Source of the DNA: Thalassotalea nanhaiensis
GTDB taxonomy: Bacteria > Pseudomonadota > Gammaproteobacteria > Enterobacterales > Alteromonadaceae
Length of the DNA stretch: 64,000 nucleotides
NCBI RefSeq assembly: GCF_031583575.1
Contig: NZ_CP134146.1
Span: forward strand, 2,542,001-2,606,000
Direction: 5' to 3'
Part shown: positions 1 to 64,000 of the stretch, piece by piece
How the letters are laid out: each line of letters opens with the position of its first letter
How positions within the stretch are numbered: position 1 is the first letter of the stretch
Notes under the pieces: generated by a model
Seen by the model: the letters and a program-made list of their open reading frames with translations, nothing else
What the model was told of the DNA's origin: nothing
Databases searched by the model: none
Translations under genes and position numbers: made by a program

Positions 1-1457
1 GTGCTGTTTCTCATAAAGTTGCCTCGGCACTGCATAAGCGTGGTTATGTTAAAGGCAGTAAAGTTGGCATTTTAGCGCCTAACTCAAACATTGCCTTTGA
101 AGTACTATTAGGTGCGTTTCGAGCAGAATCGGTTTGGCTACCGATCAACCCTAGAAATCCTGTTGATATCAATATCGACCTTTTATCTCGTTTTGATGGT
201 GATTTATTACTTTACCATTCAAATTACGAAAAAGAAGCTCGTGCAATTGCAGCCGGCACACCAAATTTAAAAGAAATTGTTTGCATTAATAACACTGATG
301 TTGAAGGTGAAAATCTTGAGTCGTGGTTGAATGATGCTGAAGATTTTCATCAAATGGGCGATGAGCTAAACGATGATGTTGCCGCCATATTCCCTACGGG
401 TGGTACCACAGGTAAATCAAAAGGTGTGATCATGTCACACAAAGCGATTGAAGCTATGTTCGCTAACTTTTATAGCCACTTCAATTACTACGACAACACT
501 TGTCATTTAGTTGTTGCGCCAATGACTCACTCTGCAGGCCTTATTGGTGCACTGCATTTTGCTCGTGGTGGTAAAAACGTAATGATGGCTGCTGCCGATC
601 CTGAAGGTATTTTAAAAACCATTGAACAGCACAAAATTACTCACTTCTTCTTGCCGCCAACAGTAATGTACATGATGTTAGCCCATGAAAATGTTGGTAA
701 ATATGACTACTCATCACTGCAACACTTTTTGGTAGGTGCAGCCCCTACTTCGCTCACTAAGTTAAAAGAAGCAATTAATGTGTTTGGCCCAGTAATGACC
801 GAAGCTTTTGGTCAGTCTGAAGCACCAGCTGCAATTTGCGCGAAAGCACCATGGGATTACATGGATAGCGACGGCAACATCAATGATGCGCGTTTAGCCT
901 CTGTTGGCCGTCCTTGTGTAATGAACCAAGTAGCTATTATGGATGACGACGGTAATAAATTAGCCAAAGGTGAAGCAGGTGAAATTTGCGTTAAAGGTAA
1001 TTTAGTAAACCCAGGTTACTACAAAAACGAAGAAGCCACTAATGAAGCTCAAATTGATGGTTGGTTACACACAGGTGATGTAGGTGTGATGGACGATGAT
1101 GGTTATATCACTATCGTTGACCGTAAAAAGGACATGATCATTACCGGTGGTTTTAACGTATTCCCTAATGAAATTGAACAAGTAATTTCTTCGCAACCAG
1201 CAGTTCAAGATTGTGCCGTTATTGGTATTCCTGACGAAAAATGGGGCGAAGCGGTTAAAGCTGTAGTGCAATTAAAGCCTGGTCATGAATTAACTGACGT
1301 TGAATTAGCCGGCATTGTTAAGCAAGAGCTAGGCAGTGTTAAAACGCCTAAATCAATTGACTTTGTTGCTGATTTACCACGCAGCCCTGTTGGCAAAGTA
1401 CTTAAAGCCGATATTCGTAAACAATATTGGGGCGATAAAGCCCGCGCAGTTAACTAG
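1..1457 (+). CDS. AMP-dependent acyl-CoA ligase (5' partial)
   Basis: The reading frame is open from the window edge (first full codon at 3), so the N-terminus is missing; about 485 residues are visible. It should activate a carboxylic acid with ATP to an acyl-adenylate and transfer it to CoA in the cytoplasm. The family marks are clear: the P-loop-like motif FPTGGTTGKSKGV, the hinge stretch GWLHTGDVG, the DRKKDMIITGGFNVFPNEIE segment and the catalytic-lysine motif PVGKVLKADIR near the end. The substrate cannot be read; a fatty, steroid side-chain or aromatic acid all fit. The thiolase starts 6 bp after the stop, so the two are one operon and the ligase probably feeds a beta-oxidation-like route. 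Confidence 0.93.
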   Translation, partial: AVSHKVASALHKRGYVKGSKVGILAPNSNIAFEVLLGAFRAESVWLPINPRNPVDINIDLLSRFDGDLLLYHSNYEKEARAIAAGTPNLKEIVCINNTDVEGENLESWLNDAEDFHQMGDELNDDVAAIFPTGGTTGKSKGVIMSHKAIEAMFANFYSHFNYYDNTCHLVVAPMTHSAGLIGALHFARGGKNVMMAAADPEGILKTIEQHKITHFFLPPTVMYMMLAHENVGKYDYSSLQHFLVGAAPTSLTKLKEAINVFGPVMTEAFGQSEAPAAICAKAPWDYMDSDGNINDARLASVGRPCVMNQVAIMDDDGNKLAKGEAGEICVKGNLVNPGYYKNEEATNEAQIDGWLHTGDVGVMDDDGYITIVDRKKDMIITGGFNVFPNEIEQVISSQPAVQDCAVIGIPDEKWGEAVKAVVQLKPGHELTDVELAGIVKQELGSVKTPKSIDFVADLPRSPVGKVLKADIRKQYWGDKARAVN

Positions 1458-1463
1458 GACTAA

Positions 1464-2657
1464 ATGATGACTAGAACAGTAGTAATTTGCGGTGTTGGCA
1501 TGGTGCCATTTAAAAAACCAGGACAAAGTGACGGTTATGAAGTTATGGGTCGTGATGCTGCGTTTGCCGCCTTACAAGACTCAACTCTGACCTATAACGA
1601 TATTGACCAAGCATTTGCTTCTTATGTATATGGAGACAGCTGTGCCGGTCAAGCGGCTTTATATGGCGTAGGTATCACCGGGATTCCAATTACTAACGTT
1701 AATAATAACTGTGCCAGTGGCTCAACTGCATTCTCTCTTGCAGCGCAAGCCATTAAATACGGTATTAGTGAATGTGTAATGGCACTTGGTTTTGAGCAAA
1801 TGACACCTGGTGCTATCGAAATGGCTTTCCCGGATAGAACCAGCCCACTGCAGCGCCATACTGATGCATTAGCTGATTTGGTAGGCGCTACTGCAGAAGA
1901 ACGCCAGATGCCGCCAGCAGTAATGATGTTTGGTTGTCAGGCTGAAATTGTGATGAACGAGTATGGTATTAGCGAAGAAGCAATGGCACAAATTGCCATT
2001 AAGTCTCGTGTACATGCCGAGCACAATCCAAATGCAATCTATAGAACACCACTGACTACAGCAGAAATATTAGAGAAGCCACCAATTTATCGTGGTTTAC
2101 GCAAGCTGTTTGCATGCCCACCAAGTTGTGGCGCAGCGTCAGTAATTGTTTGTAGTGAAGAGTTTGCTAAAAAGCATAATTTAGACATTAAAGTAGTGTT
2201 AAAAGGTAGCGGTAATTGCAGTGATAAAGCAGATTATTTTACTTCGCATCCATTAGACATCACGTTTAGAGCATTAAGTAAACAAGCTGCAGATTTAGCT
2301 TATGCTGATGCAGGCGTAGGGCCAGAAGATATCGATATTATCGAACTTCATGACTGCTTTACCAGTAACGAAATTCTTACCTATTCTGCCCTCGGTTTGT
2401 GCCAGGACGCTGACATAGAGAAGTTTATCATGGACGGTCAAAACACTTATGGCGGCAAATATGTTGTTGGTCCATCAGGTGGTTTATTAGCAAAAGGACA
2501 TCCATTAGGCGCAACAGGTCTAGCCCAAATAACCGAGTTGGTACAACAACTGCGCGGTCAATCTGGTAATAGACAAGTTGATGGTGCTCGCATCGCTTTG
2601 CAACATAACGGTGGTTTAGGTAGTGCAGGATTCGTGAATATTTTCGAACGCCTGTAA
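1464..2657 (+). CDS. SCP2/SCPx-type thiolase (acyl-CoA acyltransferase)
   Basis: 397 residues, near the usual length of the non-decarboxylating SCP2-type thiolases. It would cleave 3-oxoacyl-CoA with CoA. Visible are the nucleophile Cys83 in NNNCASGSTAF, an HDCF motif at 296-299 (typical of the SCPx branch, replacing the NEAF of classical thiolases) and GHPLGATG around His346, then a C-terminal QHNGGLGSAG. The second catalytic cysteine of classical thiolases (CxG) is not evident, as in the SCPx group. It is cotranscribed with the ligase 6 bp upstream and followed by a terminator. ATG is doubled at the start (1464 or 1467). Members of this branch occur in steroid side-chain degradation, but that role is only an inference here. 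Confidence 0.92.
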   Translation: MMTRTVVICGVGMVPFKKPGQSDGYEVMGRDAAFAALQDSTLTYNDIDQAFASYVYGDSCAGQAALYGVGITGIPITNVNNNCASGSTAFSLAAQAIKYGISECVMALGFEQMTPGAIEMAFPDRTSPLQRHTDALADLVGATAEERQMPPAVMMFGCQAEIVMNEYGISEEAMAQIAIKSRVHAEHNPNAIYRTPLTTAEILEKPPIYRGLRKLFACPPSCGAASVIVCSEEFAKKHNLDIKVVLKGSGNCSDKADYFTSHPLDITFRALSKQAADLAYADAGVGPEDIDIIELHDCFTSNEILTYSALGLCQDADIEKFIMDGQNTYGGKYVVGPSGGLLAKGHPLGATGLAQITELVQQLRGQSGNRQVDGARIALQHNGGLGSAGFVNIFERL

Positions 2658-2670
2658 CGCTAAACCTCAA

Positions 2671-2706
2671 GGACGTTTTTATTCATTTAAGAACGTCCAT
2701 TTTTTT
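2671..2706 (+). terminator. Rho-independent terminator after the ligase-thiolase operon
   Basis: Stem GGACGTT / AACGTCC (2671-2677 with 2692-2698) followed by a T-run to 2706, 14 bp after the thiolase stop. Confidence 0.85.
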
Positions 2707-2859
2707 ACCCTAACGCAGTTACAAATTGAAACAAACGCAACACTTTAAACACATTTTGGCTTTTCGATTAACGTCGCAAAGTAAAAATATTTTTATTTTA
2801 AATTAAAACTATAACAACAATAAAAACAACATGTTATTAGTATCTTAGGAGCGCTAAAA

Positions 2860-5256
2860 ATGAAAGTAACTAACACAACACGAATGAACAAAAGTAAATT
2901 AGCCATGGCAATTGGTGCATCAATGATGTTATCTGGATATGCAATGGCTGAAGAGCAAGAAACAGACGCACAAGCAGGTAAACTTGAAGTTATTCAAGTT
3001 ACTGCAACCAAGCGTACAGAAAGTATCCAAGACGTACCTATGTCTATCACTGCGATTAACGGTGATAAAATAGAAAAAGCCGGCATTGAAGATTTATCTG
3101 AAATGTCTAATTACATTCCTAATTTAACCATAGCTACTGGTGCAATCAATACTAACGTTTATATGCGTGGTGTTGGCTCTGGTATCAACCGCTCATTTGA
3201 ACAATCAGTCGGTATGTTCATTGACGGTATATACATGGGTCGTGGTAAGCAATTTCGCGCACCTTTCATGGATCTTGAACGTGCAGAAGTATTACGTGGA
3301 CCACAAGGTATTTTATTTGGTAAAAATACTATTGCAGGAACGATTAACTTAACAACGGCAAAAGCCGAAGCTGGTGGCGACTTTGAAGGTAAAGTAACCC
3401 TAGACGCAGAGCCTGAGTATGGTTCACAAGGCGTAACAGCGGTACTTGCAAGTGGTTTAACAGACGAGCTAGGTGTTCGTTTAGCGGTTAAAAGCTCTAG
3501 CACTGATGGCTACATGGAAAACACTAATTTAGACCGTGATGAAATGGAAACTAAAGAGCAAGTTGTTCGCTTATCATTAAATTGGCAACCAAGCGCAGAG
3601 TTAGATGTAAATTTAAAACTAGAACAATCAAACTTTGAGTCTACAGGTGGCACAGGACAAATCACTGGATTTGAACCAATTGGTGGTTTAGCTCAATATG
3701 TAGCCTTAGGAGTAGTACCTGCCCTTGACCCAGACTTTGATGCCGATGGTAACTTAACAAACTCATACGATATTACATTAGCACCTGAAAGCCGTGATAT
3801 TGATAATACTAATATTGCCTTAAACATCGATTACAGCTTAGGTGATGGCACCTTAACATTTGTTACGGGCTTATCAGAATATGATTCTGAAGAACATCAA
3901 GATGTTGATTTTTTACCTATGCCATTTATCAACACCAGTGACGAGCATGACTTCTCACAAGTAAGCCAAGAAATACGCTATGCCACTTCTGGTAACAATA
4001 CCTTTGATTTTATCACCGGTGTTTACTATCAAAACTCTGAATTAGAATTCGACGTTTACTCACAAGTTGATGTTACTTACATTGCACCAGTATTAAACAT
4101 GGCATTTGCAGCGCCTGGCTCTGCTGCACCACTTGGTTTTCCTGATAATTCATTAGCGGACTTAGGCATTGCTCCTGATGGCTTTACTCGCTCTACTAAT
4201 TACACACAAGATACTGAAACATTTTCTGCGTTCTTCCAAGGTACTTATAATGTATCTAACGATTTTCGCATCATTGCCGGTGGTCGTTACACCGATGAAA
4301 CCAAAGATGTTATGCGTCAAAGCTTAATTCAAGAGCAAGGTAAATCTTATTATAACCCTGCAGATATGGCTGGTTTAAATGCTTTAGTGACTGCATCAGC
4401 ATTAAAAGTTGCTGTTGTTTTACCTGAGCATGAAGACAGTCGTTCAGAAGGTCACTTTACTCCTTCAGTTAAATTCCAATACGATGTAAATGATAACTTC
4501 ATGGTTTACGGTACAGCCGAGCAAGGTTTTAAATCTGGTGGATTCAATTCCAGTGCTGATGCAACCGTTGCTAACCAAGAGTTTGAAGAAGAGTCTGCTG
4601 TTGGCGTAGAGCTTGGTTTTAAATCAGATTTGCTAGACGGAGCAGCTCGACTAAATATGGCCGTATTTAGAACTGAATTTGATGATTTACAAGTTACTAC
4701 TTGGAATGGTTTTGGATTTGAGGTTGGTAACGCTGCAGAATCAGTTACTCAAGGTATCGAGTTAGATGGTGTTGTAATGCTAAATGATAATTGGACCTTA
4801 AGCGGTTCAGCATCTTACTTAGATTCTTACTACTCAGATTACGCAACCGGTCCATGTACGGCTGAGCAAATTGCTACAGGTATGGTTGTATGTGATTTAA
4901 CTGACGAAACCACACCATTTGCACCTGAAGTGTCTGCGTCAATTTTCTTAGATTATATTACCGAAATTGGTGAATCTATGGAGTTTTTCGCACAACTTAA
5001 CGTTAACTTCAAAGATGACTTTTTCTACGATACAGATTTAGATCCTAACTTAATGCAAGAAGCACACACAAAAGTAAATGCCCGCATTGCGCTAGCATCT
5101 ATTGAAGAAACATGGGAGTTAGCATTAATTGGTAAAAACTTAACTGACGAAACTACTTTTGCTGCTGGTCTTGATGTACCTCTTGTAGCTGGTGGTTACA
5201 TGGGTTATACCGACGCACCTCGTACAGTATCAGTACAAGGTACATACCGCTTCTAA
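2860..5256 (+). CDS. TonB-dependent outer-membrane receptor
   Basis: 798 residues. It begins with a signal peptide (cleavage probably after GYAMA, about residue 30), followed by a TonB-box-like stretch LEVIQVTATKR. The plug domain runs to about residue 165 (IQDVPMSITAINGDKI, then RGPQGILFGKNTIAGTINL). The 22-strand barrel ends in the aromatic TYRF expected for outer-membrane insertion. It should import a ligand through the outer membrane using TonB-ExbBD energy. This plug type (VTATKRTESIQDVPMSI) is common in marine and sphingomonad receptors next to catabolic genes, so an organic substrate is more likely than a siderophore; the ligand cannot be read. A good Shine-Dalgarno sequence (TAGGAGC) precedes the ATG, and the gene stands alone between two terminators. 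Confidence 0.95.
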   Translation: MKVTNTTRMNKSKLAMAIGASMMLSGYAMAEEQETDAQAGKLEVIQVTATKRTESIQDVPMSITAINGDKIEKAGIEDLSEMSNYIPNLTIATGAINTNVYMRGVGSGINRSFEQSVGMFIDGIYMGRGKQFRAPFMDLERAEVLRGPQGILFGKNTIAGTINLTTAKAEAGGDFEGKVTLDAEPEYGSQGVTAVLASGLTDELGVRLAVKSSSTDGYMENTNLDRDEMETKEQVVRLSLNWQPSAELDVNLKLEQSNFESTGGTGQITGFEPIGGLAQYVALGVVPALDPDFDADGNLTNSYDITLAPESRDIDNTNIALNIDYSLGDGTLTFVTGLSEYDSEEHQDVDFLPMPFINTSDEHDFSQVSQEIRYATSGNNTFDFITGVYYQNSELEFDVYSQVDVTYIAPVLNMAFAAPGSAAPLGFPDNSLADLGIAPDGFTRSTNYTQDTETFSAFFQGTYNVSNDFRIIAGGRYTDETKDVMRQSLIQEQGKSYYNPADMAGLNALVTASALKVAVVLPEHEDSRSEGHFTPSVKFQYDVNDNFMVYGTAEQGFKSGGFNSSADATVANQEFEEESAVGVELGFKSDLLDGAARLNMAVFRTEFDDLQVTTWNGFGFEVGNAAESVTQGIELDGVVMLNDNWTLSGSASYLDSYYSDYATGPCTAEQIATGMVVCDLTDETTPFAPEVSASIFLDYITEIGESMEFFAQLNVNFKDDFFYDTDLDPNLMQEAHTKVNARIALASIEETWELALIGKNLTDETTFAAGLDVPLVAGGYMGYTDAPRTVSVQGTYRF

Positions 5257-5280
5257 TGTAAGCATCTAATATAAACCTCT

Positions 5281-5320
5281 AAAAGGTAAGTTCTAGGAAA
5301 CTAGACCTTACCTTTTTTTT
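5281..5320 (+). terminator. Terminator of the TonB receptor gene
   Basis: AAAAGGTAAG (5281-5290) pairs with CTTACCTTTT (5307-5316), with an inner TCTAG/CTAGA pairing, and runs into eight Ts. It begins 25 bp after the stop. Confidence 0.9.
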
Positions 5321-5404
5321 CAGAATTAAATCATTAAATATATTGTTATAGGCGTTTATACCTTCGAGTTGTAAGAATTCACTTTTTAACAGTTGATTAA
5401 TTTT

Positions 5405-5419
5405 CATACTTTTGGGTGA
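5405..5419 (+). promoter_or_regulatory. Weak half-site of the ACCCT/AGGGT operator
   Basis: CATACTTTTGGGTGA resembles the palindrome at 15071 (TACCCTTTTGGGTGA) but has one damaged arm. It lies about 120 bp before the SDR gene. Listed only as a possible member of the repeated operator set. Confidence 0.3.
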
Positions 5420-5537
5420 TTTTACCAAAATTTAGTCTGTGGATAATTAATGCATACCAAGCAGCAGAGTTAGAAATTCTACAACGCTTTTACCAATCTT
5501 ATTTAGTTAGTACTGAATATCTACCTCAGGAAGTAAT

Positions 5538-6371
5538 ATGTTTAATCAAAAATTTTCACAAAAGCGAGCATTTGTTACTGGTGCTGCAAGTGGCCTAGGT
5601 TTAGAAATTTGTCAACAACTCGCCAAACAAAACTGGCGCTTGGCAATTGCCGACATCAATAGCGAACGTTTAGCCACAACAAAACTAGAACTTGAAAGCC
5701 TTGGTGCTGCTCAAGTTATCGATATAGAACTGGATGTAACCGACATTGAGGCAATGTTTTCTGCTGCCGAAACGATAGAGAAAGCATGGCAAGGTGTAGA
5801 CTTACTGTTTAATAACGCTGGCATTGCTGGCGCAGGAAAGATGGAAGAAATAACGGGTACTGACTGGGAACGTGTTATCGACATCGACTTATGGAGTGTT
5901 ATCTATGGTTGTCGTGCCTTCATTCCTATGATGAAAAAGCGAAAAAGTGGTCACATAATTAACACTGCATCAAGCGCAGGTACACTGTCAGCTGCAGAAA
6001 TGGCTAATTACAATGTAGCCAAAGCCGGTGTTGTATCGTTATCTGAAACCTTAAAAGTAGAGTTATCACCAAATAATATTGGTGTAACTGTGCTGTGCCC
6101 TACCGTATTTAAAACTAACTTAGGTGAATCAGTTAGTGGTAAAACTGCATTTGAGCGAAACCTACAACAACAACTTAAAGAATCTAAAATTACTAGTGCA
6201 GATATAGTTCGCAGAACATTTGCGGCGATTAAATCAAATAAACTTTATGTAATGCCGCAAAGTGATGCAACCTGGGGCTGGCGTATTAAACGATTAATGC
6301 CAGAAACTTATGCCAAACTAATGGCTTACATGTATAGAAATCGCATTTGGATCTACAAACATTTGGATTGA
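5538..6371 (+). CDS. Short-chain dehydrogenase/reductase (SDR)
   Basis: 277 residues, classical SDR size. The cofactor motif TGAASGLG is at 14-21, NNAG at 92-95, and the catalytic set is Ser145, Tyr158 and Lys162 (spacing S-x12-Y-x3-K). It should oxidise or reduce a hydroxyl/carbonyl using NAD(P) in the cytoplasm. The C-terminal tail after residue 230 is basic and aromatic (WGWRIKRLMPETY), as in SDRs acting on hydrophobic substrates. AGGAAG lies 5 bp before the ATG, which settles this start over the upstream 60-codon frame. It is monocistronic, with its own terminator. Substrate unknown; a lipid or steroid hydroxyl is a guess from the neighbours. Confidence 0.93.
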   Translation: MFNQKFSQKRAFVTGAASGLGLEICQQLAKQNWRLAIADINSERLATTKLELESLGAAQVIDIELDVTDIEAMFSAAETIEKAWQGVDLLFNNAGIAGAGKMEEITGTDWERVIDIDLWSVIYGCRAFIPMMKKRKSGHIINTASSAGTLSAAEMANYNVAKAGVVSLSETLKVELSPNNIGVTVLCPTVFKTNLGESVSGKTAFERNLQQQLKESKITSADIVRRTFAAIKSNKLYVMPQSDATWGWRIKRLMPETYAKLMAYMYRNRIWIYKHLD

Positions 6372-6395
6372 TCAATAAGCTGAAGGCCTAAGATA

Positions 6396-6420
6396 AAAAC
6401 CCAGAAAATTTCTGGGTTTT
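6396..6420 (+). terminator. Bidirectional terminator after the SDR gene
   Basis: Inverted repeat AAAACCCAGAAA / TTTCTGGGTTTT, with A and T flanks on both sides. It lies between the convergent SDR (+) and GST (-) genes and can serve both. Confidence 0.85.
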
Positions 6421-6454
6421 GCAATTTTATAGAGAGTTAAAGTTATTTTAATGT

Positions 6455-7081
6455 TTATAAGTTTTCAACAATGTTCTGCACATTTTTATACCACCTAGAA
6501 ATCTCTATGCAATGGCTTGGAACTTGCTCTTTTACCCAGTTTACAAAGTTACATATTACAAACAAATCAATATCTGCCTGACTAAGTTGCTCCCCAACTA
6601 AAAATGTCTTGTTTTCCAAAGCTCGGTTCATATCATCCCAAAATGCAGCTAAACGAAGTTTTCCTCTTGGAATTAACTGACTAATTTGTGGAATATTCAC
6701 TCGCCCAGGAATAGCCCTGTCTTTAAAGGTTTCACCTTGATTACGCAATATTTCTGCGATTGGCATCACCCCTTCAGTATACAATTTATGCATTAACCCT
6801 ATCACTTGCGCTGTTTCCAAGGCATCGTTTCCAAATAATGGTTTATTTGGATATTGGCGGTCTAAGTAATAACAAATGGCGATGGTATCGGTAAGTACTG
6901 TTCCATCTTCTAATGATAATACCGGTAAAGTGCAAGCAGGGTTAAGCGTCTTAAAATCATCAGCAAAGTGCTCTCCCTTAAGGATATCAACTTCAGTAGT
7001 TTCAAGAGTAATCCCTTTTAACTTTAATAAAATGGCTACTCGTTGTGGGTTAGGAGCTATTGAACAAGTATAAAAATGCAT
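6455..7081 (-). CDS. Glutathione S-transferase family protein
   Basis: 208 residues with the two-domain GST layout. A thioredoxin-like N-domain (about 1-80) carries an active-site-like SIAPNPQRV and the cis-proline stretch TLPVLSLEDG followed by LTDTIAI. An all-helical C-domain has the conserved SQADIDLF. It would conjugate glutathione to an electrophile or act in isomerisation or dehalogenation in the cytoplasm. Single gene, transcribed leftwards, convergent with the SDR. Its closest subfamily and substrate are not evident. Confidence 0.88.
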   Translation of the reverse strand: MHFYTCSIAPNPQRVAILLKLKGITLETTEVDILKGEHFADDFKTLNPACTLPVLSLEDGTVLTDTIAICYYLDRQYPNKPLFGNDALETAQVIGLMHKLYTEGVMPIAEILRNQGETFKDRAIPGRVNIPQISQLIPRGKLRLAAFWDDMNRALENKTFLVGEQLSQADIDLFVICNFVNWVKEQVPSHCIEISRWYKNVQNIVENL

Positions 7082-7169
7082 TGTTATTCCTTTGTTTTAA
7101 TTATTTAATTACTATATCTAACTATAGGTTCTTTGGCTCGTAATTATGCATAAATTGAGTAGAACATTT

Positions 7170-7194
7170 AAAAAGCCGCCCTAAAATAGGCGGC
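7170..7194 (-). terminator. Terminator of the acyl-CoA dehydrogenase operon
   Basis: On the minus strand GCCGCC, an 8-nt loop, GGCGGC and then TTTTT. It lies about 60 bp beyond the stop of the acyl-CoA dehydrogenase. Confidence 0.85.
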
Positions 7195-7251
7195 CTCCTT
7201 ACTTAATAATATCCGATAAACAGTAATGTTTAGGGCGCATGAGTTTTATTC

Positions 7252-8466
7252 TCACTTACCAAAGATACTGCGTGCAATTACTAGGCGTTGTACCTCGTTA
7301 GCACCCTCATATATTTCACCAATTTTACAATCTCGGTAGATGGCTTCTAATGGAAATTGTTGACCAGTTGCCGCTAACTCTTTAACAAAACCATAACCAC
7401 CGCAAACCTGAATTGCATCGCGCACTAAATCGCCTGGTAAAGCACTACCAATAAGTTTAGCCATGGCGCACATTTGTTGCACTCCTGGACGCTTTTTATC
7501 TTCTACCATTGCAGCTTTTACATATAAGTTACGGGCATTTTCTAATTGTGTAGCGTACTCTGCAAACTTAAACTGCCAGTATTGAAATTGGCTGATCGGC
7601 TTACCAAAAATCTCACGCTTTTTCATATAATCAACGGCAAAATCGAATGCAGATTGCGCCATTCCCACACCACAGGCACCAATACCAACTCGGCCAAGGG
7701 TGAGAGAAGTCAGCGCGGATTTTAAACCTTTCCCTTCGATACCAACCAAGTTTTCGCTGGGTACAAACACATCATCAAAATACACATCGGCAGTTAATTG
7801 ACAATGGTTACCCATTTTCTTATCAGGCTCTCCAACACTTGCCCCATCACTATTCATGTCGATTAAAAACATACTCATAGAGTCGTCCATTTTACACAGT
7901 ACGAACATTTGCTGGGCTACCGGCGAGTTGGTGATCCAACGCTTACGGCCGGTTATTCGATAACCGCCATCAACCTTGGTTGCGATAGTTTGTAATGCTC
8001 TAACGCTTAAGTCGGTACTTGCAGCCGGCTCGCTGGTGGCAAACGCGCCAACAAGTTCACCACTGATAAGTTTTGGGAACAAACGTTGTTGAACCGCTGG
8101 TTTAGCATGTTTTAAGGTATGGCCAAATAAAATAAGTGGCACATCAATAATTGCTGCAGCAATGCCTGAACTTACATAGGCTATTTCTTCTAATAACACC
8201 ATCGTTGCTAATGTTGGGTACTCCAGCCCTGCTCCACCATGTTCTTTCGCAAAAGGAATGGCCAGTAACCCTTCATCGCCCATTTGCTTTACCAGCTGCC
8301 AAGGAAACTTGTTTACATCTTCCGTTGTAGTGTTAATGTCATGAGCAATTGGTCGAATTACTCGATCGGCAAATTCACGCACCTTTTGGCGCACGGCAAC
8401 GGTTTCTTCAGGTAACCAAATGTCGTCAAACATTTGCTCGCTTATTCTTACAGGATAATCACTCAT
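7252..8466 (-). CDS. Acyl-CoA dehydrogenase
   Basis: 404 residues from the ATG at 8466. This start is chosen over one at 8505 because AAGAGGC sits 5 bp before it and the longer frame would run into the upstream gene. It is an FAD enzyme introducing the alpha-beta double bond into acyl-CoA. Family signs are FATSEPAASTDL-type FAD/substrate residues in the middle domain, ITGRKRWITNS, and the C-terminal signature IYEGANEVQRLVIAR that bears the usual catalytic Glu region. It lies 10 bp downstream of the nitronate-monooxygenase-like gene and shares its operon. Chain-length or ring specificity cannot be assigned. Confidence 0.93.
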   Translation of the reverse strand: MSDYPVRISEQMFDDIWLPEETVAVRQKVREFADRVIRPIAHDINTTTEDVNKFPWQLVKQMGDEGLLAIPFAKEHGGAGLEYPTLATMVLLEEIAYVSSGIAAAIIDVPLILFGHTLKHAKPAVQQRLFPKLISGELVGAFATSEPAASTDLSVRALQTIATKVDGGYRITGRKRWITNSPVAQQMFVLCKMDDSMSMFLIDMNSDGASVGEPDKKMGNHCQLTADVYFDDVFVPSENLVGIEGKGLKSALTSLTLGRVGIGACGVGMAQSAFDFAVDYMKKREIFGKPISQFQYWQFKFAEYATQLENARNLYVKAAMVEDKKRPGVQQMCAMAKLIGSALPGDLVRDAIQVCGGYGFVKELAATGQQFPLEAIYRDCKIGEIYEGANEVQRLVIARSIFGK

Positions 8467-8476
8467 ATGAGCCTCT

Positions 8477-9460
8477 TTACTTCTGATTAATTGAGTTGAT
8501 GCCACAAATAGCAGTTTGGTATTCTTGTTTTAACTGAGCTGCCAAGTCGCTAATTGAAAGTATGTTGTTAATAGCTGAAACACCTTGTCCAGCAGACCAA
8601 ATATCCTTCCACGGTTTTTTCTGTGCAGGGTCTTTAACAGCTTCAGCCATTTCTGTGCCTATATCGAACCCTTCAGGTTTAGGTAAGTTATTTAAATCAA
8701 ATCCAGCAGCTGTAACGCTTTGCTTAATAAAGTTGGCCGGAATTCCCGAAATGGCATTGGTATAAATAATGTCATCGGCTTTAGAATTTACAACTAGTTG
8801 TTTGTAAGACTCACTCACCTGACACTCTTTCGTAGCCAAAAATCGTGTGCCCATATAAGCAAGATCTACACCTAAACAACGAGCTGCTGCGACTTCCGCC
8901 CCCGTTGAAATACTGCCCGAAAGCAATAATGTTTTATCAAAAAATGTGCGTAGTTCTTGCACTAAAGCAAATGGGTGTAAACTGCCAGCATGACCACCTG
9001 CGCCCGTCGTAACAGCGATTAAACCGTCTACGCCTGCACCTTTAGCTTTGCGTCCATGACGAGCATTAACAACATCATGAAACACCACACCACCATAGGA
9101 ATGAATCGCATCAACAACTGTGCTTATAGCGCCAAGCGAGGTAATAACCAACGGAACTTTATGCTTTACTAGCATGGCTAAGTCTTGTTCCATGCGCGCA
9201 TTTGATTTATGAACAATTAAATTCACCCCAAATGGCGCAGCCTTTTTACCTGTGGTTTGTTCGAAATCGGCTAATGCTTGTTTGATTTGAACAATCCATT
9301 GTTCTAAGCCTTCAATAGTTCTTTGATTTGCAGCAGGAAAAGTACCGATGATCCCCTCGATACAATTAGCGATAACCATTTTAGGGGTTGACGCTAAAAA
9401 CATTGGTGCACTAACAACTGGCAAAGATAATCTGCCAACAAATGATTCAGGTAACGGCAT
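8477..9460 (-). CDS. Nitronate monooxygenase-like FMN protein
   Basis: 327 residues, a TIM-barrel flavoprotein of the 2-nitropropane dioxygenase/NMO family. The N-terminal LSLPVVSAPMFLAS, the GVDGLIAVTTGAGGHAG segment with the family's conserved His, and the phosphate-binding LLSGSISTGAEVAAARCLG are all visible. In catabolic operons members also act as enoyl reductase-like or unknown FMN enzymes, so nitronate oxidation is not certain. It is the first gene of a two-gene operon with the acyl-CoA dehydrogenase. The divergent GlxA-type regulator begins 111 bp away and is the natural candidate to control it. Confidence 0.9.
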   Translation of the reverse strand: MPLPESFVGRLSLPVVSAPMFLASTPKMVIANCIEGIIGTFPAANQRTIEGLEQWIVQIKQALADFEQTTGKKAAPFGVNLIVHKSNARMEQDLAMLVKHKVPLVITSLGAISTVVDAIHSYGGVVFHDVVNARHGRKAKGAGVDGLIAVTTGAGGHAGSLHPFALVQELRTFFDKTLLLSGSISTGAEVAAARCLGVDLAYMGTRFLATKECQVSESYKQLVVNSKADDIIYTNAISGIPANFIKQSVTAAGFDLNNLPKPEGFDIGTEMAEAVKDPAQKKPWKDIWSAGQGVSAINNILSISDLAAQLKQEYQTAICGINSINQK

Positions 9461-9570
9461 TACAAACTCTCATTTAAAAATAATGAGGTCATTGTAAATT
9501 CCCTCATCTAAAGTTAATATCACTACAAATGACAACTTTGTGGGGATAATAGACAAATGAGAGCGATTAA

Positions 9571-10566
9571 ATGATTAAATTTGCCATTATTGCCTTAGAT
9601 GGATGCTATGGCTCCAGCCTTCATGGCCTGGTAGATGTTTTAGTTGTTGCTAATGCCCACATTGCAAAAGAATCTGGCGATGACACGCCTTTTTTTAGCT
9701 GGCAATTTTTTACCAGTGCTCAGCAGAAAATTAGCACCAGTAACGGTTTAGAAATGAACGAGCCGTTAGTTGAACATTCAGAGCAAGTATTTGATGTGAT
9801 CTTTATTCCCGGTATTTATTATCAAGGGGTTAAAGCGTTTTCTGAAAAGCTTAAAAGTTATCAAGATCTATATCAATGGCTACAAACACAGCATGAACAA
9901 GGGGCAGTAATTTGTGCTAATTGCACCTCTACATTTCTGTTAGCTCAATCCGGTCTATTAAAAGGTAAGCAGTGTACAACGATATGGTGGCTGGAACATT
10001 TATTTAAGCAGCGCTATAGCGACACATTACTGAACTTTGATGAACTAATTATTGAGGACTCTAACGTACTAACGGCAGGAGCAGCAACGTCTCACTTTCA
10101 GTTAGGTTTACGCTTGTTAAAACGTTTTACCTCAGAGTTAATCGTGCAACAAACGGCGAAAGCGATGTTAATTGATACTCGTACGGTGCATGTATCGCCG
10201 GAGCAATTACTTAACCTTGCCCGAGAACACAACAACCCTTTGGTCCAAAAAGCTCAGGAATGGATTAATGATCATTTACATGAACCGTTCACGGTAAAAG
10301 AGTTAGCAACACATATTGCCTGTACGGAGCGAACATTGACCCGACAGTTTAAGGACGTTTTAGCGGTGACGCCGGTAAAATATATACAAAACTTGAGAAT
10401 AAACAGAGCTAAATACTTATTAGAAAATAGCGAGTTTAGCCTAGAGAAAATTATCGATAAAGTAGGCTATAAAGACCGTAGTACTTTTTCAAAGTTATTT
10501 AGCAGTCAAACGGGGCTGCCACCGATGAGTTATCGACGACAGTTTTCCAAAGCAGGTATGTCTTAA
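9571..10566 (+). CDS. GlxA-type transcriptional regulator (DJ-1/PfpI + AraC HTH)
   Basis: 331 residues. The N-terminal DJ-1/PfpI-like domain (about 1-190) includes the elbow ICANCTSTFLLAQSG, which in this family senses or binds a small molecule. Two AraC helix-turn-helix motifs follow, at about 235-320 (FTVKELATHIACTERTLTRQF and VGYKDRSTFSKLFSSQTG). It is divergent from the NMO/acyl-CoA dehydrogenase operon, sharing a 110 bp control region that probably holds its targets. Its stop is 8 bp from the end of the convergent MalT-type gene. Confidence 0.92.
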   Translation: MIKFAIIALDGCYGSSLHGLVDVLVVANAHIAKESGDDTPFFSWQFFTSAQQKISTSNGLEMNEPLVEHSEQVFDVIFIPGIYYQGVKAFSEKLKSYQDLYQWLQTQHEQGAVICANCTSTFLLAQSGLLKGKQCTTIWWLEHLFKQRYSDTLLNFDELIIEDSNVLTAGAATSHFQLGLRLLKRFTSELIVQQTAKAMLIDTRTVHVSPEQLLNLAREHNNPLVQKAQEWINDHLHEPFTVKELATHIACTERTLTRQFKDVLAVTPVKYIQNLRINRAKYLLENSEFSLEKIIDKVGYKDRSTFSKLFSSQTGLPPMSYRRQFSKAGMS

Positions 10567-10573
10567 CACATTA

Positions 10574-13219
10574 TCAGCCATTAAAATTGATTCGAGTAAA
10601 TAGTTTTGTCGCTTGAATTCGATTACTTACACCCAGCTTTTTATAAGCAACTTTTAAGTGTGATTTCACTGTATTTATTGATAAGAATAATTCATCGGCA
10701 ATTTGCTGATTAGAAAAACCCTGACCCAATAATTCCATGACACTTTGTTCTTTTTTGGTTAGCTGTTCAAAACTGTTAGCATCAAAACTTTGCTCAACGC
10801 CCTGCCCTTCAAAAGACTCACAGACTTTAATAATAAATGCTTTTCGAATCACTGACAGTTCATTGTTTGACCAATCTTGTAAATAGCCAATCGCAATACT
10901 GTTAATTCGTGCAAAAGGTTGCAATAACTGCTTACTGGCAGCAATAGCGATGGCTTTCTTCAAATTAGCTTTCGCTGCAGCGGTATTTTCACTTAGGACA
11001 TTCAGGTTAACTAAAGACAACAAACACTTAAGCTGAGGCAACACTCGCCCCGCATCCTCATAATATTTGCATTGTTCGGTAATGACTTGTTTCGCTTGTT
11101 CATATTCCCCTGCATCGGTTAATACCAAAGAATCTACAAGCGCTTCATTAACGATAGTGTGACCGGTTTGGTGTTGGTTTTTTATCATGTCTTGTTTGAA
11201 GTTTTGATAGAGGTTCAGTGCATCATCTCGGTTTCCATAAGAAAAATAATGCTCGATAACTTCATAAACCAAAGGCACTTTCGATAACGTTAATTGTCGT
11301 GGTCTTACCAATTCTCGAAATTGCTCAATCAATATTTCTTTTTGCTCTTGTTCACCTAAATCAGTAAGTAGTTGCAAATGAGCAGCATAATACCAAGACA
11401 AAAAGCTAGGCTCAGAAAGGTAGCTTACAATCGCTCCTGATTTACTAAACGCGGCTTTACTGCTTTGTAAATTCCCCTGATAATACGCGATGATACCTCG
11501 TAACACGGTTATAATATTATCAACCAAATAGTGGCCATCTTGATTAGCAATAAAATCATCAAGATAATCACACACTTGCAAGGCTTTATCTAAGTTACCA
11601 AACGATAACTCCATTACAGTTTGAGAAACACGTATCACTACTGTGCTATAAAACAATTGCCCACCACGGGCAAAAAACTCAGAATCATTAATTAAACTGT
11701 TTACTAATTCAAAATCATTGTTATGCATCGCCAGCAAGCAATATTCAGCACGTATTGAGTTTTCTGCATATGGCAGAGGTAATGGGCTTTTGGCCATTTC
11801 TGCTTTAAATATTTCTTCGTGTACAAAAACGGTATCATTGAACAACCCCATAGCACCGCTTATTGCAATTAAAGGGCTATGGTAACTTGCAGCAAGCTCT
11901 GGGTTGTCTTCAACAATTTTCTTCATTGATAAGACAACATTATGAGCGTTTTTGTTTTGATAATTCAGTGCATAAATCCAACCAAGCAATACCAAAATAA
12001 ACGGGTTAGTGTTTAATACCGACATTGGGATTTTCTTGATCAATTTTTTAAATCCCGGAAAATTACCGCTGGCAATTATTTCAAGCCCTCTATCTTCAAT
12101 TATATTCACTGCCGCTTCAAACAGTTCAGCTTTAATGAACTGTTCAGCGGCCTCAACATGAAGGTTTTGCTTTAACATCCAATGAGCTGCATTTTGATGC
12201 AGCTTAAAGCTGTTAATTTGAGGACTTTCTTTTAATTGTTTGTTTAAAAATTCCCGCATCAACGGATGAATAGAGAAAGACTGCATATGAGCAGGCAAAG
12301 ATGGATCATTAAACTGGGTAATGGGAATCACATTTATAATGCGCTTACTAAAATTTTCTCTCCCAATCAGCGCCTTAATTAAATCATCCGACAAGTACTC
12401 TGTAATCGATAACGAAATAAGATCTTGCTGCTCTTGTTCACTCAACGCCGATAAAATATCCTGATAAAAATATTCAGCTAGCGTGGTATTGGTATTGGAG
12501 AATTCTTTAACCCAATTACGCGACTTAACATGCCAATCGTCACTGTAAATACTCGGCCCAACAATTGCTGGCCAACCATCAGTTCGATTTACAACTAACT
12601 CGATTTCATGATCAGTTAAGGTATTGAGTGAGGATAACTCGGATATATGCTTAATTTCATCACTGGAAAATGATAAATCTTGCTGATTTATTTTAATAAT
12701 TTTTTCAGAAATCACCCCTTTTGCTGTTGCAAAAGGTGGCTCTATGCGACTAGCCACAATCACCTGAATATTTCTTGGTGACTGCAAGCAAAGCTCACTA
12801 ATAAAATCAATGACACATGGTTCATTGATTAAATGCAGATCATCAAAGAAAAAACAGATGTCTCGCTCTGATGCTTCTAATTGTTCAAACAATCGATGGC
12901 TAAAACGCACAAATGATATGTTTTCATCATAAACAAGTGTGTCATCAATAAGCTTTTGCGATCTCAGTTCATTTAAAAAGTATACCGCAAAGTAATCAAA
13001 AATATTATCGTCTGCGTTACAACTAAGCCATACAACCGCTTTGTCGCTCTTTTCAAAAAGATGAGCAAACTCAGTCATTAAGTACGTCTTTCCATAACCA
13101 CCAGGCGCTTTAATAAATACTGATTTAGTATTATTTTCCAGCTTATTGGTAATTTTATTTATTAAGCACTTACGGCTTACTAAATTGCTCGGTTTTATTG
13201 GAACTAAATATTTCTGCAT
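10574..13219 (-). CDS. MalT-like LuxR-family regulator (STAND ATPase), paralogue 1
   Basis: 881 residues with the MalT layout. An NTPase domain has the P-loop APGGYGKT (38-45) and a Walker-B-like FFFDDLH near 120. A long helical TPR-like sensor region runs from about 340 to 790. A C-terminal LuxR/GerE helix-turn-helix (about 815-870, LTKKEQSVMELLGQG then NQQIADELFLSINTVKSHLK) completes it. Proteins of this kind bind an inducer and ATP, oligomerise and activate transcription. A close paralogue lies at 60566-63199 with the same first residues (MQKY.VPIKP) and nearly the same HTH. Inducer unknown. The palindromic operators in this window are possible targets, by inference only. Confidence 0.93.
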   Translation of the reverse strand: MQKYLVPIKPSNLVSRKCLINKITNKLENNTKSVFIKAPGGYGKTYLMTEFAHLFEKSDKAVVWLSCNADDNIFDYFAVYFLNELRSQKLIDDTLVYDENISFVRFSHRLFEQLEASERDICFFFDDLHLINEPCVIDFISELCLQSPRNIQVIVASRIEPPFATAKGVISEKIIKINQQDLSFSSDEIKHISELSSLNTLTDHEIELVVNRTDGWPAIVGPSIYSDDWHVKSRNWVKEFSNTNTTLAEYFYQDILSALSEQEQQDLISLSITEYLSDDLIKALIGRENFSKRIINVIPITQFNDPSLPAHMQSFSIHPLMREFLNKQLKESPQINSFKLHQNAAHWMLKQNLHVEAAEQFIKAELFEAAVNIIEDRGLEIIASGNFPGFKKLIKKIPMSVLNTNPFILVLLGWIYALNYQNKNAHNVVLSMKKIVEDNPELAASYHSPLIAISGAMGLFNDTVFVHEEIFKAEMAKSPLPLPYAENSIRAEYCLLAMHNNDFELVNSLINDSEFFARGGQLFYSTVVIRVSQTVMELSFGNLDKALQVCDYLDDFIANQDGHYLVDNIITVLRGIIAYYQGNLQSSKAAFSKSGAIVSYLSEPSFLSWYYAAHLQLLTDLGEQEQKEILIEQFRELVRPRQLTLSKVPLVYEVIEHYFSYGNRDDALNLYQNFKQDMIKNQHQTGHTIVNEALVDSLVLTDAGEYEQAKQVITEQCKYYEDAGRVLPQLKCLLSLVNLNVLSENTAAAKANLKKAIAIAASKQLLQPFARINSIAIGYLQDWSNNELSVIRKAFIIKVCESFEGQGVEQSFDANSFEQLTKKEQSVMELLGQGFSNQQIADELFLSINTVKSHLKVAYKKLGVSNRIQATKLFTRINFNG

Positions 13220-13432
13220 CTATAAAATTTAGCATAGATAAATGCATATGTAATTGAAATAAAAGCTATTAGAAACAAATAACAATAAATGTACTTGCAT
13301 TGAGTAGCTTTTTTTAAATCTTGATTAAAATTAGCTCAGTATGCCTATGCAGTATTCCCATATATTTTTCAGATTAAGCTTTCTTTTAAATAGTTTACTA
13401 AAATAAACAACCTAAACGACGATAAATAACAA

Positions 13433-14530
13433 CTATTTTTCTACGTAAAAATCAATTTCTGCATGTGCTTTTTCTAATTCATCAATGCCAAAAGCTCTTA
13501 CTGCTCCGATAACGCCATACTCATTGATTTCGCCTGCTTTTATTTTACTCGCCATCCAAGCCATGATTTCACCGGTGTAGTAATACATATTATGGCCTTT
13601 AAGATTGTATTCTTGTATTAACGCTCCATCTTTATCATAAGCTTGGGCAATAACCAGAGAAGGATCTTCATCCTTTGCGGTAATTTTAGGGCATGTTCTT
13701 TGCGGCACTTTAATGGCAGATAGCAATTTTTTTGTAAACTTCAAATAAGTCCTGCTTTTCAATAGTTTATGTTGGAGTTTATTGAAACCTGCGATCATAC
13801 CGCCAAATTTTCCAAACCAACCAAGATAAACGTTAACATTAGATAAATGCGGGTAAAGAGTCGGTAGTTCATAACCTTCTGTACCAGCTACAGAGATACC
13901 TTTAACAATTTTTCCATCAGTCTTTATGGTATGTGATTTTGCACCTAAAAAGTGCTGATAATGCTTGTTATCGTTATAAAACACACCTTTTTCTGTAAGA
14001 GCACCGAATAAAGATGAAATGGTGCCTGTTGTCAGATTCGCAAATCTTCCCTGTTGATTGGTATAGAAAATATTGACTGTTGATACTTTTTCATCGAGAT
14101 CATTGGCTAACTTAGCACCAAGAAACTGGCCTGGTACATAATCAAATCCACTACTCGTCAAAATCAAAGACTGACTATTTTTTAACTGATCTTTATATTC
14201 ATCATATACATGAGTAATAAAAGTTGGTTCACCATTAGAATCAATATAATGAGCACCCTTTTCAATGGCAACTTTCACAGGTATTCTTCCTAACTCATTA
14301 AAAGGTCCAACCGTAGAAATAAGCAGATCCCCTTCATTAACTACCTCCGCTAAATCATCAAAATTTTGTGCGTCAGCGATATGTATAGGTAAACTATCAT
14401 ACTGACTCGAAAGAACAGTAAGCTTTTCCTTACTTCGACCAACGAGTATTGGTTTTATATTTTTTTTCGTTAACTGCTCTAATACAAGCTTTCCCGTTGT
14501 GCCAGTTGCACCTAGTAATATAATGTTCAT
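13433..14530 (-). CDS. Saccharopine dehydrogenase-like / trans-enoyl-reductase-like Rossmann protein
   Basis: 365 residues. The N-terminus MNIILLGATGTTGKLVLEQL is a GxxGxxG NAD(P)-binding fold. The middle (SGFDYVPGQFLGAKLA) and the overall length match the saccharopine-dehydrogenase-like/trans-acting enoyl reductase group, which reduces lipid or polyketide intermediates or remains uncharacterised. No membrane segment is clear. It lies 72 bp downstream of the small membrane gene at 14603-15004 and is probably cotranscribed from the operator-bearing region at 15.07 kb. The 213 bp between it and the MalT-type gene show no gene or clear signal. Confidence 0.82.
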   Translation of the reverse strand: MNIILLGATGTTGKLVLEQLTKKNIKPILVGRSKEKLTVLSSQYDSLPIHIADAQNFDDLAEVVNEGDLLISTVGPFNELGRIPVKVAIEKGAHYIDSNGEPTFITHVYDEYKDQLKNSQSLILTSSGFDYVPGQFLGAKLANDLDEKVSTVNIFYTNQQGRFANLTTGTISSLFGALTEKGVFYNDNKHYQHFLGAKSHTIKTDGKIVKGISVAGTEGYELPTLYPHLSNVNVYLGWFGKFGGMIAGFNKLQHKLLKSRTYLKFTKKLLSAIKVPQRTCPKITAKDEDPSLVIAQAYDKDGALIQEYNLKGHNMYYYTGEIMAWMASKIKAGEINEYGVIGAVRAFGIDELEKAHAEIDFYVEK

Positions 14531-14602
14531 GATTTTCTCATATAAGATTAAGATTGATTTGAGTAGCGCTTATCAATGAATGACGTAATTAAGTTATGAA
14601 CG

Positions 14603-15004
14603 TTAACCTTTTACATAACGAACATATTCTAAAAATAATAAAGAATAAACAAGATCTAAAAATACCAAACCTGCCAATCCCATTGGCAATTGGTCTGCGA
14701 AAGCAAAGGTACTGAACACACCGAAAAATACCAATTTACCAATTAGGCTCACTGTTGATAGAGCTCTGCTATATTCTGTTTGAATATTTTGGCTGATATA
14801 CAAATAAACGAAACCAAAAAGCAACACCAATAAAGCCACTAATATTCTAAATGCATCAAACAAAGCAGATGGTTGGATATTTTCACCGCCGATGAATACA
14901 TAGAACTCAGAAAACATAAACAACAGCGTAGAACCCGCAAAAAAGTTAAATATCGCAGCGGATAGAAACATGTTTCGATAATAATTCAATCGATGACTAG
15001 ACAT
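14603..15004 (-). CDS. Small four-helix membrane protein
   Basis: 133 residues, not recognised. There are four predicted membrane helices, roughly at 12-33, 46-70, 82-105 and 108-128, with short loops and no obvious cofactor residues. In size and topology it resembles the 129-residue protein at 59028, which also has an ACCCT/AGGGT palindrome upstream; sequence similarity between the two is weak by eye. It is probably the first gene of an operon with the Rossmann reductase. AAGAGA precedes the ATG. Confidence 0.75.
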   Translation of the reverse strand: MSSHRLNYYRNMFLSAAIFNFFAGSTLLFMFSEFYVFIGGENIQPSALFDAFRILVALLVLLFGFVYLYISQNIQTEYSRALSTVSLIGKLVFFGVFSTFAFADQLPMGLAGLVFLDLVYSLLFLEYVRYVKG

Positions 15005-15070
15005 AAAGTCTCTTAGCCTGAAAATACAAAAGGATTAACAAATTTAATTAATTTGTCACAAATGAAATAC

Positions 15071-15085
15071 TACCCTTTTGGGTGA
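15071..15085 (-). promoter_or_regulatory. Palindromic operator candidate, ACCC-TTTT-GGGT
   Basis: TACCCTTTTGGGTGA lies 68 bp upstream of the small membrane gene start (15004). It shares arms and flank (GGGTGA) with the sites at 41614, 52491, 58823 and 60530. The site is seen; the binding protein is unknown. Confidence 0.6.
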
Positions 15086-15128
15086 ATATTTAATAACCAG
15101 GTGGGTTTACTTAATTTAAAATTATAGA

Positions 15129-15158
15129 TAAAAATGCCAGTCTAAATAGATTGGCATT
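15129..15158 (-). terminator. Terminator of the DUF1254-barrel operon
   Basis: On the minus strand AATGCCA and TGGCATT form a stem, with an inner TCTA/TAGA, followed by TTTTT. It lies 40 bp after the stop of the outer-membrane protein gene. Confidence 0.7.
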
Positions 15159-15197
15159 CTCATCATTGGGCTTGTTTTAACCTTACGGTATTTACAC

Positions 15198-16016
15198 CTA
15201 AAACCAATTGGCCATAACATTTTCGACCACAGGAGAAATTCTAAACGTAAGCATCCAATCTGGCCCAAAGTCTTCACTCTTTTCAACATAATAATCAAGT
15301 TCAACACTTAGTTTCCAAGGTCGTTCATTCCACTGTACCGTTCTACCTACATTGAAATTCAATGGCACAGTCCATTGATCATCTTCCCAATCATAGGTAA
15401 AAGTTGGTTGAGTGCCATAATTCCAACCACCTCCTGGTAAAGCAACAAGAAATATTTGCGACGTTGACTGACTGACATCAACATCGCCAGCGACATCCCA
15501 ATGATGAAACGCTAACAGACCTACTGCACTTGTCGGGTTCATTTTTACGTAGTAATACTCTGGCCCTAAAGTGGTTGTTTCACCTTGGCCTATCTTTTCA
15601 TCTCCAGTAGGTAATGTCATATATGTACCAAATGCGTGGGAGACGCCATCGACAGCTTTTGGTGAATACATTAAATCAATACTCGAATCACCAATGCCAC
15701 TTTCATCGCTAAAGTCTGTGCCAGTAAACACCGGAGTGTCCAAATAAAAAGGGATAGCCGGTCTAAAAAGTATTTTTGCGCCGTTATCTAAGGGGAAAGG
15801 CATAGACGGTTGAAATAAAATTGAATTACTTTGCTGCCCATTAGCGTTTGGTAAGTTACCTTCATACGTACGGGTTTGAAATTTAAAATGTAAGCTCGCT
15901 AGCGCCGACGTTGGGTTAGCCAGCTCTTTTGCAACTTCATCGGTAGATTGTTCGTTAGCGGCGAATACGTTCAAGCTCAGCGCACTTAACATTAATGCAA
16001 ATATTACTTTGGACAT
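15198..16016 (-). CDS. Predicted outer-membrane beta-barrel protein (MetA/phenol-degradation-type family)
   Basis: 272 residues from the ATG at 16016, chosen because AAAGGAA precedes it and the signal peptide (MSKVIFALMLSALSLNVFAA) starts there rather than at 16052. The mature part has alternating hydrophobic strands and ends in Phe, as outer-membrane barrels do. The pattern (FQTRTYEGNLP, QPSMPFPLDNGAKILFRPAIPFY, YMTLPTGDEKIGQGETTTLGPEY) is that of the transporter-like family found in phenol meta-pathway and similar catabolic clusters. It probably passes a hydrophobic substrate through the outer membrane. It follows the DUF1254 gene by 86 bp, with an intercistronic hairpin. Confidence 0.72.
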   Translation of the reverse strand: MSKVIFALMLSALSLNVFAANEQSTDEVAKELANPTSALASLHFKFQTRTYEGNLPNANGQQSNSILFQPSMPFPLDNGAKILFRPAIPFYLDTPVFTGTDFSDESGIGDSSIDLMYSPKAVDGVSHAFGTYMTLPTGDEKIGQGETTTLGPEYYYVKMNPTSAVGLLAFHHWDVAGDVDVSQSTSQIFLVALPGGGWNYGTQPTFTYDWEDDQWTVPLNFNVGRTVQWNERPWKLSVELDYYVEKSEDFGPDWMLTFRISPVVENVMANWF

Positions 16017-16040
16017 TTTATTTATTCCTTTAGCAAATGG

Positions 16041-16070
16041 CAGGCATACCAAATTTAATTGATATGCCTG
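16041..16070 (-). other. Intercistronic hairpin
   Basis: CAGGCATA / TATGCCTG, with inner partly complementary bases, between the DUF1254 gene and the barrel gene. It has no T-run, so it is more likely an mRNA-stability element than a terminator. Confidence 0.5.
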
Positions 16071-16102
16071 ACCACATTGTAGTTAACCTAAGCGAAATAC
16101 TG

Positions 16103-17728
16103 CTACTTTACTAGGGTAAAATCACTTGGCGCCCAAGTTTTATCAAACCATGGTTGTAATGGCCCGTATAAACGTAACATGGCAAACCATGCCTTACCTG
16201 GTGTCGTTTCAGTGAAGTTCGCTGCTGGTTTTCCTTTTGGCAACTGAGGGCCAAAGTATAACGTTACTGAGCCATCTTGGTTATACACTAAATCATCGCG
16301 CTTATTGTTCTTACTTGGATACTTAGAGCCTCCAGGTACTTGCAATTCTGAACGTGTTTGTGGGTCATATGCTACCATTGACCAAAAATCTTTTGCCGGT
16401 GCATCTGCTGGCAGCGTCACTTGATAGGTTTTTTCACCGTATAAAATTTCACCGTTTTGATCGCCAGTAGTCAAAGCATAATTAGAGCCTACTCCAGGGA
16501 TTTGTAATGCCATTGCAGGTGTATTTACCGTCGCTAAATAGAAAAACAATGTGCGTGCGTCCATATTACGACCGCCTTCCCCACCATCTTTTAACCATCG
16601 ATAATCACGACCGATAAAGCCAGTAAACCACTGCTTGCCTTCAAATAAATAAGCTGATTGTTCACGTGTTTTAAAGGCAATACTACGTGCAGTTGCATTA
16701 CCCACCTCAACCGCATCTTCTAATATCGCTTTCATGCGAGCATCAGGGTTAAAAGGCTTACCTTTTTGTAATCCAATAGCTGCGGCTTGCCCACGTAACT
16801 CTGGCTCTAAAAATGAAACAGGTTCTTTTTGCAGTACATGCCATAGCTCTTCATAAAACTTATAGTCATTGGCATGAACAGTATTAAAGAACTTGCCAGA
16901 GCCGTTAGTAAATTTCATCTCTTTAGGGTTCTTAGCATCTTTTAGAGGGTATATTTTTAAGCCTGTACGCCACATGTTTGATGCATGGTCAGGTTTACCG
17001 TCTTTTAAGAAACCACGTAAGATCAACCAGTTATTGTAACTGGTTGATTGTGCCACCCATACTTTAGTTTCTTTACCACCAACCATCACAGTTGCGCGGG
17101 TATCCGTACCTCGATGTTCCATGCCGTTTAAAGTTGGTGTTAAATCGCCTTTATAATCAGGTGGCAAAATTATGTATGTTCCACCTTTCTTCGCGTCAGG
17201 ACCTGGTGCTCCCATATCTACAACAAAACGGAAAAATGCATCATTAACAGTACCAGGGCCAGCACCTGCTGGTATTTCAACGACAGTAGCGCCATCTCTC
17301 TCTAAATCCAGCATTGCCGCAGCATAAACAGTATCGGTATTGCCGGTTAAAAATAATGGTGTCGAGTCCATTAAATCATCAAAAACGAGTACTTCGTTAG
17401 AGTCATCAACGCCAACACTTTTCATACCTATACGAATACCTTCAACAGAGGTTGCCGGAATAAAGTTTAAAAACACATCAACACCACGAATAAAATCTAA
17501 GTTGTCATAGACTTTTTGTAGTGTTTCGTCGGTAGGAATACCATCATAAAACTTTAAATCACCTATGCGTGTTTCCACCGTGCCAGGCGTCATAATTTCA
17601 GTCGGTATAATTTCGTTAAAGCCTTTCGTTGGTTGCTCTTTTGCCATTGATTGAGCAGGTATAAGAAATGATGCAACCAACGCAATTGTAACAGCCAGTG
17701 TAGTCAATTTTTTAGAAAATTTAGCCAT
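16103..17728 (-). CDS. Periplasmic DUF1254/DUF1214 protein, paralogue 1
   Basis: 541 residues from the ATG at 17728 (AAGGAAA just upstream; the longer 17806 frame lacks a ribosome site and would bury the signal peptide). A signal peptide ends near PAQSMA. DUF1254 follows (TPGTVETRIGDLKFYDGIPTDET, then the NTDTVYA stretch), and then C-terminal DUF1214 (YQVTLPADAPAKDFWSM, GSVTLYFGPQLPKGK, RLYGPLQPWFDKTW). Function of the family is unknown; no catalytic residue can be named. Five paralogues lie in this window. This one is the first gene of an operon with the outer-membrane barrel, and divergent regulators flank it. Confidence 0.92.
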   Translation of the reverse strand: MAKFSKKLTTLAVTIALVASFLIPAQSMAKEQPTKGFNEIIPTEIMTPGTVETRIGDLKFYDGIPTDETLQKVYDNLDFIRGVDVFLNFIPATSVEGIRIGMKSVGVDDSNEVLVFDDLMDSTPLFLTGNTDTVYAAAMLDLERDGATVVEIPAGAGPGTVNDAFFRFVVDMGAPGPDAKKGGTYIILPPDYKGDLTPTLNGMEHRGTDTRATVMVGGKETKVWVAQSTSYNNWLILRGFLKDGKPDHASNMWRTGLKIYPLKDAKNPKEMKFTNGSGKFFNTVHANDYKFYEELWHVLQKEPVSFLEPELRGQAAAIGLQKGKPFNPDARMKAILEDAVEVGNATARSIAFKTREQSAYLFEGKQWFTGFIGRDYRWLKDGGEGGRNMDARTLFFYLATVNTPAMALQIPGVGSNYALTTGDQNGEILYGEKTYQVTLPADAPAKDFWSMVAYDPQTRSELQVPGGSKYPSKNNKRDDLVYNQDGSVTLYFGPQLPKGKPAANFTETTPGKAWFAMLRLYGPLQPWFDKTWAPSDFTLVK

Positions 17729-17808
17729 TTGAGTTTCCTTGATTAAGTAATTGCGATAAATGATATACCTACAATTGCTGTTTGAATAATTGTTTGTTTT
17801 CATCAAGA

Positions 17809-17829
17809 ATTATGCATAAAGGTTATAAA
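17809..17829 (-). promoter_or_regulatory. Upstream element shared with regulator gene C1
   Basis: TTATGCATA-NN-GGTTATAAA starts 81 bp before the DUF1254-1 ATG. The same element occurs at 41556-41576, again 81 bp before the ATG of the winged-helix regulator. Nineteen of 21 bases match. It may be a promoter or activator site. Confidence 0.45.
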
Positions 17830-17926
17830 ATAAAAAGACAAAGATGCAACATATGCATTTTACTAATCATCACTTAATAAACGCCAAAGATGCTTAATAT
17901 CAGGCTTTAGGTTTATGCAATGTGGG

Positions 17927-18802
17927 TTAATGCTTAATTTTCTTACGAAACTGTGCAGGTGATATTTGATAGATTTTACTAAATTGAGTAGTGAGATGGC
18001 TTTGACTACTAAACCCAAGATTTGTCGCTACCTGACTTATGCTGAAGCTACTATGAATTAACAGCTCCCTCGCCCTATTTAATCGTGTGGTTAAAATAAA
18101 CTGATGCACAGTTTGGCCCATAACATCATTGAATATTTTACGAAAATAAGATTCACTCACCGATAACTCATTGGCGAGCAATGACACACTTAACCGTTCA
18201 CTTAAGTGTGAATGTATGTATTCAACACTTTTTCGAACACGGTTTAATTGCAACGAATGAGATTTAAATCTATGGGTGTTTTGTTTTAAAAGTATCCGTT
18301 TAGTATGCAATAAAATTGTTTTATAAATGGCATCAATGTACTGCTGTTCTGCTTTACTTTGTTGTTGAGCAATCACTAGCAGCTGCCTAATTAACGCATC
18401 AAGGACCGGATCGCCGATCATCACAACTGAAACAAGCATAGTGGCCATTTGGTATAACTGCATTGCTAAAGGACTGGTACTTGGATCAATGACTAACAAA
18501 GCAAAATCTACATCGCCTAACATGGCAAAAGCGGTTTCAACACCTGCAGGAAAAATGGTTATGGCACTTGTTGTTGATAAATCTTGCTTACCTTCTGTTG
18601 TAAAGGTTTTAATATGAGCACCAGAAAACTGTACGCCAAGAACAAAACTTTGTAGGGGGGGCACGTGACCTTTAACTTCACTGCAAACATATCTTTCTAC
18701 ACCAAAACTCTGATCTTTCCCCATGATAAAACTGGCAACTGGTACAGTTGATAATAACTTTTGTATTGTTTGTTTGGTTCGTTTGATGTTTGAATTTTGC
18801 AA
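17927..18802 (-). CDS. AraC-family transcriptional regulator
   Basis: 291 residues. The first 170 form an effector domain without a clear family signature. The last 100 hold the two AraC helix-turn-helices (LSVSLLANELSVSESYFRKIF and ISQVATNLGFSSQSHLTTQF, then SPAQFRKKI). It is divergent from the ferredoxin/monooxygenase fusion (start 18926, 123 bp away), so it most likely controls that gene and the oxidase-like genes after it. The 197 bp between it and DUF1254-1 hold the shared element at 17809. Confidence 0.9.
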   Translation of the reverse strand: MQNSNIKRTKQTIQKLLSTVPVASFIMGKDQSFGVERYVCSEVKGHVPPLQSFVLGVQFSGAHIKTFTTEGKQDLSTTSAITIFPAGVETAFAMLGDVDFALLVIDPSTSPLAMQLYQMATMLVSVVMIGDPVLDALIRQLLVIAQQQSKAEQQYIDAIYKTILLHTKRILLKQNTHRFKSHSLQLNRVRKSVEYIHSHLSERLSVSLLANELSVSESYFRKIFNDVMGQTVHQFILTTRLNRARELLIHSSFSISQVATNLGFSSQSHLTTQFSKIYQISPAQFRKKIKH

Positions 18803-18925
18803 TTTTTGCCCTTAACCAAATAAAGCGTTTTTTATAAAATACAGCAACTTTTTATAAAAGACCATCATTTATATCTACGTTATTCTGTTGTTAACGACTA
18901 GATAATAATATTTTAAGGGATATAA

Positions 18926-21373
18926 ATGGCTTCACATCAGGTTAAATTTCATTTTAGCGACAGTCAGCAAACTGAATTCATTATTAATGAGCAAGAGAAT
19001 TTATTAGAAAAAGCAGAACAACATGGGGTGTATTTAGCCAACGACTGTCGTGAGGGGTTGTGCGGGGTTTGTGCAGGTAATTGCATTAAGGGTAAATATC
19101 ATCTCACTGAAGATACCGCTCTTAGCCAACATGAAAAAGACAATGGCATGGTACTACCTTGTACTATGCATGTTAATAGCGATACAGAGCTACATTTTGA
19201 TTACCCCAAAAGCCTTTGCAAGCCGGGTATTGACATTACCATAACTGCTATCGTTATTGCATATGAAGAAATCTCACAAAACACGGCAAAGCTCGTTCTT
19301 AAAGCTGCGACTCCAATTAACCAACTTAATTATCAGCCTGGTCAATTTGTTTCGATGAATATACCTGGCAGTGAAGACTGGCGCAGTTACTCCTTTGCCA
19401 ATGTCAGCAATAGTGAAAACCAGTGGGAGTTTATCATTCGTTTATTACCCCATGGTGTGATGAGTGATTACTTGCGCGATACCATTAAGGTTGGTGATAA
19501 CATTGAGTTAAAACAACCTAATGGCAGTTTTTACTTAAGAAAGATAACTCGCCCAACATTATTTTTTGCCGGCGGTACGGGGATTTCTGCCATTATCGTC
19601 ATGCTAAAACAACTCGCCCAGCAAGCAAACTCCACGAGTCAGCCGATCTCTTTATATTACGGTGTTAACCAAGTGGCTGAGTTTTGCTGTAGTGATGAAC
19701 TAGCCATATTACAAGCAGCATTACCCAACCTTTCAATTTATTTGATTCCTGTAGAGCCAACAGAAAATTGGCAAGGTCCAACAGGCTTTGTCACCGACAT
19801 TTTATCAAAAGATGACTGTTTCAATGGGGACGCTGATTGCTATATGTGTGGTCCTCCACCAATGCTAAACGCTATTGAATCATGGTTTAAAGAGCATGAA
19901 CTAATTAATACCAAGTTTTATTCTGAAAAGTTTGTCGCCACGCAAGCAACCGCGAAATCAAAAGTACCTGCCGAGCAAACGGTGATTAACAAACCTGACT
20001 TAGGTAAACAGTATCAACGAGCGGTTGTTATTGGCGGTAGTATCGCCGGCATGGTTGCAGCCAGAGTTTTAAGCGAAACATTTCAACAAGTAATTGTATT
20101 AGAGCGCGACAAACATCACCATATTGATGAAGTTAGACATAGCACACCACAGGCACATCATGCCCACCACCTATTACAGCGTGGTCAACGTGAGTTAGAT
20201 GCCCTATTCCCTAACTTTTTAACCGATTTACAAAACGCGGGAACACAAGCCTATGACTCATCACGAGACTATCGAATTTTTCAACATGGCCACTGGAAAC
20301 ACGTGTTCGAGTCAAACATTCCAATTATGGCAGCGCCACGTCGTATCTTTGAAACTGTATTACGCAGGCAATTAAATAATTACAATAATATTAGTTATCA
20401 ATATTCATCTGAAGTTGAAGATGTTTTGATGAGTGCAGATAACTCAACGGTGCAAGGTATTGCACTTAAAAGTGGTGAGCACATAAAGGCCGATTTAGTA
20501 ATTGATGCATCAGGTAAAAACACTAAATTACCTAAGTTGATGACTAATCATGGCTTTGATGCACCAGAGGAAACAGATCAAAACGTAAATATTTACTACA
20601 CAACCTGTTTATTTGAATTAACACCTGAACAAGTACCAGACTGGGGCATGTTACTTTTATATGGACGCAGACCAACAAATAAAGCGATTGGCTATGCGGC
20701 GCTATATGGTCAGGACAAACGTAATTTGTTGATCACCATAGGCGCCTATGATTGCCATGAAGTGATCCGCAGCCATGATGAATTTTTAGTTAGAGCAAAG
20801 GGGTTGGTAAGAGATGATATTTATAAGTTTATTAAAGAATTGAAGCCAACAATTGAGCCTAAAACCTTTAAGTATCCAAAAATGTTTCGTCGTCATTATG
20901 AAAAGCTAAAGCGAGTGCCTAATGGTTTCATTGCCATTGGTGATGCGTTGGGCAGCGCAGATCCTATTTCTGGTGCCGGTATGACTAAAGCCATATTAGA
21001 AGCACAAGGGTTAAAAAAAATCCTTTCTAAAAAGCCTAAGCGAGTGGAGAGTATTGCAAAGCAATATTATAAAAACTCAGCAAAATTATTTGACTACATA
21101 TGGTTTGTTATTAGTGAGCAAAACCTGCGCTACCCTTGGGTAAATGGTAAACGCCCTTTTTATACGCCATTATTGACTTGGTATGTAAACCAAGTATTAG
21201 ATTTGGCCAGTAAAGATGCAGATGCATTTCGAGGCTATTTGCATGTGGCGCATTTAAATAAGCACGTGTTAACGCTATTAAAGCCAGGGATGATTTTAAA
21301 AGTGATTAAAAATGCATTATTTAGCTCAAAAGCAACGCATGAAGAACAGGTTAAACAGATGAGTGCGAATTAA
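18926..21373 (+). CDS. Ferredoxin–reductase–FAD monooxygenase fusion
   Basis: 815 residues with three modules. (1) A plant-type [2Fe-2S] ferredoxin at 1-95, with cysteines 41, 46, 49 and 79. (2) A ferredoxin-NAD(P) reductase at about 100-340, with the FAD motif RSYSFA, the NAD motif FAGGTGISAIIVML and the terminal CGPPPML. (3) An FAD monooxygenase from about 365, with VIGGSIAGMVAA, the HSTPQAHHAHHLL stretch after the dinucleotide fold and the late GDALGSADPISGAG, resembling the LasC/polyether epoxidase-like and geranylgeranyl-reductase-like group. It looks like a self-contained oxygenase taking NAD(P)H electrons to its own flavin site; substrate unknown. AAGGGA precedes the ATG. It probably leads an operon with the three membrane genes after it, although 124 bp intervene. 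Confidence 0.9.
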   Translation: MASHQVKFHFSDSQQTEFIINEQENLLEKAEQHGVYLANDCREGLCGVCAGNCIKGKYHLTEDTALSQHEKDNGMVLPCTMHVNSDTELHFDYPKSLCKPGIDITITAIVIAYEEISQNTAKLVLKAATPINQLNYQPGQFVSMNIPGSEDWRSYSFANVSNSENQWEFIIRLLPHGVMSDYLRDTIKVGDNIELKQPNGSFYLRKITRPTLFFAGGTGISAIIVMLKQLAQQANSTSQPISLYYGVNQVAEFCCSDELAILQAALPNLSIYLIPVEPTENWQGPTGFVTDILSKDDCFNGDADCYMCGPPPMLNAIESWFKEHELINTKFYSEKFVATQATAKSKVPAEQTVINKPDLGKQYQRAVVIGGSIAGMVAARVLSETFQQVIVLERDKHHHIDEVRHSTPQAHHAHHLLQRGQRELDALFPNFLTDLQNAGTQAYDSSRDYRIFQHGHWKHVFESNIPIMAAPRRIFETVLRRQLNNYNNISYQYSSEVEDVLMSADNSTVQGIALKSGEHIKADLVIDASGKNTKLPKLMTNHGFDAPEETDQNVNIYYTTCLFELTPEQVPDWGMLLLYGRRPTNKAIGYAALYGQDKRNLLITIGAYDCHEVIRSHDEFLVRAKGLVRDDIYKFIKELKPTIEPKTFKYPKMFRRHYEKLKRVPNGFIAIGDALGSADPISGAGMTKAILEAQGLKKILSKKPKRVESIAKQYYKNSAKLFDYIWFVISEQNLRYPWVNGKRPFYTPLLTWYVNQVLDLASKDADAFRGYLHVAHLNKHVLTLLKPGMILKVIKNALFSSKATHEEQVKQMSAN

Positions 21374-21497
21374 CTAAGAATTAATTTATATAATTCGCAT
21401 GCTTCTTTTATAAAAAACGCTTATTTAATTTTGTGGTTACTTAAACTGGGGTAGCGTTACTCTATAAGATTATAAATTGAATTAGAGTTAATATTAA

Positions 21498-22196
21498 ATG
21501 AAAGACCAGTATTTTAAATTGTGTGCATTGTGCGGACCGATGTTTTGTATAATGTTCATGGTAGGTTTTATTGGCTTTGCTGGATTTATGCCCCCTTTGC
21601 CACCATCCGCTACCGCAGTAGAAATTGCCAACATATACATCGTCGATAACGCTAGCATAAAAACTGGATTGATCATTATGATGATAGGGCTGAGCTTTTC
21701 GATACCATTTGTGTCAGCAATAGTGACTCGAATGAAGCAAATGAGAAACTCTAGCTCTACCCTGGTTACAACCTTCATCATTGTTAGTGCGGCAGTTGCC
21801 GGACTTTTATTTATTTTGATTTGTGCCTGGGCGGTTGCGAGTTATCGCATAGACCGAAGTCCTGAAATTATTCAAGCATTCAATGACTTTGCCTTTATTT
21901 TGCTAATTTGGCCAGTGTCACTTATTCCTGTTTCATACATATCACTAGGGTTAGCGGTGTTAAGTGATGATAAAAACACACCAATTTTTCCTCGTTGGTT
22001 TGCTTTTCTAAACTTTTGGTTTGCAGTATTAGCTTATGGCGGCTGTTTGTTGATATTTTTTGTAGACGGACCATTTGCTTGGGATGGGCTAATCGCCTTT
22101 TGGATCCCTGCCGTTGCTTTCTTTGGATGGTACATTGTAACAAGTGTTGTATTGCTACAATCGAACGATCCAGCTGAACTAGTTTCACAACTCTAA
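21498..22196 (+). CDS. Six-helix membrane protein of unknown function
   Basis: 232 residues, not recognised. Hydrophobic helices lie at about 12-32, 52-75, 92-115, 128-150, 160-185 and 195-222. No heme-ligand histidines or cysteine clusters stand out. It ends exactly where the COX3-like gene begins, so translation is coupled and the product probably acts with the oxidase-like subunits or the upstream fusion enzyme. A start at ATG 21498 fits; the ribosome site (GAGTT) is modest. Confidence 0.75.
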   Translation: MKDQYFKLCALCGPMFCIMFMVGFIGFAGFMPPLPPSATAVEIANIYIVDNASIKTGLIIMMIGLSFSIPFVSAIVTRMKQMRNSSSTLVTTFIIVSAAVAGLLFILICAWAVASYRIDRSPEIIQAFNDFAFILLIWPVSLIPVSYISLGLAVLSDDKNTPIFPRWFAFLNFWFAVLAYGGCLLIFFVDGPFAWDGLIAFWIPAVAFFGWYIVTSVVLLQSNDPAELVSQL

Positions 22197-22814
22197 ATGA
22201 TATCTACAAATAAAGCTGAAAGTTTCTCTGTGCAAGTTAAAAGTAATGTTAAGCAAACTTACCTACCAAGTGAGCTTGGTGTGTGGATGTTTGTGTTTGG
22301 TGATATGTTAGTGTTCACGTTATTGTTTGGTTCATATGCTTGGGAACGAAGTCAGCAACATAGCTTATTTGTTACCTCACAAGCAGAGCTTAGCCAAACC
22401 ATCGGTGTTATTAATACATTGTTATTACTCACGGGTTCATTATTTGTGGTGTTGGCGTTACATGCAGCTAGAATCGGTCGATTTGCTTTGGTAAATAAAC
22501 TGCTATTAGCAGCTATCTTTACTGGCATAACCTTTTTCATTAATAAATTATTTGAATACAGTGACAAAGTAAGTAATGATTTTACTTTACTCACTAATGA
22601 TTTTTTCATGTTTTACTACATGTTAACCGGTATACACTTATTACATGTAATTGTTGCTACTGGGGTTTTAGTGTTTATATGGAAAAGGTTAAAAGCAAAT
22701 CAATCCCCATTAAGCAAAGACTCTATTAAGCATTTAGAAAGTGGTGGTATTGTTTGGCATATGGTCGATTTATTATGGATAGCACTTTTTTCTTTACTAT
22801 ATTTGATTAAATAA
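22197..22814 (+). CDS. Cytochrome c oxidase subunit III-like protein (NorE type)
   Basis: 205 residues with five membrane helices. Subunit-III family signs are the N-terminal PSELGVWMFVFGDM, the MLTGIHLLHVIVATG helix and the C-terminal GGIVWHMVDLLWIALFSLLYL. The length matches NorE-like short COX3 proteins rather than full subunit III. No subunit I or II lies in the window, so a role in a canonical oxidase is doubtful; NorE proteins assist nitric oxide reductase, but norCB is absent here too. It abuts the previous gene and is one base from the COX4-like gene. Confidence 0.88.
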   Translation: MISTNKAESFSVQVKSNVKQTYLPSELGVWMFVFGDMLVFTLLFGSYAWERSQQHSLFVTSQAELSQTIGVINTLLLLTGSLFVVLALHAARIGRFALVNKLLLAAIFTGITFFINKLFEYSDKVSNDFTLLTNDFFMFYYMLTGIHLLHVIVATGVLVFIWKRLKANQSPLSKDSIKHLESGGIVWHMVDLLWIALFSLLYLIK

Positions 22815-22815
22815 T

Positions 22816-23121
22816 ATGAATTATTCAAACGTTGTGTCCAGCATTACTAAAAACTCTAAAACATTGCTGAATACAGATATTCTGGTGTGGAGTGGTTTAA
22901 TACTATTTACCTTAATATCTTTCTTTATTGGGGGCGAGAGCCTGTTTCTTCCTAAATTAGCAACAACATTTATTTTACTTGTTAGCTTTATTAAAATTCG
23001 TTTAGTTATCCATTATTTTATGGAGGTTAAATACGCACCTTTACCGTTAAAAATAGCACTCGATGTTTGGTGTATCTGCGTATTTGTTATGTTGCTAACG
23101 CTGCTTGTATTCCCATTTTAA
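22816..23121 (+). CDS. Cytochrome c oxidase subunit IV-like protein (NorF type)
   Basis: 101 residues with three membrane helices (about 23-42, 47-66 and 77-98). The family mark KIRLVIHYFMEVKYAPLPLKIALDVW-like stretch lies between helices 2 and 3. This is the usual partner of the short COX3/NorE protein and starts one base after it. Accessory function; the true partner enzyme is not visible in this window. Confidence 0.85.
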   Translation: MNYSNVVSSITKNSKTLLNTDILVWSGLILFTLISFFIGGESLFLPKLATTFILLVSFIKIRLVIHYFMEVKYAPLPLKIALDVWCICVFVMLLTLLVFPF

Positions 23122-23131
23122 CCAACTTTTA

Positions 23132-23326
23132 GAACATGATTTACACGATGTAATGAATGCCGCGTTCACATTACGACATGGATGTCGTGTAGTAGAGCTA
23201 TGCAGGAGCAATTGCCGATGGATGTGATTGAGCGGTCCCTGTTAAGTTGGCATTCCATCGTCCCTGATGTGAGCCAACTTTGATAACATCCCTGTTAAGT
23301 TGGCATTCCATCGTCCCTGATGTAAA
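23132..23326. repeat. Interspersed intergenic repeat, copy 1
   Basis: It contains GTTAAGTTGGCATTCCATCG followed by TCCCTGATGT twice, 53 bp apart (at 23256 and 23309 by the CATCG word). It begins with AACATGATTTACACGATG and AATGAATGCCGCGTTCACA, which recur in copy 2. The middle (GAGCAATTGCCGATGGATGTG) recurs in weaker form in copy 3. It is non-coding and fills the gap between the convergent COX4-like and DUF1254-2 genes. Confidence 0.8.
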
Positions 23327-23350
23327 AAAACACTTCCGGAGAAGTGTTTT
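23327..23350. terminator. Bidirectional terminator
   Basis: A perfect 10-bp stem AAAACACTTC / GAAGTGTTTT with loop CGGA lies between the convergent COX4-like gene and DUF1254-2. Confidence 0.9.
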
Positions 23351-23380
23351 AATTAAGATTATTGACTCAGAACTTGAAGT

Positions 23381-24889
23381 TTATTTCTGTTCAACTAAGT
23401 CACTTGGTCGCCAAGTTTGATCAAACCATGACTCTGTTGGTCCGTATATTCTAAATAATAAGTTAAAACCTTTTTCAGGATTGGTTTGTACCCAGTTATT
23501 TTCCCAACCTTTTGGTGCTTTAGCTGAGAAGTGAATAGTTGTACTACCATCTTCATTGGTGATCATGCCTTTATTCAAACCATCTACGCCTGAATTCTTC
23601 TGATCTGTTTCAAGCATTGAACGCGTTTGATTATCATAAATCATGAATGACCAAAATAGTTTTGCAGGAATGTCTTTAGGTAATGTTACAACATAGTGCT
23701 TAGAGCCATCGTATAGTTCACCTTCAGAGTCACGAGTACCTACTAGGTAAGCCGAACCTTTGCCTCTTTCTTTTGGCACCATATCAGGAGTAATACCAGT
23801 AGCCATAAAGTGAAATACAGTGCGTTCATCAACTGATATAACGCCATTTTCATCTTTAAACTCATGCCCTTTAATCAGTGGTGTTGACCAATGACGGTTA
23901 TCATAAACCATCATTTCTTTGCTTGGGTAGAAGTTAGCACTTCGCGCTTCTGCGGTTGCAATATTTGCCGCTTCTTTAAAGATACGTTGCATACGAGCAT
24001 CTGGTTTGAATGCTTTACCTTTTTCAATACCAAGATCTTTTGCAATGCCTAGCCATTCTTCATCCCAAAGATCAGTCGGCTCATACTGAATAAGCGTATT
24101 AATTTCATCGTAAAACTTTTCATTCATTGCGTGCACAGTGTTGTACTTAAGCCCAGTAAGATTGATGAACTCGGTTTTTTGCTCAGGCTTGTCATAAGGG
24201 TACAGTTTCATTGTGTCCTTCAATGCTTGAATATTTTTTGGCATTTCATTCAGGTTGCCAACGATACGCAATAATAGCCAATGCTGATAACCCTCTGATT
24301 CAACTGGAATATAACCAGTAGGAACTTCTCCTTTGTAAGATGAATGGTAGATGAAATATTTTCCACCTTTACCTTGATCTTGTGGGTGTGTTACGCCAAC
24401 TCGATCAGTAAATTTAAACGCTGCATTATCAAGCAAACCTAATATAGGTGTACCTACTTCGAGTACAACTGGACCATCTTTTAGGTCTACTTCACTGGTG
24501 ACATAAGGAGTTGTTGTATTTGCAGTTAACCAAATACTTTCAGCGGTTAAATTACCTTCAGAAATACCGATCGTTTGATTAGGCTTCATACCAACACTTT
24601 CATGACCAGCGAGTAACCCTTGGATTGATGCCACTGGAATACCTGATAAAAATAGACGTACTGCGTTTGCTGTATCAACAAAATCACGGGTTTTGTTAAA
24701 GGTTTCTTGTGTTGGTGCACCATCAACATAATTCATCTCACCTAAATACTGTGACTTAACATGATTAGGTGTGATGATTTCACTTGGGACATTTGCACTA
24801 TACTTAGGTGATGTTTCCGCGTGTGCAATACTCGCCAAAGACATAGTTGCAAGGGCAATTACAGAAAGTTTTTTACTAAATGTTTTCAT
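23381..24889 (-). CDS. Periplasmic DUF1254/DUF1214 protein, paralogue 2
   Basis: 502 residues. A signal peptide ends at about residue 24 (IAHA). DUF1254 begins with IITPNHVKSQYLGEMNYVDGAPTQET and DUF1214 ends the protein (HYVVTLPKDIPAKLFWSFM, STTIHFSAKAPKGWENNW, FRIYGPTESWFDQTWRPSDLV). It belongs to the same branch as paralogues 1 and 4, judging by the TP..VK..-LG-DG.P..ET opening. It is isolated between two repeat clusters. GGAAC precedes the ATG. Function unknown. Confidence 0.92.
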   Translation of the reverse strand: MKTFSKKLSVIALATMSLASIAHAETSPKYSANVPSEIITPNHVKSQYLGEMNYVDGAPTQETFNKTRDFVDTANAVRLFLSGIPVASIQGLLAGHESVGMKPNQTIGISEGNLTAESIWLTANTTTPYVTSEVDLKDGPVVLEVGTPILGLLDNAAFKFTDRVGVTHPQDQGKGGKYFIYHSSYKGEVPTGYIPVESEGYQHWLLLRIVGNLNEMPKNIQALKDTMKLYPYDKPEQKTEFINLTGLKYNTVHAMNEKFYDEINTLIQYEPTDLWDEEWLGIAKDLGIEKGKAFKPDARMQRIFKEAANIATAEARSANFYPSKEMMVYDNRHWSTPLIKGHEFKDENGVISVDERTVFHFMATGITPDMVPKERGKGSAYLVGTRDSEGELYDGSKHYVVTLPKDIPAKLFWSFMIYDNQTRSMLETDQKNSGVDGLNKGMITNEDGSTTIHFSAKAPKGWENNWVQTNPEKGFNLLFRIYGPTESWFDQTWRPSDLVEQK

Positions 24890-25044
24890 AACGCTGTTCC
24901 TTAAATAAAATCTAAAAAGTTGTGTTCCTAAATGATGGGTAAAGTTTATGTTAATAGATAAATTAATACCAATGATGATTGTTAATCACAATTATTACCC
25001 TGACGCATATTGCATTATAACTAAATTAGATAATTAACTTACAA

Positions 25045-25345
25045 TTGTCCTTTCCATTTCATCATCCCTGATGTAAACAAAAGACCTTCTAACATGATTT
25101 TCACTATGTAATGAATGCCGCGTTCACATGGATGTGATGGAGCGCCCTCTTTTAAGTTGGCATTCCATCATCCCTGATGTAAACAAAAGACCTTCTAACA
25201 TGATTTTCACTATGTAATGAATGCCGCATTCACATGGATGTGATGGGGCGGCTCCTGTTAAGTTGGCATTCCATCATCCCTGATGTGAACCAACTTTTAT
25301 AACATCCTTGTTAAGTTGGCATTCCATCATTCCTGATGTAAAAAA
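25045..25345. repeat. Interspersed intergenic repeat, copy 2 (106/53-bp tandem units)
   Basis: Most of the 505 bp between DUF1254-2 and the permease fusion. The word CATCCCTGATGT starts at 25063, 25169 and 25275, that is every 106 bp, and a last form (CATTCCTGATGT) follows 53 bp later at 25328. The two full units share AACATGATTTTCACTATGTA and AATGAATGCCGC almost base for base. CCAACTT and AAGTTGG can pair inside the short unit. No reading frame is present. The rest of the gap (24890-25044) is AT-rich, with one half-site-like TACCCTGACGCA at 24995. Confidence 0.88.
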
Positions 25346-25394
25346 TAGTATAGGTTTTGGATATAAGCTATTTATTTTATTAAACTATTTGATT

Positions 25395-28300
25395 TTATTT
25401 AAGGTTTAGTCTGTAGCGCCGGTTTGTTTCAAATGGCCCTTTAAAAGTATGTAACACATTTGCACTGTCAATGACTTCAATCTCCTGTACTTGCTCAGCA
25501 TTTTTAACGCCAAAATGTACAATTGCGGCATCTATCGACAAGAATCCGCCGCTGGCTTTTACCTCCCTAATTTGATGTTTGCTGTTATTTTCACCGTATC
25601 GAATAACGACTTTTGCCCCGATACCATTAATATTATTTTTGCTATCACGAAGCTCAATTTGAATATGATTGTTGTTATTTTCATTGTTTATCCATGAATG
25701 TAAGTGGCCTTGAATATCAAATCCAATAATGTCCAAGTCACCATCATTATCAACATCGATATATAAATAACTGAGCATATCCTTAAAAAACTCCAGACCA
25801 ACGTCTGCCGCTTGCTCATTAAATTTATTGCCGTTGATGTTTCTATACCAAGCATTTGAAGTCATTGCCTGTTGTTCACTGTAACCATTAACAACGAACA
25901 AATCTTGCCAGCTGTCACCGTCTAAATCGGCAAATTTAGCATTCCAGGCCCAGCCAGTTATATCTATCCCATATTGCTTAGCAACCTCAGTAGCTTGGCT
26001 GTTTTGATTGTGTTTATACAACAGATTAACCCTACCTACCTGCTTGATCTGCTTTGCGGGTTTGATAACGTTTCCATCACCGGCACTCTGATCTGTCTGC
26101 GTTATTCGCTGCAGCTCATTTGCTTTTCGCTCAGCAATAATCATTAGCTTATGCACACAATGATCTCGTAACTCGGTAGAGTACGAAGCTAATAACTCAC
26201 ACAATTCGGTACGTTCTTCTACTTGAACGGCTTCGTAACTATCACGAATATTTGGCCGTGTAAGCAATAACGCTAAGCATTCAAATTTTGCATCGCCTTC
26301 AATACTCAGACAAGAGCCGGCCATTTTGCGACGATTTGCAGACATAGTTTTGACTTGTTGTTCGAGCTCTACACACATTTGAGAGTCGTTTTTATGGCAA
26401 TGCTTATCAAAGTAATCTTGTTTTTTAATTAATGGTACCCGTAAATCGCCGCTAGTTGGGTTATGGGTGATTTGCGCATGATAAGTTTCAAATGTTAAAT
26501 CATTATCAATATCTGCTGAGACGATACTCATGGTGCTATGAGGTACAGCGGGCCAATAGTCATTCCAACTTTCAAAATCGTGAGTTAACACTGAGCGATA
26601 ATGTATATCCGCTTGGTCAAACTCATTACCAATCATTAACTCTCTGTTACCATCACCAGTAACATCGCTAAATAACGCGGTTAACGCTGAACCAGGAGGC
26701 CCAGGCAGCCCTTGCTCAATAAACTGGCCATTTTGTTGCATAAGCAATACATTTTGATTTTCTGTATTGTACAACCATTCATTGAAATATTGCCCCCACA
26801 AAATATCTAATTGGCCATCATTATTGATATCGTCAAAGGCCACGGCAAAAGCAATGCGCTTGTCTACTGGCAATGAAATAACGTGGTCAAAATCACCTTG
26901 TTGGTTATAAGCAACAAAGCCACCAAGCTTGTCACTACTCCATATTAAATCAAGCCAGCCGTCATTATTCATATCTTGAAGTGCAACAGCACCGACAATA
27001 TTGTCATCAAATTCAAAGGCTTTATTTTGCGACGCTAACTGGAATGTTCCACCTATATTTTCATACAGATAAACACCAGTATAAGTTCCAACAGCAATAT
27101 CTATCCAACCATCATTATTAAAGTCACCACTAGCCAATGAATTCATTTGAATAAATGGTACAACAAATTGTTCATACAAGGGTTTGGGATGATACTCAAA
27201 TCCCAGTACTTCCGCTGTTTTATAACTAAAATCCAAGGGGCTATCGGCTAAATCAGTTGAAGAATTTTGGCCGACACGTTTATCAGCTAGGTTTTGATAG
27301 TAAATTTGTTCATTACCCGACCAAGCCTGCCAATCAACTGTGTTTTTAATTACCAAAGGAGGCGACAACGTCTTTATTCTGTTTGGCAGCTTTCTGTTTT
27401 CTTTTACTGTATTTAACTCTTGTATAGCAGTAAATTCACGAGCTGAAAATTGCTCTTTATTCTCTATTAAGAATTGTTTCTTTGCTTCTAAGATGCGTTG
27501 TTTTTTGCTATCTAACTTAGGCTTAACATTGTCTTGTTTTGTATTTACTGATGATTGATTATTCTCACCTTTATCTGGTGATTGCAACAATTGGCGATAA
27601 GCATTATTGGTATCACTTTCAACATAATTACGCTGGTAATAATCGCTTGCCATACCAGCAACAACAGCCAAAACAAGAATGCTAAGGGCTAAGCTACTGG
27701 CGGTTTTTATGGCGCCGGCTTTTACAAGAACAAACCAAGAATAAATACTAAAGCTGCCTAAGGTAAAAAGTAATATCGCGATATAGACAATAGGAACATC
27801 ATTCGCGAACAGTACCGCCGCCAAAATAATATCAAAGGTAATTGGAACAGGAAGAATTAATGCAAATAACGCTAACGCCAGTACCGCAACAATGAACATA
27901 TTGCCATTCGTTGCGGGCAATATAGAAATCACTTGCTGCCATGGCATAAGCGTGATTAACGTAGCGCCGATAACCCCCGCAAGTAACATCAATGGCAGTA
28001 CATTCTTAAGTAACCATGTTGCCTGCGTAAATAAGGATTTAATTAACCAGACACTTGCCTGCCCCCAACTATACGATTGTGCTATTTCACATTGTTGGTT
28101 GGTACTTTGATTTGACGTTTGCAATGAAGAAAAGTTAGGACTCTCACCATCGAATTTTTTTACGATAGCAGGCACAATGAAGAAAATTAACAATAAAGAG
28201 CAGCTTATTTTAATGAGTATCAAATAAGCCGGAAAAAGGCTAAATGCCATCATCAACACGATAATGTTGAGTTGTGGTGAACTTAGCATCGTCACCAGCG

Positions 28301-28772
28301 CCATTTCTGCACGCACATTCTTTTTGTATAAACCATAGGCAATAGGCGCTGCGCAATTTACACAGAGCCCCATAGGAATACCTAACATCAATCCAGATAA
28401 TATGGCCGAAAATTTGCCTTGTGGTAAGCGGTTCGCAACTAACGGTAACAACACTAATAAAACAATAGACAATGCCAAGCCAAATAACATGCCCCGCTCA
28501 TTCACATGTATCCAGTTAAGTAAGGTATAACCTATTTTTGCGATTATATTTTTTACACTGCTCAAGTCATAATGTGACTCAAAACTTAACCCTCCGGCAA
28601 CGCCTAACGTATCAGACATCGCCGCTTTTAAATCTAATGCGGGATACCTGGATAAGGACCAAAAGCTTATCATCAAGATTAATAGTAACAAGCCACTTAA
28701 CAACACTCGTTTATCAACAACTGCCGATGCACTTGTCTGCATGTTGGCTACATTAGGTGTATTTACAATCAT
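25395..28772 (-). CDS. DUF318/ArsP-like permease fused to VCBS repeats and ASPIC/UnbV domain
   Basis: 1125 residues. The first 380 contain about eight membrane helices of the DUF318 permease type, with CVNCAAP (Cys137, Cys140, Pro143) where family members have a CxxCxxP-like motif, and a second repeat half at about 255-370. A polar linker (390-510) leads to FG-GAP/VCBS-type calcium-binding repeats (FNNDGWIDIAVG, MNNDGWLDLIW, INNDGQLDILWG, VTGDGNRELMIG, LDGDSWQDLFVV, VDNDGDLDIIGF). The C-terminus is an ASPIC/UnbV domain (about 1030-1125, NGIGAKVVIRYG, VKASGGFLSIDAAIVHFG). The C-terminal part is probably periplasmic. It is the last gene of the Lcl operon. Transported substrate unknown; the fusion is unusual. 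Confidence 0.85.
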   Translation of the reverse strand: MIVNTPNVANMQTSASAVVDKRVLLSGLLLLILMISFWSLSRYPALDLKAAMSDTLGVAGGLSFESHYDLSSVKNIIAKIGYTLLNWIHVNERGMLFGLALSIVLLVLLPLVANRLPQGKFSAILSGLMLGIPMGLCVNCAAPIAYGLYKKNVRAEMALVTMLSSPQLNIIVLMMAFSLFPAYLILIKISCSLLLIFFIVPAIVKKFDGESPNFSSLQTSNQSTNQQCEIAQSYSWGQASVWLIKSLFTQATWLLKNVLPLMLLAGVIGATLITLMPWQQVISILPATNGNMFIVAVLALALFALILPVPITFDIILAAVLFANDVPIVYIAILLFTLGSFSIYSWFVLVKAGAIKTASSLALSILVLAVVAGMASDYYQRNYVESDTNNAYRQLLQSPDKGENNQSSVNTKQDNVKPKLDSKKQRILEAKKQFLIENKEQFSAREFTAIQELNTVKENRKLPNRIKTLSPPLVIKNTVDWQAWSGNEQIYYQNLADKRVGQNSSTDLADSPLDFSYKTAEVLGFEYHPKPLYEQFVVPFIQMNSLASGDFNNDGWIDIAVGTYTGVYLYENIGGTFQLASQNKAFEFDDNIVGAVALQDMNNDGWLDLIWSSDKLGGFVAYNQQGDFDHVISLPVDKRIAFAVAFDDINNDGQLDILWGQYFNEWLYNTENQNVLLMQQNGQFIEQGLPGPPGSALTALFSDVTGDGNRELMIGNEFDQADIHYRSVLTHDFESWNDYWPAVPHSTMSIVSADIDNDLTFETYHAQITHNPTSGDLRVPLIKKQDYFDKHCHKNDSQMCVELEQQVKTMSANRRKMAGSCLSIEGDAKFECLALLLTRPNIRDSYEAVQVEERTELCELLASYSTELRDHCVHKLMIIAERKANELQRITQTDQSAGDGNVIKPAKQIKQVGRVNLLYKHNQNSQATEVAKQYGIDITGWAWNAKFADLDGDSWQDLFVVNGYSEQQAMTSNAWYRNINGNKFNEQAADVGLEFFKDMLSYLYIDVDNDGDLDIIGFDIQGHLHSWINNENNNNHIQIELRDSKNNINGIGAKVVIRYGENNSKHQIREVKASGGFLSIDAAIVHFGVKNAEQVQEIEVIDSANVLHTFKGPFETNRRYRLNLK

Positions 28773-28810
28773 TTAATTCTCTGATCTGGTTAAGTTTATT
28801 GTTACAACGT

Positions 28811-29317
28811 TTAAGGTGAAACTTTACGAGCAAGACGAACAAAGTTTTGTCTTGCCTTTCCATACAATACCGGCTCACCGCGATAAAACTCTATCGTCCA
28901 GGCTTCTGCAGCGTCATTACTGTTATGAGTTGAAGACCAAAATGCTGCGATTCCGGTTTTTGGGAATAAGGTTTCATTTACAGCAGGAAACGCACAACTT
29001 AAATCAACAGTAGAAAATAATTCTTTGATATTCGGTAAATACCAATCACTGTGTCCGGCAAAGGTTGATGTTTCGCTCATTGCTAGTGCATCATTCCAAC
29101 TATACGCAACGGCTTCATCTATGCATTGACTGCCATCCCAAGACTCTCCTAGACGGCAACGCATCCATATCAAGCCATTAATTGTGTCGGTTACCGTGCC
29201 ATCACTATGCACAATATATTGTTCATTATTTTCGATAATTGGTTCGCAAGCTGCGGCAAAACCGTTGCAAGCAACAGTAGTAAAGATTAAAGCCAGGGTT
29301 TTATTGATTAATTTCAT
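28811..29317 (-). CDS. Secreted Lcl/DUF1566-domain protein
   Basis: 168 residues. A signal peptide ends near NGFAA. The rest is one DUF1566 (Lcl-type) domain: VTDTINGLIWMRCRLGESWDG, SWNDALA, HSDWYLPNIKELFSTVD, FPAVNETLFP, FWSSTHN, VRLARK. Such domains are found in surface or collagen-like proteins and in FGE/C-type-lectin-like folds; their ligand here is unknown. Six cysteines suggest disulphides. It lies 38 bp before the permease fusion and 26 bp after the lipoprotein gene. Confidence 0.85.
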   Translation of the reverse strand: MKLINKTLALIFTTVACNGFAAACEPIIENNEQYIVHSDGTVTDTINGLIWMRCRLGESWDGSQCIDEAVAYSWNDALAMSETSTFAGHSDWYLPNIKELFSTVDLSCAFPAVNETLFPKTGIAAFWSSTHNSNDAAEAWTIEFYRGEPVLYGKARQNFVRLARKVSP

Positions 29318-29343
29318 TATAAATCTCTTATCGCTAGGCGAAC

Positions 29344-30708
29344 TTAGTTTGAGCTACGGCTTCTAATTAAGCGTAAATTTTTCGGAGCTTGTTGCAGCGT
29401 TTGTTTCATCGTTGCATCATAAAAATTAAGACTCCAGCCCCATAACGGTGTAGAAAATAATGTCGATGACCAATATTCACTTGCTAAAGTATTAGGAAAA
29501 TATTCGAATGAAGTTGCTACGCCAAACTGGTTACGGCTGTAATCAATTAAGCCATGTAATTGCCTTATAGTCGGAACTTGCCAGTCATTAGCGCCACACA
29601 AGCCCTGTTGGTTTATCGCTTGCACATAACTGGATGTGTCACAATCTGAACCACTACAAACACCTAGATTAGGTTGACCATTTTCAAACCCTTGATCATT
29701 TTCAAACCAAGAATAGGTATGCTGATTATCTTGTAGTCCTCCATCGACTGTTTTTACTTCCCAAATAAACCCCGTGACATTATCACGTACACATGACCAC
29801 TCATTGGCGTCAGTTGATAACTCGCTGCCATCAGCTGATATCTTAGTAAAATCAAATCCGGCATGACCATTGCTGTTGTCATGATGACTTATGTCCCGCC
29901 CATGGGTGCCATCTTGTCCTGCAAAAACTTCATTAGAACAATCAAGTTCTGTACTTGATTCATCTGAGCAAGTATCAATGCCCGTATCATTGCTCAACCC
30001 TGTAATGTTCAATTCAGGTATATTGGTAACAGCAATAGAAACATCGGCAAGAGTCTGATTATTGTTGTTATCAGACACATTTACTTGGAAGGTTAAATGG
30101 CTCAATTGAGTTACGCTTGGCGCTGTAAATGTCATCACTTGCTCTGTTGCATTTACTAACTCAACTGTTTCACCAGAAAGTTGTTGCCATAAAAATGTAA
30201 GCTGTTGCTCATCTGCCGAGTTTATTTTAGCCTGTAAAGAAATTTCACCACCTTCAATGACACTTCCTTTGCTGATGATTTCTACAGTTAATGGTTCAAT
30301 TACCGGGATAACTACAACATTCACACTATCTGAAACTATTGCCTTTTCATTATCTGTAACGGTTATTTCAAACGTCAAAACCTGTTGCTCATCTACGCTT
30401 GGTAATTCAATGCTTGCCATTGGGCTTTGAGGGTCAATAATATTTACACTCACCCCTTCAGTTTGTCGCCACTGATAATGACTAATAAAGCCATCTTGAT
30501 CACTTGCAGAAGCATTGAGGGTCAAGATTGAACTTTCATAGCCATGTACATCTGAACCTGCATCAACCACAGGGAATTGATTAACTGATTTTACTGGCTG
30601 TGTATCTTCTTCTGGCTCAGAACTACCTCCACCTCCTCCACAAGAAAATAAACTAAATAAAAGAGCAGTTTTGATAAGCAATTTAATTTTGTTGATTGTG
30701 TATTTCAT
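29344..30708 (-). CDS. Lipoprotein with PKD/REJ-like repeats and a DUF1566 domain
   Basis: 454 residues. The N-terminus has a lipobox LFSC followed by a glycine run (GGGGGSS), so it should be an outer-membrane lipoprotein. Two Ig/PKD-like repeats follow (about 45-140 and 140-230: VDAGSDVHGYESSILTLNASASDQDG, WRQTEGVSV; WQQLSGETVELV). A DUF1566 domain lies at about 300-450 (VTGFIWEVKTVDGG, CGANDWQVPTIRQLHGLIDYSR, YWSSTLFSTPLWGWSLNFYD, LRLIRS). It shares the WxxPxxxEL/L...D-type core with the next gene. It is the first gene of the operon. AAGGTG lies directly behind the protease terminator, leaving no evident promoter of its own. Confidence 0.85.
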   Translation of the reverse strand: MKYTINKIKLLIKTALLFSLFSCGGGGGSSEPEEDTQPVKSVNQFPVVDAGSDVHGYESSILTLNASASDQDGFISHYQWRQTEGVSVNIIDPQSPMASIELPSVDEQQVLTFEITVTDNEKAIVSDSVNVVVIPVIEPLTVEIISKGSVIEGGEISLQAKINSADEQQLTFLWQQLSGETVELVNATEQVMTFTAPSVTQLSHLTFQVNVSDNNNNQTLADVSIAVTNIPELNITGLSNDTGIDTCSDESSTELDCSNEVFAGQDGTHGRDISHHDNSNGHAGFDFTKISADGSELSTDANEWSCVRDNVTGFIWEVKTVDGGLQDNQHTYSWFENDQGFENGQPNLGVCSGSDCDTSSYVQAINQQGLCGANDWQVPTIRQLHGLIDYSRNQFGVATSFEYFPNTLASEYWSSTLFSTPLWGWSLNFYDATMKQTLQQAPKNLRLIRSRSSN

Positions 30709-30721
30709 ACATCACCTTATT

Positions 30722-30751
30722 AAAAAGGCTTCTGCATGCAGAAGCCTTTTT
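30722..30751. terminator. Perfect palindromic terminator after subtilase A1
   Basis: A 30-bp perfect palindrome, arm AAAAAGGCTTCTGCA, 25 bp after the A1 stop and 13 bp before the lipoprotein ATG. The same hairpin, with one wobble, follows A2 at 41720. Confidence 0.9.
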
Positions 30752-30776
30752 CATTATTACCTTTTAGATCTAGAGA

Positions 30777-33700
30777 TTATTTTCTACGACGAGAAAACAA
30801 CCCTAAACCAGCTAAGATGATGAAGCCAAGACCAGTAGTACCACCACTACTCTTGTTCTCAACATTCACAGATACTGTTTCTGCGAAACTTGCTTTATCG
30901 CCATTAGAGCCAATCATTTCAAAGGTCACAACCTCATCATGAGATACTTTAGGAGCATCAAAGCTTACACTTGCACCAGCACCAATCAAGCTAACCGCTG
31001 GACCTGAAACTTGTGTCCATTGATACGATATTTCAGGGTTATCAATAACAGCATCAACAACACTTGCTGATAACGTTACTGGCTTACCTTCTTTAACAGT
31101 ATCAACCGAAGAGTTTACACTGAAGCTTGGACGACCGGCATAAAACACTGGCTCAGATGATTTAGTTTCCATAGCTGAGCTCGTATTTACACCAGCTGTA
31201 ACAACAGGTGTTGCATCGATTAAGCCTAGTACTTCAGAAGCATCCAACACTAAGTTGAACTCTAATGCATTTGCGCCATCAACTTGTGTGTGCTGCCAAG
31301 TTAAGTTGTTGTTTTCTACAGCATAAGTAAATTCATCGGCGTTCATTTGCATTGAAGCACCTTCAACAACATCATCTTTAAGTAAGATATCAACGTTGAC
31401 ACCTTCAGATAACATCATTTGGAAGTCATAATCGCGATTTTCACCACTATTATTTGCTGATACACGCAAAGTTACGACAATTTTATCGCCATTGATAGTT
31501 GGCTCACTAATGGTCACATCATCTTCACCACGAACCATATTTACACGTACCGCACCAATATTCTGGTTTAACTCTGGTGTGGTTCCCAACCAGAATACAC
31601 CATGATAGATATCATCTTGCATCATTGGTTGATCCCATTGAACACGAGTCACAACTTCTTCACGAGGGGCTACCGCAGTTGGTACACTTACACTCATTGA
31701 TTCATCATCATAAGTCACATTGGTAACAGAGAACTTAACGCTATCCATGATTGGTGCTTCTGCACACTCCATGCCTTCGTCAGCTTCCTCACCTTCAGCA
31801 CAAACCATTTGATGTTCTTCAAGTTCTGCAGGACCTTCAGCCCAGTTATGTACTAATACCCAGTAAGTATCTTGAATTGGATCAACAATATCGATTAATT
31901 CATCTGAGTCTGCTTGCGCACTCATATAACGAATTAACCCCATTTCAATAGCAGTAGAAACGGTGCCGTCCAAATCGGCATCAATACCTACGTAAATATC
32001 TACATCTGGTGATGTTGTTTCCATAACATCAACAACTAGACGTTTAGTATCCGCTTGTACGTTTAACGGAATAGCATAGATGGTTTTGTTATCTTCTTCT
32101 TGCCAATGCCAAATTTGATTATTTGTAGCATCTCGCATAAGTTCAATTTCATAAACGTCTGCTTTAGCAATACCTGATTTGCTCAGTTGTAATTCGTCAG
32201 TACCAATAGTAACAATGCCTTTAACAGGAGCAGAGTCGTTGGTACGTTTTGCCGTTACTTCTGTAATATCAGGAGCAATACCAGCAATGAAGTTAACCGT
32301 AATTGGCATTGTTTGTACAGGCATAGAATTATCAGTAGGTGTAAGTACTACACGACCATTTACCCACTCATCAGCTAACCCCTGTAGTGCTTCAGCTGTA
32401 AAGTTAATTACCGCTTCTTCACCCGCAGCTAAGCTGATCGTTTCTTGATCCGCCGTTACATTAAAGCCTTCATTATAATATTCAAAACTCACATTCCAGC
32501 TACCATCTTTGGTGGCTTTAAACGTACGAGTCCATGAACAATCAATTAAACATTCGCCTTTAGAAAGACTAGGCATGTTCATTTGATGAGGCTGACCATG
32601 CCACCCTTCAATGCTGTCAACCATACCAAACTGTTCAGCATATGGATTAGCAGCTAAATAACCTGCACGGGTTTCGTTAAGTACTAAACCAGCTTCAATT
32701 GCTAAATTAACACGTGCACTACCTGAACCAGTACGATGCATATCGGCACGATTTTTCACACCATCATAGTCATCATCTTCAGTAACAGCAGTAAAGGCAG
32801 TCGTCATTAATGCCGATTGTGCTTCTGCAGGTGTCCAATCAGGTTGTGCTGCTTTCATTAACAAGTACATACCGGCAATATGTGGCGTTGCCATCGATGT
32901 ACCATCCATGAAACGTGCATCACCATTTATTTGTGCATAAACAGGGTTCGCTGAGCTATGCATACGATTACCAAGACCTGCTGCTAAAATAGCAACCCCC
33001 GGAGCACCAATATCAGGAATAAGGTAATCACCGGTAAAGTAATCTGGACCACGTGAAGTAAATGGCGCAGTAATGTCTGCTTTATCTTCATTTAATACCA
33101 GTTCAGAGTCTGTAAAGCTAACCTTATGGCCTTCACCTTCGCCTAACCAGGCTAAAAGAGTTTCACCATCAGCTTTATTTAAATGTACTGTTGGAAGTAC
33201 ATGCAAATCGTTAGCAACATTGTCATACTCTTCATCAGAGTTGATGAAAATCATACCAGCTGCGCGAGTTCGAAGAGCTTCAGCACCTTTTGATAAGCGT
33301 GATAATGGCTCGCCATCGGCATCAACACCGCCACGACGACAAATTACCACTTTACCTTCAACAGATTCAGCAGTGTAATAAGCAGGTAACGAATACTTAC
33401 CACAATAACCTACACCACCGGCCGTTTCAGCACCTGAAGACGCTTCAACATCACCAGCATAAACAACATCTAATGGTGTATCTAAGCCAACACCTGATGT
33501 TGCGCCCTTACCAATTAAATCAGCAAGCTCTGTTGCGCCACCGCTAAATGTTGCGGTTTTCTCTTCAGTAAAATCACGAGAATGAGTTAATGCAGCTACG
33601 GTAGTTACCCAAGGCGAGTTACCCGGTGAACCAACTGTTTTTTCACCATTTCGGCCAGAGTTACCAGCAGCAACAGCAGTATGAATACCAGCTTCACGAG

Positions 33701-34898
33701 CACTTAAAAATGCTAAAGCATCAGCAGTAAACCAAGGTGAAGATGCGCCGCCACCAACAGAGTAATTTAATACATCTACATTATTGGCAATGGCATGCTC
33801 AATTGAAGCAACAGCGGCACTTGGCGCACAGCCATAAACATTACAAGTTTGGTAAGAAACAATGTTAGCGTGTGGGGCAACACCGCTCATTGAAACAGTC
33901 ATTTCTGAATCATAATATTGATGTTTGTAACTTTGCTCCATGTGTGGATAAACAGTTGGGTATTTCACGTCATGAACTACGTTACCAGCAATCGTTGAAG
34001 AAACATGAGTACCGTGACCATGAGTATCTTGGCCTGTATCAAAGCGCATGTCTGAACTTGACATTCCCGCAACCGATCTAAAGCCTCGATATGATACAAC
34101 ACCGATTAGCTTATCGTTACACCAATAAGGAGAATCTACACAATCACCAAAGTAAACACCTTCGCCATTTGGATTGTTGTGATCATAGCCATCACCGCCA
34201 ATATCAGCAAATGAAGGAGTAAATGGCACGTTATCAAAACCTGCTGCACCTGACCAGCTATAGACTTTCTTTTGGTAAGAAGCGATACCGGTATCCATAA
34301 CACCAATAACAAGCCCTTCACCTTTAGCGCCTTCAATATCAGGATTATCCCAAATAGCTGGTGCGCCAACATGCTGTGGACCTACATCGGTCAATAACTG
34401 TTGCATTTCTTCTTTTTCAACAGCCAATACACCTGGCATTTTTCGAAGTGCTAAGACTTCATGCTCTTCTAAGTCAACAACAAGACCGTTTAATGCAATT
34501 TTAAAGCTATCTTGTAGTTGCACATCACGACCAAGCGTTTTACGTATGTTATCTATCGCTTTATTCTGTTGCAATGCCAAGTAGTTTCCGTATACAACGG
34601 AAGCTGAACTGGCTAGATTTAATTTACCAGTATTTGTAACATTTACACCTTTTGATGCAGTAACGTTAGTGGCTTTAAAACCTTCAATGCCACCTTGGTA
34701 TAAAGCAACAGGCTCGTCTTTTAATAATACAAAGTAGCGACCTTCAAAGTGTGCCTTATTCGATTTGTATTGAGCATTTTGCTGAACAGGTGTTAACTCA
34801 AATGTTGGGATATCATCTGGATATTGACCAGCGGTGGCTCCTAGAGCCATGATCCCTAGCGGCAATGCTAGAGCTATTTTATTTAATTTAAATTTCAA
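30777..34898 (-). CDS. Secreted subtilisin-like protease with GlyGly-CTERM, cassette copy 1 (A1)
   Basis: 1373 residues. A signal peptide (about 1-24), an inhibitor-I9-like prodomain (about 50-165, RYFVLLKDEPVALYQGG), and an S8 catalytic domain with Asp202 (MDTG), His295 (HGTHV), Asn413 (AAGNSG) and Ser668 (GTSMATP). The PA domain inserted at about 480-600 (VGYCGKYSLPAYY, GKVVICRRGG) is typical of large subtilases. Fn3/Ig-like domains follow, then a PKD/REJ-like repeat (QWTQVSGPAVSL) and the C-terminal GlyGly-CTERM: SSGG, a helix and RRRK. It should be exported and cut by a rhombosortase encoded elsewhere. The start is TTG, with GAGGAAA 8 bp before. It is cotranscribed with the pseudo-subtilase B1 55 bp upstream. 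Confidence 0.95.
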   Translation of the reverse strand: MKFKLNKIALALPLGIMALGATAGQYPDDIPTFELTPVQQNAQYKSNKAHFEGRYFVLLKDEPVALYQGGIEGFKATNVTASKGVNVTNTGKLNLASSASVVYGNYLALQQNKAIDNIRKTLGRDVQLQDSFKIALNGLVVDLEEHEVLALRKMPGVLAVEKEEMQQLLTDVGPQHVGAPAIWDNPDIEGAKGEGLVIGVMDTGIASYQKKVYSWSGAAGFDNVPFTPSFADIGGDGYDHNNPNGEGVYFGDCVDSPYWCNDKLIGVVSYRGFRSVAGMSSSDMRFDTGQDTHGHGTHVSSTIAGNVVHDVKYPTVYPHMEQSYKHQYYDSEMTVSMSGVAPHANIVSYQTCNVYGCAPSAAVASIEHAIANNVDVLNYSVGGGASSPWFTADALAFLSAREAGIHTAVAAGNSGRNGEKTVGSPGNSPWVTTVAALTHSRDFTEEKTATFSGGATELADLIGKGATSGVGLDTPLDVVYAGDVEASSGAETAGGVGYCGKYSLPAYYTAESVEGKVVICRRGGVDADGEPLSRLSKGAEALRTRAAGMIFINSDEEYDNVANDLHVLPTVHLNKADGETLLAWLGEGEGHKVSFTDSELVLNEDKADITAPFTSRGPDYFTGDYLIPDIGAPGVAILAAGLGNRMHSSANPVYAQINGDARFMDGTSMATPHIAGMYLLMKAAQPDWTPAEAQSALMTTAFTAVTEDDDYDGVKNRADMHRTGSGSARVNLAIEAGLVLNETRAGYLAANPYAEQFGMVDSIEGWHGQPHQMNMPSLSKGECLIDCSWTRTFKATKDGSWNVSFEYYNEGFNVTADQETISLAAGEEAVINFTAEALQGLADEWVNGRVVLTPTDNSMPVQTMPITVNFIAGIAPDITEVTAKRTNDSAPVKGIVTIGTDELQLSKSGIAKADVYEIELMRDATNNQIWHWQEEDNKTIYAIPLNVQADTKRLVVDVMETTSPDVDIYVGIDADLDGTVSTAIEMGLIRYMSAQADSDELIDIVDPIQDTYWVLVHNWAEGPAELEEHQMVCAEGEEADEGMECAEAPIMDSVKFSVTNVTYDDESMSVSVPTAVAPREEVVTRVQWDQPMMQDDIYHGVFWLGTTPELNQNIGAVRVNMVRGEDDVTISEPTINGDKIVVTLRVSANNSGENRDYDFQMMLSEGVNVDILLKDDVVEGASMQMNADEFTYAVENNNLTWQHTQVDGANALEFNLVLDASEVLGLIDATPVVTAGVNTSSAMETKSSEPVFYAGRPSFSVNSSVDTVKEGKPVTLSASVVDAVIDNPEISYQWTQVSGPAVSLIGAGASVSFDAPKVSHDEVVTFEMIGSNGDKASFAETVSVNVENKSSGGTTGLGFIILAGLGLFSRRRK

Positions 34899-34913
34899 AA
34901 TAATTTCCTCTAA

Positions 34914-34934
34914 TGAGAGGCCTTTGGCCTCTCA
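34914..34934 (-). other. Hairpin between pseudo-subtilase B1 and subtilase A1
   Basis: TGAGAGGCC / GGCCTCTCA with a 3-nt loop, just before the A1 ribosome site. There is no T-run, so it is probably an mRNA-processing or stability element that sets the B:A ratio. A weaker counterpart (TGAGAG/CTCTCA) lies between B2 and A2 at about 45910-45930. Confidence 0.6.
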
Positions 34935-34953
34935 AAATTAATGTCTGTAATTC

Positions 34954-37900
34954 TTACTTGTAAGCGCGACGAGCGGCAAAGCCTAGGGCGCTAAATAAAA
35001 TGAAGAACAAGCCAGTTGAACCACCTGAACTTTGTGTTTCATCTGCTGTAGACGGATTTGAATTACTTGTTGAAGCACTAACTGAGAACGTCATATCAGT
35101 TGAAGTTGAATTCACACCATCATGTGCCGTAATTGTTGATGTATATTCACCAGCATTGGTTACCGCCCCAGAAATTTCACCCGATAAGCTGATTTCTAAA
35201 CCTGCAGGTAAGTTAGTGGCTGTAAATGTAACTCCATCACCTTCCATCTCAGCAAAGTTTGCCGAAACATTGACAGTCATCTGTTCACCTTGAACGATAG
35301 TTACACCGGCAATGCTTTCTATAATCACTGGTGCGATATCATTGGTATTAGCAACAACAATTTCAACATCATCTACTGGTGCATCACGGTTTTCGTAATC
35401 AGCAGTAATTTTTAAGGTGTAAGACTTTGTCTCTTCGTAATCGATAGCATCTGCATTAGCAACACTGATCACGCCATCAACAGAAACCGCAAAAGGAGTA
35501 CCTGGCAAAGCATTAACTAAATGAATATCGCCTCTACGTTCGCTATTAATAAAGAACTGCTCAGTAGACATTGCTACTTTGCCGATAACATGGCCATTTT
35601 CTACGTTTTCATAAACGCTAAAGCCTTGGCCCGGCTTAACTTTGGCATCAGCGCCATGGGCAACTGTGCTAAAACCAGTATTATCATTACCCATTTCAAA
35701 CAGCATTACCCCTGGAGGACAATCTTTATGTGTAACAACATTATTTATACTGAATACGAAAGGATTACATTGGAATGTTAAACCAGCTAGAACACGTGCA
35801 GAACGACCAGGTTCGATAACAACTTTATTTGACCAATTGCTCCAATCAAATTCTGTTTCTGGATCATAATCTTCTGGTATTAGTGCCACACCAGCAGTAG
35901 TCGCCAAGAAGTTTACTTTTTCCTCAATACAATTGTCAGGATTCCAAGATTTTGGCTGACAATTAGTGTCCCACCAGTTTGGATAACCATCTTCACCAGT
36001 ATGATCAATTACTTCTTCCCAGTAATCACCATGAATAATTGGGTTAAAGCGAATTAAAGGACCATCGATCCCCGCTTGTGCATCACGGTCAGAAGCGAAC
36101 TGCCAGCCAATTTTTTGATTGAAATCTTCAACTGATTGGATATCGTGATGATATAATTCTTCAAGACAAATATTGGCTACTACAGTATCGTCACCTGCAG
36201 ATACATCGGTTGCCAATTTTGAAACTTTCTGCCTTGAGATCCAAGGATTAAATTCCATGTTGAAATCAATATAACGTGTTTCTAATGTACCGTCATTATT
36301 GGTAATTACATCAATGGCGAAGATTTTATCAGCATCTTCAGCCATTCGTTCAGCATCAAACGGTGAATCATGATAGGCATTGGCATGCTCTTCCGTGTAA
36401 GCCTTAAAGTAGCTTAAAACATGACCTGCTTTATCGAAATGCTCTGCCATTGGCACGTCAAATTTATCAAACATTTGAACTACTACAGATAATTTCTTAC
36501 CTGAGATTTCACACATTTCTTCGTTAACAATATTAGCACCAATATTTTTATACATATGACCTTGACCGCCAACCTTTGACGGGGTGATTACAGGTACGTT
36601 ATGCATCAATGGCATCGCTATGAAAGTTTTCGCCGCATTTGTGGTATTCGTTAAATCAATGATATTAGATTCAATCCAATTGCCTTCATTGCTGACTAAT
36701 TGTTTCCACTCATCACTTTCAAGTAAAACTTTTGTAGAACCATAAGAGTTTGATTTTTCTAATGATTTACTTTCTCTAGGGAATACCTGAAAAGGAACTT
36801 TCAGTTGCGCTGATTCGTCACTTGTATTGTTAAACACTAAGTAACCATTAACGGCAGCTTCAATCCAATTCTCAATACTTAAATCAGTACCTTGTTTAAA
36901 CGGCCATTCACCTAAATTGTCTACATCAATGGTTAAAGATACAGCAAATGTTACTGAATGATTTGCCGGTATATTAATTGATGCAGGGTGAATAAAACCA
37001 ATCGCATCATTGCTGGCTTTATTACCATTAAGTTGACTGCTAACCGCATACGATTGTACTTGGTCAGTTAAGTTTTTAATGGTTAAATCACGTGTAACAG
37101 AAACCGAACTTGGCGTTTCAACATAGCCAAAAGCTAAACCAGGTTGATAGGTTCCCGTTTCCCAAACAACAGCATTGGCAGTAACAGCTGTTACCCCATC
37201 TACTAGGCCTGTACCCATAAATGATACTTCTGGTACTGTCGTTTTCGAAGCCCCTTCAAACACTTCAGCGGTTGAACCTTGTATACCATCAGCAAGTGCG
37301 GTATTGGCAACTAATGCTTTTGCTTCAAGCGGACTTAATTGTGGATATTGCGCTAAAATTCTAGCGGCAGTACCAGCAGCATACGCAGCTGCATAATTAT
37401 GATGCGGCATAACTTCAGCAAACTGATCACCAGAACCAGCAACAGGACCAACAAATTGTTCTGCAGGTGCTACTACTTCAGGTTTTAAAGTTTGCGTTCC
37501 ACGGGTAGGACCGGCAGGAGTAAATGGCGATAAAGTAACAGAATCACCATCAACTTTAACTGAACCAACAGTTAATGCTTCTGGAACAGCTGCGCGCCAA
37601 GCCAGATTAAAATAAGAATCGTAGCCTGTATAACCAGCACCAACCACCACTAAAGAGCCTGTAGCACTTAAGCGACGTACTAGACCAATATCACGTGTAG
37701 GTTGAGAAGGAGATACATCATCTTCAACATAAAATGCTGAGTTACCGAAACTGTTTAAAACGATTACATCTGGGCGATCGCTAATGTCACCATCTTGGTT
37801 AGGATCAACGATTACGTCTAATACAGGGTAAAAATAAGCATTAGCCCAGTCGTACGTTTTATAATAGATAATTTTAGCATCAGGGGCTTGTGCTAACACT

Positions 37901-38673
37901 TGTGCAGCAACAGCTGTACCTGAAGCAAGAGCGCCAGCTTCAACATTAACATCTTCGGCCCATTCAATAGGGTTATAATCTACATAGTGATAACCTTCAG
38001 CACCTGCAGAGAAGTCCAGACCACCGATAACAGTGTCTGTTGGGAAACCATCCCAAGCATTACTTCGGTTAGCCGTTGCTTGTTCAAAAGCAGCAACAGT
38101 ACCTGTACCACCTAAAGCTTTATGAGTGTAATCAATACCATTACCAACAATAGCAACAGTGATATCATCACCAACATCTTTAACGGTTAAGAAAGGGTAT
38201 TTTTTAAATTCGTTTTCAGCAGTGTAATTTGGCTCTTCGCTCAATAACTGTGCACTTACTACATGCTCATTAGATGCTAGCATGTCTGCAACTGAATGAT
38301 TCATTTGCACGTAAAGGGCATTCTCAGACATTCGAGATTTACGAGTTAAAACTGCACTTTGATCGGCTGCGCGAATCGCCGCCATTACTAAATCTTGTTG
38401 TTTTTCTACATTGACTAAAACACTGCTACGATCATTGCCTAACCCAGCGTGAGCTTTATCTAGACCACTTTTGGCCGTAAGGCGAATGAAATATACACCC
38501 ATAGTTTCATGTTTTGCTCTAAAAGAACTTTGTCCTTCAGAAGTTAAGTTTGCGCCTGTTGATAATTCTCCAGCAGTAAGCATTTTATTTGCTTGTTCAA
38601 CTTCGCTAGCGTTAGCGGAGCATGCAAATGCTGCTGAGACAACTAAAGCGACGGTAGATGATTTAAAAATCAT
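34954..38673 (-). CDS. Catalytically dead subtilisin-like GlyGly-CTERM protein (B1)
   Basis: 1239 residues. Signal peptide (about 1-22) and an I9-like segment (55-150). An S8-like core begins at FLTVKDVGDDITVAIVGNGIDYTHKALGG. Compared with A1, the catalytic Asp is Gly177 (VGNG for MDTG), the His is Ser251 (SGTAVA for HGTHVA), the oxyanion Asn motif reads GAGYTG, and the Ser motif reads HHNYAAAYAAG for GTSMATPHIAG. Long Ig-like regions follow, then a cadherin-like repeat (SYTLKITADYENRD), a He_PIG-type Ig domain (LPAGLEISLSGEISG) and a GlyGly-CTERM (SSGGSTGL, helix, ARRAYK). The frame is intact, so it is a pseudoenzyme, not a pseudogene. First gene of the B1-A1 operon. Confidence 0.9.
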   Translation of the reverse strand: MIFKSSTVALVVSAAFACSANASEVEQANKMLTAGELSTGANLTSEGQSSFRAKHETMGVYFIRLTAKSGLDKAHAGLGNDRSSVLVNVEKQQDLVMAAIRAADQSAVLTRKSRMSENALYVQMNHSVADMLASNEHVVSAQLLSEEPNYTAENEFKKYPFLTVKDVGDDITVAIVGNGIDYTHKALGGTGTVAAFEQATANRSNAWDGFPTDTVIGGLDFSAGAEGYHYVDYNPIEWAEDVNVEAGALASGTAVAAQVLAQAPDAKIIYYKTYDWANAYFYPVLDVIVDPNQDGDISDRPDVIVLNSFGNSAFYVEDDVSPSQPTRDIGLVRRLSATGSLVVVGAGYTGYDSYFNLAWRAAVPEALTVGSVKVDGDSVTLSPFTPAGPTRGTQTLKPEVVAPAEQFVGPVAGSGDQFAEVMPHHNYAAAYAAGTAARILAQYPQLSPLEAKALVANTALADGIQGSTAEVFEGASKTTVPEVSFMGTGLVDGVTAVTANAVVWETGTYQPGLAFGYVETPSSVSVTRDLTIKNLTDQVQSYAVSSQLNGNKASNDAIGFIHPASINIPANHSVTFAVSLTIDVDNLGEWPFKQGTDLSIENWIEAAVNGYLVFNNTSDESAQLKVPFQVFPRESKSLEKSNSYGSTKVLLESDEWKQLVSNEGNWIESNIIDLTNTTNAAKTFIAMPLMHNVPVITPSKVGGQGHMYKNIGANIVNEEMCEISGKKLSVVVQMFDKFDVPMAEHFDKAGHVLSYFKAYTEEHANAYHDSPFDAERMAEDADKIFAIDVITNNDGTLETRYIDFNMEFNPWISRQKVSKLATDVSAGDDTVVANICLEELYHHDIQSVEDFNQKIGWQFASDRDAQAGIDGPLIRFNPIIHGDYWEEVIDHTGEDGYPNWWDTNCQPKSWNPDNCIEEKVNFLATTAGVALIPEDYDPETEFDWSNWSNKVVIEPGRSARVLAGLTFQCNPFVFSINNVVTHKDCPPGVMLFEMGNDNTGFSTVAHGADAKVKPGQGFSVYENVENGHVIGKVAMSTEQFFINSERRGDIHLVNALPGTPFAVSVDGVISVANADAIDYEETKSYTLKITADYENRDAPVDDVEIVVANTNDIAPVIIESIAGVTIVQGEQMTVNVSANFAEMEGDGVTFTATNLPAGLEISLSGEISGAVTNAGEYTSTITAHDGVNSTSTDMTFSVSASTSNSNPSTADETQSSGGSTGLFFILFSALGFAARRAYK

Positions 38674-38696
38674 TGTTGTCCTCTTGTAAATCTATT

Positions 38697-38777
38697 AATT
38701 GCAAGACATCCAGTTACAACTGTTGTTATTTATAAATGATTATTAACAGCTGAAAATGGCGTTGGGACATTAGTAAA
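38697..38777 (-). promoter_or_regulatory. Conserved leader and upstream element of B1
   Basis: On the minus strand GGATGTCTTGCAATT (38697-38711) precedes ACAAGAGGAC, the ribosome site. TTTACTAATG (38768-38777) lies 95 bp before the start. Both words recur before B2 at nearly the same distances, while the bases between have drifted, so they are likely functional. Confidence 0.55.
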
Positions 38778-38971
38778 TAAAAACTTGGCCTCTAACAATG
38801 GCAATAATTACAATTCAATTACAAGTTTACATCAACAAAACATCAATTTCGTTTATAATCATGCATTTATAAAAATAAACGAATTACAATTGATGATTTA
38901 TAGATAACTAATAAACTGCTTTTATTTAATAAATATTCAGTAAAGTAAGCCTAAAAAGAGAATCGTTTAAA

Positions 38972-39415
38972 GTTTCAACAAATCTACAGGAATTTAAAAA
39001 CAAACTCGCAGAGTTTTCGGTGCATTCGATATTTGAAATGAAGTTTAAAAAGATTATTGATATCGACTGAAATTTACTCGGAGAAAATATCGGGAGAACT
39101 AGATTTAAATTAGCAAGATTTTAAATACCTCAACAAACCTGCTGGAAGCAAGAAGCAAGAAGCAAGTTTGTTGAGTATTGGTTGAATTCAATATTTGCAT
39201 TGAAGTTCAGATTTATTATTGATTTGGTTTGAAAATTTACACTGAAAAGATATCAGCACCTCAAGGTGCTAAATAGGCAATATTTTAAATACCTCAACAA
39301 ACCTGCTGTAAGCTAGAAACAAGTTTGTTGAGTTTTGGTTGCATTCAATATTTGAATTGAAGTTCAGATTTGCTATTGATTTGGTTTGAAAATTTGTACA
39401 GAAAAGATATCAGCA
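38972..39415. repeat. Three decayed tandem copies of the C1 gene end with hairpins
   Basis: The last ~40 bp of regulator C1 and its downstream terminator-like hairpin occur three times, about 155-165 bp apart. The most recent pair is 39183-39260 and 39338-39415 (GAATTGAAGTTCAGATTT, GATTTGGTTTGAAAATTT and AGATATCAGCA shared). The oldest, at about 39018-39094, is diverged. Hairpins CTCAACAAAC / GTTTGTTGAG stand at 39129-39175 and 39293-39332. A further hairpin AGCACC-TCAA-GGTGCT stands at 39255. AAGCAAG is tandemly repeated at 39146. The rest of the 699-bp gap (38674-38971) holds the B1 promoter region and AT-rich DNA without a gene. Confidence 0.8.
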
Positions 39416-41475
39416 TCATTAATACTATTTAAAGTAAGTAAATAACTTTCAGTATCTATTGAAGATATACCGAAGTATCGCTTAATTGAATTAGCAGGCA
39501 AAGAATCAATAATTGTCGTCTTGCCTGTTATTTCTTTTCTTTTAATAACATCCTCAGTTGTACTACGACTAATATAATAAATCGCTTTATCCTGCCAATA
39601 AAATGAACCGTGATCTGTGCTAATTAAATCTTCAACTATTAATTTTTCTTCGTTGGTTTTTGGATTAACTTGCCAAATACCATTTTCCCATTCACGGCTA
39701 ACATATAAATAACCGTCTTCCCCTTCAACAACTGCCATTTCATTTTTAGCCGTTAATTGAGTTATCTGTGCCGTTAATAAGTCGTATTTGAATACACCAC
39801 TAGTGTCATTTTTACTAGAAATGAACAAAATTGAACGACCATCAAATGACCATTTAGGATTTTGCGGTTCTAACCCTCCAAGGTCAATTGATTCAAGACT
39901 TCCAGTTGTATCGTCTCCAATAAATAGTTGATAGTGATCAGTATCGGTTAGGCGCAGATCAACAATAAACTGATCATTTATAGGTGACCAACTAGGCAAT
40001 AATGGTAAGCCCATTCCTTTAGTGATATTTTTGGTGCCAAGTTCACTTTTAATCCATAAATCCCACGAACCTGACCTGTTTGAAATAAATGCAACCTTAC
40101 CATTAACTGCAGAAAGACTACCTAACATATCTCTAGAAGAAGATGAAACTCTTGATAAAATTTTATTGGTTTCAAATGTTTTTTGAACTATATATTCCTG
40201 TGAAGAATAGCGCGAAAAAAATAGTTCGCCCGTTGTTTGGCTAATGGTCAAATTTGCAGGTCTAGGTATTTTGTTTACATCTTGCCAAGTTTCTTCTGCA
40301 ATGTTGTACTTATGAATAATATGTTCTGCATTTTTAAAGAAACTGGTATAAATTTCATTATTACTATGATCCCAAGCTAAACCAATAATAGATGTTTGGT
40401 TATCAAGGAGAACTTGCTCTTCACCTTGATTATTAATGTGTATAAGTTGCGTAAATTGATAACGTTCACGTATTAAAGCGATGCTTTTACTATCATTCGC
40501 CCAAACGGCAACAACATCTCGTACTTTACTGCTAGGGTAACTTACTTGTGTTGAAAGCTTGGTCTTAAAGTTGTAAGAGAAAATAGCTAAACTATCATTT
40601 ACTTGCTTAGAATAGAGTAAAGATTCACCATTTGGGGACCAGTCAAGATTAATTCTAATAGGATTAAATACGCAGCCTTGATCAATCAGTTCATCTTGAT
40701 TAGTGACTAAATGTTTAACTCTAATTTGACAAAAACCTGTTTCATCATAGCGTATATATGCTATTGAAGCGTCGTCAGGAGACCAGGTTGGTGATGCTTC
40801 TTCATTAGATGTATTTGTTAACATGCGAAGAGGCAGTTCTTCATTGAGTAAATCTTTAATATAAAGATGGCCTTTCGAAGACTCTCTAACCCAACGAAAT
40901 ACAAGGTACTTGCCGTCATGAGAGACCGCTGGGTGCATTTCTATGCCCTGGTAATTTGTTTGTTTCGAAACCTCTTTTGATAATACAATGTTGGAACCAC
41001 TGTTAATAAAGTGGTTACTGATCATATAAACGGATAAACAAATTAAGCAAAAACTGGCAACAGCTGCGAAGTATTTGTGTTTATTAATAAAAGATAATTG
41101 CTTAGGTTCGTTTTGGTGTAAATCAGACGTTGGAAAAGCAGCTAGACCTAGCGGCTTAACAACCATTACATAACCTACTTTATGTACTGTTTTAATAACT
41201 TCATCATTTTCTGCACCTAAATCAGCGAATGTTTTACGCAGGTGCCAAATGGTATTAGGAAAACCTCGTTTACCTACACCCTGGTTACCATTCCAGATAG
41301 TTTCTATTGCGTCATTTGCTGCGACAGAATGATCACTACTTAAGATGAATAATTTTAATAATTCAAAAACTTTTACCGGTAATTTGATTGAATCTTTGCC
41401 ATTATCTACGGTTAATTCTTTACAGTTAACATTAAAGCGACCGATCTGATAATAAACAAAAGCTAATTCAACCAT
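39373..41475 (-). CDS. Membrane-anchored winged-helix regulator with beta-propeller-like outer domain (C1)
   Basis: 700 residues from the ATG at 41475 (a TTG five codons earlier is less likely). An OmpR/PhoB-type winged helix (about 10-105: LPVKVFELLKLFILSSDHSV, GKRGFPNTIWHLRKTFADLG, IKTVHKVGYVMV) is followed by one membrane helix (about 130-150) and a periplasmic part of TolB/PD40-like propeller repeats (HPAVSHDGKYLVFRW, SPTWSPDDASIAYIR, LDWSPNGESLLYS, LPSWSPINDQFIV, NPKWSFDGRSILFI). This is the CadC-like one-component plan: sense outside, bind DNA inside. No kinase or receiver domain is present. It stands upstream of the B1-A1 operon, so B1 is the obvious target. Its paralogue C2 is at 50193. 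Confidence 0.9.
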   Translation of the reverse strand: MVELAFVYYQIGRFNVNCKELTVDNGKDSIKLPVKVFELLKLFILSSDHSVAANDAIETIWNGNQGVGKRGFPNTIWHLRKTFADLGAENDEVIKTVHKVGYVMVVKPLGLAAFPTSDLHQNEPKQLSFINKHKYFAAVASFCLICLSVYMISNHFINSGSNIVLSKEVSKQTNYQGIEMHPAVSHDGKYLVFRWVRESSKGHLYIKDLLNEELPLRMLTNTSNEEASPTWSPDDASIAYIRYDETGFCQIRVKHLVTNQDELIDQGCVFNPIRINLDWSPNGESLLYSKQVNDSLAIFSYNFKTKLSTQVSYPSSKVRDVVAVWANDSKSIALIRERYQFTQLIHINNQGEEQVLLDNQTSIIGLAWDHSNNEIYTSFFKNAEHIIHKYNIAEETWQDVNKIPRPANLTISQTTGELFFSRYSSQEYIVQKTFETNKILSRVSSSSRDMLGSLSAVNGKVAFISNRSGSWDLWIKSELGTKNITKGMGLPLLPSWSPINDQFIVDLRLTDTDHYQLFIGDDTTGSLESIDLGGLEPQNPKWSFDGRSILFISSKNDTSGVFKYDLLTAQITQLTAKNEMAVVEGEDGYLYVSREWENGIWQVNPKTNEEKLIVEDLISTDHGSFYWQDKAIYYISRSTTEDVIKRKEITGKTTIIDSLPANSIKRYFGISSIDTESYLLTLNSINDADIFSVQIFKPNQ

Positions 41476-41555
41476 AGAGTATTTTTCCAATATTAAAAGT
41501 TAACAAGATACTAACAAAGTAAAATTTAAAAATATAATGCATAAATAATATAAAA

Positions 41556-41576
41556 ATTATGCATATTGGTTATAAA
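41556..41576 (-). promoter_or_regulatory. Upstream element shared with DUF1254-1
   Basis: TTATGCATA-NN-GGTTATAAA, 81 bp before the C1 ATG; 19 of 21 bases match 17809-17829, which is also 81 bp before its gene. Confidence 0.45.
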
Positions 41577-41613
41577 GGTAAAGAAATGTACACTTTTAGA
41601 CTATTTTTAACAA

Positions 41614-41627
41614 CACCCTTAAGGGTG
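41614..41627 (-). promoter_or_regulatory. Palindromic operator candidate CACCCTTAAGGGTG
   Basis: A perfect 14-bp palindrome 139 bp upstream of the C1 start, in the 283-bp gap between A2 and C1. Sites with the same core precede C2, DUF1254-5, an AraC gene and a small membrane gene. Confidence 0.7.
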
Positions 41628-41719
41628 ATTTTTAGGACGGATATTATTTGAGCTGTAATTTAAAGCATAAAATATTCCCCAAAACAATTATAAATATTAT
41701 AGGAATTCGCTTAAAGAAA

Positions 41720-41745
41720 AAAGGCTTCTGCATGCAGAAACCTTT
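41720..41745 (-). terminator. Terminator after subtilase A2
   Basis: AAAGGTTTCTGCA / TGCAGAAGCCTTT on the minus strand, with one G-U pair and a T-run after it. It is the counterpart of the perfect palindrome behind A1, so the duplication included the terminator. Confidence 0.85.
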
Positions 41746-41773
41746 GTTTTATTTGCCTAATTTAGATTTTACT

Positions 41774-44700
41774 TTAATTTCTACGACGAGAAAACAAACC
41801 TAAACCTGCTAAGATTATGAAACCAAGACCAGTAGTACCACCACTACTCTTATTCTCAACATTCACAGATACTGTTTCTGCGAAACTTGCTTTATCGCCA
41901 TTAGAGCCAATCATTTCAAAGGTCACAACCTCATCATGAGATACTTTAGGAGCATCAAAGCTTACACTTGCACCAGCACCAGTCAAGCTAACCGCTGGAC
42001 CTGAAACTTGTGTCCATTGATACGATATTTCAGGGTTATCAATAACAGCATCAACAACACTTGCTGATAACGTTACTGGCTTGCCTTCTTTAACAGTATC
42101 AACCGAAGAGCTTACACTGAAGCTTGGACGACCAGCATAAAACAATGGCTCTGATGATTTAGATTCCATCGCAGAGCTAGTATTTACCGCCGCATCAACA
42201 ACAGGCGTTGCATCAATTAAACCTAGAACATCAGAAGCATCCAGCACTAAGTTGAATTCTAACGCATTAGCGCCATCTACTTGTGTGTGCTGCCATGTTA
42301 AGTTGTTGTCTTCCAATGCGTAAGTAAATCCATCCGTGTTCATTTGCATTGCTGCACCTTCAACAACGTCATCTTTAAGTAAGATATCAACGTTAATACC
42401 TTCAGGTAACATCATCTCAAAATCATAATCGCGATTTTCACCACTATTATTTCCTGATACACGCACTGCTACGACAATTTTATCGCCATTGATAATAGGC
42501 TCACTAATTGATACATCGTCTTCACCACGGGTCATATTGACGCGAACAGAACCAATGTTTCGGTTCAGTTCAGGCGTAGTGCCTAACCAAAATACACCGT
42601 GATAGATATCGCCTTCGTTCATGGCTTGTTGCCATTGAATACGAGTATCAACAACTTCTCTAGGTGCAACTGAGGTTGGCACAGCAATAGACATACTATC
42701 GTCATCATAAGTTACGTTAGTAACCGATATTTTAACGTTATCCATGACTGGCGCATCTGCACACTCCATGCCTTCGTCTGCTTCTTCACCATCACTACAT
42801 ACCATTTGATGCTCTTCAAGTGCTGCCGGACCTTCAGCCCAGTTATGCACTAATAGCCAGTAAGTATCTTGAATTGGGTCAAGAATATCAATTAATTCAT
42901 TTGAATCAGCATTAGCACTCATATAACGAATTAATTGCATTTCCCAAAAGCTTATCTTTCCATCTAAGTCGGAATCAATACCAACATAGATATCAACATC
43001 AGGAGATGTTGTTTCCAATACATCGATAACTAAACGCTTTGTATCTGCTTGAACGTTTAACGGTATGGCATGATATGTTTGGTTATCTTCATCTTCCCAG
43101 TTAAAAATTTCATTGTTAGTAGCATCTCGCATTAGTTCAAATTCATGAACTTCAGCTTTGGCAATACCCGATTTGCTTAGTTGCAACTCGTCAGTACCAA
43201 TAGTAACAATGTCCTTAACAGGTGCAGAATCATTAGTACGTTTTGCCGTTACTTCGGTAATTTCAGGAGCAATACCAGCAATGAAGTTAACCGTTATTGG
43301 CATTGTTTGTACTGGAATAGCATTATTGTCAGGTGTTAATATCACCCTTCCGTTAACCCATTCATCAGCTAAACCTTGCAGCGCTTCTGCAGTAAAATTA
43401 ATTACCGCTTCTTCACCTTCAGCTAGAGTAAATGATGATTGATCGGCAACTAGGCTGAAGCCTTCATTGTAATATTCGAAACTAACGCTCCAGCTACCAG
43501 CTTTGGTTGCTTTAAACGTACGAGTCCATGAACAATCAATTAAACATTCGCCTTTTGATAGGCTCGGCATATTCATTTGATGAGGTTGACCATGCCATCC
43601 TTCGATGCTTTCAGCCATGCCATACTCTTCAGCATACGGGTCTGCCGCCAAATAACCTGCTCGAGTTTCGTTAAGCACTAAACCGGCTTCTATTGCTAAA
43701 TTAACACGCGCACTACCAGAGCCTGTTCTATGCATATCGGCACGGTTTTTCACGCCGTCATAATCATCATCTTCTGTAACAGCAGTAAACGCGGTTGTCA
43801 TTATTGCTGATTGTGCTTCAGCTGGCGTCCAGTTAGGACGAGCGGCTTTCATCAACAAGTACATACCGGCAATATGTGGTGTTGCCATTGATGTACCACT
43901 CATGAAACGTGCATTACCGTTTATTTGTCCAGAAGCGGCTAAAGCTCCACTATGCATTGAGGTACCTAAGCCACTCGCTAAAATGTCAACACCAGGTGCA
44001 CCAACATCTGGAACTAAGTAATCACCAGTAAAGTAATCTGGACCGCGAGAAGTAAATGGCGCAGTAATATCGGCTTTATCATTATTAAGCACTAATTCTG
44101 AGCCAGTAAAGCTTACTTGATGACCTTCACCTTCGGCTAACCAATCAAGAAGAGCTTCACCATCGACCTTATTTAAATGTATTGTTGGTAATACATGTGG
44201 GTCATTAACAACATTATTAAACTCATCGTCTGAGTTGATAAAAATCATCCCTGCTGCACGAGTTCTTAATGCTTCAGCACCTTTTGATAAACGCGATAAT
44301 GGCGTTCCATCTGCAGAATCAACTCCACCACGACGACAAATAACTACTTTGCCTTCAATGGAATCAGCACTGTAATATGCTGGTAATGAATATTTACCAC
44401 AGTAACCAACACCACCAGAAAGTTCGGCATAAGTTAAACTTTCAACATCGCCCGCATAAACCACGTCTAAAGGTACATCAAGACCAACGCCTGAAGTCGC
44501 ACCTTTACCAATTAACTCAGCAAGTTCCGTAGAGCCTCCGGTAAATGTCGCAGTTTTTTCTTCGGTAAAATCGCGAGAATGCGATAAAGCAGCAACCGTC
44601 GTTACCCACGGAGAGTTACCCGGTGAGCCTATTGTTTTCTCACCAGCGTGGCCATCGTTACCTGCAGCAACAGCAATATGAATACCAGCTTCGCGTGCAC

Positions 44701-45895
44701 TAAGAAATGCTAATGCATCGGATGTCATCCAAGGTGAACGAGCGCTACCACCAACCGAATAATTTAGCACATCAACATTATTCGCAATGGCATGCTCAAC
44801 TGAGGCGATTGCTGCACTTGGCGCACAACCATATACATTACAGGTCTGATAAGACACAATGTTCGCGTGAGGTGCTACGCCACTCATTGATACTTTAATG
44901 TCAGAAGTGTAATACTTATGCTTGTATGAACGCTCCATGTCTGGATGAACAGTTGGGTAGCTTACATCATGCACCAGATTACCTGCAATAGTGGATGCAA
45001 CATGAGTACCATGCCCATGTACATCTTGCCCGGTATTGTAGCGCATATCATAAGTGCTAACTCCAGAGATGGATTTAAGTCCCTCATATGAAACAACGCC
45101 AATAACCTTATCGTTACACCAATAAGGTGAATCGATACAATCACCAAAATATACACCGCTACCATTTGGGTTAATATGGTCATATCCGTCAGCACCAATA
45201 TCCGCAAAAGACGAATTAAAGTCAATGTTGTTAAACCCTGCTGCGCCAGCAAAAGTGTAAACCTTTTTATGATAAGAGGCGATACCAGTGTCCATAACAC
45301 CAACGATTAAGCCTTCGCCTTTTGCTCCTTCAACATTTGGATTATCCCAAATTTCAGGAGCGCCAACGTGTTGCGGGCCTACATCAGTCAATAATTGCTG
45401 CATTTCTTCTTTTTCAACAGCCAAAACACCAGGCATTTTGCGTAACGCCAGAACCTCATTTGGTTCTAAATCAACTAGCAAACCATTCAATGCAATTTTA
45501 AAACTATCTTTTATCGTTACAGTACGACCTAATGCTTTATTAATTTTTAACGATGCACTATTTTGTTTTAATGCTAGGTAATCACCATAAACAATTGATG
45601 CAGAACTGGCTAAATCAAGTTTTCCTTGAGCGTTAGAATTAGATCCGCTTGAAGCAGCAATGTTAGTCGCTTTAAAACCTTTTATACCACCTTGATATAA
45701 GGCTACGGGTTCATCTTCAAGCAAAACAAAATAACGATTTTGTATTTTAGCGTTATTCGCTTTTATGGTCGCATTTTGCTCGGCTTTCGATATTTTAATG
45801 GTTGGAATATCGTCCGGAGACTTTCCGGCTACGGCGCCTAAGGCCATAATGCTCATTGGCAATGCCAAAGCAAGCTTATTTAATTTAAATTTCAC
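41774..45895 (-). CDS. Secreted subtilisin-like protease with GlyGly-CTERM, cassette copy 2 (A2)
   Basis: 1373 residues, colinear with A1 and by eye more than 80 % identical. The triad is intact: Asp202 (MDTG), His295 (HGTHV) and a Ser near 669 (GTSMATP). The same prodomain, PA insert, Ig-like tail, REJ-like repeat and GlyGly-CTERM (SSGGTTGLG, helix, RRRN) are present. The last ~350 bp are almost identical to A1 at the DNA level, whereas the prodomain (residues 25-130) has drifted much more. The start is GTG. Loops near the active site differ (YTFAGAAGFNNIDFNSS against YSWSGAAGFDNVPFTPS), so substrate preferences may differ. It follows B2 by 45 bp. Confidence 0.95.
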   Translation of the reverse strand: MKFKLNKLALALPMSIMALGAVAGKSPDDIPTIKISKAEQNATIKANNAKIQNRYFVLLEDEPVALYQGGIKGFKATNIAASSGSNSNAQGKLDLASSASIVYGDYLALKQNSASLKINKALGRTVTIKDSFKIALNGLLVDLEPNEVLALRKMPGVLAVEKEEMQQLLTDVGPQHVGAPEIWDNPNVEGAKGEGLIVGVMDTGIASYHKKVYTFAGAAGFNNIDFNSSFADIGADGYDHINPNGSGVYFGDCIDSPYWCNDKVIGVVSYEGLKSISGVSTYDMRYNTGQDVHGHGTHVASTIAGNLVHDVSYPTVHPDMERSYKHKYYTSDIKVSMSGVAPHANIVSYQTCNVYGCAPSAAIASVEHAIANNVDVLNYSVGGSARSPWMTSDALAFLSAREAGIHIAVAAGNDGHAGEKTIGSPGNSPWVTTVAALSHSRDFTEEKTATFTGGSTELAELIGKGATSGVGLDVPLDVVYAGDVESLTYAELSGGVGYCGKYSLPAYYSADSIEGKVVICRRGGVDSADGTPLSRLSKGAEALRTRAAGMIFINSDDEFNNVVNDPHVLPTIHLNKVDGEALLDWLAEGEGHQVSFTGSELVLNNDKADITAPFTSRGPDYFTGDYLVPDVGAPGVDILASGLGTSMHSGALAASGQINGNARFMSGTSMATPHIAGMYLLMKAARPNWTPAEAQSAIMTTAFTAVTEDDDYDGVKNRADMHRTGSGSARVNLAIEAGLVLNETRAGYLAADPYAEEYGMAESIEGWHGQPHQMNMPSLSKGECLIDCSWTRTFKATKAGSWSVSFEYYNEGFSLVADQSSFTLAEGEEAVINFTAEALQGLADEWVNGRVILTPDNNAIPVQTMPITVNFIAGIAPEITEVTAKRTNDSAPVKDIVTIGTDELQLSKSGIAKAEVHEFELMRDATNNEIFNWEDEDNQTYHAIPLNVQADTKRLVIDVLETTSPDVDIYVGIDSDLDGKISFWEMQLIRYMSANADSNELIDILDPIQDTYWLLVHNWAEGPAALEEHQMVCSDGEEADEGMECADAPVMDNVKISVTNVTYDDDSMSIAVPTSVAPREVVDTRIQWQQAMNEGDIYHGVFWLGTTPELNRNIGSVRVNMTRGEDDVSISEPIINGDKIVVAVRVSGNNSGENRDYDFEMMLPEGINVDILLKDDVVEGAAMQMNTDGFTYALEDNNLTWQHTQVDGANALEFNLVLDASDVLGLIDATPVVDAAVNTSSAMESKSSEPLFYAGRPSFSVSSSVDTVKEGKPVTLSASVVDAVIDNPEISYQWTQVSGPAVSLTGAGASVSFDAPKVSHDEVVTFEMIGSNGDKASFAETVSVNVENKSSGGTTGLGFIILAGLGLFSRRRN

Positions 45896-45940
45896 AATAA
45901 ATTCCTCGATGAGAGACTACCGCCTCTCAATATTAATTTG

Positions 45941-48900
45941 TTATTTACGTACACGACGATTAATGAATGTTAAAGCCGCTAATAAAATAAATAGCGAGTT
46001 TGTAGAGCCACCACCGGTTGACGATGCTTCAGAATCAGACTCTGGTGCAGCTTGTTCCGGCGCAGATGTTGACTCTGCGGACGCTGTTGCAGCGGCAGTT
46101 ACATTAAAGTTCAATGTTGAAGATGTCGTATTAACGCCATCATGAGCAGCAACAGTTGCTTGATAGGTCCCTACTTGATTGAGCGTGCCAGAGATCACAC
46201 CAGCTTTTGAGATAACTAGGCCTTGTGGTAAATCTGTGCTGGTAAAGGTGATACCATCACCTTCAGCATCAACAAATGAAGCTGACAACGATATTTCCAC
46301 TGACTCACCTTGTGCACCGGCTACTACAGATAAAGCTTCAACTACGGTAGGTGCAATATCATTACGATTATTTATATTAATAACCACATCAACTACTTTC
46401 GAGTCCCGGTTAACGTAATCAGCGTGCAGTTTTATCACGTATGATTTAGTATTTTCATAGTCTAATGCATCACTATTGGCAACAGTAATCGTGCCATCAG
46501 TAGCCACTAAAAAAGGTGTTCCTGGAAGTGAATTGACTTGATATATAGGGCCAGGGCTGCCTGTCCAAAAGAAATAGTTGCTAGCTATACCAACTTTGCC
46601 AATTACTGTACCTGCTGCAGCGTTTTCATAAACATTAAAGCTTTGATTAGCTTTTACTGAAGGATCAACTGATGATTGCTTGCCTGTGAAATAATTATTT
46701 TCATTGCCTATTTCAAAAATCATCACTCCAGGATAACAATCTTCATGTACAATCCAATTACCAACAGATACAACATTTGGATCACATTGATAAGTAGTAC
46801 CCGCTGAAATTCTTGCTGATTGGCCAGGCTCTATTATTTGCTTGATACCCCACTCTATTGGAGTTTGATCTTCTTCTGATAGTAAAGTAACAGCTGCCGA
46901 ACTAGCTAAATAGGTAACCTTTTCTTCAATACAATAATCTTCATTCCATGATTTAGGCTGACAGTTATAATCCCACCAATATGGATAACCATCTTCACCG
47001 GTGTGATCGATAACCTCTTCATAATAATCGCCATTAATGACTGGGTTATAACGGAGCACTTTGCTATCAAACGTAGATTGAGCATCGCGATCTGTTGCAA
47101 ATTGCCAGCCTACCTTTTGATTCCACGCATCAACGCTTTGAAAGTCATGATGATAAAGTTTGTCTAAACAGATGTTCGCTACAGCAGTGTCATCGCCCGG
47201 CGAAACGTCTGCCGGTAACTCTGAATATCTAACCCTACCTGTTGGATTCCAATATTCATAAGGAATGCTAAGATCGAGATATTTAGTTACCGGTTGTGAG
47301 TCATTATTTAAAAGGATCTCAAAATAACCTAATTTATCCGCGTCTGTTGAGTTTACTTCTAGACCATGGGGATCGGCGTTATATTTATCAGCAATCGCTT
47401 CTGCATAAGCTGTAAAATAGACTAAAACATGACCAGCTTTATCAAAGTGCTCAGCCATAGGTACATCGAATTTATCAAACATTTGTACTGCAACTGACAA
47501 TTTTTGCCCCGACTCACAAAGTGCTTCAGGATTAATGGTTGCCCCTATGTTTTTAATTAAATTACCTTGTCCACTTGCTTTGGTTGTGTCTTTAACTGGT
47601 ACTGTATGCATTAACGGCATGGTATATACTGTTTTTGCTAAATTACCTTCATTTTTAACATCAATTACCGTACTTTCAAGCCAGCCGCCAGAATTTCTAA
47701 CTAGCTGTGAAATTATTGGTGCATCATAGGGCAGTATTGTAGTTGTAGTGGCCATAGTTGGCTTTGCCACTTCTTTATTGCTTTTGGGAAACACTTGCCA
47801 AGGCATTTTAAGTTGTGCTGACTGACCGTCTTGATTATTAAACACCAAATAGCCGTTAACAGAGGTTTTTGACCAATTTTCAATCGTATAATCAGTCGTT
47901 GTAGTTAACGTTCCATCTGTAAGTTTCTCAGCATCTACGCTTAATGTAACGGTAAAGATTACAGAACGATTTGCCGGCACATTAATGGTTTCAGGATAAA
48001 TAAAGCTGACCGCCTCATTATTCGCTTTATCGCCATTAAGTGTTGTACCTACGGTATAAGTTTGAACTTGGTCGGTTAAATTTTTAATGGTGATGTCACG
48101 GGTTACTGATGTTTGCGTACTTGCTTCAACAAAACCAAAAGCAAGGCTTGGTTGATAGGAACTAGATTCCCAAACAACTGCTTTTGAAGTTATTGCTGTT
48201 GCTCCATCAACTAAACCGCTGCCCATAAATGGTACTTCAGCGATTTTATGAGTGCTCATTTCATACTCTTCAAAATAGTGGCTACCACCAACTATGTTGT
48301 CGGCCAGTGCACTATTGGTAACCAAAGCCTTTGCCTCAATTGGACTTAAATGAGGAAATTGCGCCAAAATTCGAGCAGCAGTACCCGCAGCATATGCTGC
48401 AGCGTAAGTATGGTGTGCTTCAAAAACCCCTTGCTCAGTACCCGTTCCAGCTAGTGGAGCAACAACATTTTCAGCTGGGCCAACAACTTCAGGTTTAAGT
48501 AACTGAACACCACGAGTAGGTCCTGCAGGCGTGAAACTAGATAAAGAAATATCTTCTTCGTTAATACTTACCGAGCCTACCGTTAATGCTTCAGGTACGG
48601 CAGCACGCCATGCTAAATTAAAATAGTTATCCATAGCAGTTTTACCTGCGCCAATAACAAGCAAAGAGCCGGCAGCGCTTACTCGACGAATTAACCCAAT
48701 TTCACGGGTAGGATGTGATCCAGAGGTATCATCTTCGACATAAAACGCAGCATTACCGTATGAATTCATCACGATAACATCTGGTCTGTCACTAATATCG
48801 CCGTCTTGGTTCGGATCAACAATTGCATCTAAAACTGGGTAAAAATACCTATAATCCCAATCCCAAGTTTTATAAAATAATATTTTAGCATCTGGAGCTT

Positions 48901-49684
48901 CAGCCAAAACCTGCGCAGCAACAGCTGTGCCAGATGGAATAGCGCCAGAATCAACGTTATCATCTTGCTCTGCTTCAATCGGGTTATAATCTAAAGAGTG
49001 GTAACCTTCGCCAGCCGCTGAAAAATCTAAACCACCAATAATAGTTTCGGTTGGAAATCCATCCCAGGCATTACTTCTATTTGCCCAAGCTTGATCATAA
49101 GCTTCACGAGTACCGGCGCCGCCTAAAGATTTATGAGTGTAATCAATACCATTACCGACAATAGCAACGGTAACCGCATCACCTGGGTCTTTAACTGTTA
49201 AGAAAGGATATTTTTTAAATTCATCGTTGCTAGTATAAGATGGCTCTTCATTTAACAGCTCTGCATAAATAACATGTTCATTGGTTGAAATGTCTTTAAC
49301 CGCTTGGTGACTCATTTGCACGTAGAGAATATTTTCAGTCAGTCGAGCCTTATGAGTAATAATAGCGCTAGGATCTAATTCTCGTATTGCTGCTATTACT
49401 TGTTCTTGTTGTTTTTCAACTAGGTTTATAATGGAACTACGATCAGCTCCTAAACCGTCATAAGACGGATCAAGTGCGCTTTTTTCCGCTAAACCAATTA
49501 AATATACGCCGATGTTTTCATCTTTCTTTTCAAAAGAAGATGTTATCTCGTTTTGTGGTGTTGTGCTTATGGTTAATTGTCCTGTAGATAGCTTATTGCT
49601 AGCTTCTTGAACATCAACTGCGTTTGCTTTAGCTGCAAAGGCGGCTGTAACCATTAATGCGACAGTAGATGATTTAAAAATCAT
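45941..49684 (-). CDS. Catalytically dead subtilisin-like GlyGly-CTERM protein (B2)
   Basis: 1247 residues, paralogue of B1 (core about 75 % identical by eye). Signal peptide about 1-22. The catalytic Asp is again Gly (IVGNG), the His is Ser (SGTAVAAQ) and the Ser is Thr (HHTYAAAYAAG; B1 has Asn there). Pairs of cysteines are conserved with B1 (CQPKSWNEDYCIEEK, YQCDPN, HEDCYPG). A cadherin-like and a He_PIG domain precede a GlyGly-CTERM (STGGGSTN, helix, NRRVRK) after a Ser/Glu/Ala-rich linker. The first gene of the B2-A2 operon. Losing the same residues in both copies while keeping the frame open argues for a selected non-catalytic role. Confidence 0.9.
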   Translation of the reverse strand: MIFKSSTVALMVTAAFAAKANAVDVQEASNKLSTGQLTISTTPQNEITSSFEKKDENIGVYLIGLAEKSALDPSYDGLGADRSSIINLVEKQQEQVIAAIRELDPSAIITHKARLTENILYVQMSHQAVKDISTNEHVIYAELLNEEPSYTSNDEFKKYPFLTVKDPGDAVTVAIVGNGIDYTHKSLGGAGTREAYDQAWANRSNAWDGFPTETIIGGLDFSAAGEGYHSLDYNPIEAEQDDNVDSGAIPSGTAVAAQVLAEAPDAKILFYKTWDWDYRYFYPVLDAIVDPNQDGDISDRPDVIVMNSYGNAAFYVEDDTSGSHPTREIGLIRRVSAAGSLLVIGAGKTAMDNYFNLAWRAAVPEALTVGSVSINEEDISLSSFTPAGPTRGVQLLKPEVVGPAENVVAPLAGTGTEQGVFEAHHTYAAAYAAGTAARILAQFPHLSPIEAKALVTNSALADNIVGGSHYFEEYEMSTHKIAEVPFMGSGLVDGATAITSKAVVWESSSYQPSLAFGFVEASTQTSVTRDITIKNLTDQVQTYTVGTTLNGDKANNEAVSFIYPETINVPANRSVIFTVTLSVDAEKLTDGTLTTTTDYTIENWSKTSVNGYLVFNNQDGQSAQLKMPWQVFPKSNKEVAKPTMATTTTILPYDAPIISQLVRNSGGWLESTVIDVKNEGNLAKTVYTMPLMHTVPVKDTTKASGQGNLIKNIGATINPEALCESGQKLSVAVQMFDKFDVPMAEHFDKAGHVLVYFTAYAEAIADKYNADPHGLEVNSTDADKLGYFEILLNNDSQPVTKYLDLSIPYEYWNPTGRVRYSELPADVSPGDDTAVANICLDKLYHHDFQSVDAWNQKVGWQFATDRDAQSTFDSKVLRYNPVINGDYYEEVIDHTGEDGYPYWWDYNCQPKSWNEDYCIEEKVTYLASSAAVTLLSEEDQTPIEWGIKQIIEPGQSARISAGTTYQCDPNVVSVGNWIVHEDCYPGVMIFEIGNENNYFTGKQSSVDPSVKANQSFNVYENAAAGTVIGKVGIASNYFFWTGSPGPIYQVNSLPGTPFLVATDGTITVANSDALDYENTKSYVIKLHADYVNRDSKVVDVVININNRNDIAPTVVEALSVVAGAQGESVEISLSASFVDAEGDGITFTSTDLPQGLVISKAGVISGTLNQVGTYQATVAAHDGVNTTSSTLNFNVTAAATASAESTSAPEQAAPESDSEASSTGGGSTNSLFILLAALTFINRRVRK

Positions 49685-49707
49685 TTCAGTCCTCTTGTTA
49701 CTTTATA

Positions 49708-49783
49708 AATTGCAAGACATCCAAATTTCATACGAGTAATTTTTGTTATGAGTATAAAAAGTGGCATTGCATGCATTAGTAAA
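49708..49783 (-). promoter_or_regulatory. Conserved leader and upstream element of B2
   Basis: GGATGTCTTGCAATT (minus strand of 49708-49722) then ACAAGAGGAC before the ATG, and TTTACTAATG at 49774-49783, 90 bp upstream; the same words precede B1. The remaining 410 bp to C2 are AT-rich with no gene. Confidence 0.55.
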
Positions 49784-50089
49784 CAAGTTCGAAAGTCAAG
49801 CAAGGTTATGAAGGTCGTTTATAGATTAATAAAGCGTCATATAAACGATTACAAAAGGTTTATAGTCATACATATCAACAACTTAAAGTAACAAAAAACA
49901 AAGAGGAAATGACAGTTATAACTGTATGAACAGTTTCTTCATAGTCAACTTTTAATAAAATACGCTAATTTAATAAGTGAAAAATCAAGAGCTGTAGCAA
50001 TAAACCAATACAGGAAGTGCTGGTAGGAAGTGCTATTTGGCTTTAAGTATTAATAGATGCAGATAGAGAGTTCCCTTTGGAAATATTCA

Positions 50090-50118
50090 AGCTCTAGCTA
50101 AAAGTATTAGCTAGAGCT
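50090..50118. other. Strong hairpin downstream of C2
   Basis: A perfect 12-bp stem AGCTCTAGCTAA / TTAGCTAGAGCT with a 5-nt loop, 75 bp after the C2 stop. There is no T-run on the minus strand, so it is an uncertain terminator or mRNA 3'-end stabiliser. Confidence 0.55.
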
Positions 50119-50192
50119 CGTTCATTGATAAAAAGCTATATATTTTGAATATTTGCACTGGCTGCCTAAAGACTAAGCTAAGCACTAATCAA

Positions 50193-52331
50193 TCAAGGTT
50201 TATCAACCATAGTGCTAATTGGCAATGCAAAAATATCGGAGTCATTAATGCTGTTTAGCGTTAGCATTATACTTTGCTTACCTGCTGGGGCTATACCAAA
50301 ATACTTTCGCACTGTTCCAGATGGGTAAGTACTGACAATCTGTTCGGTGCTAGACATAGTTTTACGTTTTATCAGGTCATGATTTTTATTTCTTGAGACG
50401 TAGTAAATACTATCGTTTTGCCAAAAAAAGCTCGCAAAATCAGTGGTTGCCAAATCTTTAGCCAGTAGTTGACTCTCCTTGGTGTTTTGGTTAAATTGCC
50501 AGATGCCACTTTCACCTTTTCTACTTACATATAAATGGCCATCAGTGCCTTCAACAGCAAAAATTTCATCATTAAACGTGAGTTGAACTATTTCTTTAGT
50601 ATTGAGATTAAACTTGAAAATACCTGACTTTCCACTTTTTTCAGATGCAAAATAAATTGTATTATCACTTATAGACCAATTAATACTTCTAGCTGCATAA
50701 TTTCCAAGTAGCTCTAACTCTCCACCAGGAAGTGTACCTAGATACCAGTCCGGATGCTCATCATTGCTATTTTTAATGGTTACCAGAAACTGTTTTCCAT
50801 TTGGTGAAATTCTGTGCGAAAATGCGGTGCCCAAATCCTTGGTCAGGTTTTTATATTCGTTCGCAGCTTTCAGCCATATGTCCCACTTATCTGCGCGATT
50901 AGAAATAAATAATATGCCATCATTAGCAACATATTGACCATATAGATCTCGAGAAGAAGAAGATGCTCGCTGAATTTCTGTTCCGTCTTTTAATGAGCGT
51001 TGGCTGATAAACTCTTGACTCAAATGACGAGAAAAATACAGTTCTGAAGTGTCGTAATTAAAGCTAAGGTTATTTGGAGTAATTAACCGATGTATTATTT
51101 TTTCAGATTTGGTTTGTGGGTTTATCGCTAGCGTTAAGTATTTGCCATCCTGCTGAACATTAGTATAAATGTTATTTTGGTTATGCTCCCAAACCAAGCC
51201 AACAATAGATAGTTTATTGGCCAGTAAAACACTTTCTTGAGCATTTTTATCTATTAAAATAAGTTCAGCACTACTTATATTTTCGCGAATAAAGGCAACT
51301 TGTTTTGAGTCGGCAGAGTATACTGCCTTATAATCTTTGACATCCTTGTTAGGAAAACTAATTTGTTTACTCGACGATTCATTCAAATTAAACTCGAATA
51401 AAGCTACACCATTTTTTGTTTTTTTCGAAAACACAATGTATTTGCCATTGGGCGACCAATCAATCCCGCTCAGGTAAGAAGTATAAGTGCAGCCAGAGTC
51501 AATTAAACTATCTTGGTTGGTAATAATTTGACGAATACGCAACTGACATTGACCATCAACGCTAATACGCATATAAGCAATACTTTCATTATCTGGTGAC
51601 CAACTAGGTGAAACCTCCTCTTCATCTACCATTGTTAATAGTCGTAATGGTACGGTTTCATCCTTTAAATCTTTTATATACAGTTGTCCTGGTTGCTGCT
51701 TGCGCACCCATTCAAAAGCCATATAACGTCCATCTGAAGAAATAGCAGGGTGTTCTTCAATACCTTCAAAGTTAGTTATTTTAGTTGGATTTAATGGTAC
51801 TGATTCGATTTTATTTTGGCTAACATAATATGTATCAACAAATACACTGACAAAAAGCAATATAAGTAATGCAGAAAAGGTCAGATAACCCCCTTTAAAC
51901 TTCACTTTGTCGATAAAAGCCTTAATCCAAACATAAATATTGTCAATAGAGGAAGGTAAGGCTGTTGATTTAGATGGGGAAGCAATATCAGAAGTTACAA
52001 TAGGCTCGGGTAAAGCAACAAGTTTATAGCCAACTTTTGGCAAAGTTTTAAAATATTCATCGCTGTTGACGCCCAAGTCGTCAAATACCTTGCGAATATG
52101 CCACATAGCATTGATATAACCGCGTTTACCAACAGGGTAATTACCTTGCCATAGTAGCTCAATGGCTAGTGCTCTATCGACTATTTGATTCTCATTCTTA
52201 AGAAACAGCTTTAAAAACTCAAAAACTTTAACAGGCAGTTTAATCGACTGTTCATCGTTGGCAACTGTCATTTCATTACAGTTGACAATTAGTTTTTCCA
52301 CACGATATTCATTGTGAGGTAATTCAATCAT
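50193..52331 (-). CDS. Membrane-anchored winged-helix regulator with beta-propeller-like outer domain (C2)
   Basis: 712 residues from the ATG at 52331 (GGTGG 8 bp before; a TTG six codons earlier is less likely). Same plan as C1. The winged helix (LPVKVFEFLKLFLKNENQIV, GKRGYINAMWHIRKVFDDLG, FKTLPKVGYKLV) lies at about 10-105. A proline/serine linker leads to a membrane helix at about 155-175, and then TolB/PD40-like repeats (HPAISSDGRYMAFEW, SPSWSPDNESIAYMR, IDWSPNGKYIVFS, HRISPNGKQFLV). By eye it is about half identical to C1, less than the proteases are to each other. That would fit regulators that have diverged to sense different signals or different sites. It lies 509 bp upstream of B2. 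Confidence 0.9.
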   Translation of the reverse strand: MIELPHNEYRVEKLIVNCNEMTVANDEQSIKLPVKVFEFLKLFLKNENQIVDRALAIELLWQGNYPVGKRGYINAMWHIRKVFDDLGVNSDEYFKTLPKVGYKLVALPEPIVTSDIASPSKSTALPSSIDNIYVWIKAFIDKVKFKGGYLTFSALLILLFVSVFVDTYYVSQNKIESVPLNPTKITNFEGIEEHPAISSDGRYMAFEWVRKQQPGQLYIKDLKDETVPLRLLTMVDEEEVSPSWSPDNESIAYMRISVDGQCQLRIRQIITNQDSLIDSGCTYTSYLSGIDWSPNGKYIVFSKKTKNGVALFEFNLNESSSKQISFPNKDVKDYKAVYSADSKQVAFIRENISSAELILIDKNAQESVLLANKLSIVGLVWEHNQNNIYTNVQQDGKYLTLAINPQTKSEKIIHRLITPNNLSFNYDTSELYFSRHLSQEFISQRSLKDGTEIQRASSSSRDLYGQYVANDGILFISNRADKWDIWLKAANEYKNLTKDLGTAFSHRISPNGKQFLVTIKNSNDEHPDWYLGTLPGGELELLGNYAARSINWSISDNTIYFASEKSGKSGIFKFNLNTKEIVQLTFNDEIFAVEGTDGHLYVSRKGESGIWQFNQNTKESQLLAKDLATTDFASFFWQNDSIYYVSRNKNHDLIKRKTMSSTEQIVSTYPSGTVRKYFGIAPAGKQSIMLTLNSINDSDIFALPISTMVDKP

Positions 52332-52490
52332 TAAATACCACCGTTGCAAGCATCAATTTCGGTTAGTAACTAAACAAAATAGATAACAAAATAAAAGGGC
52401 TCCAATTGTTTATATTAAAACAAAAGTAATTTCCGACATATTCTTATTTTATTGAACATCACAATATTCAAATTATAAGTCGGTATATAC

Positions 52491-52505
52491 TACCCTAAAG
52501 GGTGA
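52491..52505 (-). promoter_or_regulatory. Palindromic operator candidate TACCCTAAAGGGTGA
   Basis: Arms ACCCT/AGGGT around AA, 161 bp upstream of the C2 start. Same core as at 41614, 58823 and 60530. Confidence 0.7.
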
Positions 52506-52609
52506 AAAATTGATTTAACTATAAGCATCAATAAAACATCAAGAATTTAATAATTTTCAATCAATTCATCGAGATAAAGTATTAAAAGCCAATATCAATA
52601 AAAATAGCA

Positions 52610-52925
52610 TTAATAAACTAGTGCCTGTATATCGAAGGGAATAGTTGCGTATGGCTTGATCACAGTATGGCAGGATGTTATGCATTTGACTAATGCTAGA
52701 GCAATTACCAAGGATGTATGGAAAGACGTTGCATTCCTTTTTTTACATGACGTAATATATGCCATTTTCACATGGATGTGTTCAAAATGGTCATCCCTGA
52801 AGTAAAAAATCAACATAAATAATTATGTTGATTTTTAATGTTATTTATTCAGTGTAGTGAGGTAACTCTATAACATGTATGTTAAGTTTAGTTCCTTCTT
52901 CCCTGAAGTACAGGATTTAAACTAT
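52610..52925. repeat. Interspersed intergenic repeat, copy 3 (degenerate)
   Basis: It carries GAGCAATTACCAAGGATGTATGG (compare copy 1), TTTTCACATGGATGTG, GGTCATCCCTGAAGTAAAA, and a second CTTCCCTGAAGTA at about 52900. These are diverged forms of the CATCCCTGATGT units. The 619-bp gap (52350-52968) otherwise holds the C2 control region and the terminator at 52805. The 68-codon frame inside is not believed to be a gene. Confidence 0.6.
52805..52836 (-). terminator. Terminator of DUF1254-3
   Basis: A perfect 14-bp stem AAAAATCAACATAA / TTATGTTGATTTTT with a 4-nt loop, giving T-runs in both directions, about 130 bp beyond the DUF1254-3 stop. Confidence 0.85.
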
Positions 52926-52968
52926 CCATGGCAATCCTAAGTTAATTCATCACCGAATTAAAAACTAA

Positions 52969-54456
52969 CTAGTCACTGATCTTAACCATATCGTTTAACA
53001 TCCAATTCTTGAAAAACGTTTTAGACGTTGGACGGTATAAGCGGAATAATAAGAAATAGTCTTCACCGCCTGTTGGTACCCAGTTTGCCTCTTGGCCTTT
53101 TGGTGCTTCTGGACCAAAATACAGATCATAAGAGCCATCAGAGTTTTTAATCATTTCATCGGCATTACGTGAAGACAAACCTACGCGCTCTACATTTTTA
53201 ACGAAATTTTTAGTTTCCATGTTGTAAACAATAGCAGACCAGAAATCTTCAGCTGGCGTATCAGCAGGTACATTAAGTTTATATGTCGCGTTACCGTCTA
53301 GCATCTCACCATTCGAGTCACGTAAACCTGTTAGGTAAAAAGTAGAGCCACCCAACTGTTTAGGTAAATAAGTTACGTAAAAATATGAAGCCGCACGCTT
53401 GTCAACCAGCACTTCGTTTTCGTCAATAAATGGAAAACCTAGTTGTGCTTGTGGGCCGAAGTTCCAAAATGACCACTGAGACAACGCTTTACCATCTTTA
53501 TCTCTCCACAGTGCACTTACTGTTTGATCTGGCTCGACAAACTTAGATTGCATGTGTGCATAAGCCATTAACAAACCATCTTTCATCGCTTTCTTTTGTT
53601 GCTCGGTAGGAGCAAACTTACTACCTTTAACAATGCCTAAATCTTTCAGTAAAGATGCCATGGCTTTGTCTTGTGTACGAATAGGGTTTTCTTGAATAAT
53701 TTCATTAACGTCTTGGAAAAATGATTCGTTGTAATATGGCAGACTGTCGTATGCAACATCTGTTGCATCTAGATAATCCGTCTTTGGTGGCTTAGCAGCA
53801 TCAGCTAAGTTGTAAATTTTAATTGTTTGCGCATAATCACCAGCATCTTTATCTGTAGCACCATTTGTTAATGATGGGCGGAATGAAAAACCATAAAGGT
53901 AAGTATCAGTTTCAAACACAAGATAACCTTTCTTTTCTAAATCGCTTTTAGTGCCAAGCTTATTGTCATAACCAGGTGGTAGAAATACATACTTGCCGCC
54001 CTTACCTTTATCAGCGCCCTTGTAGCCTACATCGGTAATTGGCACTTCCCATTGGCTAACAACTGAACCAAAATAGTTCAACTTATCAGTAGCAGCAGGC
54101 ACTTCGATAACAATAGGACCATTTTTAGATGTGAGAGTCCCCCATGCATACGCGGTTGTATCATTCGCGGTTAAAAAACCTTTTTCTGAGCCAAATGGTT
54201 TATTTACATAAACAACATCGTTATAGCCGCCACCTTCAAAATTACGTCGCGTGGCTTTAAGGAAATCGGTTTGTGTAACTGCTGGCATATAATGGATTGC
54301 TGTTTGTGTAGCACGTTGTACCATTATTTTATATTGCAAATTTTCAATTTGTGCTGAACGTTTAAGAATGTCGTTGGTATCATTAAATGACTCAGCCATC
54401 GCCGGCATAGCTGCCGCTGATAACGTTAGTAATGAAGCGAGTAATATTTTCTTCAT
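52969..54456 (-). CDS. Periplasmic DUF1254/DUF1214 protein, paralogue 3
   Basis: 495 residues. A signal peptide ends at about residue 21 (MPAMA). It belongs with paralogue 5 to a second branch that opens with a helix-rich stretch (QRATQTAIHYMPAVTQTDFLKA) instead of the TP..VK motif. Shared family blocks are TANDTTAYAWG, GPIVIEVPAATDKLNYFGS, KGKGGKYVFLPPGYD, a DUF1214 end (YKLNVPADTPAEDFWSAIVY, YDLYFGPEAPKGQEANW) and LFRLYRPTSKTFFKNW. Role unknown. Single gene, divergent from the LysR regulator, which starts 192 bp away and probably controls it. Confidence 0.92.
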   Translation of the reverse strand: MKKILLASLLTLSAAAMPAMAESFNDTNDILKRSAQIENLQYKIMVQRATQTAIHYMPAVTQTDFLKATRRNFEGGGYNDVVYVNKPFGSEKGFLTANDTTAYAWGTLTSKNGPIVIEVPAATDKLNYFGSVVSQWEVPITDVGYKGADKGKGGKYVFLPPGYDNKLGTKSDLEKKGYLVFETDTYLYGFSFRPSLTNGATDKDAGDYAQTIKIYNLADAAKPPKTDYLDATDVAYDSLPYYNESFFQDVNEIIQENPIRTQDKAMASLLKDLGIVKGSKFAPTEQQKKAMKDGLLMAYAHMQSKFVEPDQTVSALWRDKDGKALSQWSFWNFGPQAQLGFPFIDENEVLVDKRAASYFYVTYLPKQLGGSTFYLTGLRDSNGEMLDGNATYKLNVPADTPAEDFWSAIVYNMETKNFVKNVERVGLSSRNADEMIKNSDGSYDLYFGPEAPKGQEANWVPTGGEDYFLLFRLYRPTSKTFFKNWMLNDMVKISD

Positions 54457-54647
54457 GGGTAATTTCCTTTATTAAAAATCAAATAGCTAACTATTAGTAA
54501 ATAATATATTAGGCTTTAACATTGAACTTTGAACATTGAATACCAGTGAGGTGATTCATTCTCTGCTCTAAACTTGCAGTAATATTAACAAGCACCTATC
54601 ATGAAAACGAATGCTTTATTTTCACCAGAGGTATGATTTAAATTCAT

Positions 54648-55601
54648 ATGGATAATAGTACTGAAAAACAGCTTAACCGGATTGACCTGAACTTATTAAT
54701 TGCCTTGAGTGTGCTGTTAAAAGAAAAGAATGTCAGTAAAGCAGCAGATGTGTTGTTTTTAACTCAATCGGCAATGAGTAAAACGTTGAAGCGATTACGG
54801 GACTTATTTGATGATGAGTTGTTGTTTCGCTCAGCCAATAAAATGCATATAACCGTAAAAGGTGAGCAACTGCAACAGCAACTTCCGAGTTTGCTCGCGT
54901 CGTTAAATAGTTTTATGCAGGAAGATGAATTTGACCCAAGTACGTGCGAAATGTCTTTTTCGTTATCAGTGCCGGCCTCAATGAACCATTCACTGTTATT
55001 GCCACTACTGCAAACGTTAGCAAAACAGGCACCAAAAATAAAAGTCACAGAACACCCTGCACTCGTTGATCCTTATGATATGTTGGAAAACAATGACATC
55101 GATTTTGCTATTAACTTTGCAGATAAAAAGGATTCAAATTTTATAGTTACGCCTTGTGAAAAATTTTCCTTAGCGATTTTTGCCGGTAAACATCATCCCC
55201 TTCTCAAGAAAAGTAAGGTAGGAGCTAAAAAAGTCATCAGTTATGAAGATTGCTTACAATATAACTTTATTGCGATGAATCATGGAGATAATAGCCAGAA
55301 TAAGATCACTTCAACTATTCACCAAATATTAAATGAAGCTAAATATAAAGAAAAACTGGTGTTTAAAAGTAATCAGTTGTTGTTAATAACCGAGTTACTT
55401 GCCACAACTGATTCATTATATATAGGCCCGGAACACCTGCTAAGGGTTTCGAATTTAAGTAATACCATTGCACCAGTCTATACGTTTGATTTAGCCGATG
55501 ATAATAAAGTACCTACTTATTTAATCGAACATAAGCGGCTAACTAATAGTTTGGCGCATCAATGGATGAAACAAAAAATTATTGAGCAGTTCGCCCAATA
55601 A
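54648..55601 (+). CDS. LysR-family transcriptional regulator
   Basis: 317 residues. The N-terminal winged helix (about 10-70: IDLNLLIALSVLLKEKNVSKA, FLTQSAMSKTLKRLRDLFDDELLFR) is followed by a two-lobed effector domain to the end. It is divergent from DUF1254-3 and convergent with DUF1254-4. By the usual LysR arrangement the 191-bp shared region (54457-54647) should hold its binding site upstream of DUF1254-3. Its effector is probably a compound linked to the DUF1254 proteins. Confidence 0.93.
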   Translation: MDNSTEKQLNRIDLNLLIALSVLLKEKNVSKAADVLFLTQSAMSKTLKRLRDLFDDELLFRSANKMHITVKGEQLQQQLPSLLASLNSFMQEDEFDPSTCEMSFSLSVPASMNHSLLLPLLQTLAKQAPKIKVTEHPALVDPYDMLENNDIDFAINFADKKDSNFIVTPCEKFSLAIFAGKHHPLLKKSKVGAKKVISYEDCLQYNFIAMNHGDNSQNKITSTIHQILNEAKYKEKLVFKSNQLLLITELLATTDSLYIGPEHLLRVSNLSNTIAPVYTFDLADDNKVPTYLIEHKRLTNSLAHQWMKQKIIEQFAQ

Positions 55602-55633
55602 AAAACCAAATAGTTACTTAGCCACAAAAAGCT

Positions 55634-55678
55634 AAAAGCACCACAGAGGCCATTACTAATGTTTTCTGTGGTGCTTTT
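55634..55678. terminator. Bidirectional terminator
   Basis: A perfect 14-bp stem AAAAGCACCACAGA / TCTGTGGTGCTTTT, between convergent LysR and DUF1254-4. Confidence 0.9.
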
Positions 55679-55705
55679 TTAGATGTTAGCAATCTTGATT
55701 GAAGG

Positions 55706-57181
55706 TTATTGTTTAATCAAATCGCCAATCATATATTTACGATCATGCCATTCCATTGTTGGAGAATACATACGATATAGCAGGAAAAAACCTTTATTAG
55801 GCAGCGTTTGTACCCAGTTAGATTCTCCTTTCGGTTTGGTCGATGAAAAAGTAACAGTTACTGAACCATCATCATTCATCACTACATCACCTTGGCTATC
55901 AAAACCACCTGAACGTTGCTGCGTAGGTAAAATACTGCGACTTTGATTATCATAGGCCATAAAACTCCAAAAGCGTTTCATTGGCGGGTTTGGTGGCAGA
56001 GTTACGGTATAAACTTCATTACCATCTAATGCTTCACCTTTATCATCGGTTGTTGTCATTAAATAAGAGCTGCCCTGACCGTCAAACTTCATTGTCATTA
56101 ACGGTGTAATACCTGTCGCTACGTAATGAAAAGCAGTGCGATCATCTATATATAACTTACCGTCTTTGATAAATTCGTGAGACATCGTGCTACCAAAGGG
56201 TAAGAACCAATTACGTTTATCACCATAAAAATAAGCTTCTTTGTTTGAAGGCCTAAATGCTTCAGTTCGCGCATGCACATTTGCAATACCGGCCGCCTCT
56301 TTCAATGCCTCAAGGTATTCACCTTGTGGATTAAAAGGTTTACCTTTTTCAATACCAATTTTGGCAAGTAAGCCACGATAATGCGGGTCACCTGATGTTA
56401 CAGGCTCATATTGGATCATTTCGTTTAGTTCATGATAAAAATCTTCATTGTTAGCATGTACAGTGTTCATTTTTACGCCACTGATATCCATATATTTAAC
56501 TTTTGTCGACTCTTCACCGAGACGATACATTTTAAAGGTATCTTTAAATTGTTGTATCTGCTTTGTATCACCGTACCTAAATGCAACCCAGTGCTTATAG
56601 GTTGGTGTTTTTAACACAATATGATCTGCTGGTAATTTCCCTTTGTAGCTTTCATGAACAACAATATATTTTGCGCCTTTACCTGCATCTTTTGGATTAC
56701 CAACACCGATGTCTCCAACGTATTGAAAAAAAGCGTCATCAATAAAGCCTAATACAGGGGTTTTAAGGTCCATCACTATAGGACCGTCTTTCACATCGAC
56801 ACTAAATAATGCATAAGGTGTACTGGTGTTACCCGTTAACCATAAGCTATTACTGTCTAAAAATGATTCGCTAATTGGGATAACTTTATTTGACTCAGCC
56901 CCCATAGAAGCTAAACCAGTTTGAATAGCCTGCATTGAGCTAATTTGAATACCATCAGTAAATACATTAACCGCTCGTTGTATCAACATATAACGCTGAA
57001 CTTTACTCATGGTTTCATCTGAAGGGTAACCGTCTTTAAAATGTAGGTCGCCAACGGCTTGAGTTTTAACAATATCAGGGGTGGTAATGTTTGCAGGTAC
57101 TTGTGGCTCCGCATGCGAATAATTAGTAAAAGTACTGCTTATTAGCGTCAGCGCTATTAATTTCTTACTTAATTTCATCAT
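55706..57181 (-). CDS. Periplasmic DUF1254/DUF1214 protein, paralogue 4
   Basis: 491 residues (ATG doubled; 57178 also possible). A signal peptide ends at about residue 24 (NYSHA). Same branch as paralogues 1 and 2: NITTPDIVKTQAVGDLHFKDGYPSDET, TGNTSTPYALFSVDVKDGP, GKGAKYIVVHESYKG, a DUF1214 end (VYTVTLPPNPPMKRFWSFMAY, SVTVTFSSTKPKGESNW) and YRMYSPTMEWHDRKYMIGDLI. It follows DUF1254-5 by 101 bp, so both are probably transcribed together from the operator-bearing region at 58.8 kb. Confidence 0.92.
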   Translation of the reverse strand: MMKLSKKLIALTLISSTFTNYSHAEPQVPANITTPDIVKTQAVGDLHFKDGYPSDETMSKVQRYMLIQRAVNVFTDGIQISSMQAIQTGLASMGAESNKVIPISESFLDSNSLWLTGNTSTPYALFSVDVKDGPIVMDLKTPVLGFIDDAFFQYVGDIGVGNPKDAGKGAKYIVVHESYKGKLPADHIVLKTPTYKHWVAFRYGDTKQIQQFKDTFKMYRLGEESTKVKYMDISGVKMNTVHANNEDFYHELNEMIQYEPVTSGDPHYRGLLAKIGIEKGKPFNPQGEYLEALKEAAGIANVHARTEAFRPSNKEAYFYGDKRNWFLPFGSTMSHEFIKDGKLYIDDRTAFHYVATGITPLMTMKFDGQGSSYLMTTTDDKGEALDGNEVYTVTLPPNPPMKRFWSFMAYDNQSRSILPTQQRSGGFDSQGDVVMNDDGSVTVTFSSTKPKGESNWVQTLPNKGFFLLYRMYSPTMEWHDRKYMIGDLIKQ

Positions 57182-57246
57182 GTTGCTTATTTCCTTAACT
57201 TGCGATACTTCAGAGAGAGAGTTAAATCAGGATAAAACGAATATTG

Positions 57247-57272
57247 TATAACCCCGAATAATCGGGGTTATA
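57247..57272 (-). other. Intercistronic hairpin between DUF1254-5 and DUF1254-4
   Basis: A perfect 11-bp stem TATAACCCCGA / TCGGGGTTATA without a T-run. It may stop part of the transcripts or protect the upstream message. Confidence 0.55.
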
Positions 57273-57282
57273 CAGGTGTAAA

Positions 57283-58695
57283 TTACTCAACTAGTTCAAT
57301 ATCATTTAGTTCAAAGCTACCATCACGTAAGCCTTTGGTTGGCCCATAGAAACGGAACAATAAGAAAAAGCGTCGCTCTGGTGTAGTTGGTAACCAGTTA
57401 GCTTCTTTGCCTTTTGGCGCTTTCGGGCCGAAGTAGATAGTCATGCCACCGTCTTTATTTTTTACAAAGTCTTGGCTTGAATCAATGCTACTTCTTGATA
57501 CATCACGTTGGTATGATGCAGTTTCTAAATCATAAGTAGTTACTGCCCAAAAATCTTCTGCAGGTACATTTGGTGGTACCACTAATTTATAATTTTTGCT
57601 GCCATCTAACCATTGACCGTCAGAAGTTTCGGCTAAATCAAGGTAAAACGTTGCTGATCCATAGTTTTTAACACTAGAAATTATCGCGTAATACACAGAG
57701 CCGCGAGCACTGTAATCGTAAAAGCTTGGATATTCATAGCTCATTTCGGTTTCTATAGCACCAGGTGGTAATAACAGGCTCCATTTTTTACCTTCATACA
57801 TCCAAGGGGTTAAATGTCTATGGTACTGTTCAATCATGAAGTTTAGAGCATCTGGAGCTGCTTTCGCATAAACAGCTTTCATATCATCACTAGGGTTAAA
57901 TGGTTTGCCTTTTTCAATACCAATTCTTTTTAACATACCCATCATGGTAATATTATGGTCTTCTACTACCTCTTCTTGAATGATCTCGTCAATCTCTGCG
58001 TAAATACCAGCATCAAGTACAGGTGTGCCTTCCATTAACTTGCCATAAATATCAACGTAATTGTTTTTAGGTGGTTTATTAGCTTGAGCTAAAGGATACA
58101 CTTTGATTTTTTTAGCAAAGTCTGCTGCCTTTTTAAGGTTTTCAGGGCTAGCATTTGGAATGATAGCTCTTAAAATAGCAAAGCCGTTGTTGCTGCGTTG
58201 CTGATATGTATATGCTCTATCTAACAAAGGGCCTTCATAACCAGGAGGTACTAATACATACTTTCCACCATTACCTTTATCTCGACCTTTTGCACCAACA
58301 TCATCAATTGGGCGTTGCCATGCATCCATTAAAGTTCCGAAAATACCGACACCATCTGCAGAAGGTGGGATTTCAATAACTATTGGGCCATCTTCAATAT
58401 TCCAGAAAAAATTAACATAAGGGGTGGTGTTATTCGGGGTTGCAGTTTGGAATTTCCAATCTTGAATTTTACTATGATAAGCAATATCATTTTCTTTTAC
58501 GCCAATGGCACGGTGTCCATCACGAAACTGTTTAAAGTTAAGTAAAGGCATAGACCAAACAATCGATTCAATCGCTCGGCTATGAGTCATTTTTTCACTT
58601 ATGCTTTGTTCTTTAGCCATACTTGCTGTACAGCTCACAAAGAACAGTGAAATTCCAAATATAATATTAATTAATGGGTTTACTGGCTTTTTCAT
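57283..58695 (-). CDS. Periplasmic DUF1254/DUF1214 protein, paralogue 5
   Basis: 470 residues. A signal peptide ends about residue 27 (TASMA); a Cys at 22 gives a poor lipobox, so it is probably soluble. Second branch, with paralogue 3: SIVWSMPLLNFKQFRDGHRA, TPNNTTPYVNFFWNIEDGP, KGNGGKYVLVPPGYEG, YKLVVPPNVPAEDFWAVTTYDLETAS, MTIYFGPKAPKGKEANWLPT and a DUF1214 end. AAAGGTAAG precedes the ATG. It leads an operon with DUF1254-4 and has a perfect 16-bp palindrome 128 bp upstream. Confidence 0.92.
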   Translation of the reverse strand: MKKPVNPLINIIFGISLFFVSCTASMAKEQSISEKMTHSRAIESIVWSMPLLNFKQFRDGHRAIGVKENDIAYHSKIQDWKFQTATPNNTTPYVNFFWNIEDGPIVIEIPPSADGVGIFGTLMDAWQRPIDDVGAKGRDKGNGGKYVLVPPGYEGPLLDRAYTYQQRSNNGFAILRAIIPNASPENLKKAADFAKKIKVYPLAQANKPPKNNYVDIYGKLMEGTPVLDAGIYAEIDEIIQEEVVEDHNITMMGMLKRIGIEKGKPFNPSDDMKAVYAKAAPDALNFMIEQYHRHLTPWMYEGKKWSLLLPPGAIETEMSYEYPSFYDYSARGSVYYAIISSVKNYGSATFYLDLAETSDGQWLDGSKNYKLVVPPNVPAEDFWAVTTYDLETASYQRDVSRSSIDSSQDFVKNKDGGMTIYFGPKAPKGKEANWLPTTPERRFFLLFRFYGPTKGLRDGSFELNDIELVE

Positions 58696-58822
58696 ATACC
58701 TTACCTTTTATCAAATAGTTTATTTCATTCATGCATTTAGCTTAGGTAGTGATGCTATTTATTGCCATTAACATCCCCTAAATAATTGAAATAAAGTTTG
58801 AGCTTTCAATGAATAACCATCA

Positions 58823-58838
58823 TCACCCTTAAGGGTGA
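58823..58838. promoter_or_regulatory. Perfect palindromic operator TCACCCTTAAGGGTGA
   Basis: The most complete copy of the motif, 16 bp and perfectly symmetric. It lies in the 332-bp divergent region between DUF1254-5 (128 bp) and the small membrane gene at 59028 (190 bp), so it can act on either side. Nothing else was recognised in that region. Confidence 0.75.
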
Positions 58839-59027
58839 ATACTGTTAAAGGTTGTAACCAGTAAAGAAATTTTCCTCCTACGCTCTACGATTTAAACGGA
58901 AGTAATTTACATATACTTTTTTGAACGGTCATTTTGAGCTAACTCGTTGGTATGTTTTGGACATTGATTTAAAGGGGAGAATGGATAACATGAAGTAATA
59001 CAAAGTTTTTTAACAGAGAGAACAACA

Positions 59028-59417
59028 ATGACTTTATTTATTAATACTGGCCGAGCTTTAATTTTGTTAGGTGCTTCATTTTTCACTGCAATATTTATGA
59101 AAGTACTTTTTCAATTCGACTTATTGCCAGGCTTTAGCTTTTTGAGCAGTTACCTGATGAGCTTTAGTGGTGCGCTTTTATTAGCATGGGGGCTACTAAT
59201 GATTAAAAGCGCCGAACATTCACAACTTATGCCAATTGTTGCTAAAGTAACAGGCTTTATGATGGTACTGTCTGCAACAATGAGAATAATTACTTTTTTT
59301 GTCGCAGAACAAACATTTGAATTTTTACCCGCAATTATCGGGCAAATAATACCTATTGCTGAAAGTGTATTGTTCTTAACGCTTGGATTTATCTTTTTAA
59401 CTCGCTATAAAGATTAA
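59028..59417 (+). CDS. Small four-helix membrane protein
   Basis: 129 residues, not recognised. Four membrane helices lie at about 8-30, 38-60, 68-92 and 98-122. There are no conserved polar clusters to suggest chemistry. It is divergent from DUF1254-5, sharing the palindrome-bearing region, and ends at a perfect terminator palindrome. Like the 133-residue protein at 14603, it is a short four-helix protein next to an ACCCT/AGGGT site and near DUF1254 genes, so the two may play parallel roles. CAGAGAG precedes the ATG. Confidence 0.75.
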   Translation: MTLFINTGRALILLGASFFTAIFMKVLFQFDLLPGFSFLSSYLMSFSGALLLAWGLLMIKSAEHSQLMPIVAKVTGFMMVLSATMRIITFFVAEQTFEFLPAIIGQIIPIAESVLFLTLGFIFLTRYKD

Positions 59418-59433
59418 GCATTGGAGATGTTCA

Positions 59434-59455
59434 ACGCCAAGTAATTACTTGGCGT
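59434..59455. terminator. Convergent palindromic terminator
   Basis: A perfect 22-bp palindrome, arm ACGCCAAGTAA, between the small membrane gene and the AraC gene, touching the AraC stop. No long T-run, so efficiency is uncertain. Confidence 0.65.
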
Positions 59456-60472
59456 CTAGGTTACTTCCTCTTTATTACATCGATACGCAGTGGGAGTTAA
59501 ACCAGTCCATTTTTTAAATGCCCTAATAAAAGCGCTTGGTTCACTAAAGCCAGATTTAAAGGCTATTTCTGCGATTGAAATATTCTGTTTGGTTAAATAA
59601 TAAATAGCCGTATCGCGACGCATAAAGTCTTTTATCTTTTGATAGCTTACCCCTTCTTTTTTCAGCTTTGCCCTTAACGTTTTTTCAGTCATGCATAGTT
59701 CACCGGCAACCAACGAAAATGCAGGAAAGTTATTTTCTTCGTAGTCTTCAATAATCAAGCGAATTTTCGCAGTCAAACTTTGATCATCAATAGGGGTGAA
59801 CAATAAATTTTGGAAGGTATCTTTAAGGAATTGCTCTAACTCACCAGTGTTTTTCTTAATAATTGGCATTGCAAGATAATCATAACTGAATGTTAAACTT
59901 AACCACGGTTGATCAAATTTACGAATACAAGGAAACAGGTATTGATATTCAGGTTCGTGTCTAGGTGGAGGATAGTTAAAACTGGCAGATTTTAATAAGA
60001 TATTTTTGCCAATCATCCAACTGGCAAACCTATGCCAGGCATTTAGCACGAATTCGGCGAGGAGATGATCTGGATCTAGCTCAGGCTTATTAAGGTTTAC
60101 TCTAAATTCTATTTCATCAATATGCTCAACCAATTCAATGCTATAGGCATTTGAATTTAGCTGATAATAACCTATACCCAACTGCAGAGCTTTACCCAAA
60201 TTTGCACAGCTGCTCATTACATGACTGGCATAAAAAAAACTACCTATTGGTAGCGCTGGCTCAACTAAACCAAAATGCTCATCACCCAACTCGGTAATAG
60301 TTTTTTTTAATAATTTTACAAAATTATCTGTTGGGATCCTAAGCTCGCTGTTATCACCTGAAAATACAGGGATATCACAGCTGGCTAAAATAGCTTCGCT
60401 ATCTTCACCATGTCGCTGTAATGAATTTAGCAGTGCTTGGACATAATGATAAAGGATGGTATTTTTTTTCAT
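59456..60472 (-). CDS. AraC-family regulator (OruR/ArgR-like, arabinose-binding-type N-domain)
   Basis: 338 residues. The N-terminal 1-210 fits the AraC 'arabinose_bd'-type effector domain (SLQRHGEDSEAILASCDIP, DEHFGLVEPALPIGSFFYASHVMSSCANLGKALQLG). A C-terminal HTH pair lies at about 235-335 (LVAGELCMTEKTLRAKLKKEG, IAEIAFKSGFSEPSAFIRAFKKWTG, then LTPTAYR). This subfamily often controls fatty-acid or amino-acid catabolism. It has an ACCCT/AGGGT palindrome 58 bp upstream, so it is itself probably regulated by the factor that binds that site. It starts 93 bp downstream of the MalT-type gene's stop. Confidence 0.92.
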   Translation of the reverse strand: MKKNTILYHYVQALLNSLQRHGEDSEAILASCDIPVFSGDNSELRIPTDNFVKLLKKTITELGDEHFGLVEPALPIGSFFYASHVMSSCANLGKALQLGIGYYQLNSNAYSIELVEHIDEIEFRVNLNKPELDPDHLLAEFVLNAWHRFASWMIGKNILLKSASFNYPPPRHEPEYQYLFPCIRKFDQPWLSLTFSYDYLAMPIIKKNTGELEQFLKDTFQNLLFTPIDDQSLTAKIRLIIEDYEENNFPAFSLVAGELCMTEKTLRAKLKKEGVSYQKIKDFMRRDTAIYYLTKQNISIAEIAFKSGFSEPSAFIRAFKKWTGLTPTAYRCNKEEVT

Positions 60473-60529
60473 TTTGCATAGTTTTGACCAATAAACTATG
60501 ACATTAAGCGCTCCCCCCTTTTTTTAAAA

Positions 60530-60543
60530 CACCCTAAAGGGTG
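60530..60543 (-). promoter_or_regulatory. Palindromic operator candidate CACCCTAAAGGGTG
   Basis: Arms CACCCT/AGGGTG around AA, 58 bp upstream of the AraC start and 22 bp beyond the MalT-2 stop. Same core as at 41614, 52491 and 58823. Confidence 0.7.
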
Positions 60544-60565
60544 AAATGAAGCTAAAGGAGAGTAA

Positions 60566-63199
60566 TTACCATTGATTTTTTGTTTGCTGCATTTGGCCAA
60601 AAACTTGGATCGCCTGAATACGATTACTCACTCCAAGCTTTGCGTAAGATGTTTTTAAATGAGTTTTAACAGTATTTATTGATACACATAGTTGATCTGC
60701 TATTTGTTGATTTGAATTACCTGTGCCGAGTAATTGCATAACTTTTTGTTCCGCCGCGGTTAAATCTTCAACCAACTGCAGTTCAAAGCGCTTTCTCATA
60801 TCCAAACCTTCAAAACGTTTACAAATATCTTGCATAAAGGTTTTTCTACGCGGCGATAACTCAGTTAAAGACCATTCATTGAGGAGGTCAATAGCAACTT
60901 TATCAAGCCGCCCCAAATACTGAATAATATTCTTTTTACTGGCTATGCTTATGACTTTCTTCAAGGCAATTTTAGCATTGTGAATATCTTTGCCAATAAT
61001 ATATATATTAACTAAAAACACTAATGCCCTTACTTGCTGCAATGTTCTTGATGATTGTTCAAAATCATTAATAACTTGTGTAAGTTTAACAATACAAATT
61101 TCCATATCTCCGTTTGCAGACAACATTAAACAATCGATCATACTGGCATTAAATAATAAATGATTATTTTCTTGAGTATGTGTATTTATGTTCTCAGCTT
61201 TAAAGGATTCATAAATGGTATTTGCTTCCTCAGGATTCGCAGTGAACAAATAATAGCGGATCGCTTCATAATAAAGTGGAATTTTAGAGGTACTTATTTG
61301 CCTTGATTCTAGCAACTCAAGCAACTGCTCTATCATTAACTCTCTTTGTTCGTTTTCATTAAGATCGGTAAGCAATTGAATATGAGTGACGTAATACCAG
61401 GCCAAAAAAGATGGTTCCGCTATATAGCTAATGATACTGCCTGACGTATCAAAAAATTGTTTAGTCAGTTTCAAGTCGCCAGTAATATAGGCTGCCATTC
61501 CACGCATAACATTTACCATATGAGCTAACTGACTATCGTGTTGTTGGCTATTAATAAATGCGGTTACTTCATCACATTTACCTAAGCATTGCTCGGTGTT
61601 ACCTTGAATAAATTCAAGCATCGCCAATGTCACTTTAATCGTAACCGTACTATAAAAAAGACTTCCTCCACGGGCAAAAAACTCAGCATCTTCACCTGTT
61701 TCTCGTAACTTTTCAAATTGGTTACTGTGTAAAAAACCTATGCACTGCACAACTCGCAAGGAATTTTCAAAATGAGGAAGAGCTAAAGGCCTTTTACTCA
61801 TGGCATTATCAACTCGTTGTTGATAGTTTGAGAAATTATCGGTCCATGCCGCATGGGCTGCTTTAACAGCCAGTAATTTAAGTTGCTCTCGCTCTGATAC
61901 CTCCGATTTTTGATTGAGCATGCTCTCAAGATTTTCTATTACCAACTCGCCTTTTCTATGCTGATAAGTTAGAGAATAATTCCAGGCTTGAAGCACTAAA
62001 AGATAGATATTAGATAACAATACATCGTAAGGAAGCTGACTAATTAACACATTAAAGCGCGGAAAATTTCCACTGGCAATGATTGTATTACCATGCTCTT
62101 CCAATATTGCGACCGCACTTTGGTATTGCTCTGCTTTGATGCAATGATCAACAGCCTCTAGAAAAATGTGATTAGATAAATACCAGTTGGCGCATCGTTG
62201 GTGTAAATCTTTAATATCATCGCGGTTGTGAATGCTGAGTTGCTGATATAAATAATCTTTTAATAGCGGCTGTAATGCAAACCACTCAAACCGTTCAGTA
62301 AGATTTTTTTTATGAAGCCTCATCACCGGAAATTTTTTAATTACGTTTGCTGAAAAATCCGACGAATCGGTGATGGTATCGATTAATTGCTCACATAAAA
62401 AATCACTAATGGAAATCAAAAGCAAGCAGTGCTTTTCTTGCTCAGATAAACCAACAAAAATTTCTTCAAGAAAATATGCAGCCAAATTTTCTTCATTTGT
62501 AGAGCCTGTTGTCCAATGTGATAAATTTTTATGCATGCTAATAACTGCGGGCCAACCGCCTGTCATGCTAAAGACATTGGAGACTTCATCAGCAGTTAAC
62601 AACCGCTGATTAAATTTTTCAAAATATTGGAGGATTTCATTTTCAGTAAAAGCCAGCTCGTGAGCTTTTAGTTTGCAAACCTTTTCTGCGACATAAGCTT
62701 TGGCTATAGGGAAAGGTAAATCGATTCTACTGGCAATAACAACGTTGATCTTTTCTGAGCTGTTTACGATTAATTGCTGGAAAAAATCAGCAATAACCCT
62801 ATTATGAATATTATGAAAGTCATCAAAAAATAAAAACACCGGTTTATTACAGCTTTGTAACTCAGAAATAATTTGATAGACAAAACTCAGTTGTGAAATA
62901 TTTTCATCATAGAAAAGTCCATCATTTACCAACCCTTGAGCCTTTAATGAGTCGATAAAATAACTAAAGAAAAACTCTGACTTATTATCGTCACTATCAA
63001 GACTGGTCCAAACAACTAGCCCTGATTGTTGCAATATATGGTTAGCATAATCGATCATCAAATAGCTTTTACCATAGCCCGCGGGCGCTTTGATAAACAA
63101 AAACTTGGCTTGCCCAGATAAAGAAATGTCTATTTGCTCTATTAAACGAGTTCTTCTATACAACTTTACTGGTTTAATAGGAACTACATATTTTTGCAT
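60566..63199 (-). CDS. MalT-like LuxR-family regulator (STAND ATPase), paralogue 2
   Basis: 877 residues, colinear with the protein at 10574-13219. P-loop APAGYGKS at 38-45; Walker-B-like FLFFDDFHNI near 120; TPR-like helical region with the shared stretch EDAEFFARGGSLFYSTV; LuxR HTH at the end (LTAAEQKVMQLLGTG, NQQIADQLCVSINTVKTHLK, GVSNRIQA). By eye the two share about 40-45 % overall and considerably more in the HTH, so they may read related sites in response to different inducers. The next gene downstream, 93 bp away, is the AraC regulator. Confidence 0.93.
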   Translation of the reverse strand: MQKYVVPIKPVKLYRRTRLIEQIDISLSGQAKFLFIKAPAGYGKSYLMIDYANHILQQSGLVVWTSLDSDDNKSEFFFSYFIDSLKAQGLVNDGLFYDENISQLSFVYQIISELQSCNKPVFLFFDDFHNIHNRVIADFFQQLIVNSSEKINVVIASRIDLPFPIAKAYVAEKVCKLKAHELAFTENEILQYFEKFNQRLLTADEVSNVFSMTGGWPAVISMHKNLSHWTTGSTNEENLAAYFLEEIFVGLSEQEKHCLLLISISDFLCEQLIDTITDSSDFSANVIKKFPVMRLHKKNLTERFEWFALQPLLKDYLYQQLSIHNRDDIKDLHQRCANWYLSNHIFLEAVDHCIKAEQYQSAVAILEEHGNTIIASGNFPRFNVLISQLPYDVLLSNIYLLVLQAWNYSLTYQHRKGELVIENLESMLNQKSEVSEREQLKLLAVKAAHAAWTDNFSNYQQRVDNAMSKRPLALPHFENSLRVVQCIGFLHSNQFEKLRETGEDAEFFARGGSLFYSTVTIKVTLAMLEFIQGNTEQCLGKCDEVTAFINSQQHDSQLAHMVNVMRGMAAYITGDLKLTKQFFDTSGSIISYIAEPSFLAWYYVTHIQLLTDLNENEQRELMIEQLLELLESRQISTSKIPLYYEAIRYYLFTANPEEANTIYESFKAENINTHTQENNHLLFNASMIDCLMLSANGDMEICIVKLTQVINDFEQSSRTLQQVRALVFLVNIYIIGKDIHNAKIALKKVISIASKKNIIQYLGRLDKVAIDLLNEWSLTELSPRRKTFMQDICKRFEGLDMRKRFELQLVEDLTAAEQKVMQLLGTGNSNQQIADQLCVSINTVKTHLKTSYAKLGVSNRIQAIQVFGQMQQTKNQW

Positions 63200-63289
63200 G
63201 CTTTTGATGTACCTAGATATTTAATGAAAAAACAAAGAATATTTACTTATTATTACCATAGCAGAAAATTTTTGCTAATTAATAAAATG

Positions 63290-63317
63290 AAAAAGGCGTA
63301 AAACAAAGTTTTACACC
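63290..63317 (-). terminator. Terminator of the acyl-CoA dehydrogenase at the window end
   Basis: On the minus strand GGTGTAAAAC / GTTTTACGCC with loop TTT and a following T-run, 31 bp past the stop. Confidence 0.85.
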
Positions 63318-63348
63318 AATTCGAAAATTATCTGAGATTAAGCTTTAG

Positions 63349-64000
63349 TTAGGTTAAGCCATGTTTGTCTTTAAAGATATTGCTTAACATAGTGCCACCT
63401 TTAAGACTTAACACATTGTTTTCACCGTCAGTGATCAACCCCGCACGAGCATCTCTAAACAGTTTCTCCAATGGGTATTCTTTAGTTAAGCCATTACCAC
63501 CAAACATTTGTAGAGCCTCACTGGTAACATCAACAGAAGTCTTGGTTACGAATGTTTTGGCTGTCGCTGAACCAAGTAAGTGCGGACCATTTGGACCATA
63601 GTTATAATTAAAGGCTCGATGAGCCATGGCACGACACGCTTCAACGTTGCGGAACATATCAAATAACCGTACACGAACACTTTGATGATTAATAATTACA
63701 CCGCCACCTTGTTTTCTTTCATGCACATAGTCTAATGCGTGCTCGTATGCAGCTCTTGCTATGCCTGTATAGGTGACGCTCATTTCCATGTTGCCAAAGG
63801 TTAATGAGCCGAAAAAGCTAGGATAAGCAGTGTCTTTACCAGCAATCACATAACTCATAGGCACACGTACTTCATCAAAGTATAATTCGCCTTGTGGTAA
63901 CGAGCGTAAGCCAAGCTTTTCTAATGGCAGGCCGCGAGAAAAACCAGGTAAATCAAATGGGACAAGTACGCCGACATAATGAAGGCCCCCGTCTTCACGA
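63349..64000 (-). CDS. Acyl-CoA dehydrogenase (5' partial)
   Basis: The frame stays open to the window edge, giving about 217 C-terminal residues; the visible ATG at 63864 is internal. Family marks are FDLPGFSRGLPLEKLG and ELYFDEVRVPMSYVIAG before the C-domain, then RAAYEHALDYVHERKQGG and the end LEKLFRDARAGLITDGENNVLSLKGG. The usual catalytic-Glu stretch (YEG.) reads ITDGENNV here, so the base may lie elsewhere, as in isovaleryl- or long-chain-type enzymes, or this may be one subunit of a heteromeric enzyme as seen in steroid degraders. Monocistronic at its 3' end, with its own terminator. Confidence 0.88.
   Translation of the reverse strand, partial: REDGGLHYVGVLVPFDLPGFSRGLPLEKLGLRSLPQGELYFDEVRVPMSYVIAGKDTAYPSFFGSLTFGNMEMSVTYTGIARAAYEHALDYVHERKQGGGVIINHQSVRVRLFDMFRNVEACRAMAHRAFNYNYGPNGPHLLGSATAKTFVTKTSVDVTSEALQMFGGNGLTKEYPLEKLFRDARAGLITDGENNVLSLKGGTMLSNIFKDKHGLT

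What the first reader, a model, noticed from the sequence alone, without database searches (positions are those of the whole stretch)
30777..52349. Duplicated cassette: trans-membrane regulator, dead subtilase, live subtilase
Seen: C2-B2-A2-C1-B1-A1 in one direction, with matching sizes (about 700, 1240 and 1373 aa), matching intergenic hairpins and matching terminators. Known: CadC-like regulators sense outside and bind DNA inside; GlyGly-CTERM proteins are cut by rhombosortase. Inference: a self-contained surface-proteolysis module in which a periplasmic propeller senses a signal and drives a pseudoenzyme/enzyme pair. I know of no described system of this form.
Basis: partly seen in the sequence, partly recalled or inferred. 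Interest (0 to 1): 0.87.

Follow-up and report, generated by a model that had tools for sequence, protein, structure and literature searches.

The report
Membrane-regulated dead-and-live protease gene pairs
Marine gamma-proteobacteria carry a recurring gene trio in which a membrane-spanning regulator sits beside genes for one working and one permanently inactive surface protease, with a matching DNA control site in front of them, which suggests a dedicated and apparently undescribed way of switching on protein digestion at the cell surface.

Summary
Two cassettes lie on the minus strand: C1-B1-A1 (52349-41774) and C2-B2-A2 (41490-30777). C is a one-TM winged-helix/propeller regulator of ToxR/CadC layout, B a subtilase without its catalytic Asp, A a subtilase with intact triad; both end in GlyGly-CTERM-like tails, and the genome has a rhombosortase. 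The trio recurs: at 57 B loci read, A is the neighbour at 57 and C lies within two genes at 51; in 395 family genomes B (16) and C (18) occupy the same six genera. All 34 A checked keep D/H/N/S; no B of 34 keeps the Asp or more than one triad residue. New here: an array of 11-bp direct repeats (core AWWWGA), mostly 140-200 bp upstream of B, phase-locked to a weak -35 box. Held out, it reappears before divergent A genes and before metalloprotease and TonB-receptor genes beside C-type regulators, and before 0 of 188 other genes not next to C or B. So C most likely activates B-A from this operator. B's role is unproven; best guess, a non-catalytic partner of A. The cassettes are not simple duplicates (A 83%, B 59%, C 41-43% identity).

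The parts
50193..52349 (-). C1: membrane-anchored transcriptional regulator (winged helix, one TM, PD40 propeller)
   Evidence: Trans_reg_C 3.6e-07, PD40 3.7e-22; one hydrophobic segment, 153-171; the real start may be the ATG a few codons in (inference)
49815..49858 (-). operator: 4 x 11-bp direct repeats upstream of B1
   Evidence: score 7.0, the weaker of the two window arrays
49776..49803 (-). putative B1 promoter: TTGCTT-16-TACTAA, -35 box 11 bp after the array
45941..49684 (-). B1: catalytically dead subtilase with GlyGly-CTERM-like tail
   Evidence: Peptidase_S8 2.4e-14; none of the three triad residues kept
45896..45940 (-). B1-A1 gap with hairpin before the A1 start
41774..45895 (-). 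A1: subtilase with Asp202/His295/Ser669, PA and PKD domains, GlyGly-CTERM-like tail
41720..41745 (-). terminator-like stem after A1
   Evidence: same stem after A2
39373..41490 (-). C2: regulator of the second cassette
38810..38853 (-). operator: 4 x 11-bp direct repeats upstream of B2
   Evidence: score 9.9
38770..38798 (-). putative B2 promoter: TTGTTA-17-TACTAA
34954..38673 (-). B2: catalytically dead subtilase
34899..34953 (-). B2-A2 gap with hairpin GAGAGGCC-AAA-GGCCTCTC
30777..34898 (-). A2: live subtilase of the second cassette
30722..30762 (-). terminator-like repeat after A2

Best explanation
C is a one-component membrane regulator. Its cytoplasmic winged helix binds head-to-tail 11-bp repeats just upstream of a weak -35 box and activates the B-A genes; its periplasmic propeller receives the cue (inferred). 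B and A are exported together and, through their GlyGly-CTERM-like tails and rhombosortase, held at the cell surface (inferred). A is the working protease. B lost catalysis once, long ago, and has since been kept and inherited with A, most likely as a non-catalytic partner that binds substrate or product and tunes A or reports back to C. Shown here: gene linkage, loss of catalytic residues in B, the repeat array and its phasing to a promoter-like sequence. Inferred: that C is the protein that binds it, activation, surface location, and every step of B's function.
For: Linkage: A beside B at 57 of 57 loci, C within two genes at 51 of 57. Co-occurrence: of 395 family genomes 16 have full-length B, all among the 18 with C at 1e-60; same six of 52 genera. 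Triad, corrected set: D, H, N, S in 34 of 34 A; in 34 B the Asp is kept in 0, His in 3, Ser in 2, never more than one; GTS motif in 34 of 34 A and 0 of 34 B (first table). B-only signatures: G[IV]DYT in 34 of 34 B and 0 of 34 A, DPNxDGDxSD in 29 of 34 B and 0 of 34 A; dN 0.33, dS 1.78 between B1 and B2. In a tree of 19 A, 19 B and 5 other subtilases B is one clade, support 1.000, on a long branch; A-B distance correlation 0.958, reached by 1 of 2000 within-genome reshufflings. Array: log-likelihood ratio 167 at period 11 against 53.5-74.3 at 9, 10, 12, 13 and 22.6-32.8 on six shuffled sets; -35-like TTG in phase in 29 of 61 cases, 11.1 expected. Held out, score 9 or more: 15 of 21 new B, 10 of 12 A, 0 of 21 C, 0 of 76 other genes, 2 of 1050 shuffles. 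Other genes scoring 8 or more: 8 of 62 next to a C-like gene or B, 0 of 188 elsewhere, p = 1e-5; orphan A-like genes 0 of 3. Rhombosortase 176.8 bits, cut-off 84. C has a hydrophobic segment between residues 89 and 171 in 30 of 30, the only one in 28.
Against: No expression, binding or activity data. A persists without B and C in G103 at the same site, and A-like subtilases reach 1e-150 in 48 of 390 genomes, only 16 of which have full-length B. In 14 of 57 loci A and B are divergent, so a single operon is not general. Six of 57 B loci have no C within two genes. Some B promoters score poorly (window B1 7.0; G210b 3.5; G210c 2.0, the last inside an operon whose first gene scores 9.8), and 6 of 21 held-out B stay below 9. 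Another OmpR-type protein could read the array. The held-out B loci come from a genus that also gave training sequences. I saw the promoter alignment before testing the -35 phase. The AlphaFold model of B failed (mean pLDDT 29.5), that of C is poor (53.7).
Confidence: 0.6

Rival explanations
1. B is the input, not a helper of A: the dead subtilase binds peptides or other cues and is read by the propeller of C, so B is a co-receptor for C, as CspC and CspA receive germinant signals for CspB in Clostridioides difficile.
For: B and C co-occur more tightly than B and A-like proteins do; the one family genome with C and no B match (G237) has a C split into two ORFs; B keeps a conserved non-catalytic patch; pseudo-subtilases as receptors are precedented (passages of PMC6636752, abstract of PMC12880746).
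Against: C and B are neighbours, so joint loss explains the co-occurrence; C-type genes also stand near a reprolysin-like protease (L115) or, for a distant C-like gene, beside a TonB receptor (L113) without a B next door; a surface-held protein is not obviously in reach of a periplasmic propeller.
Confidence: 0.2
2. B is a dedicated inhibitor, folding chaperone or protection factor for A during export, in the way of subtilisin propeptides.
For: B is encoded just before A on the same strand in 43 of 57 loci and co-diversified with it; uncontrolled surface proteolysis would be harmful (general knowledge).
Against: A carries its own Inhibitor_I9 propeptide; A occurs alone in G103 with an intact GTS motif; B is nearly as large as A and has its own surface tail, more than an inhibitor needs.
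Confidence: 0.2
3. An ordinary protease cluster: regulator and proteases sit together by chance duplication and B is decaying.
For: Subtilases are numerous in this genome and A genes show signs of gene conversion.
Against: Linkage kept over several families, one B clade, purifying selection, no internal stops in 34 of 34 B, shared array.
Confidence: 0.05

Closest known systems
ToxR-like one-component receptors (CadC-cadBA of E. coli; ToxR)
   Same: N-terminal OmpR-type winged helix, single TM helix, C-terminal outer domain, adjacent target genes (definition from passages of PMC5430869)
   Different: outer domain is a TolB/DPP-like propeller; targets are a dead/live subtilase pair; sites are long head-to-tail 11-bp arrays, whereas a passage of PMC5430869 describes a head-to-head arrangement at Cad1
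CspB / CspA / CspC of Clostridioides difficile
   Same: live and dead subtilases working together, the dead ones in signal reception (passages of PMC6636752, abstract of PMC12880746)
   Different: spore proteins with a jelly-roll insert; two triad residues lost there; no membrane regulator or surface tail known to me; no sequence relation tested
PhoB and its PHO boxes
   Same: tandem 11-nt direct repeats recognised by an OmpR-type winged helix (passage of PMC4415409)
   Different: C has no receiver domain, is membrane-bound, and the unit (AWWWGA) differs
GlyGly-CTERM / rhombosortase sorting (VesB of Vibrio cholerae)
   Same: tail architecture and a rhombosortase in the genome
   Different: no processing shown here; dead enzymes among the presumed cargo
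PCSK9, a subtilase that works by binding
   Same: weak sequence match of B1 to the PCSK9 subtilase domain (E 0.0036)
   Different: match is marginal; no claim of relation beyond the S8 fold

Membership tests
ToxR-like / CadC-type regulators (C) | N-terminal OmpR-type winged helix without receiver domain | tested here: met
   Trans_reg_C at residues 34-110, above cut-off in C1 and C2; no receiver domain listed
ToxR-like / CadC-type regulators (C) | single TM helix then an extracytoplasmic domain | tested here: met
   hydrophobic segment after the winged helix in 30 of 30, unique in 28; topology not measured
ToxR-like / CadC-type regulators (C) | activates an adjacent promoter by binding upstream | tested here: inconclusive
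   phase-locked repeat array at B, divergent A and other neighbours of C; no binding assay
Active S8 subtilases (A) | Asp-His-Ser triad and oxyanion Asn | tested here: met
   34 of 34
Active S8 subtilases (B) | Asp-His-Ser triad | tested here: not met
   of 34 B: Asp in 0, His in 3, Ser in 2, never more than one
S8 fold (B) | homology to the subtilase domain | tested here: met
   Pfam PF00082 1.4e-14 and 2.4e-14; profile match to A, probability 86.9, E 4.2e-06, 220 columns; structure prediction failed
GlyGly-CTERM proteins | Gly-rich motif, TM stretch, basic end | tested here: met
   33 of 34 A and 33 of 34 B by a simple pattern; the NCBIfam scan of the window proteins listed no GlyGly-CTERM model
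GlyGly-CTERM proteins | rhombosortase in the same genome | tested here: met
   TIGR03902 176.8 bits against a cut-off of 84; 0 of 14 control genomes over it
GlyGly-CTERM proteins | cleavage by rhombosortase | not testable with these tools
   needs a knock-out and proteomics
Csp germination proteases | jelly-roll insert and spore location | not tested
   no jelly-roll search made
PHO-box-type operators | tandem 11-nt direct repeats next to the -35 region | tested here: met

The most novel reading that the evidence does not exclude
The dead subtilase B is a surface or periplasmic receptor for the products of live A, read by the propeller of C, which then drives B-A: a proteolysis-sensing feedback circuit built on a pseudo-subtilase, present in several families of gamma-proteobacteria.
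Probability: 0.2. Interest if true: 0.82.

Novelty: new variant of a known kind. Interest (0 to 1): 0.66.

Why it matters
Pseudoproteases kept beside their live relatives are known in few bacterial settings (to my knowledge). This module gives many natural pairs, apparently a single ancient loss of catalysis, and a testable switch with a defined candidate operator, so the question what a dead protease is kept for can be asked by simple genetics. It also suggests targets and a binding site for a class of winged-helix/propeller regulators: secreted proteases, metalloproteases and TonB receptors.

Tried and rejected
Intergenic hairpins as a special control element: 26 of 29 evaluated B-A gaps but also 13 of 20 control gaps, so not specific. 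Structure of B: alignment of only three sequences, model unusable, so no fold search was made with it. Structure of C: only part of the propeller is moderately confident; Foldseek lists TolB, DPP IV and other propellers at low TM-scores, enough for 'propeller', not for blade number. Simple tandem duplication of whole cassettes: rejected because C1 and C2 have nearer relatives elsewhere. B as a decaying pseudogene: rejected. Autoregulation of C through the same array: not seen, 0 of 29 and 0 of 21 C promoters reach 9. Errors on the way: an antisense ORF was first taken for B in G468 (L149); it stands in the table, was corrected, and the triad was recounted on the corrected set. One search took the wrong strand for that one locus again (one of its 34 B rows) and printed wrong letters for non-B hits; for B I therefore cite. 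In one search the same antisense ORF is one of the 203 'other' genes, and B of L149 is missing there. In one search the script stopped before its last counts; one search repeats them. Paper searches that showed no description of such a trio, seen as listings with starts of abstracts: (open PMC papers only); one search was made for PHO boxes.
Full report
What is there. The window lies at 2542001-2606000 of a 4.31 Mb single-contig genome; the relatives of B found in named contigs include a Thalassomonas and a Thalassotalea. Pfam places C as winged helix plus PD40/DPPIV propeller, B as S8, A as S8 with I9 propeptide, PA and PKD domains. Among solved structures the best match of C1 is a TolB protein, and its DNA-binding part weakly matches the cholera toxin transcriptional activator, ToxR (E 0.0007).

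The catalytic state. In an alignment of 34 A and 34 B proteins, Asp, His, Asn and Ser are present in 34 of 34 A. In the 34 B the Asp is Gly, Ser or Ala throughout, His is kept in 3, Ser in 2, and no B keeps more than one triad residue; the GTS motif is in 34 A and in no B (corrected set; first table). B has its own signatures: G[IV]DYT in 34 of 34, and an Asp-rich, calcium-loop-like DPNxDGDxSD in 29 of 34; neither occurs in A. B1 and B2 differ with dN 0.33 and dS 1.78 by a simple method. In a tree of 19 A, 19 B and 5 other subtilases the B form one clade with support 1.000 on a long branch. The simplest reading is one ancient loss of catalysis followed by long maintenance.

How general it is. 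The own genome has five B-A pairs and six close C genes. Four pairs have C next to them. The fifth (1637636-1645556) has its C 14 kb away; in genome G224 the corresponding pair and C are adjacent, between the same flanking genes, so they belong together. The sixth C stands beside a 1732-aa subtilase. In 395 genomes of the family, 16 hold a full-length B (over 600 bits) and 18 hold C at 1e-60; the 16 are all among the 18, in the same six of 52 genera. The two extra genomes are G237, whose C is split, and G294, 78% complete with B fragments. These searches scored only two candidates per genome, so they tell presence, not copy number. In the order, 12 of 394 sampled genomes hold B, eight of them outside the family, and all eight have A and C as neighbours. 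In one genus outside the family 26 of 117 hold B; the 21 new loci all have A and C next to B or A. Altogether 57 B loci were read: 5 own, 20 family, 8 order, 3 met in passing (G210 twice, G224 once), 21 in that genus. A is the neighbour at 57 of 57 (same strand 43, divergent 14; in two loci A is split into two ORFs, in one it runs over the end of the fetched stretch and was found by tblastn). C lies within two genes at 51 of 57. Left out before counting: B fragments (L120, G294, L037), the doubtful L038 match, and L036, which repeats L071.

Results against strict dependence. A occurs without B: G103 has only A at the site where its relatives G027 and G071 have C-B-A, with at most a 39-residue trace of B before it. 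A-like subtilases reach 1e-150 in 48 of 390 genomes, 16 of them with full-length B. C-type regulators also stand beside other secreted proteins.

The operator. Six close B upstream regions share a promoter-like block, TTGnnn-16/17-TAnTAnT or nearly so. Above it lies a tandem repeat with an 11-bp period. In 34 B upstream regions the mean z at period 11 is 2.41, no other period from 6 to 17 exceeds 1.07, and 11 regions pass z 3 at period 11 against at most 3 at any other; 122 other genes average 0.38 at period 11. A four-unit model fitted to 28 non-redundant regions gives a log-likelihood ratio of 167 at period 11, 53.5 to 74.3 at 9, 10, 12 and 13, and 22.6 to 32.8 on six shuffled sets; the unit reads nnnnnAWWWGA. 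In the five own-genome loci it starts 173 to 182 bp before B; a few other loci place it elsewhere, from 61 to 240 bp. TTG trinucleotides downstream of the array fall in its phase in 29 of 61 cases, 11.1 expected, most often exactly 11 bp after the last unit (13 cases). I had seen the promoter alignment before making this test. The layout resembles PHO boxes, defined as two 11-nt direct repeats (passage of PMC4415409).

Held-out tests. With the model fixed, the first set of loci gives scores of 9 or more in 23 of 32 B (mostly training data), 3 of 5 A with a promoter of their own, 0 of 29 C and 7 of 203 others. In the 21 new loci it gives 15 of 21 B, 10 of 12 A, 0 of 21 C, 0 of 76 others, and 2 of 1050 shuffled B regions. 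Where A and B are divergent, A usually has its own array. Pooled, other genes beside a C-like gene or B reach 8 in 8 of 62 cases, other genes elsewhere in 0 of 188; A-like genes beside C or B in 15 of 18, orphan ones in 0 of 3. The eight are three reprolysin-type metalloproteases, two LRR-PKD proteins, an FG-GAP protein, a TonB receptor divergent from a more distant winged-helix/PD40 gene, and a 259-aa DUF6090 protein next to another such gene. In G210 the array stands before the metalloprotease that opens the operon (9.8) and not before the internal B (2.0); in G224 the metalloprotease has it too. These genes were not used to fit the model. The new loci belong to a genus that also supplied training sequences, so they are not fully independent.

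Mechanism. The established part is anatomy: a membrane winged-helix regulator, adjacent B and A genes, and a phase-locked repeat array at a weak -35 box. The inference is that C binds the array and activates. Surface attachment is inferred from tail architecture (33 of 34 A, 33 of 34 B by a simple pattern) and a rhombosortase; dependence of such a protease on its tail and a rhombosortase is described for Vibrio cholerae VesB (title and start of abstract of PMC6219818). Cognate A and B distances correlate at 0.958, B and C at 0.741, A and C at 0.656 over 30 loci; partner reshuffling within genomes reached the observed value in 1, 9 and 8 of 2000 trials. So the pair travels as one unit and C somewhat less so. 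In the window C1 and C2 are far more different than A1 and A2, while an orthologous set (own3 and G224) has similar identities in all three (A 73%, B 78%, C 79%). One reading is that the two cassettes keep the same output under different inputs; gene conversion in A may exaggerate this.

Novelty. Parts and principles are known: ToxR-like regulators (passages of PMC5430869), live/dead subtilase sets in C. difficile (passages of PMC6636752, abstract of PMC12880746), GlyGly-CTERM sorting (passages of PMC3237569). I saw no description of this trio or its operator in seven searches of an open-access library (listings only); that library lacks most subscription papers. I therefore file it as a new variant of a known kind, with the receptor reading of B as the bolder case.

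Noticed in passing
window 39106-39415: Imperfect tandem duplication (copies about 160 bp apart) between C2 and B2 that includes the 3' end of C2.
   Followed up: no
window 30777-31076 and 41774-42073: The 3' ends of A1 and A2 are 98% identical while most of the rest is 67-91%; looks like recent gene conversion of the surface-tail region.
   Followed up: partly
window 23381-24889, 52969-54456, 55706-57181, 57283-58695: Four DUF1254/DUF1214 paralogues flank the cassettes.
   Followed up: no
window 25395-28772: FG-GAP/ASPIC protein with an ArsP-like permease part, downstream of A2; a 60% relative stands just before B in G352 (L076) with its own repeat array.
   Followed up: partly
L030, L081, L156 (TonB receptors, Pfam); L074, L082 by position only: TonB-dependent receptor directly after A in several loci, and reprolysin-type metalloproteases before C or B (L030, L074, L084, L116, L117).
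   Followed up: partly
L113 6722-12256: A distant winged-helix/PD40 regulator divergent from a TonB receptor whose upstream region carries a strong 11-bp array (score 15.9).
   Followed up: partly
L155 7785-11423: Genome G103 keeps A alone where its relatives have C-B-A; no array in front of it.
   Followed up: yes
L149 7750-11433: In one genome the antisense ORF over B is longer than B itself, an annotation trap.
   Followed up: yes
L081 3250-6744: 1164-aa protein without any Pfam match upstream of a B-A pair.
   Followed up: no
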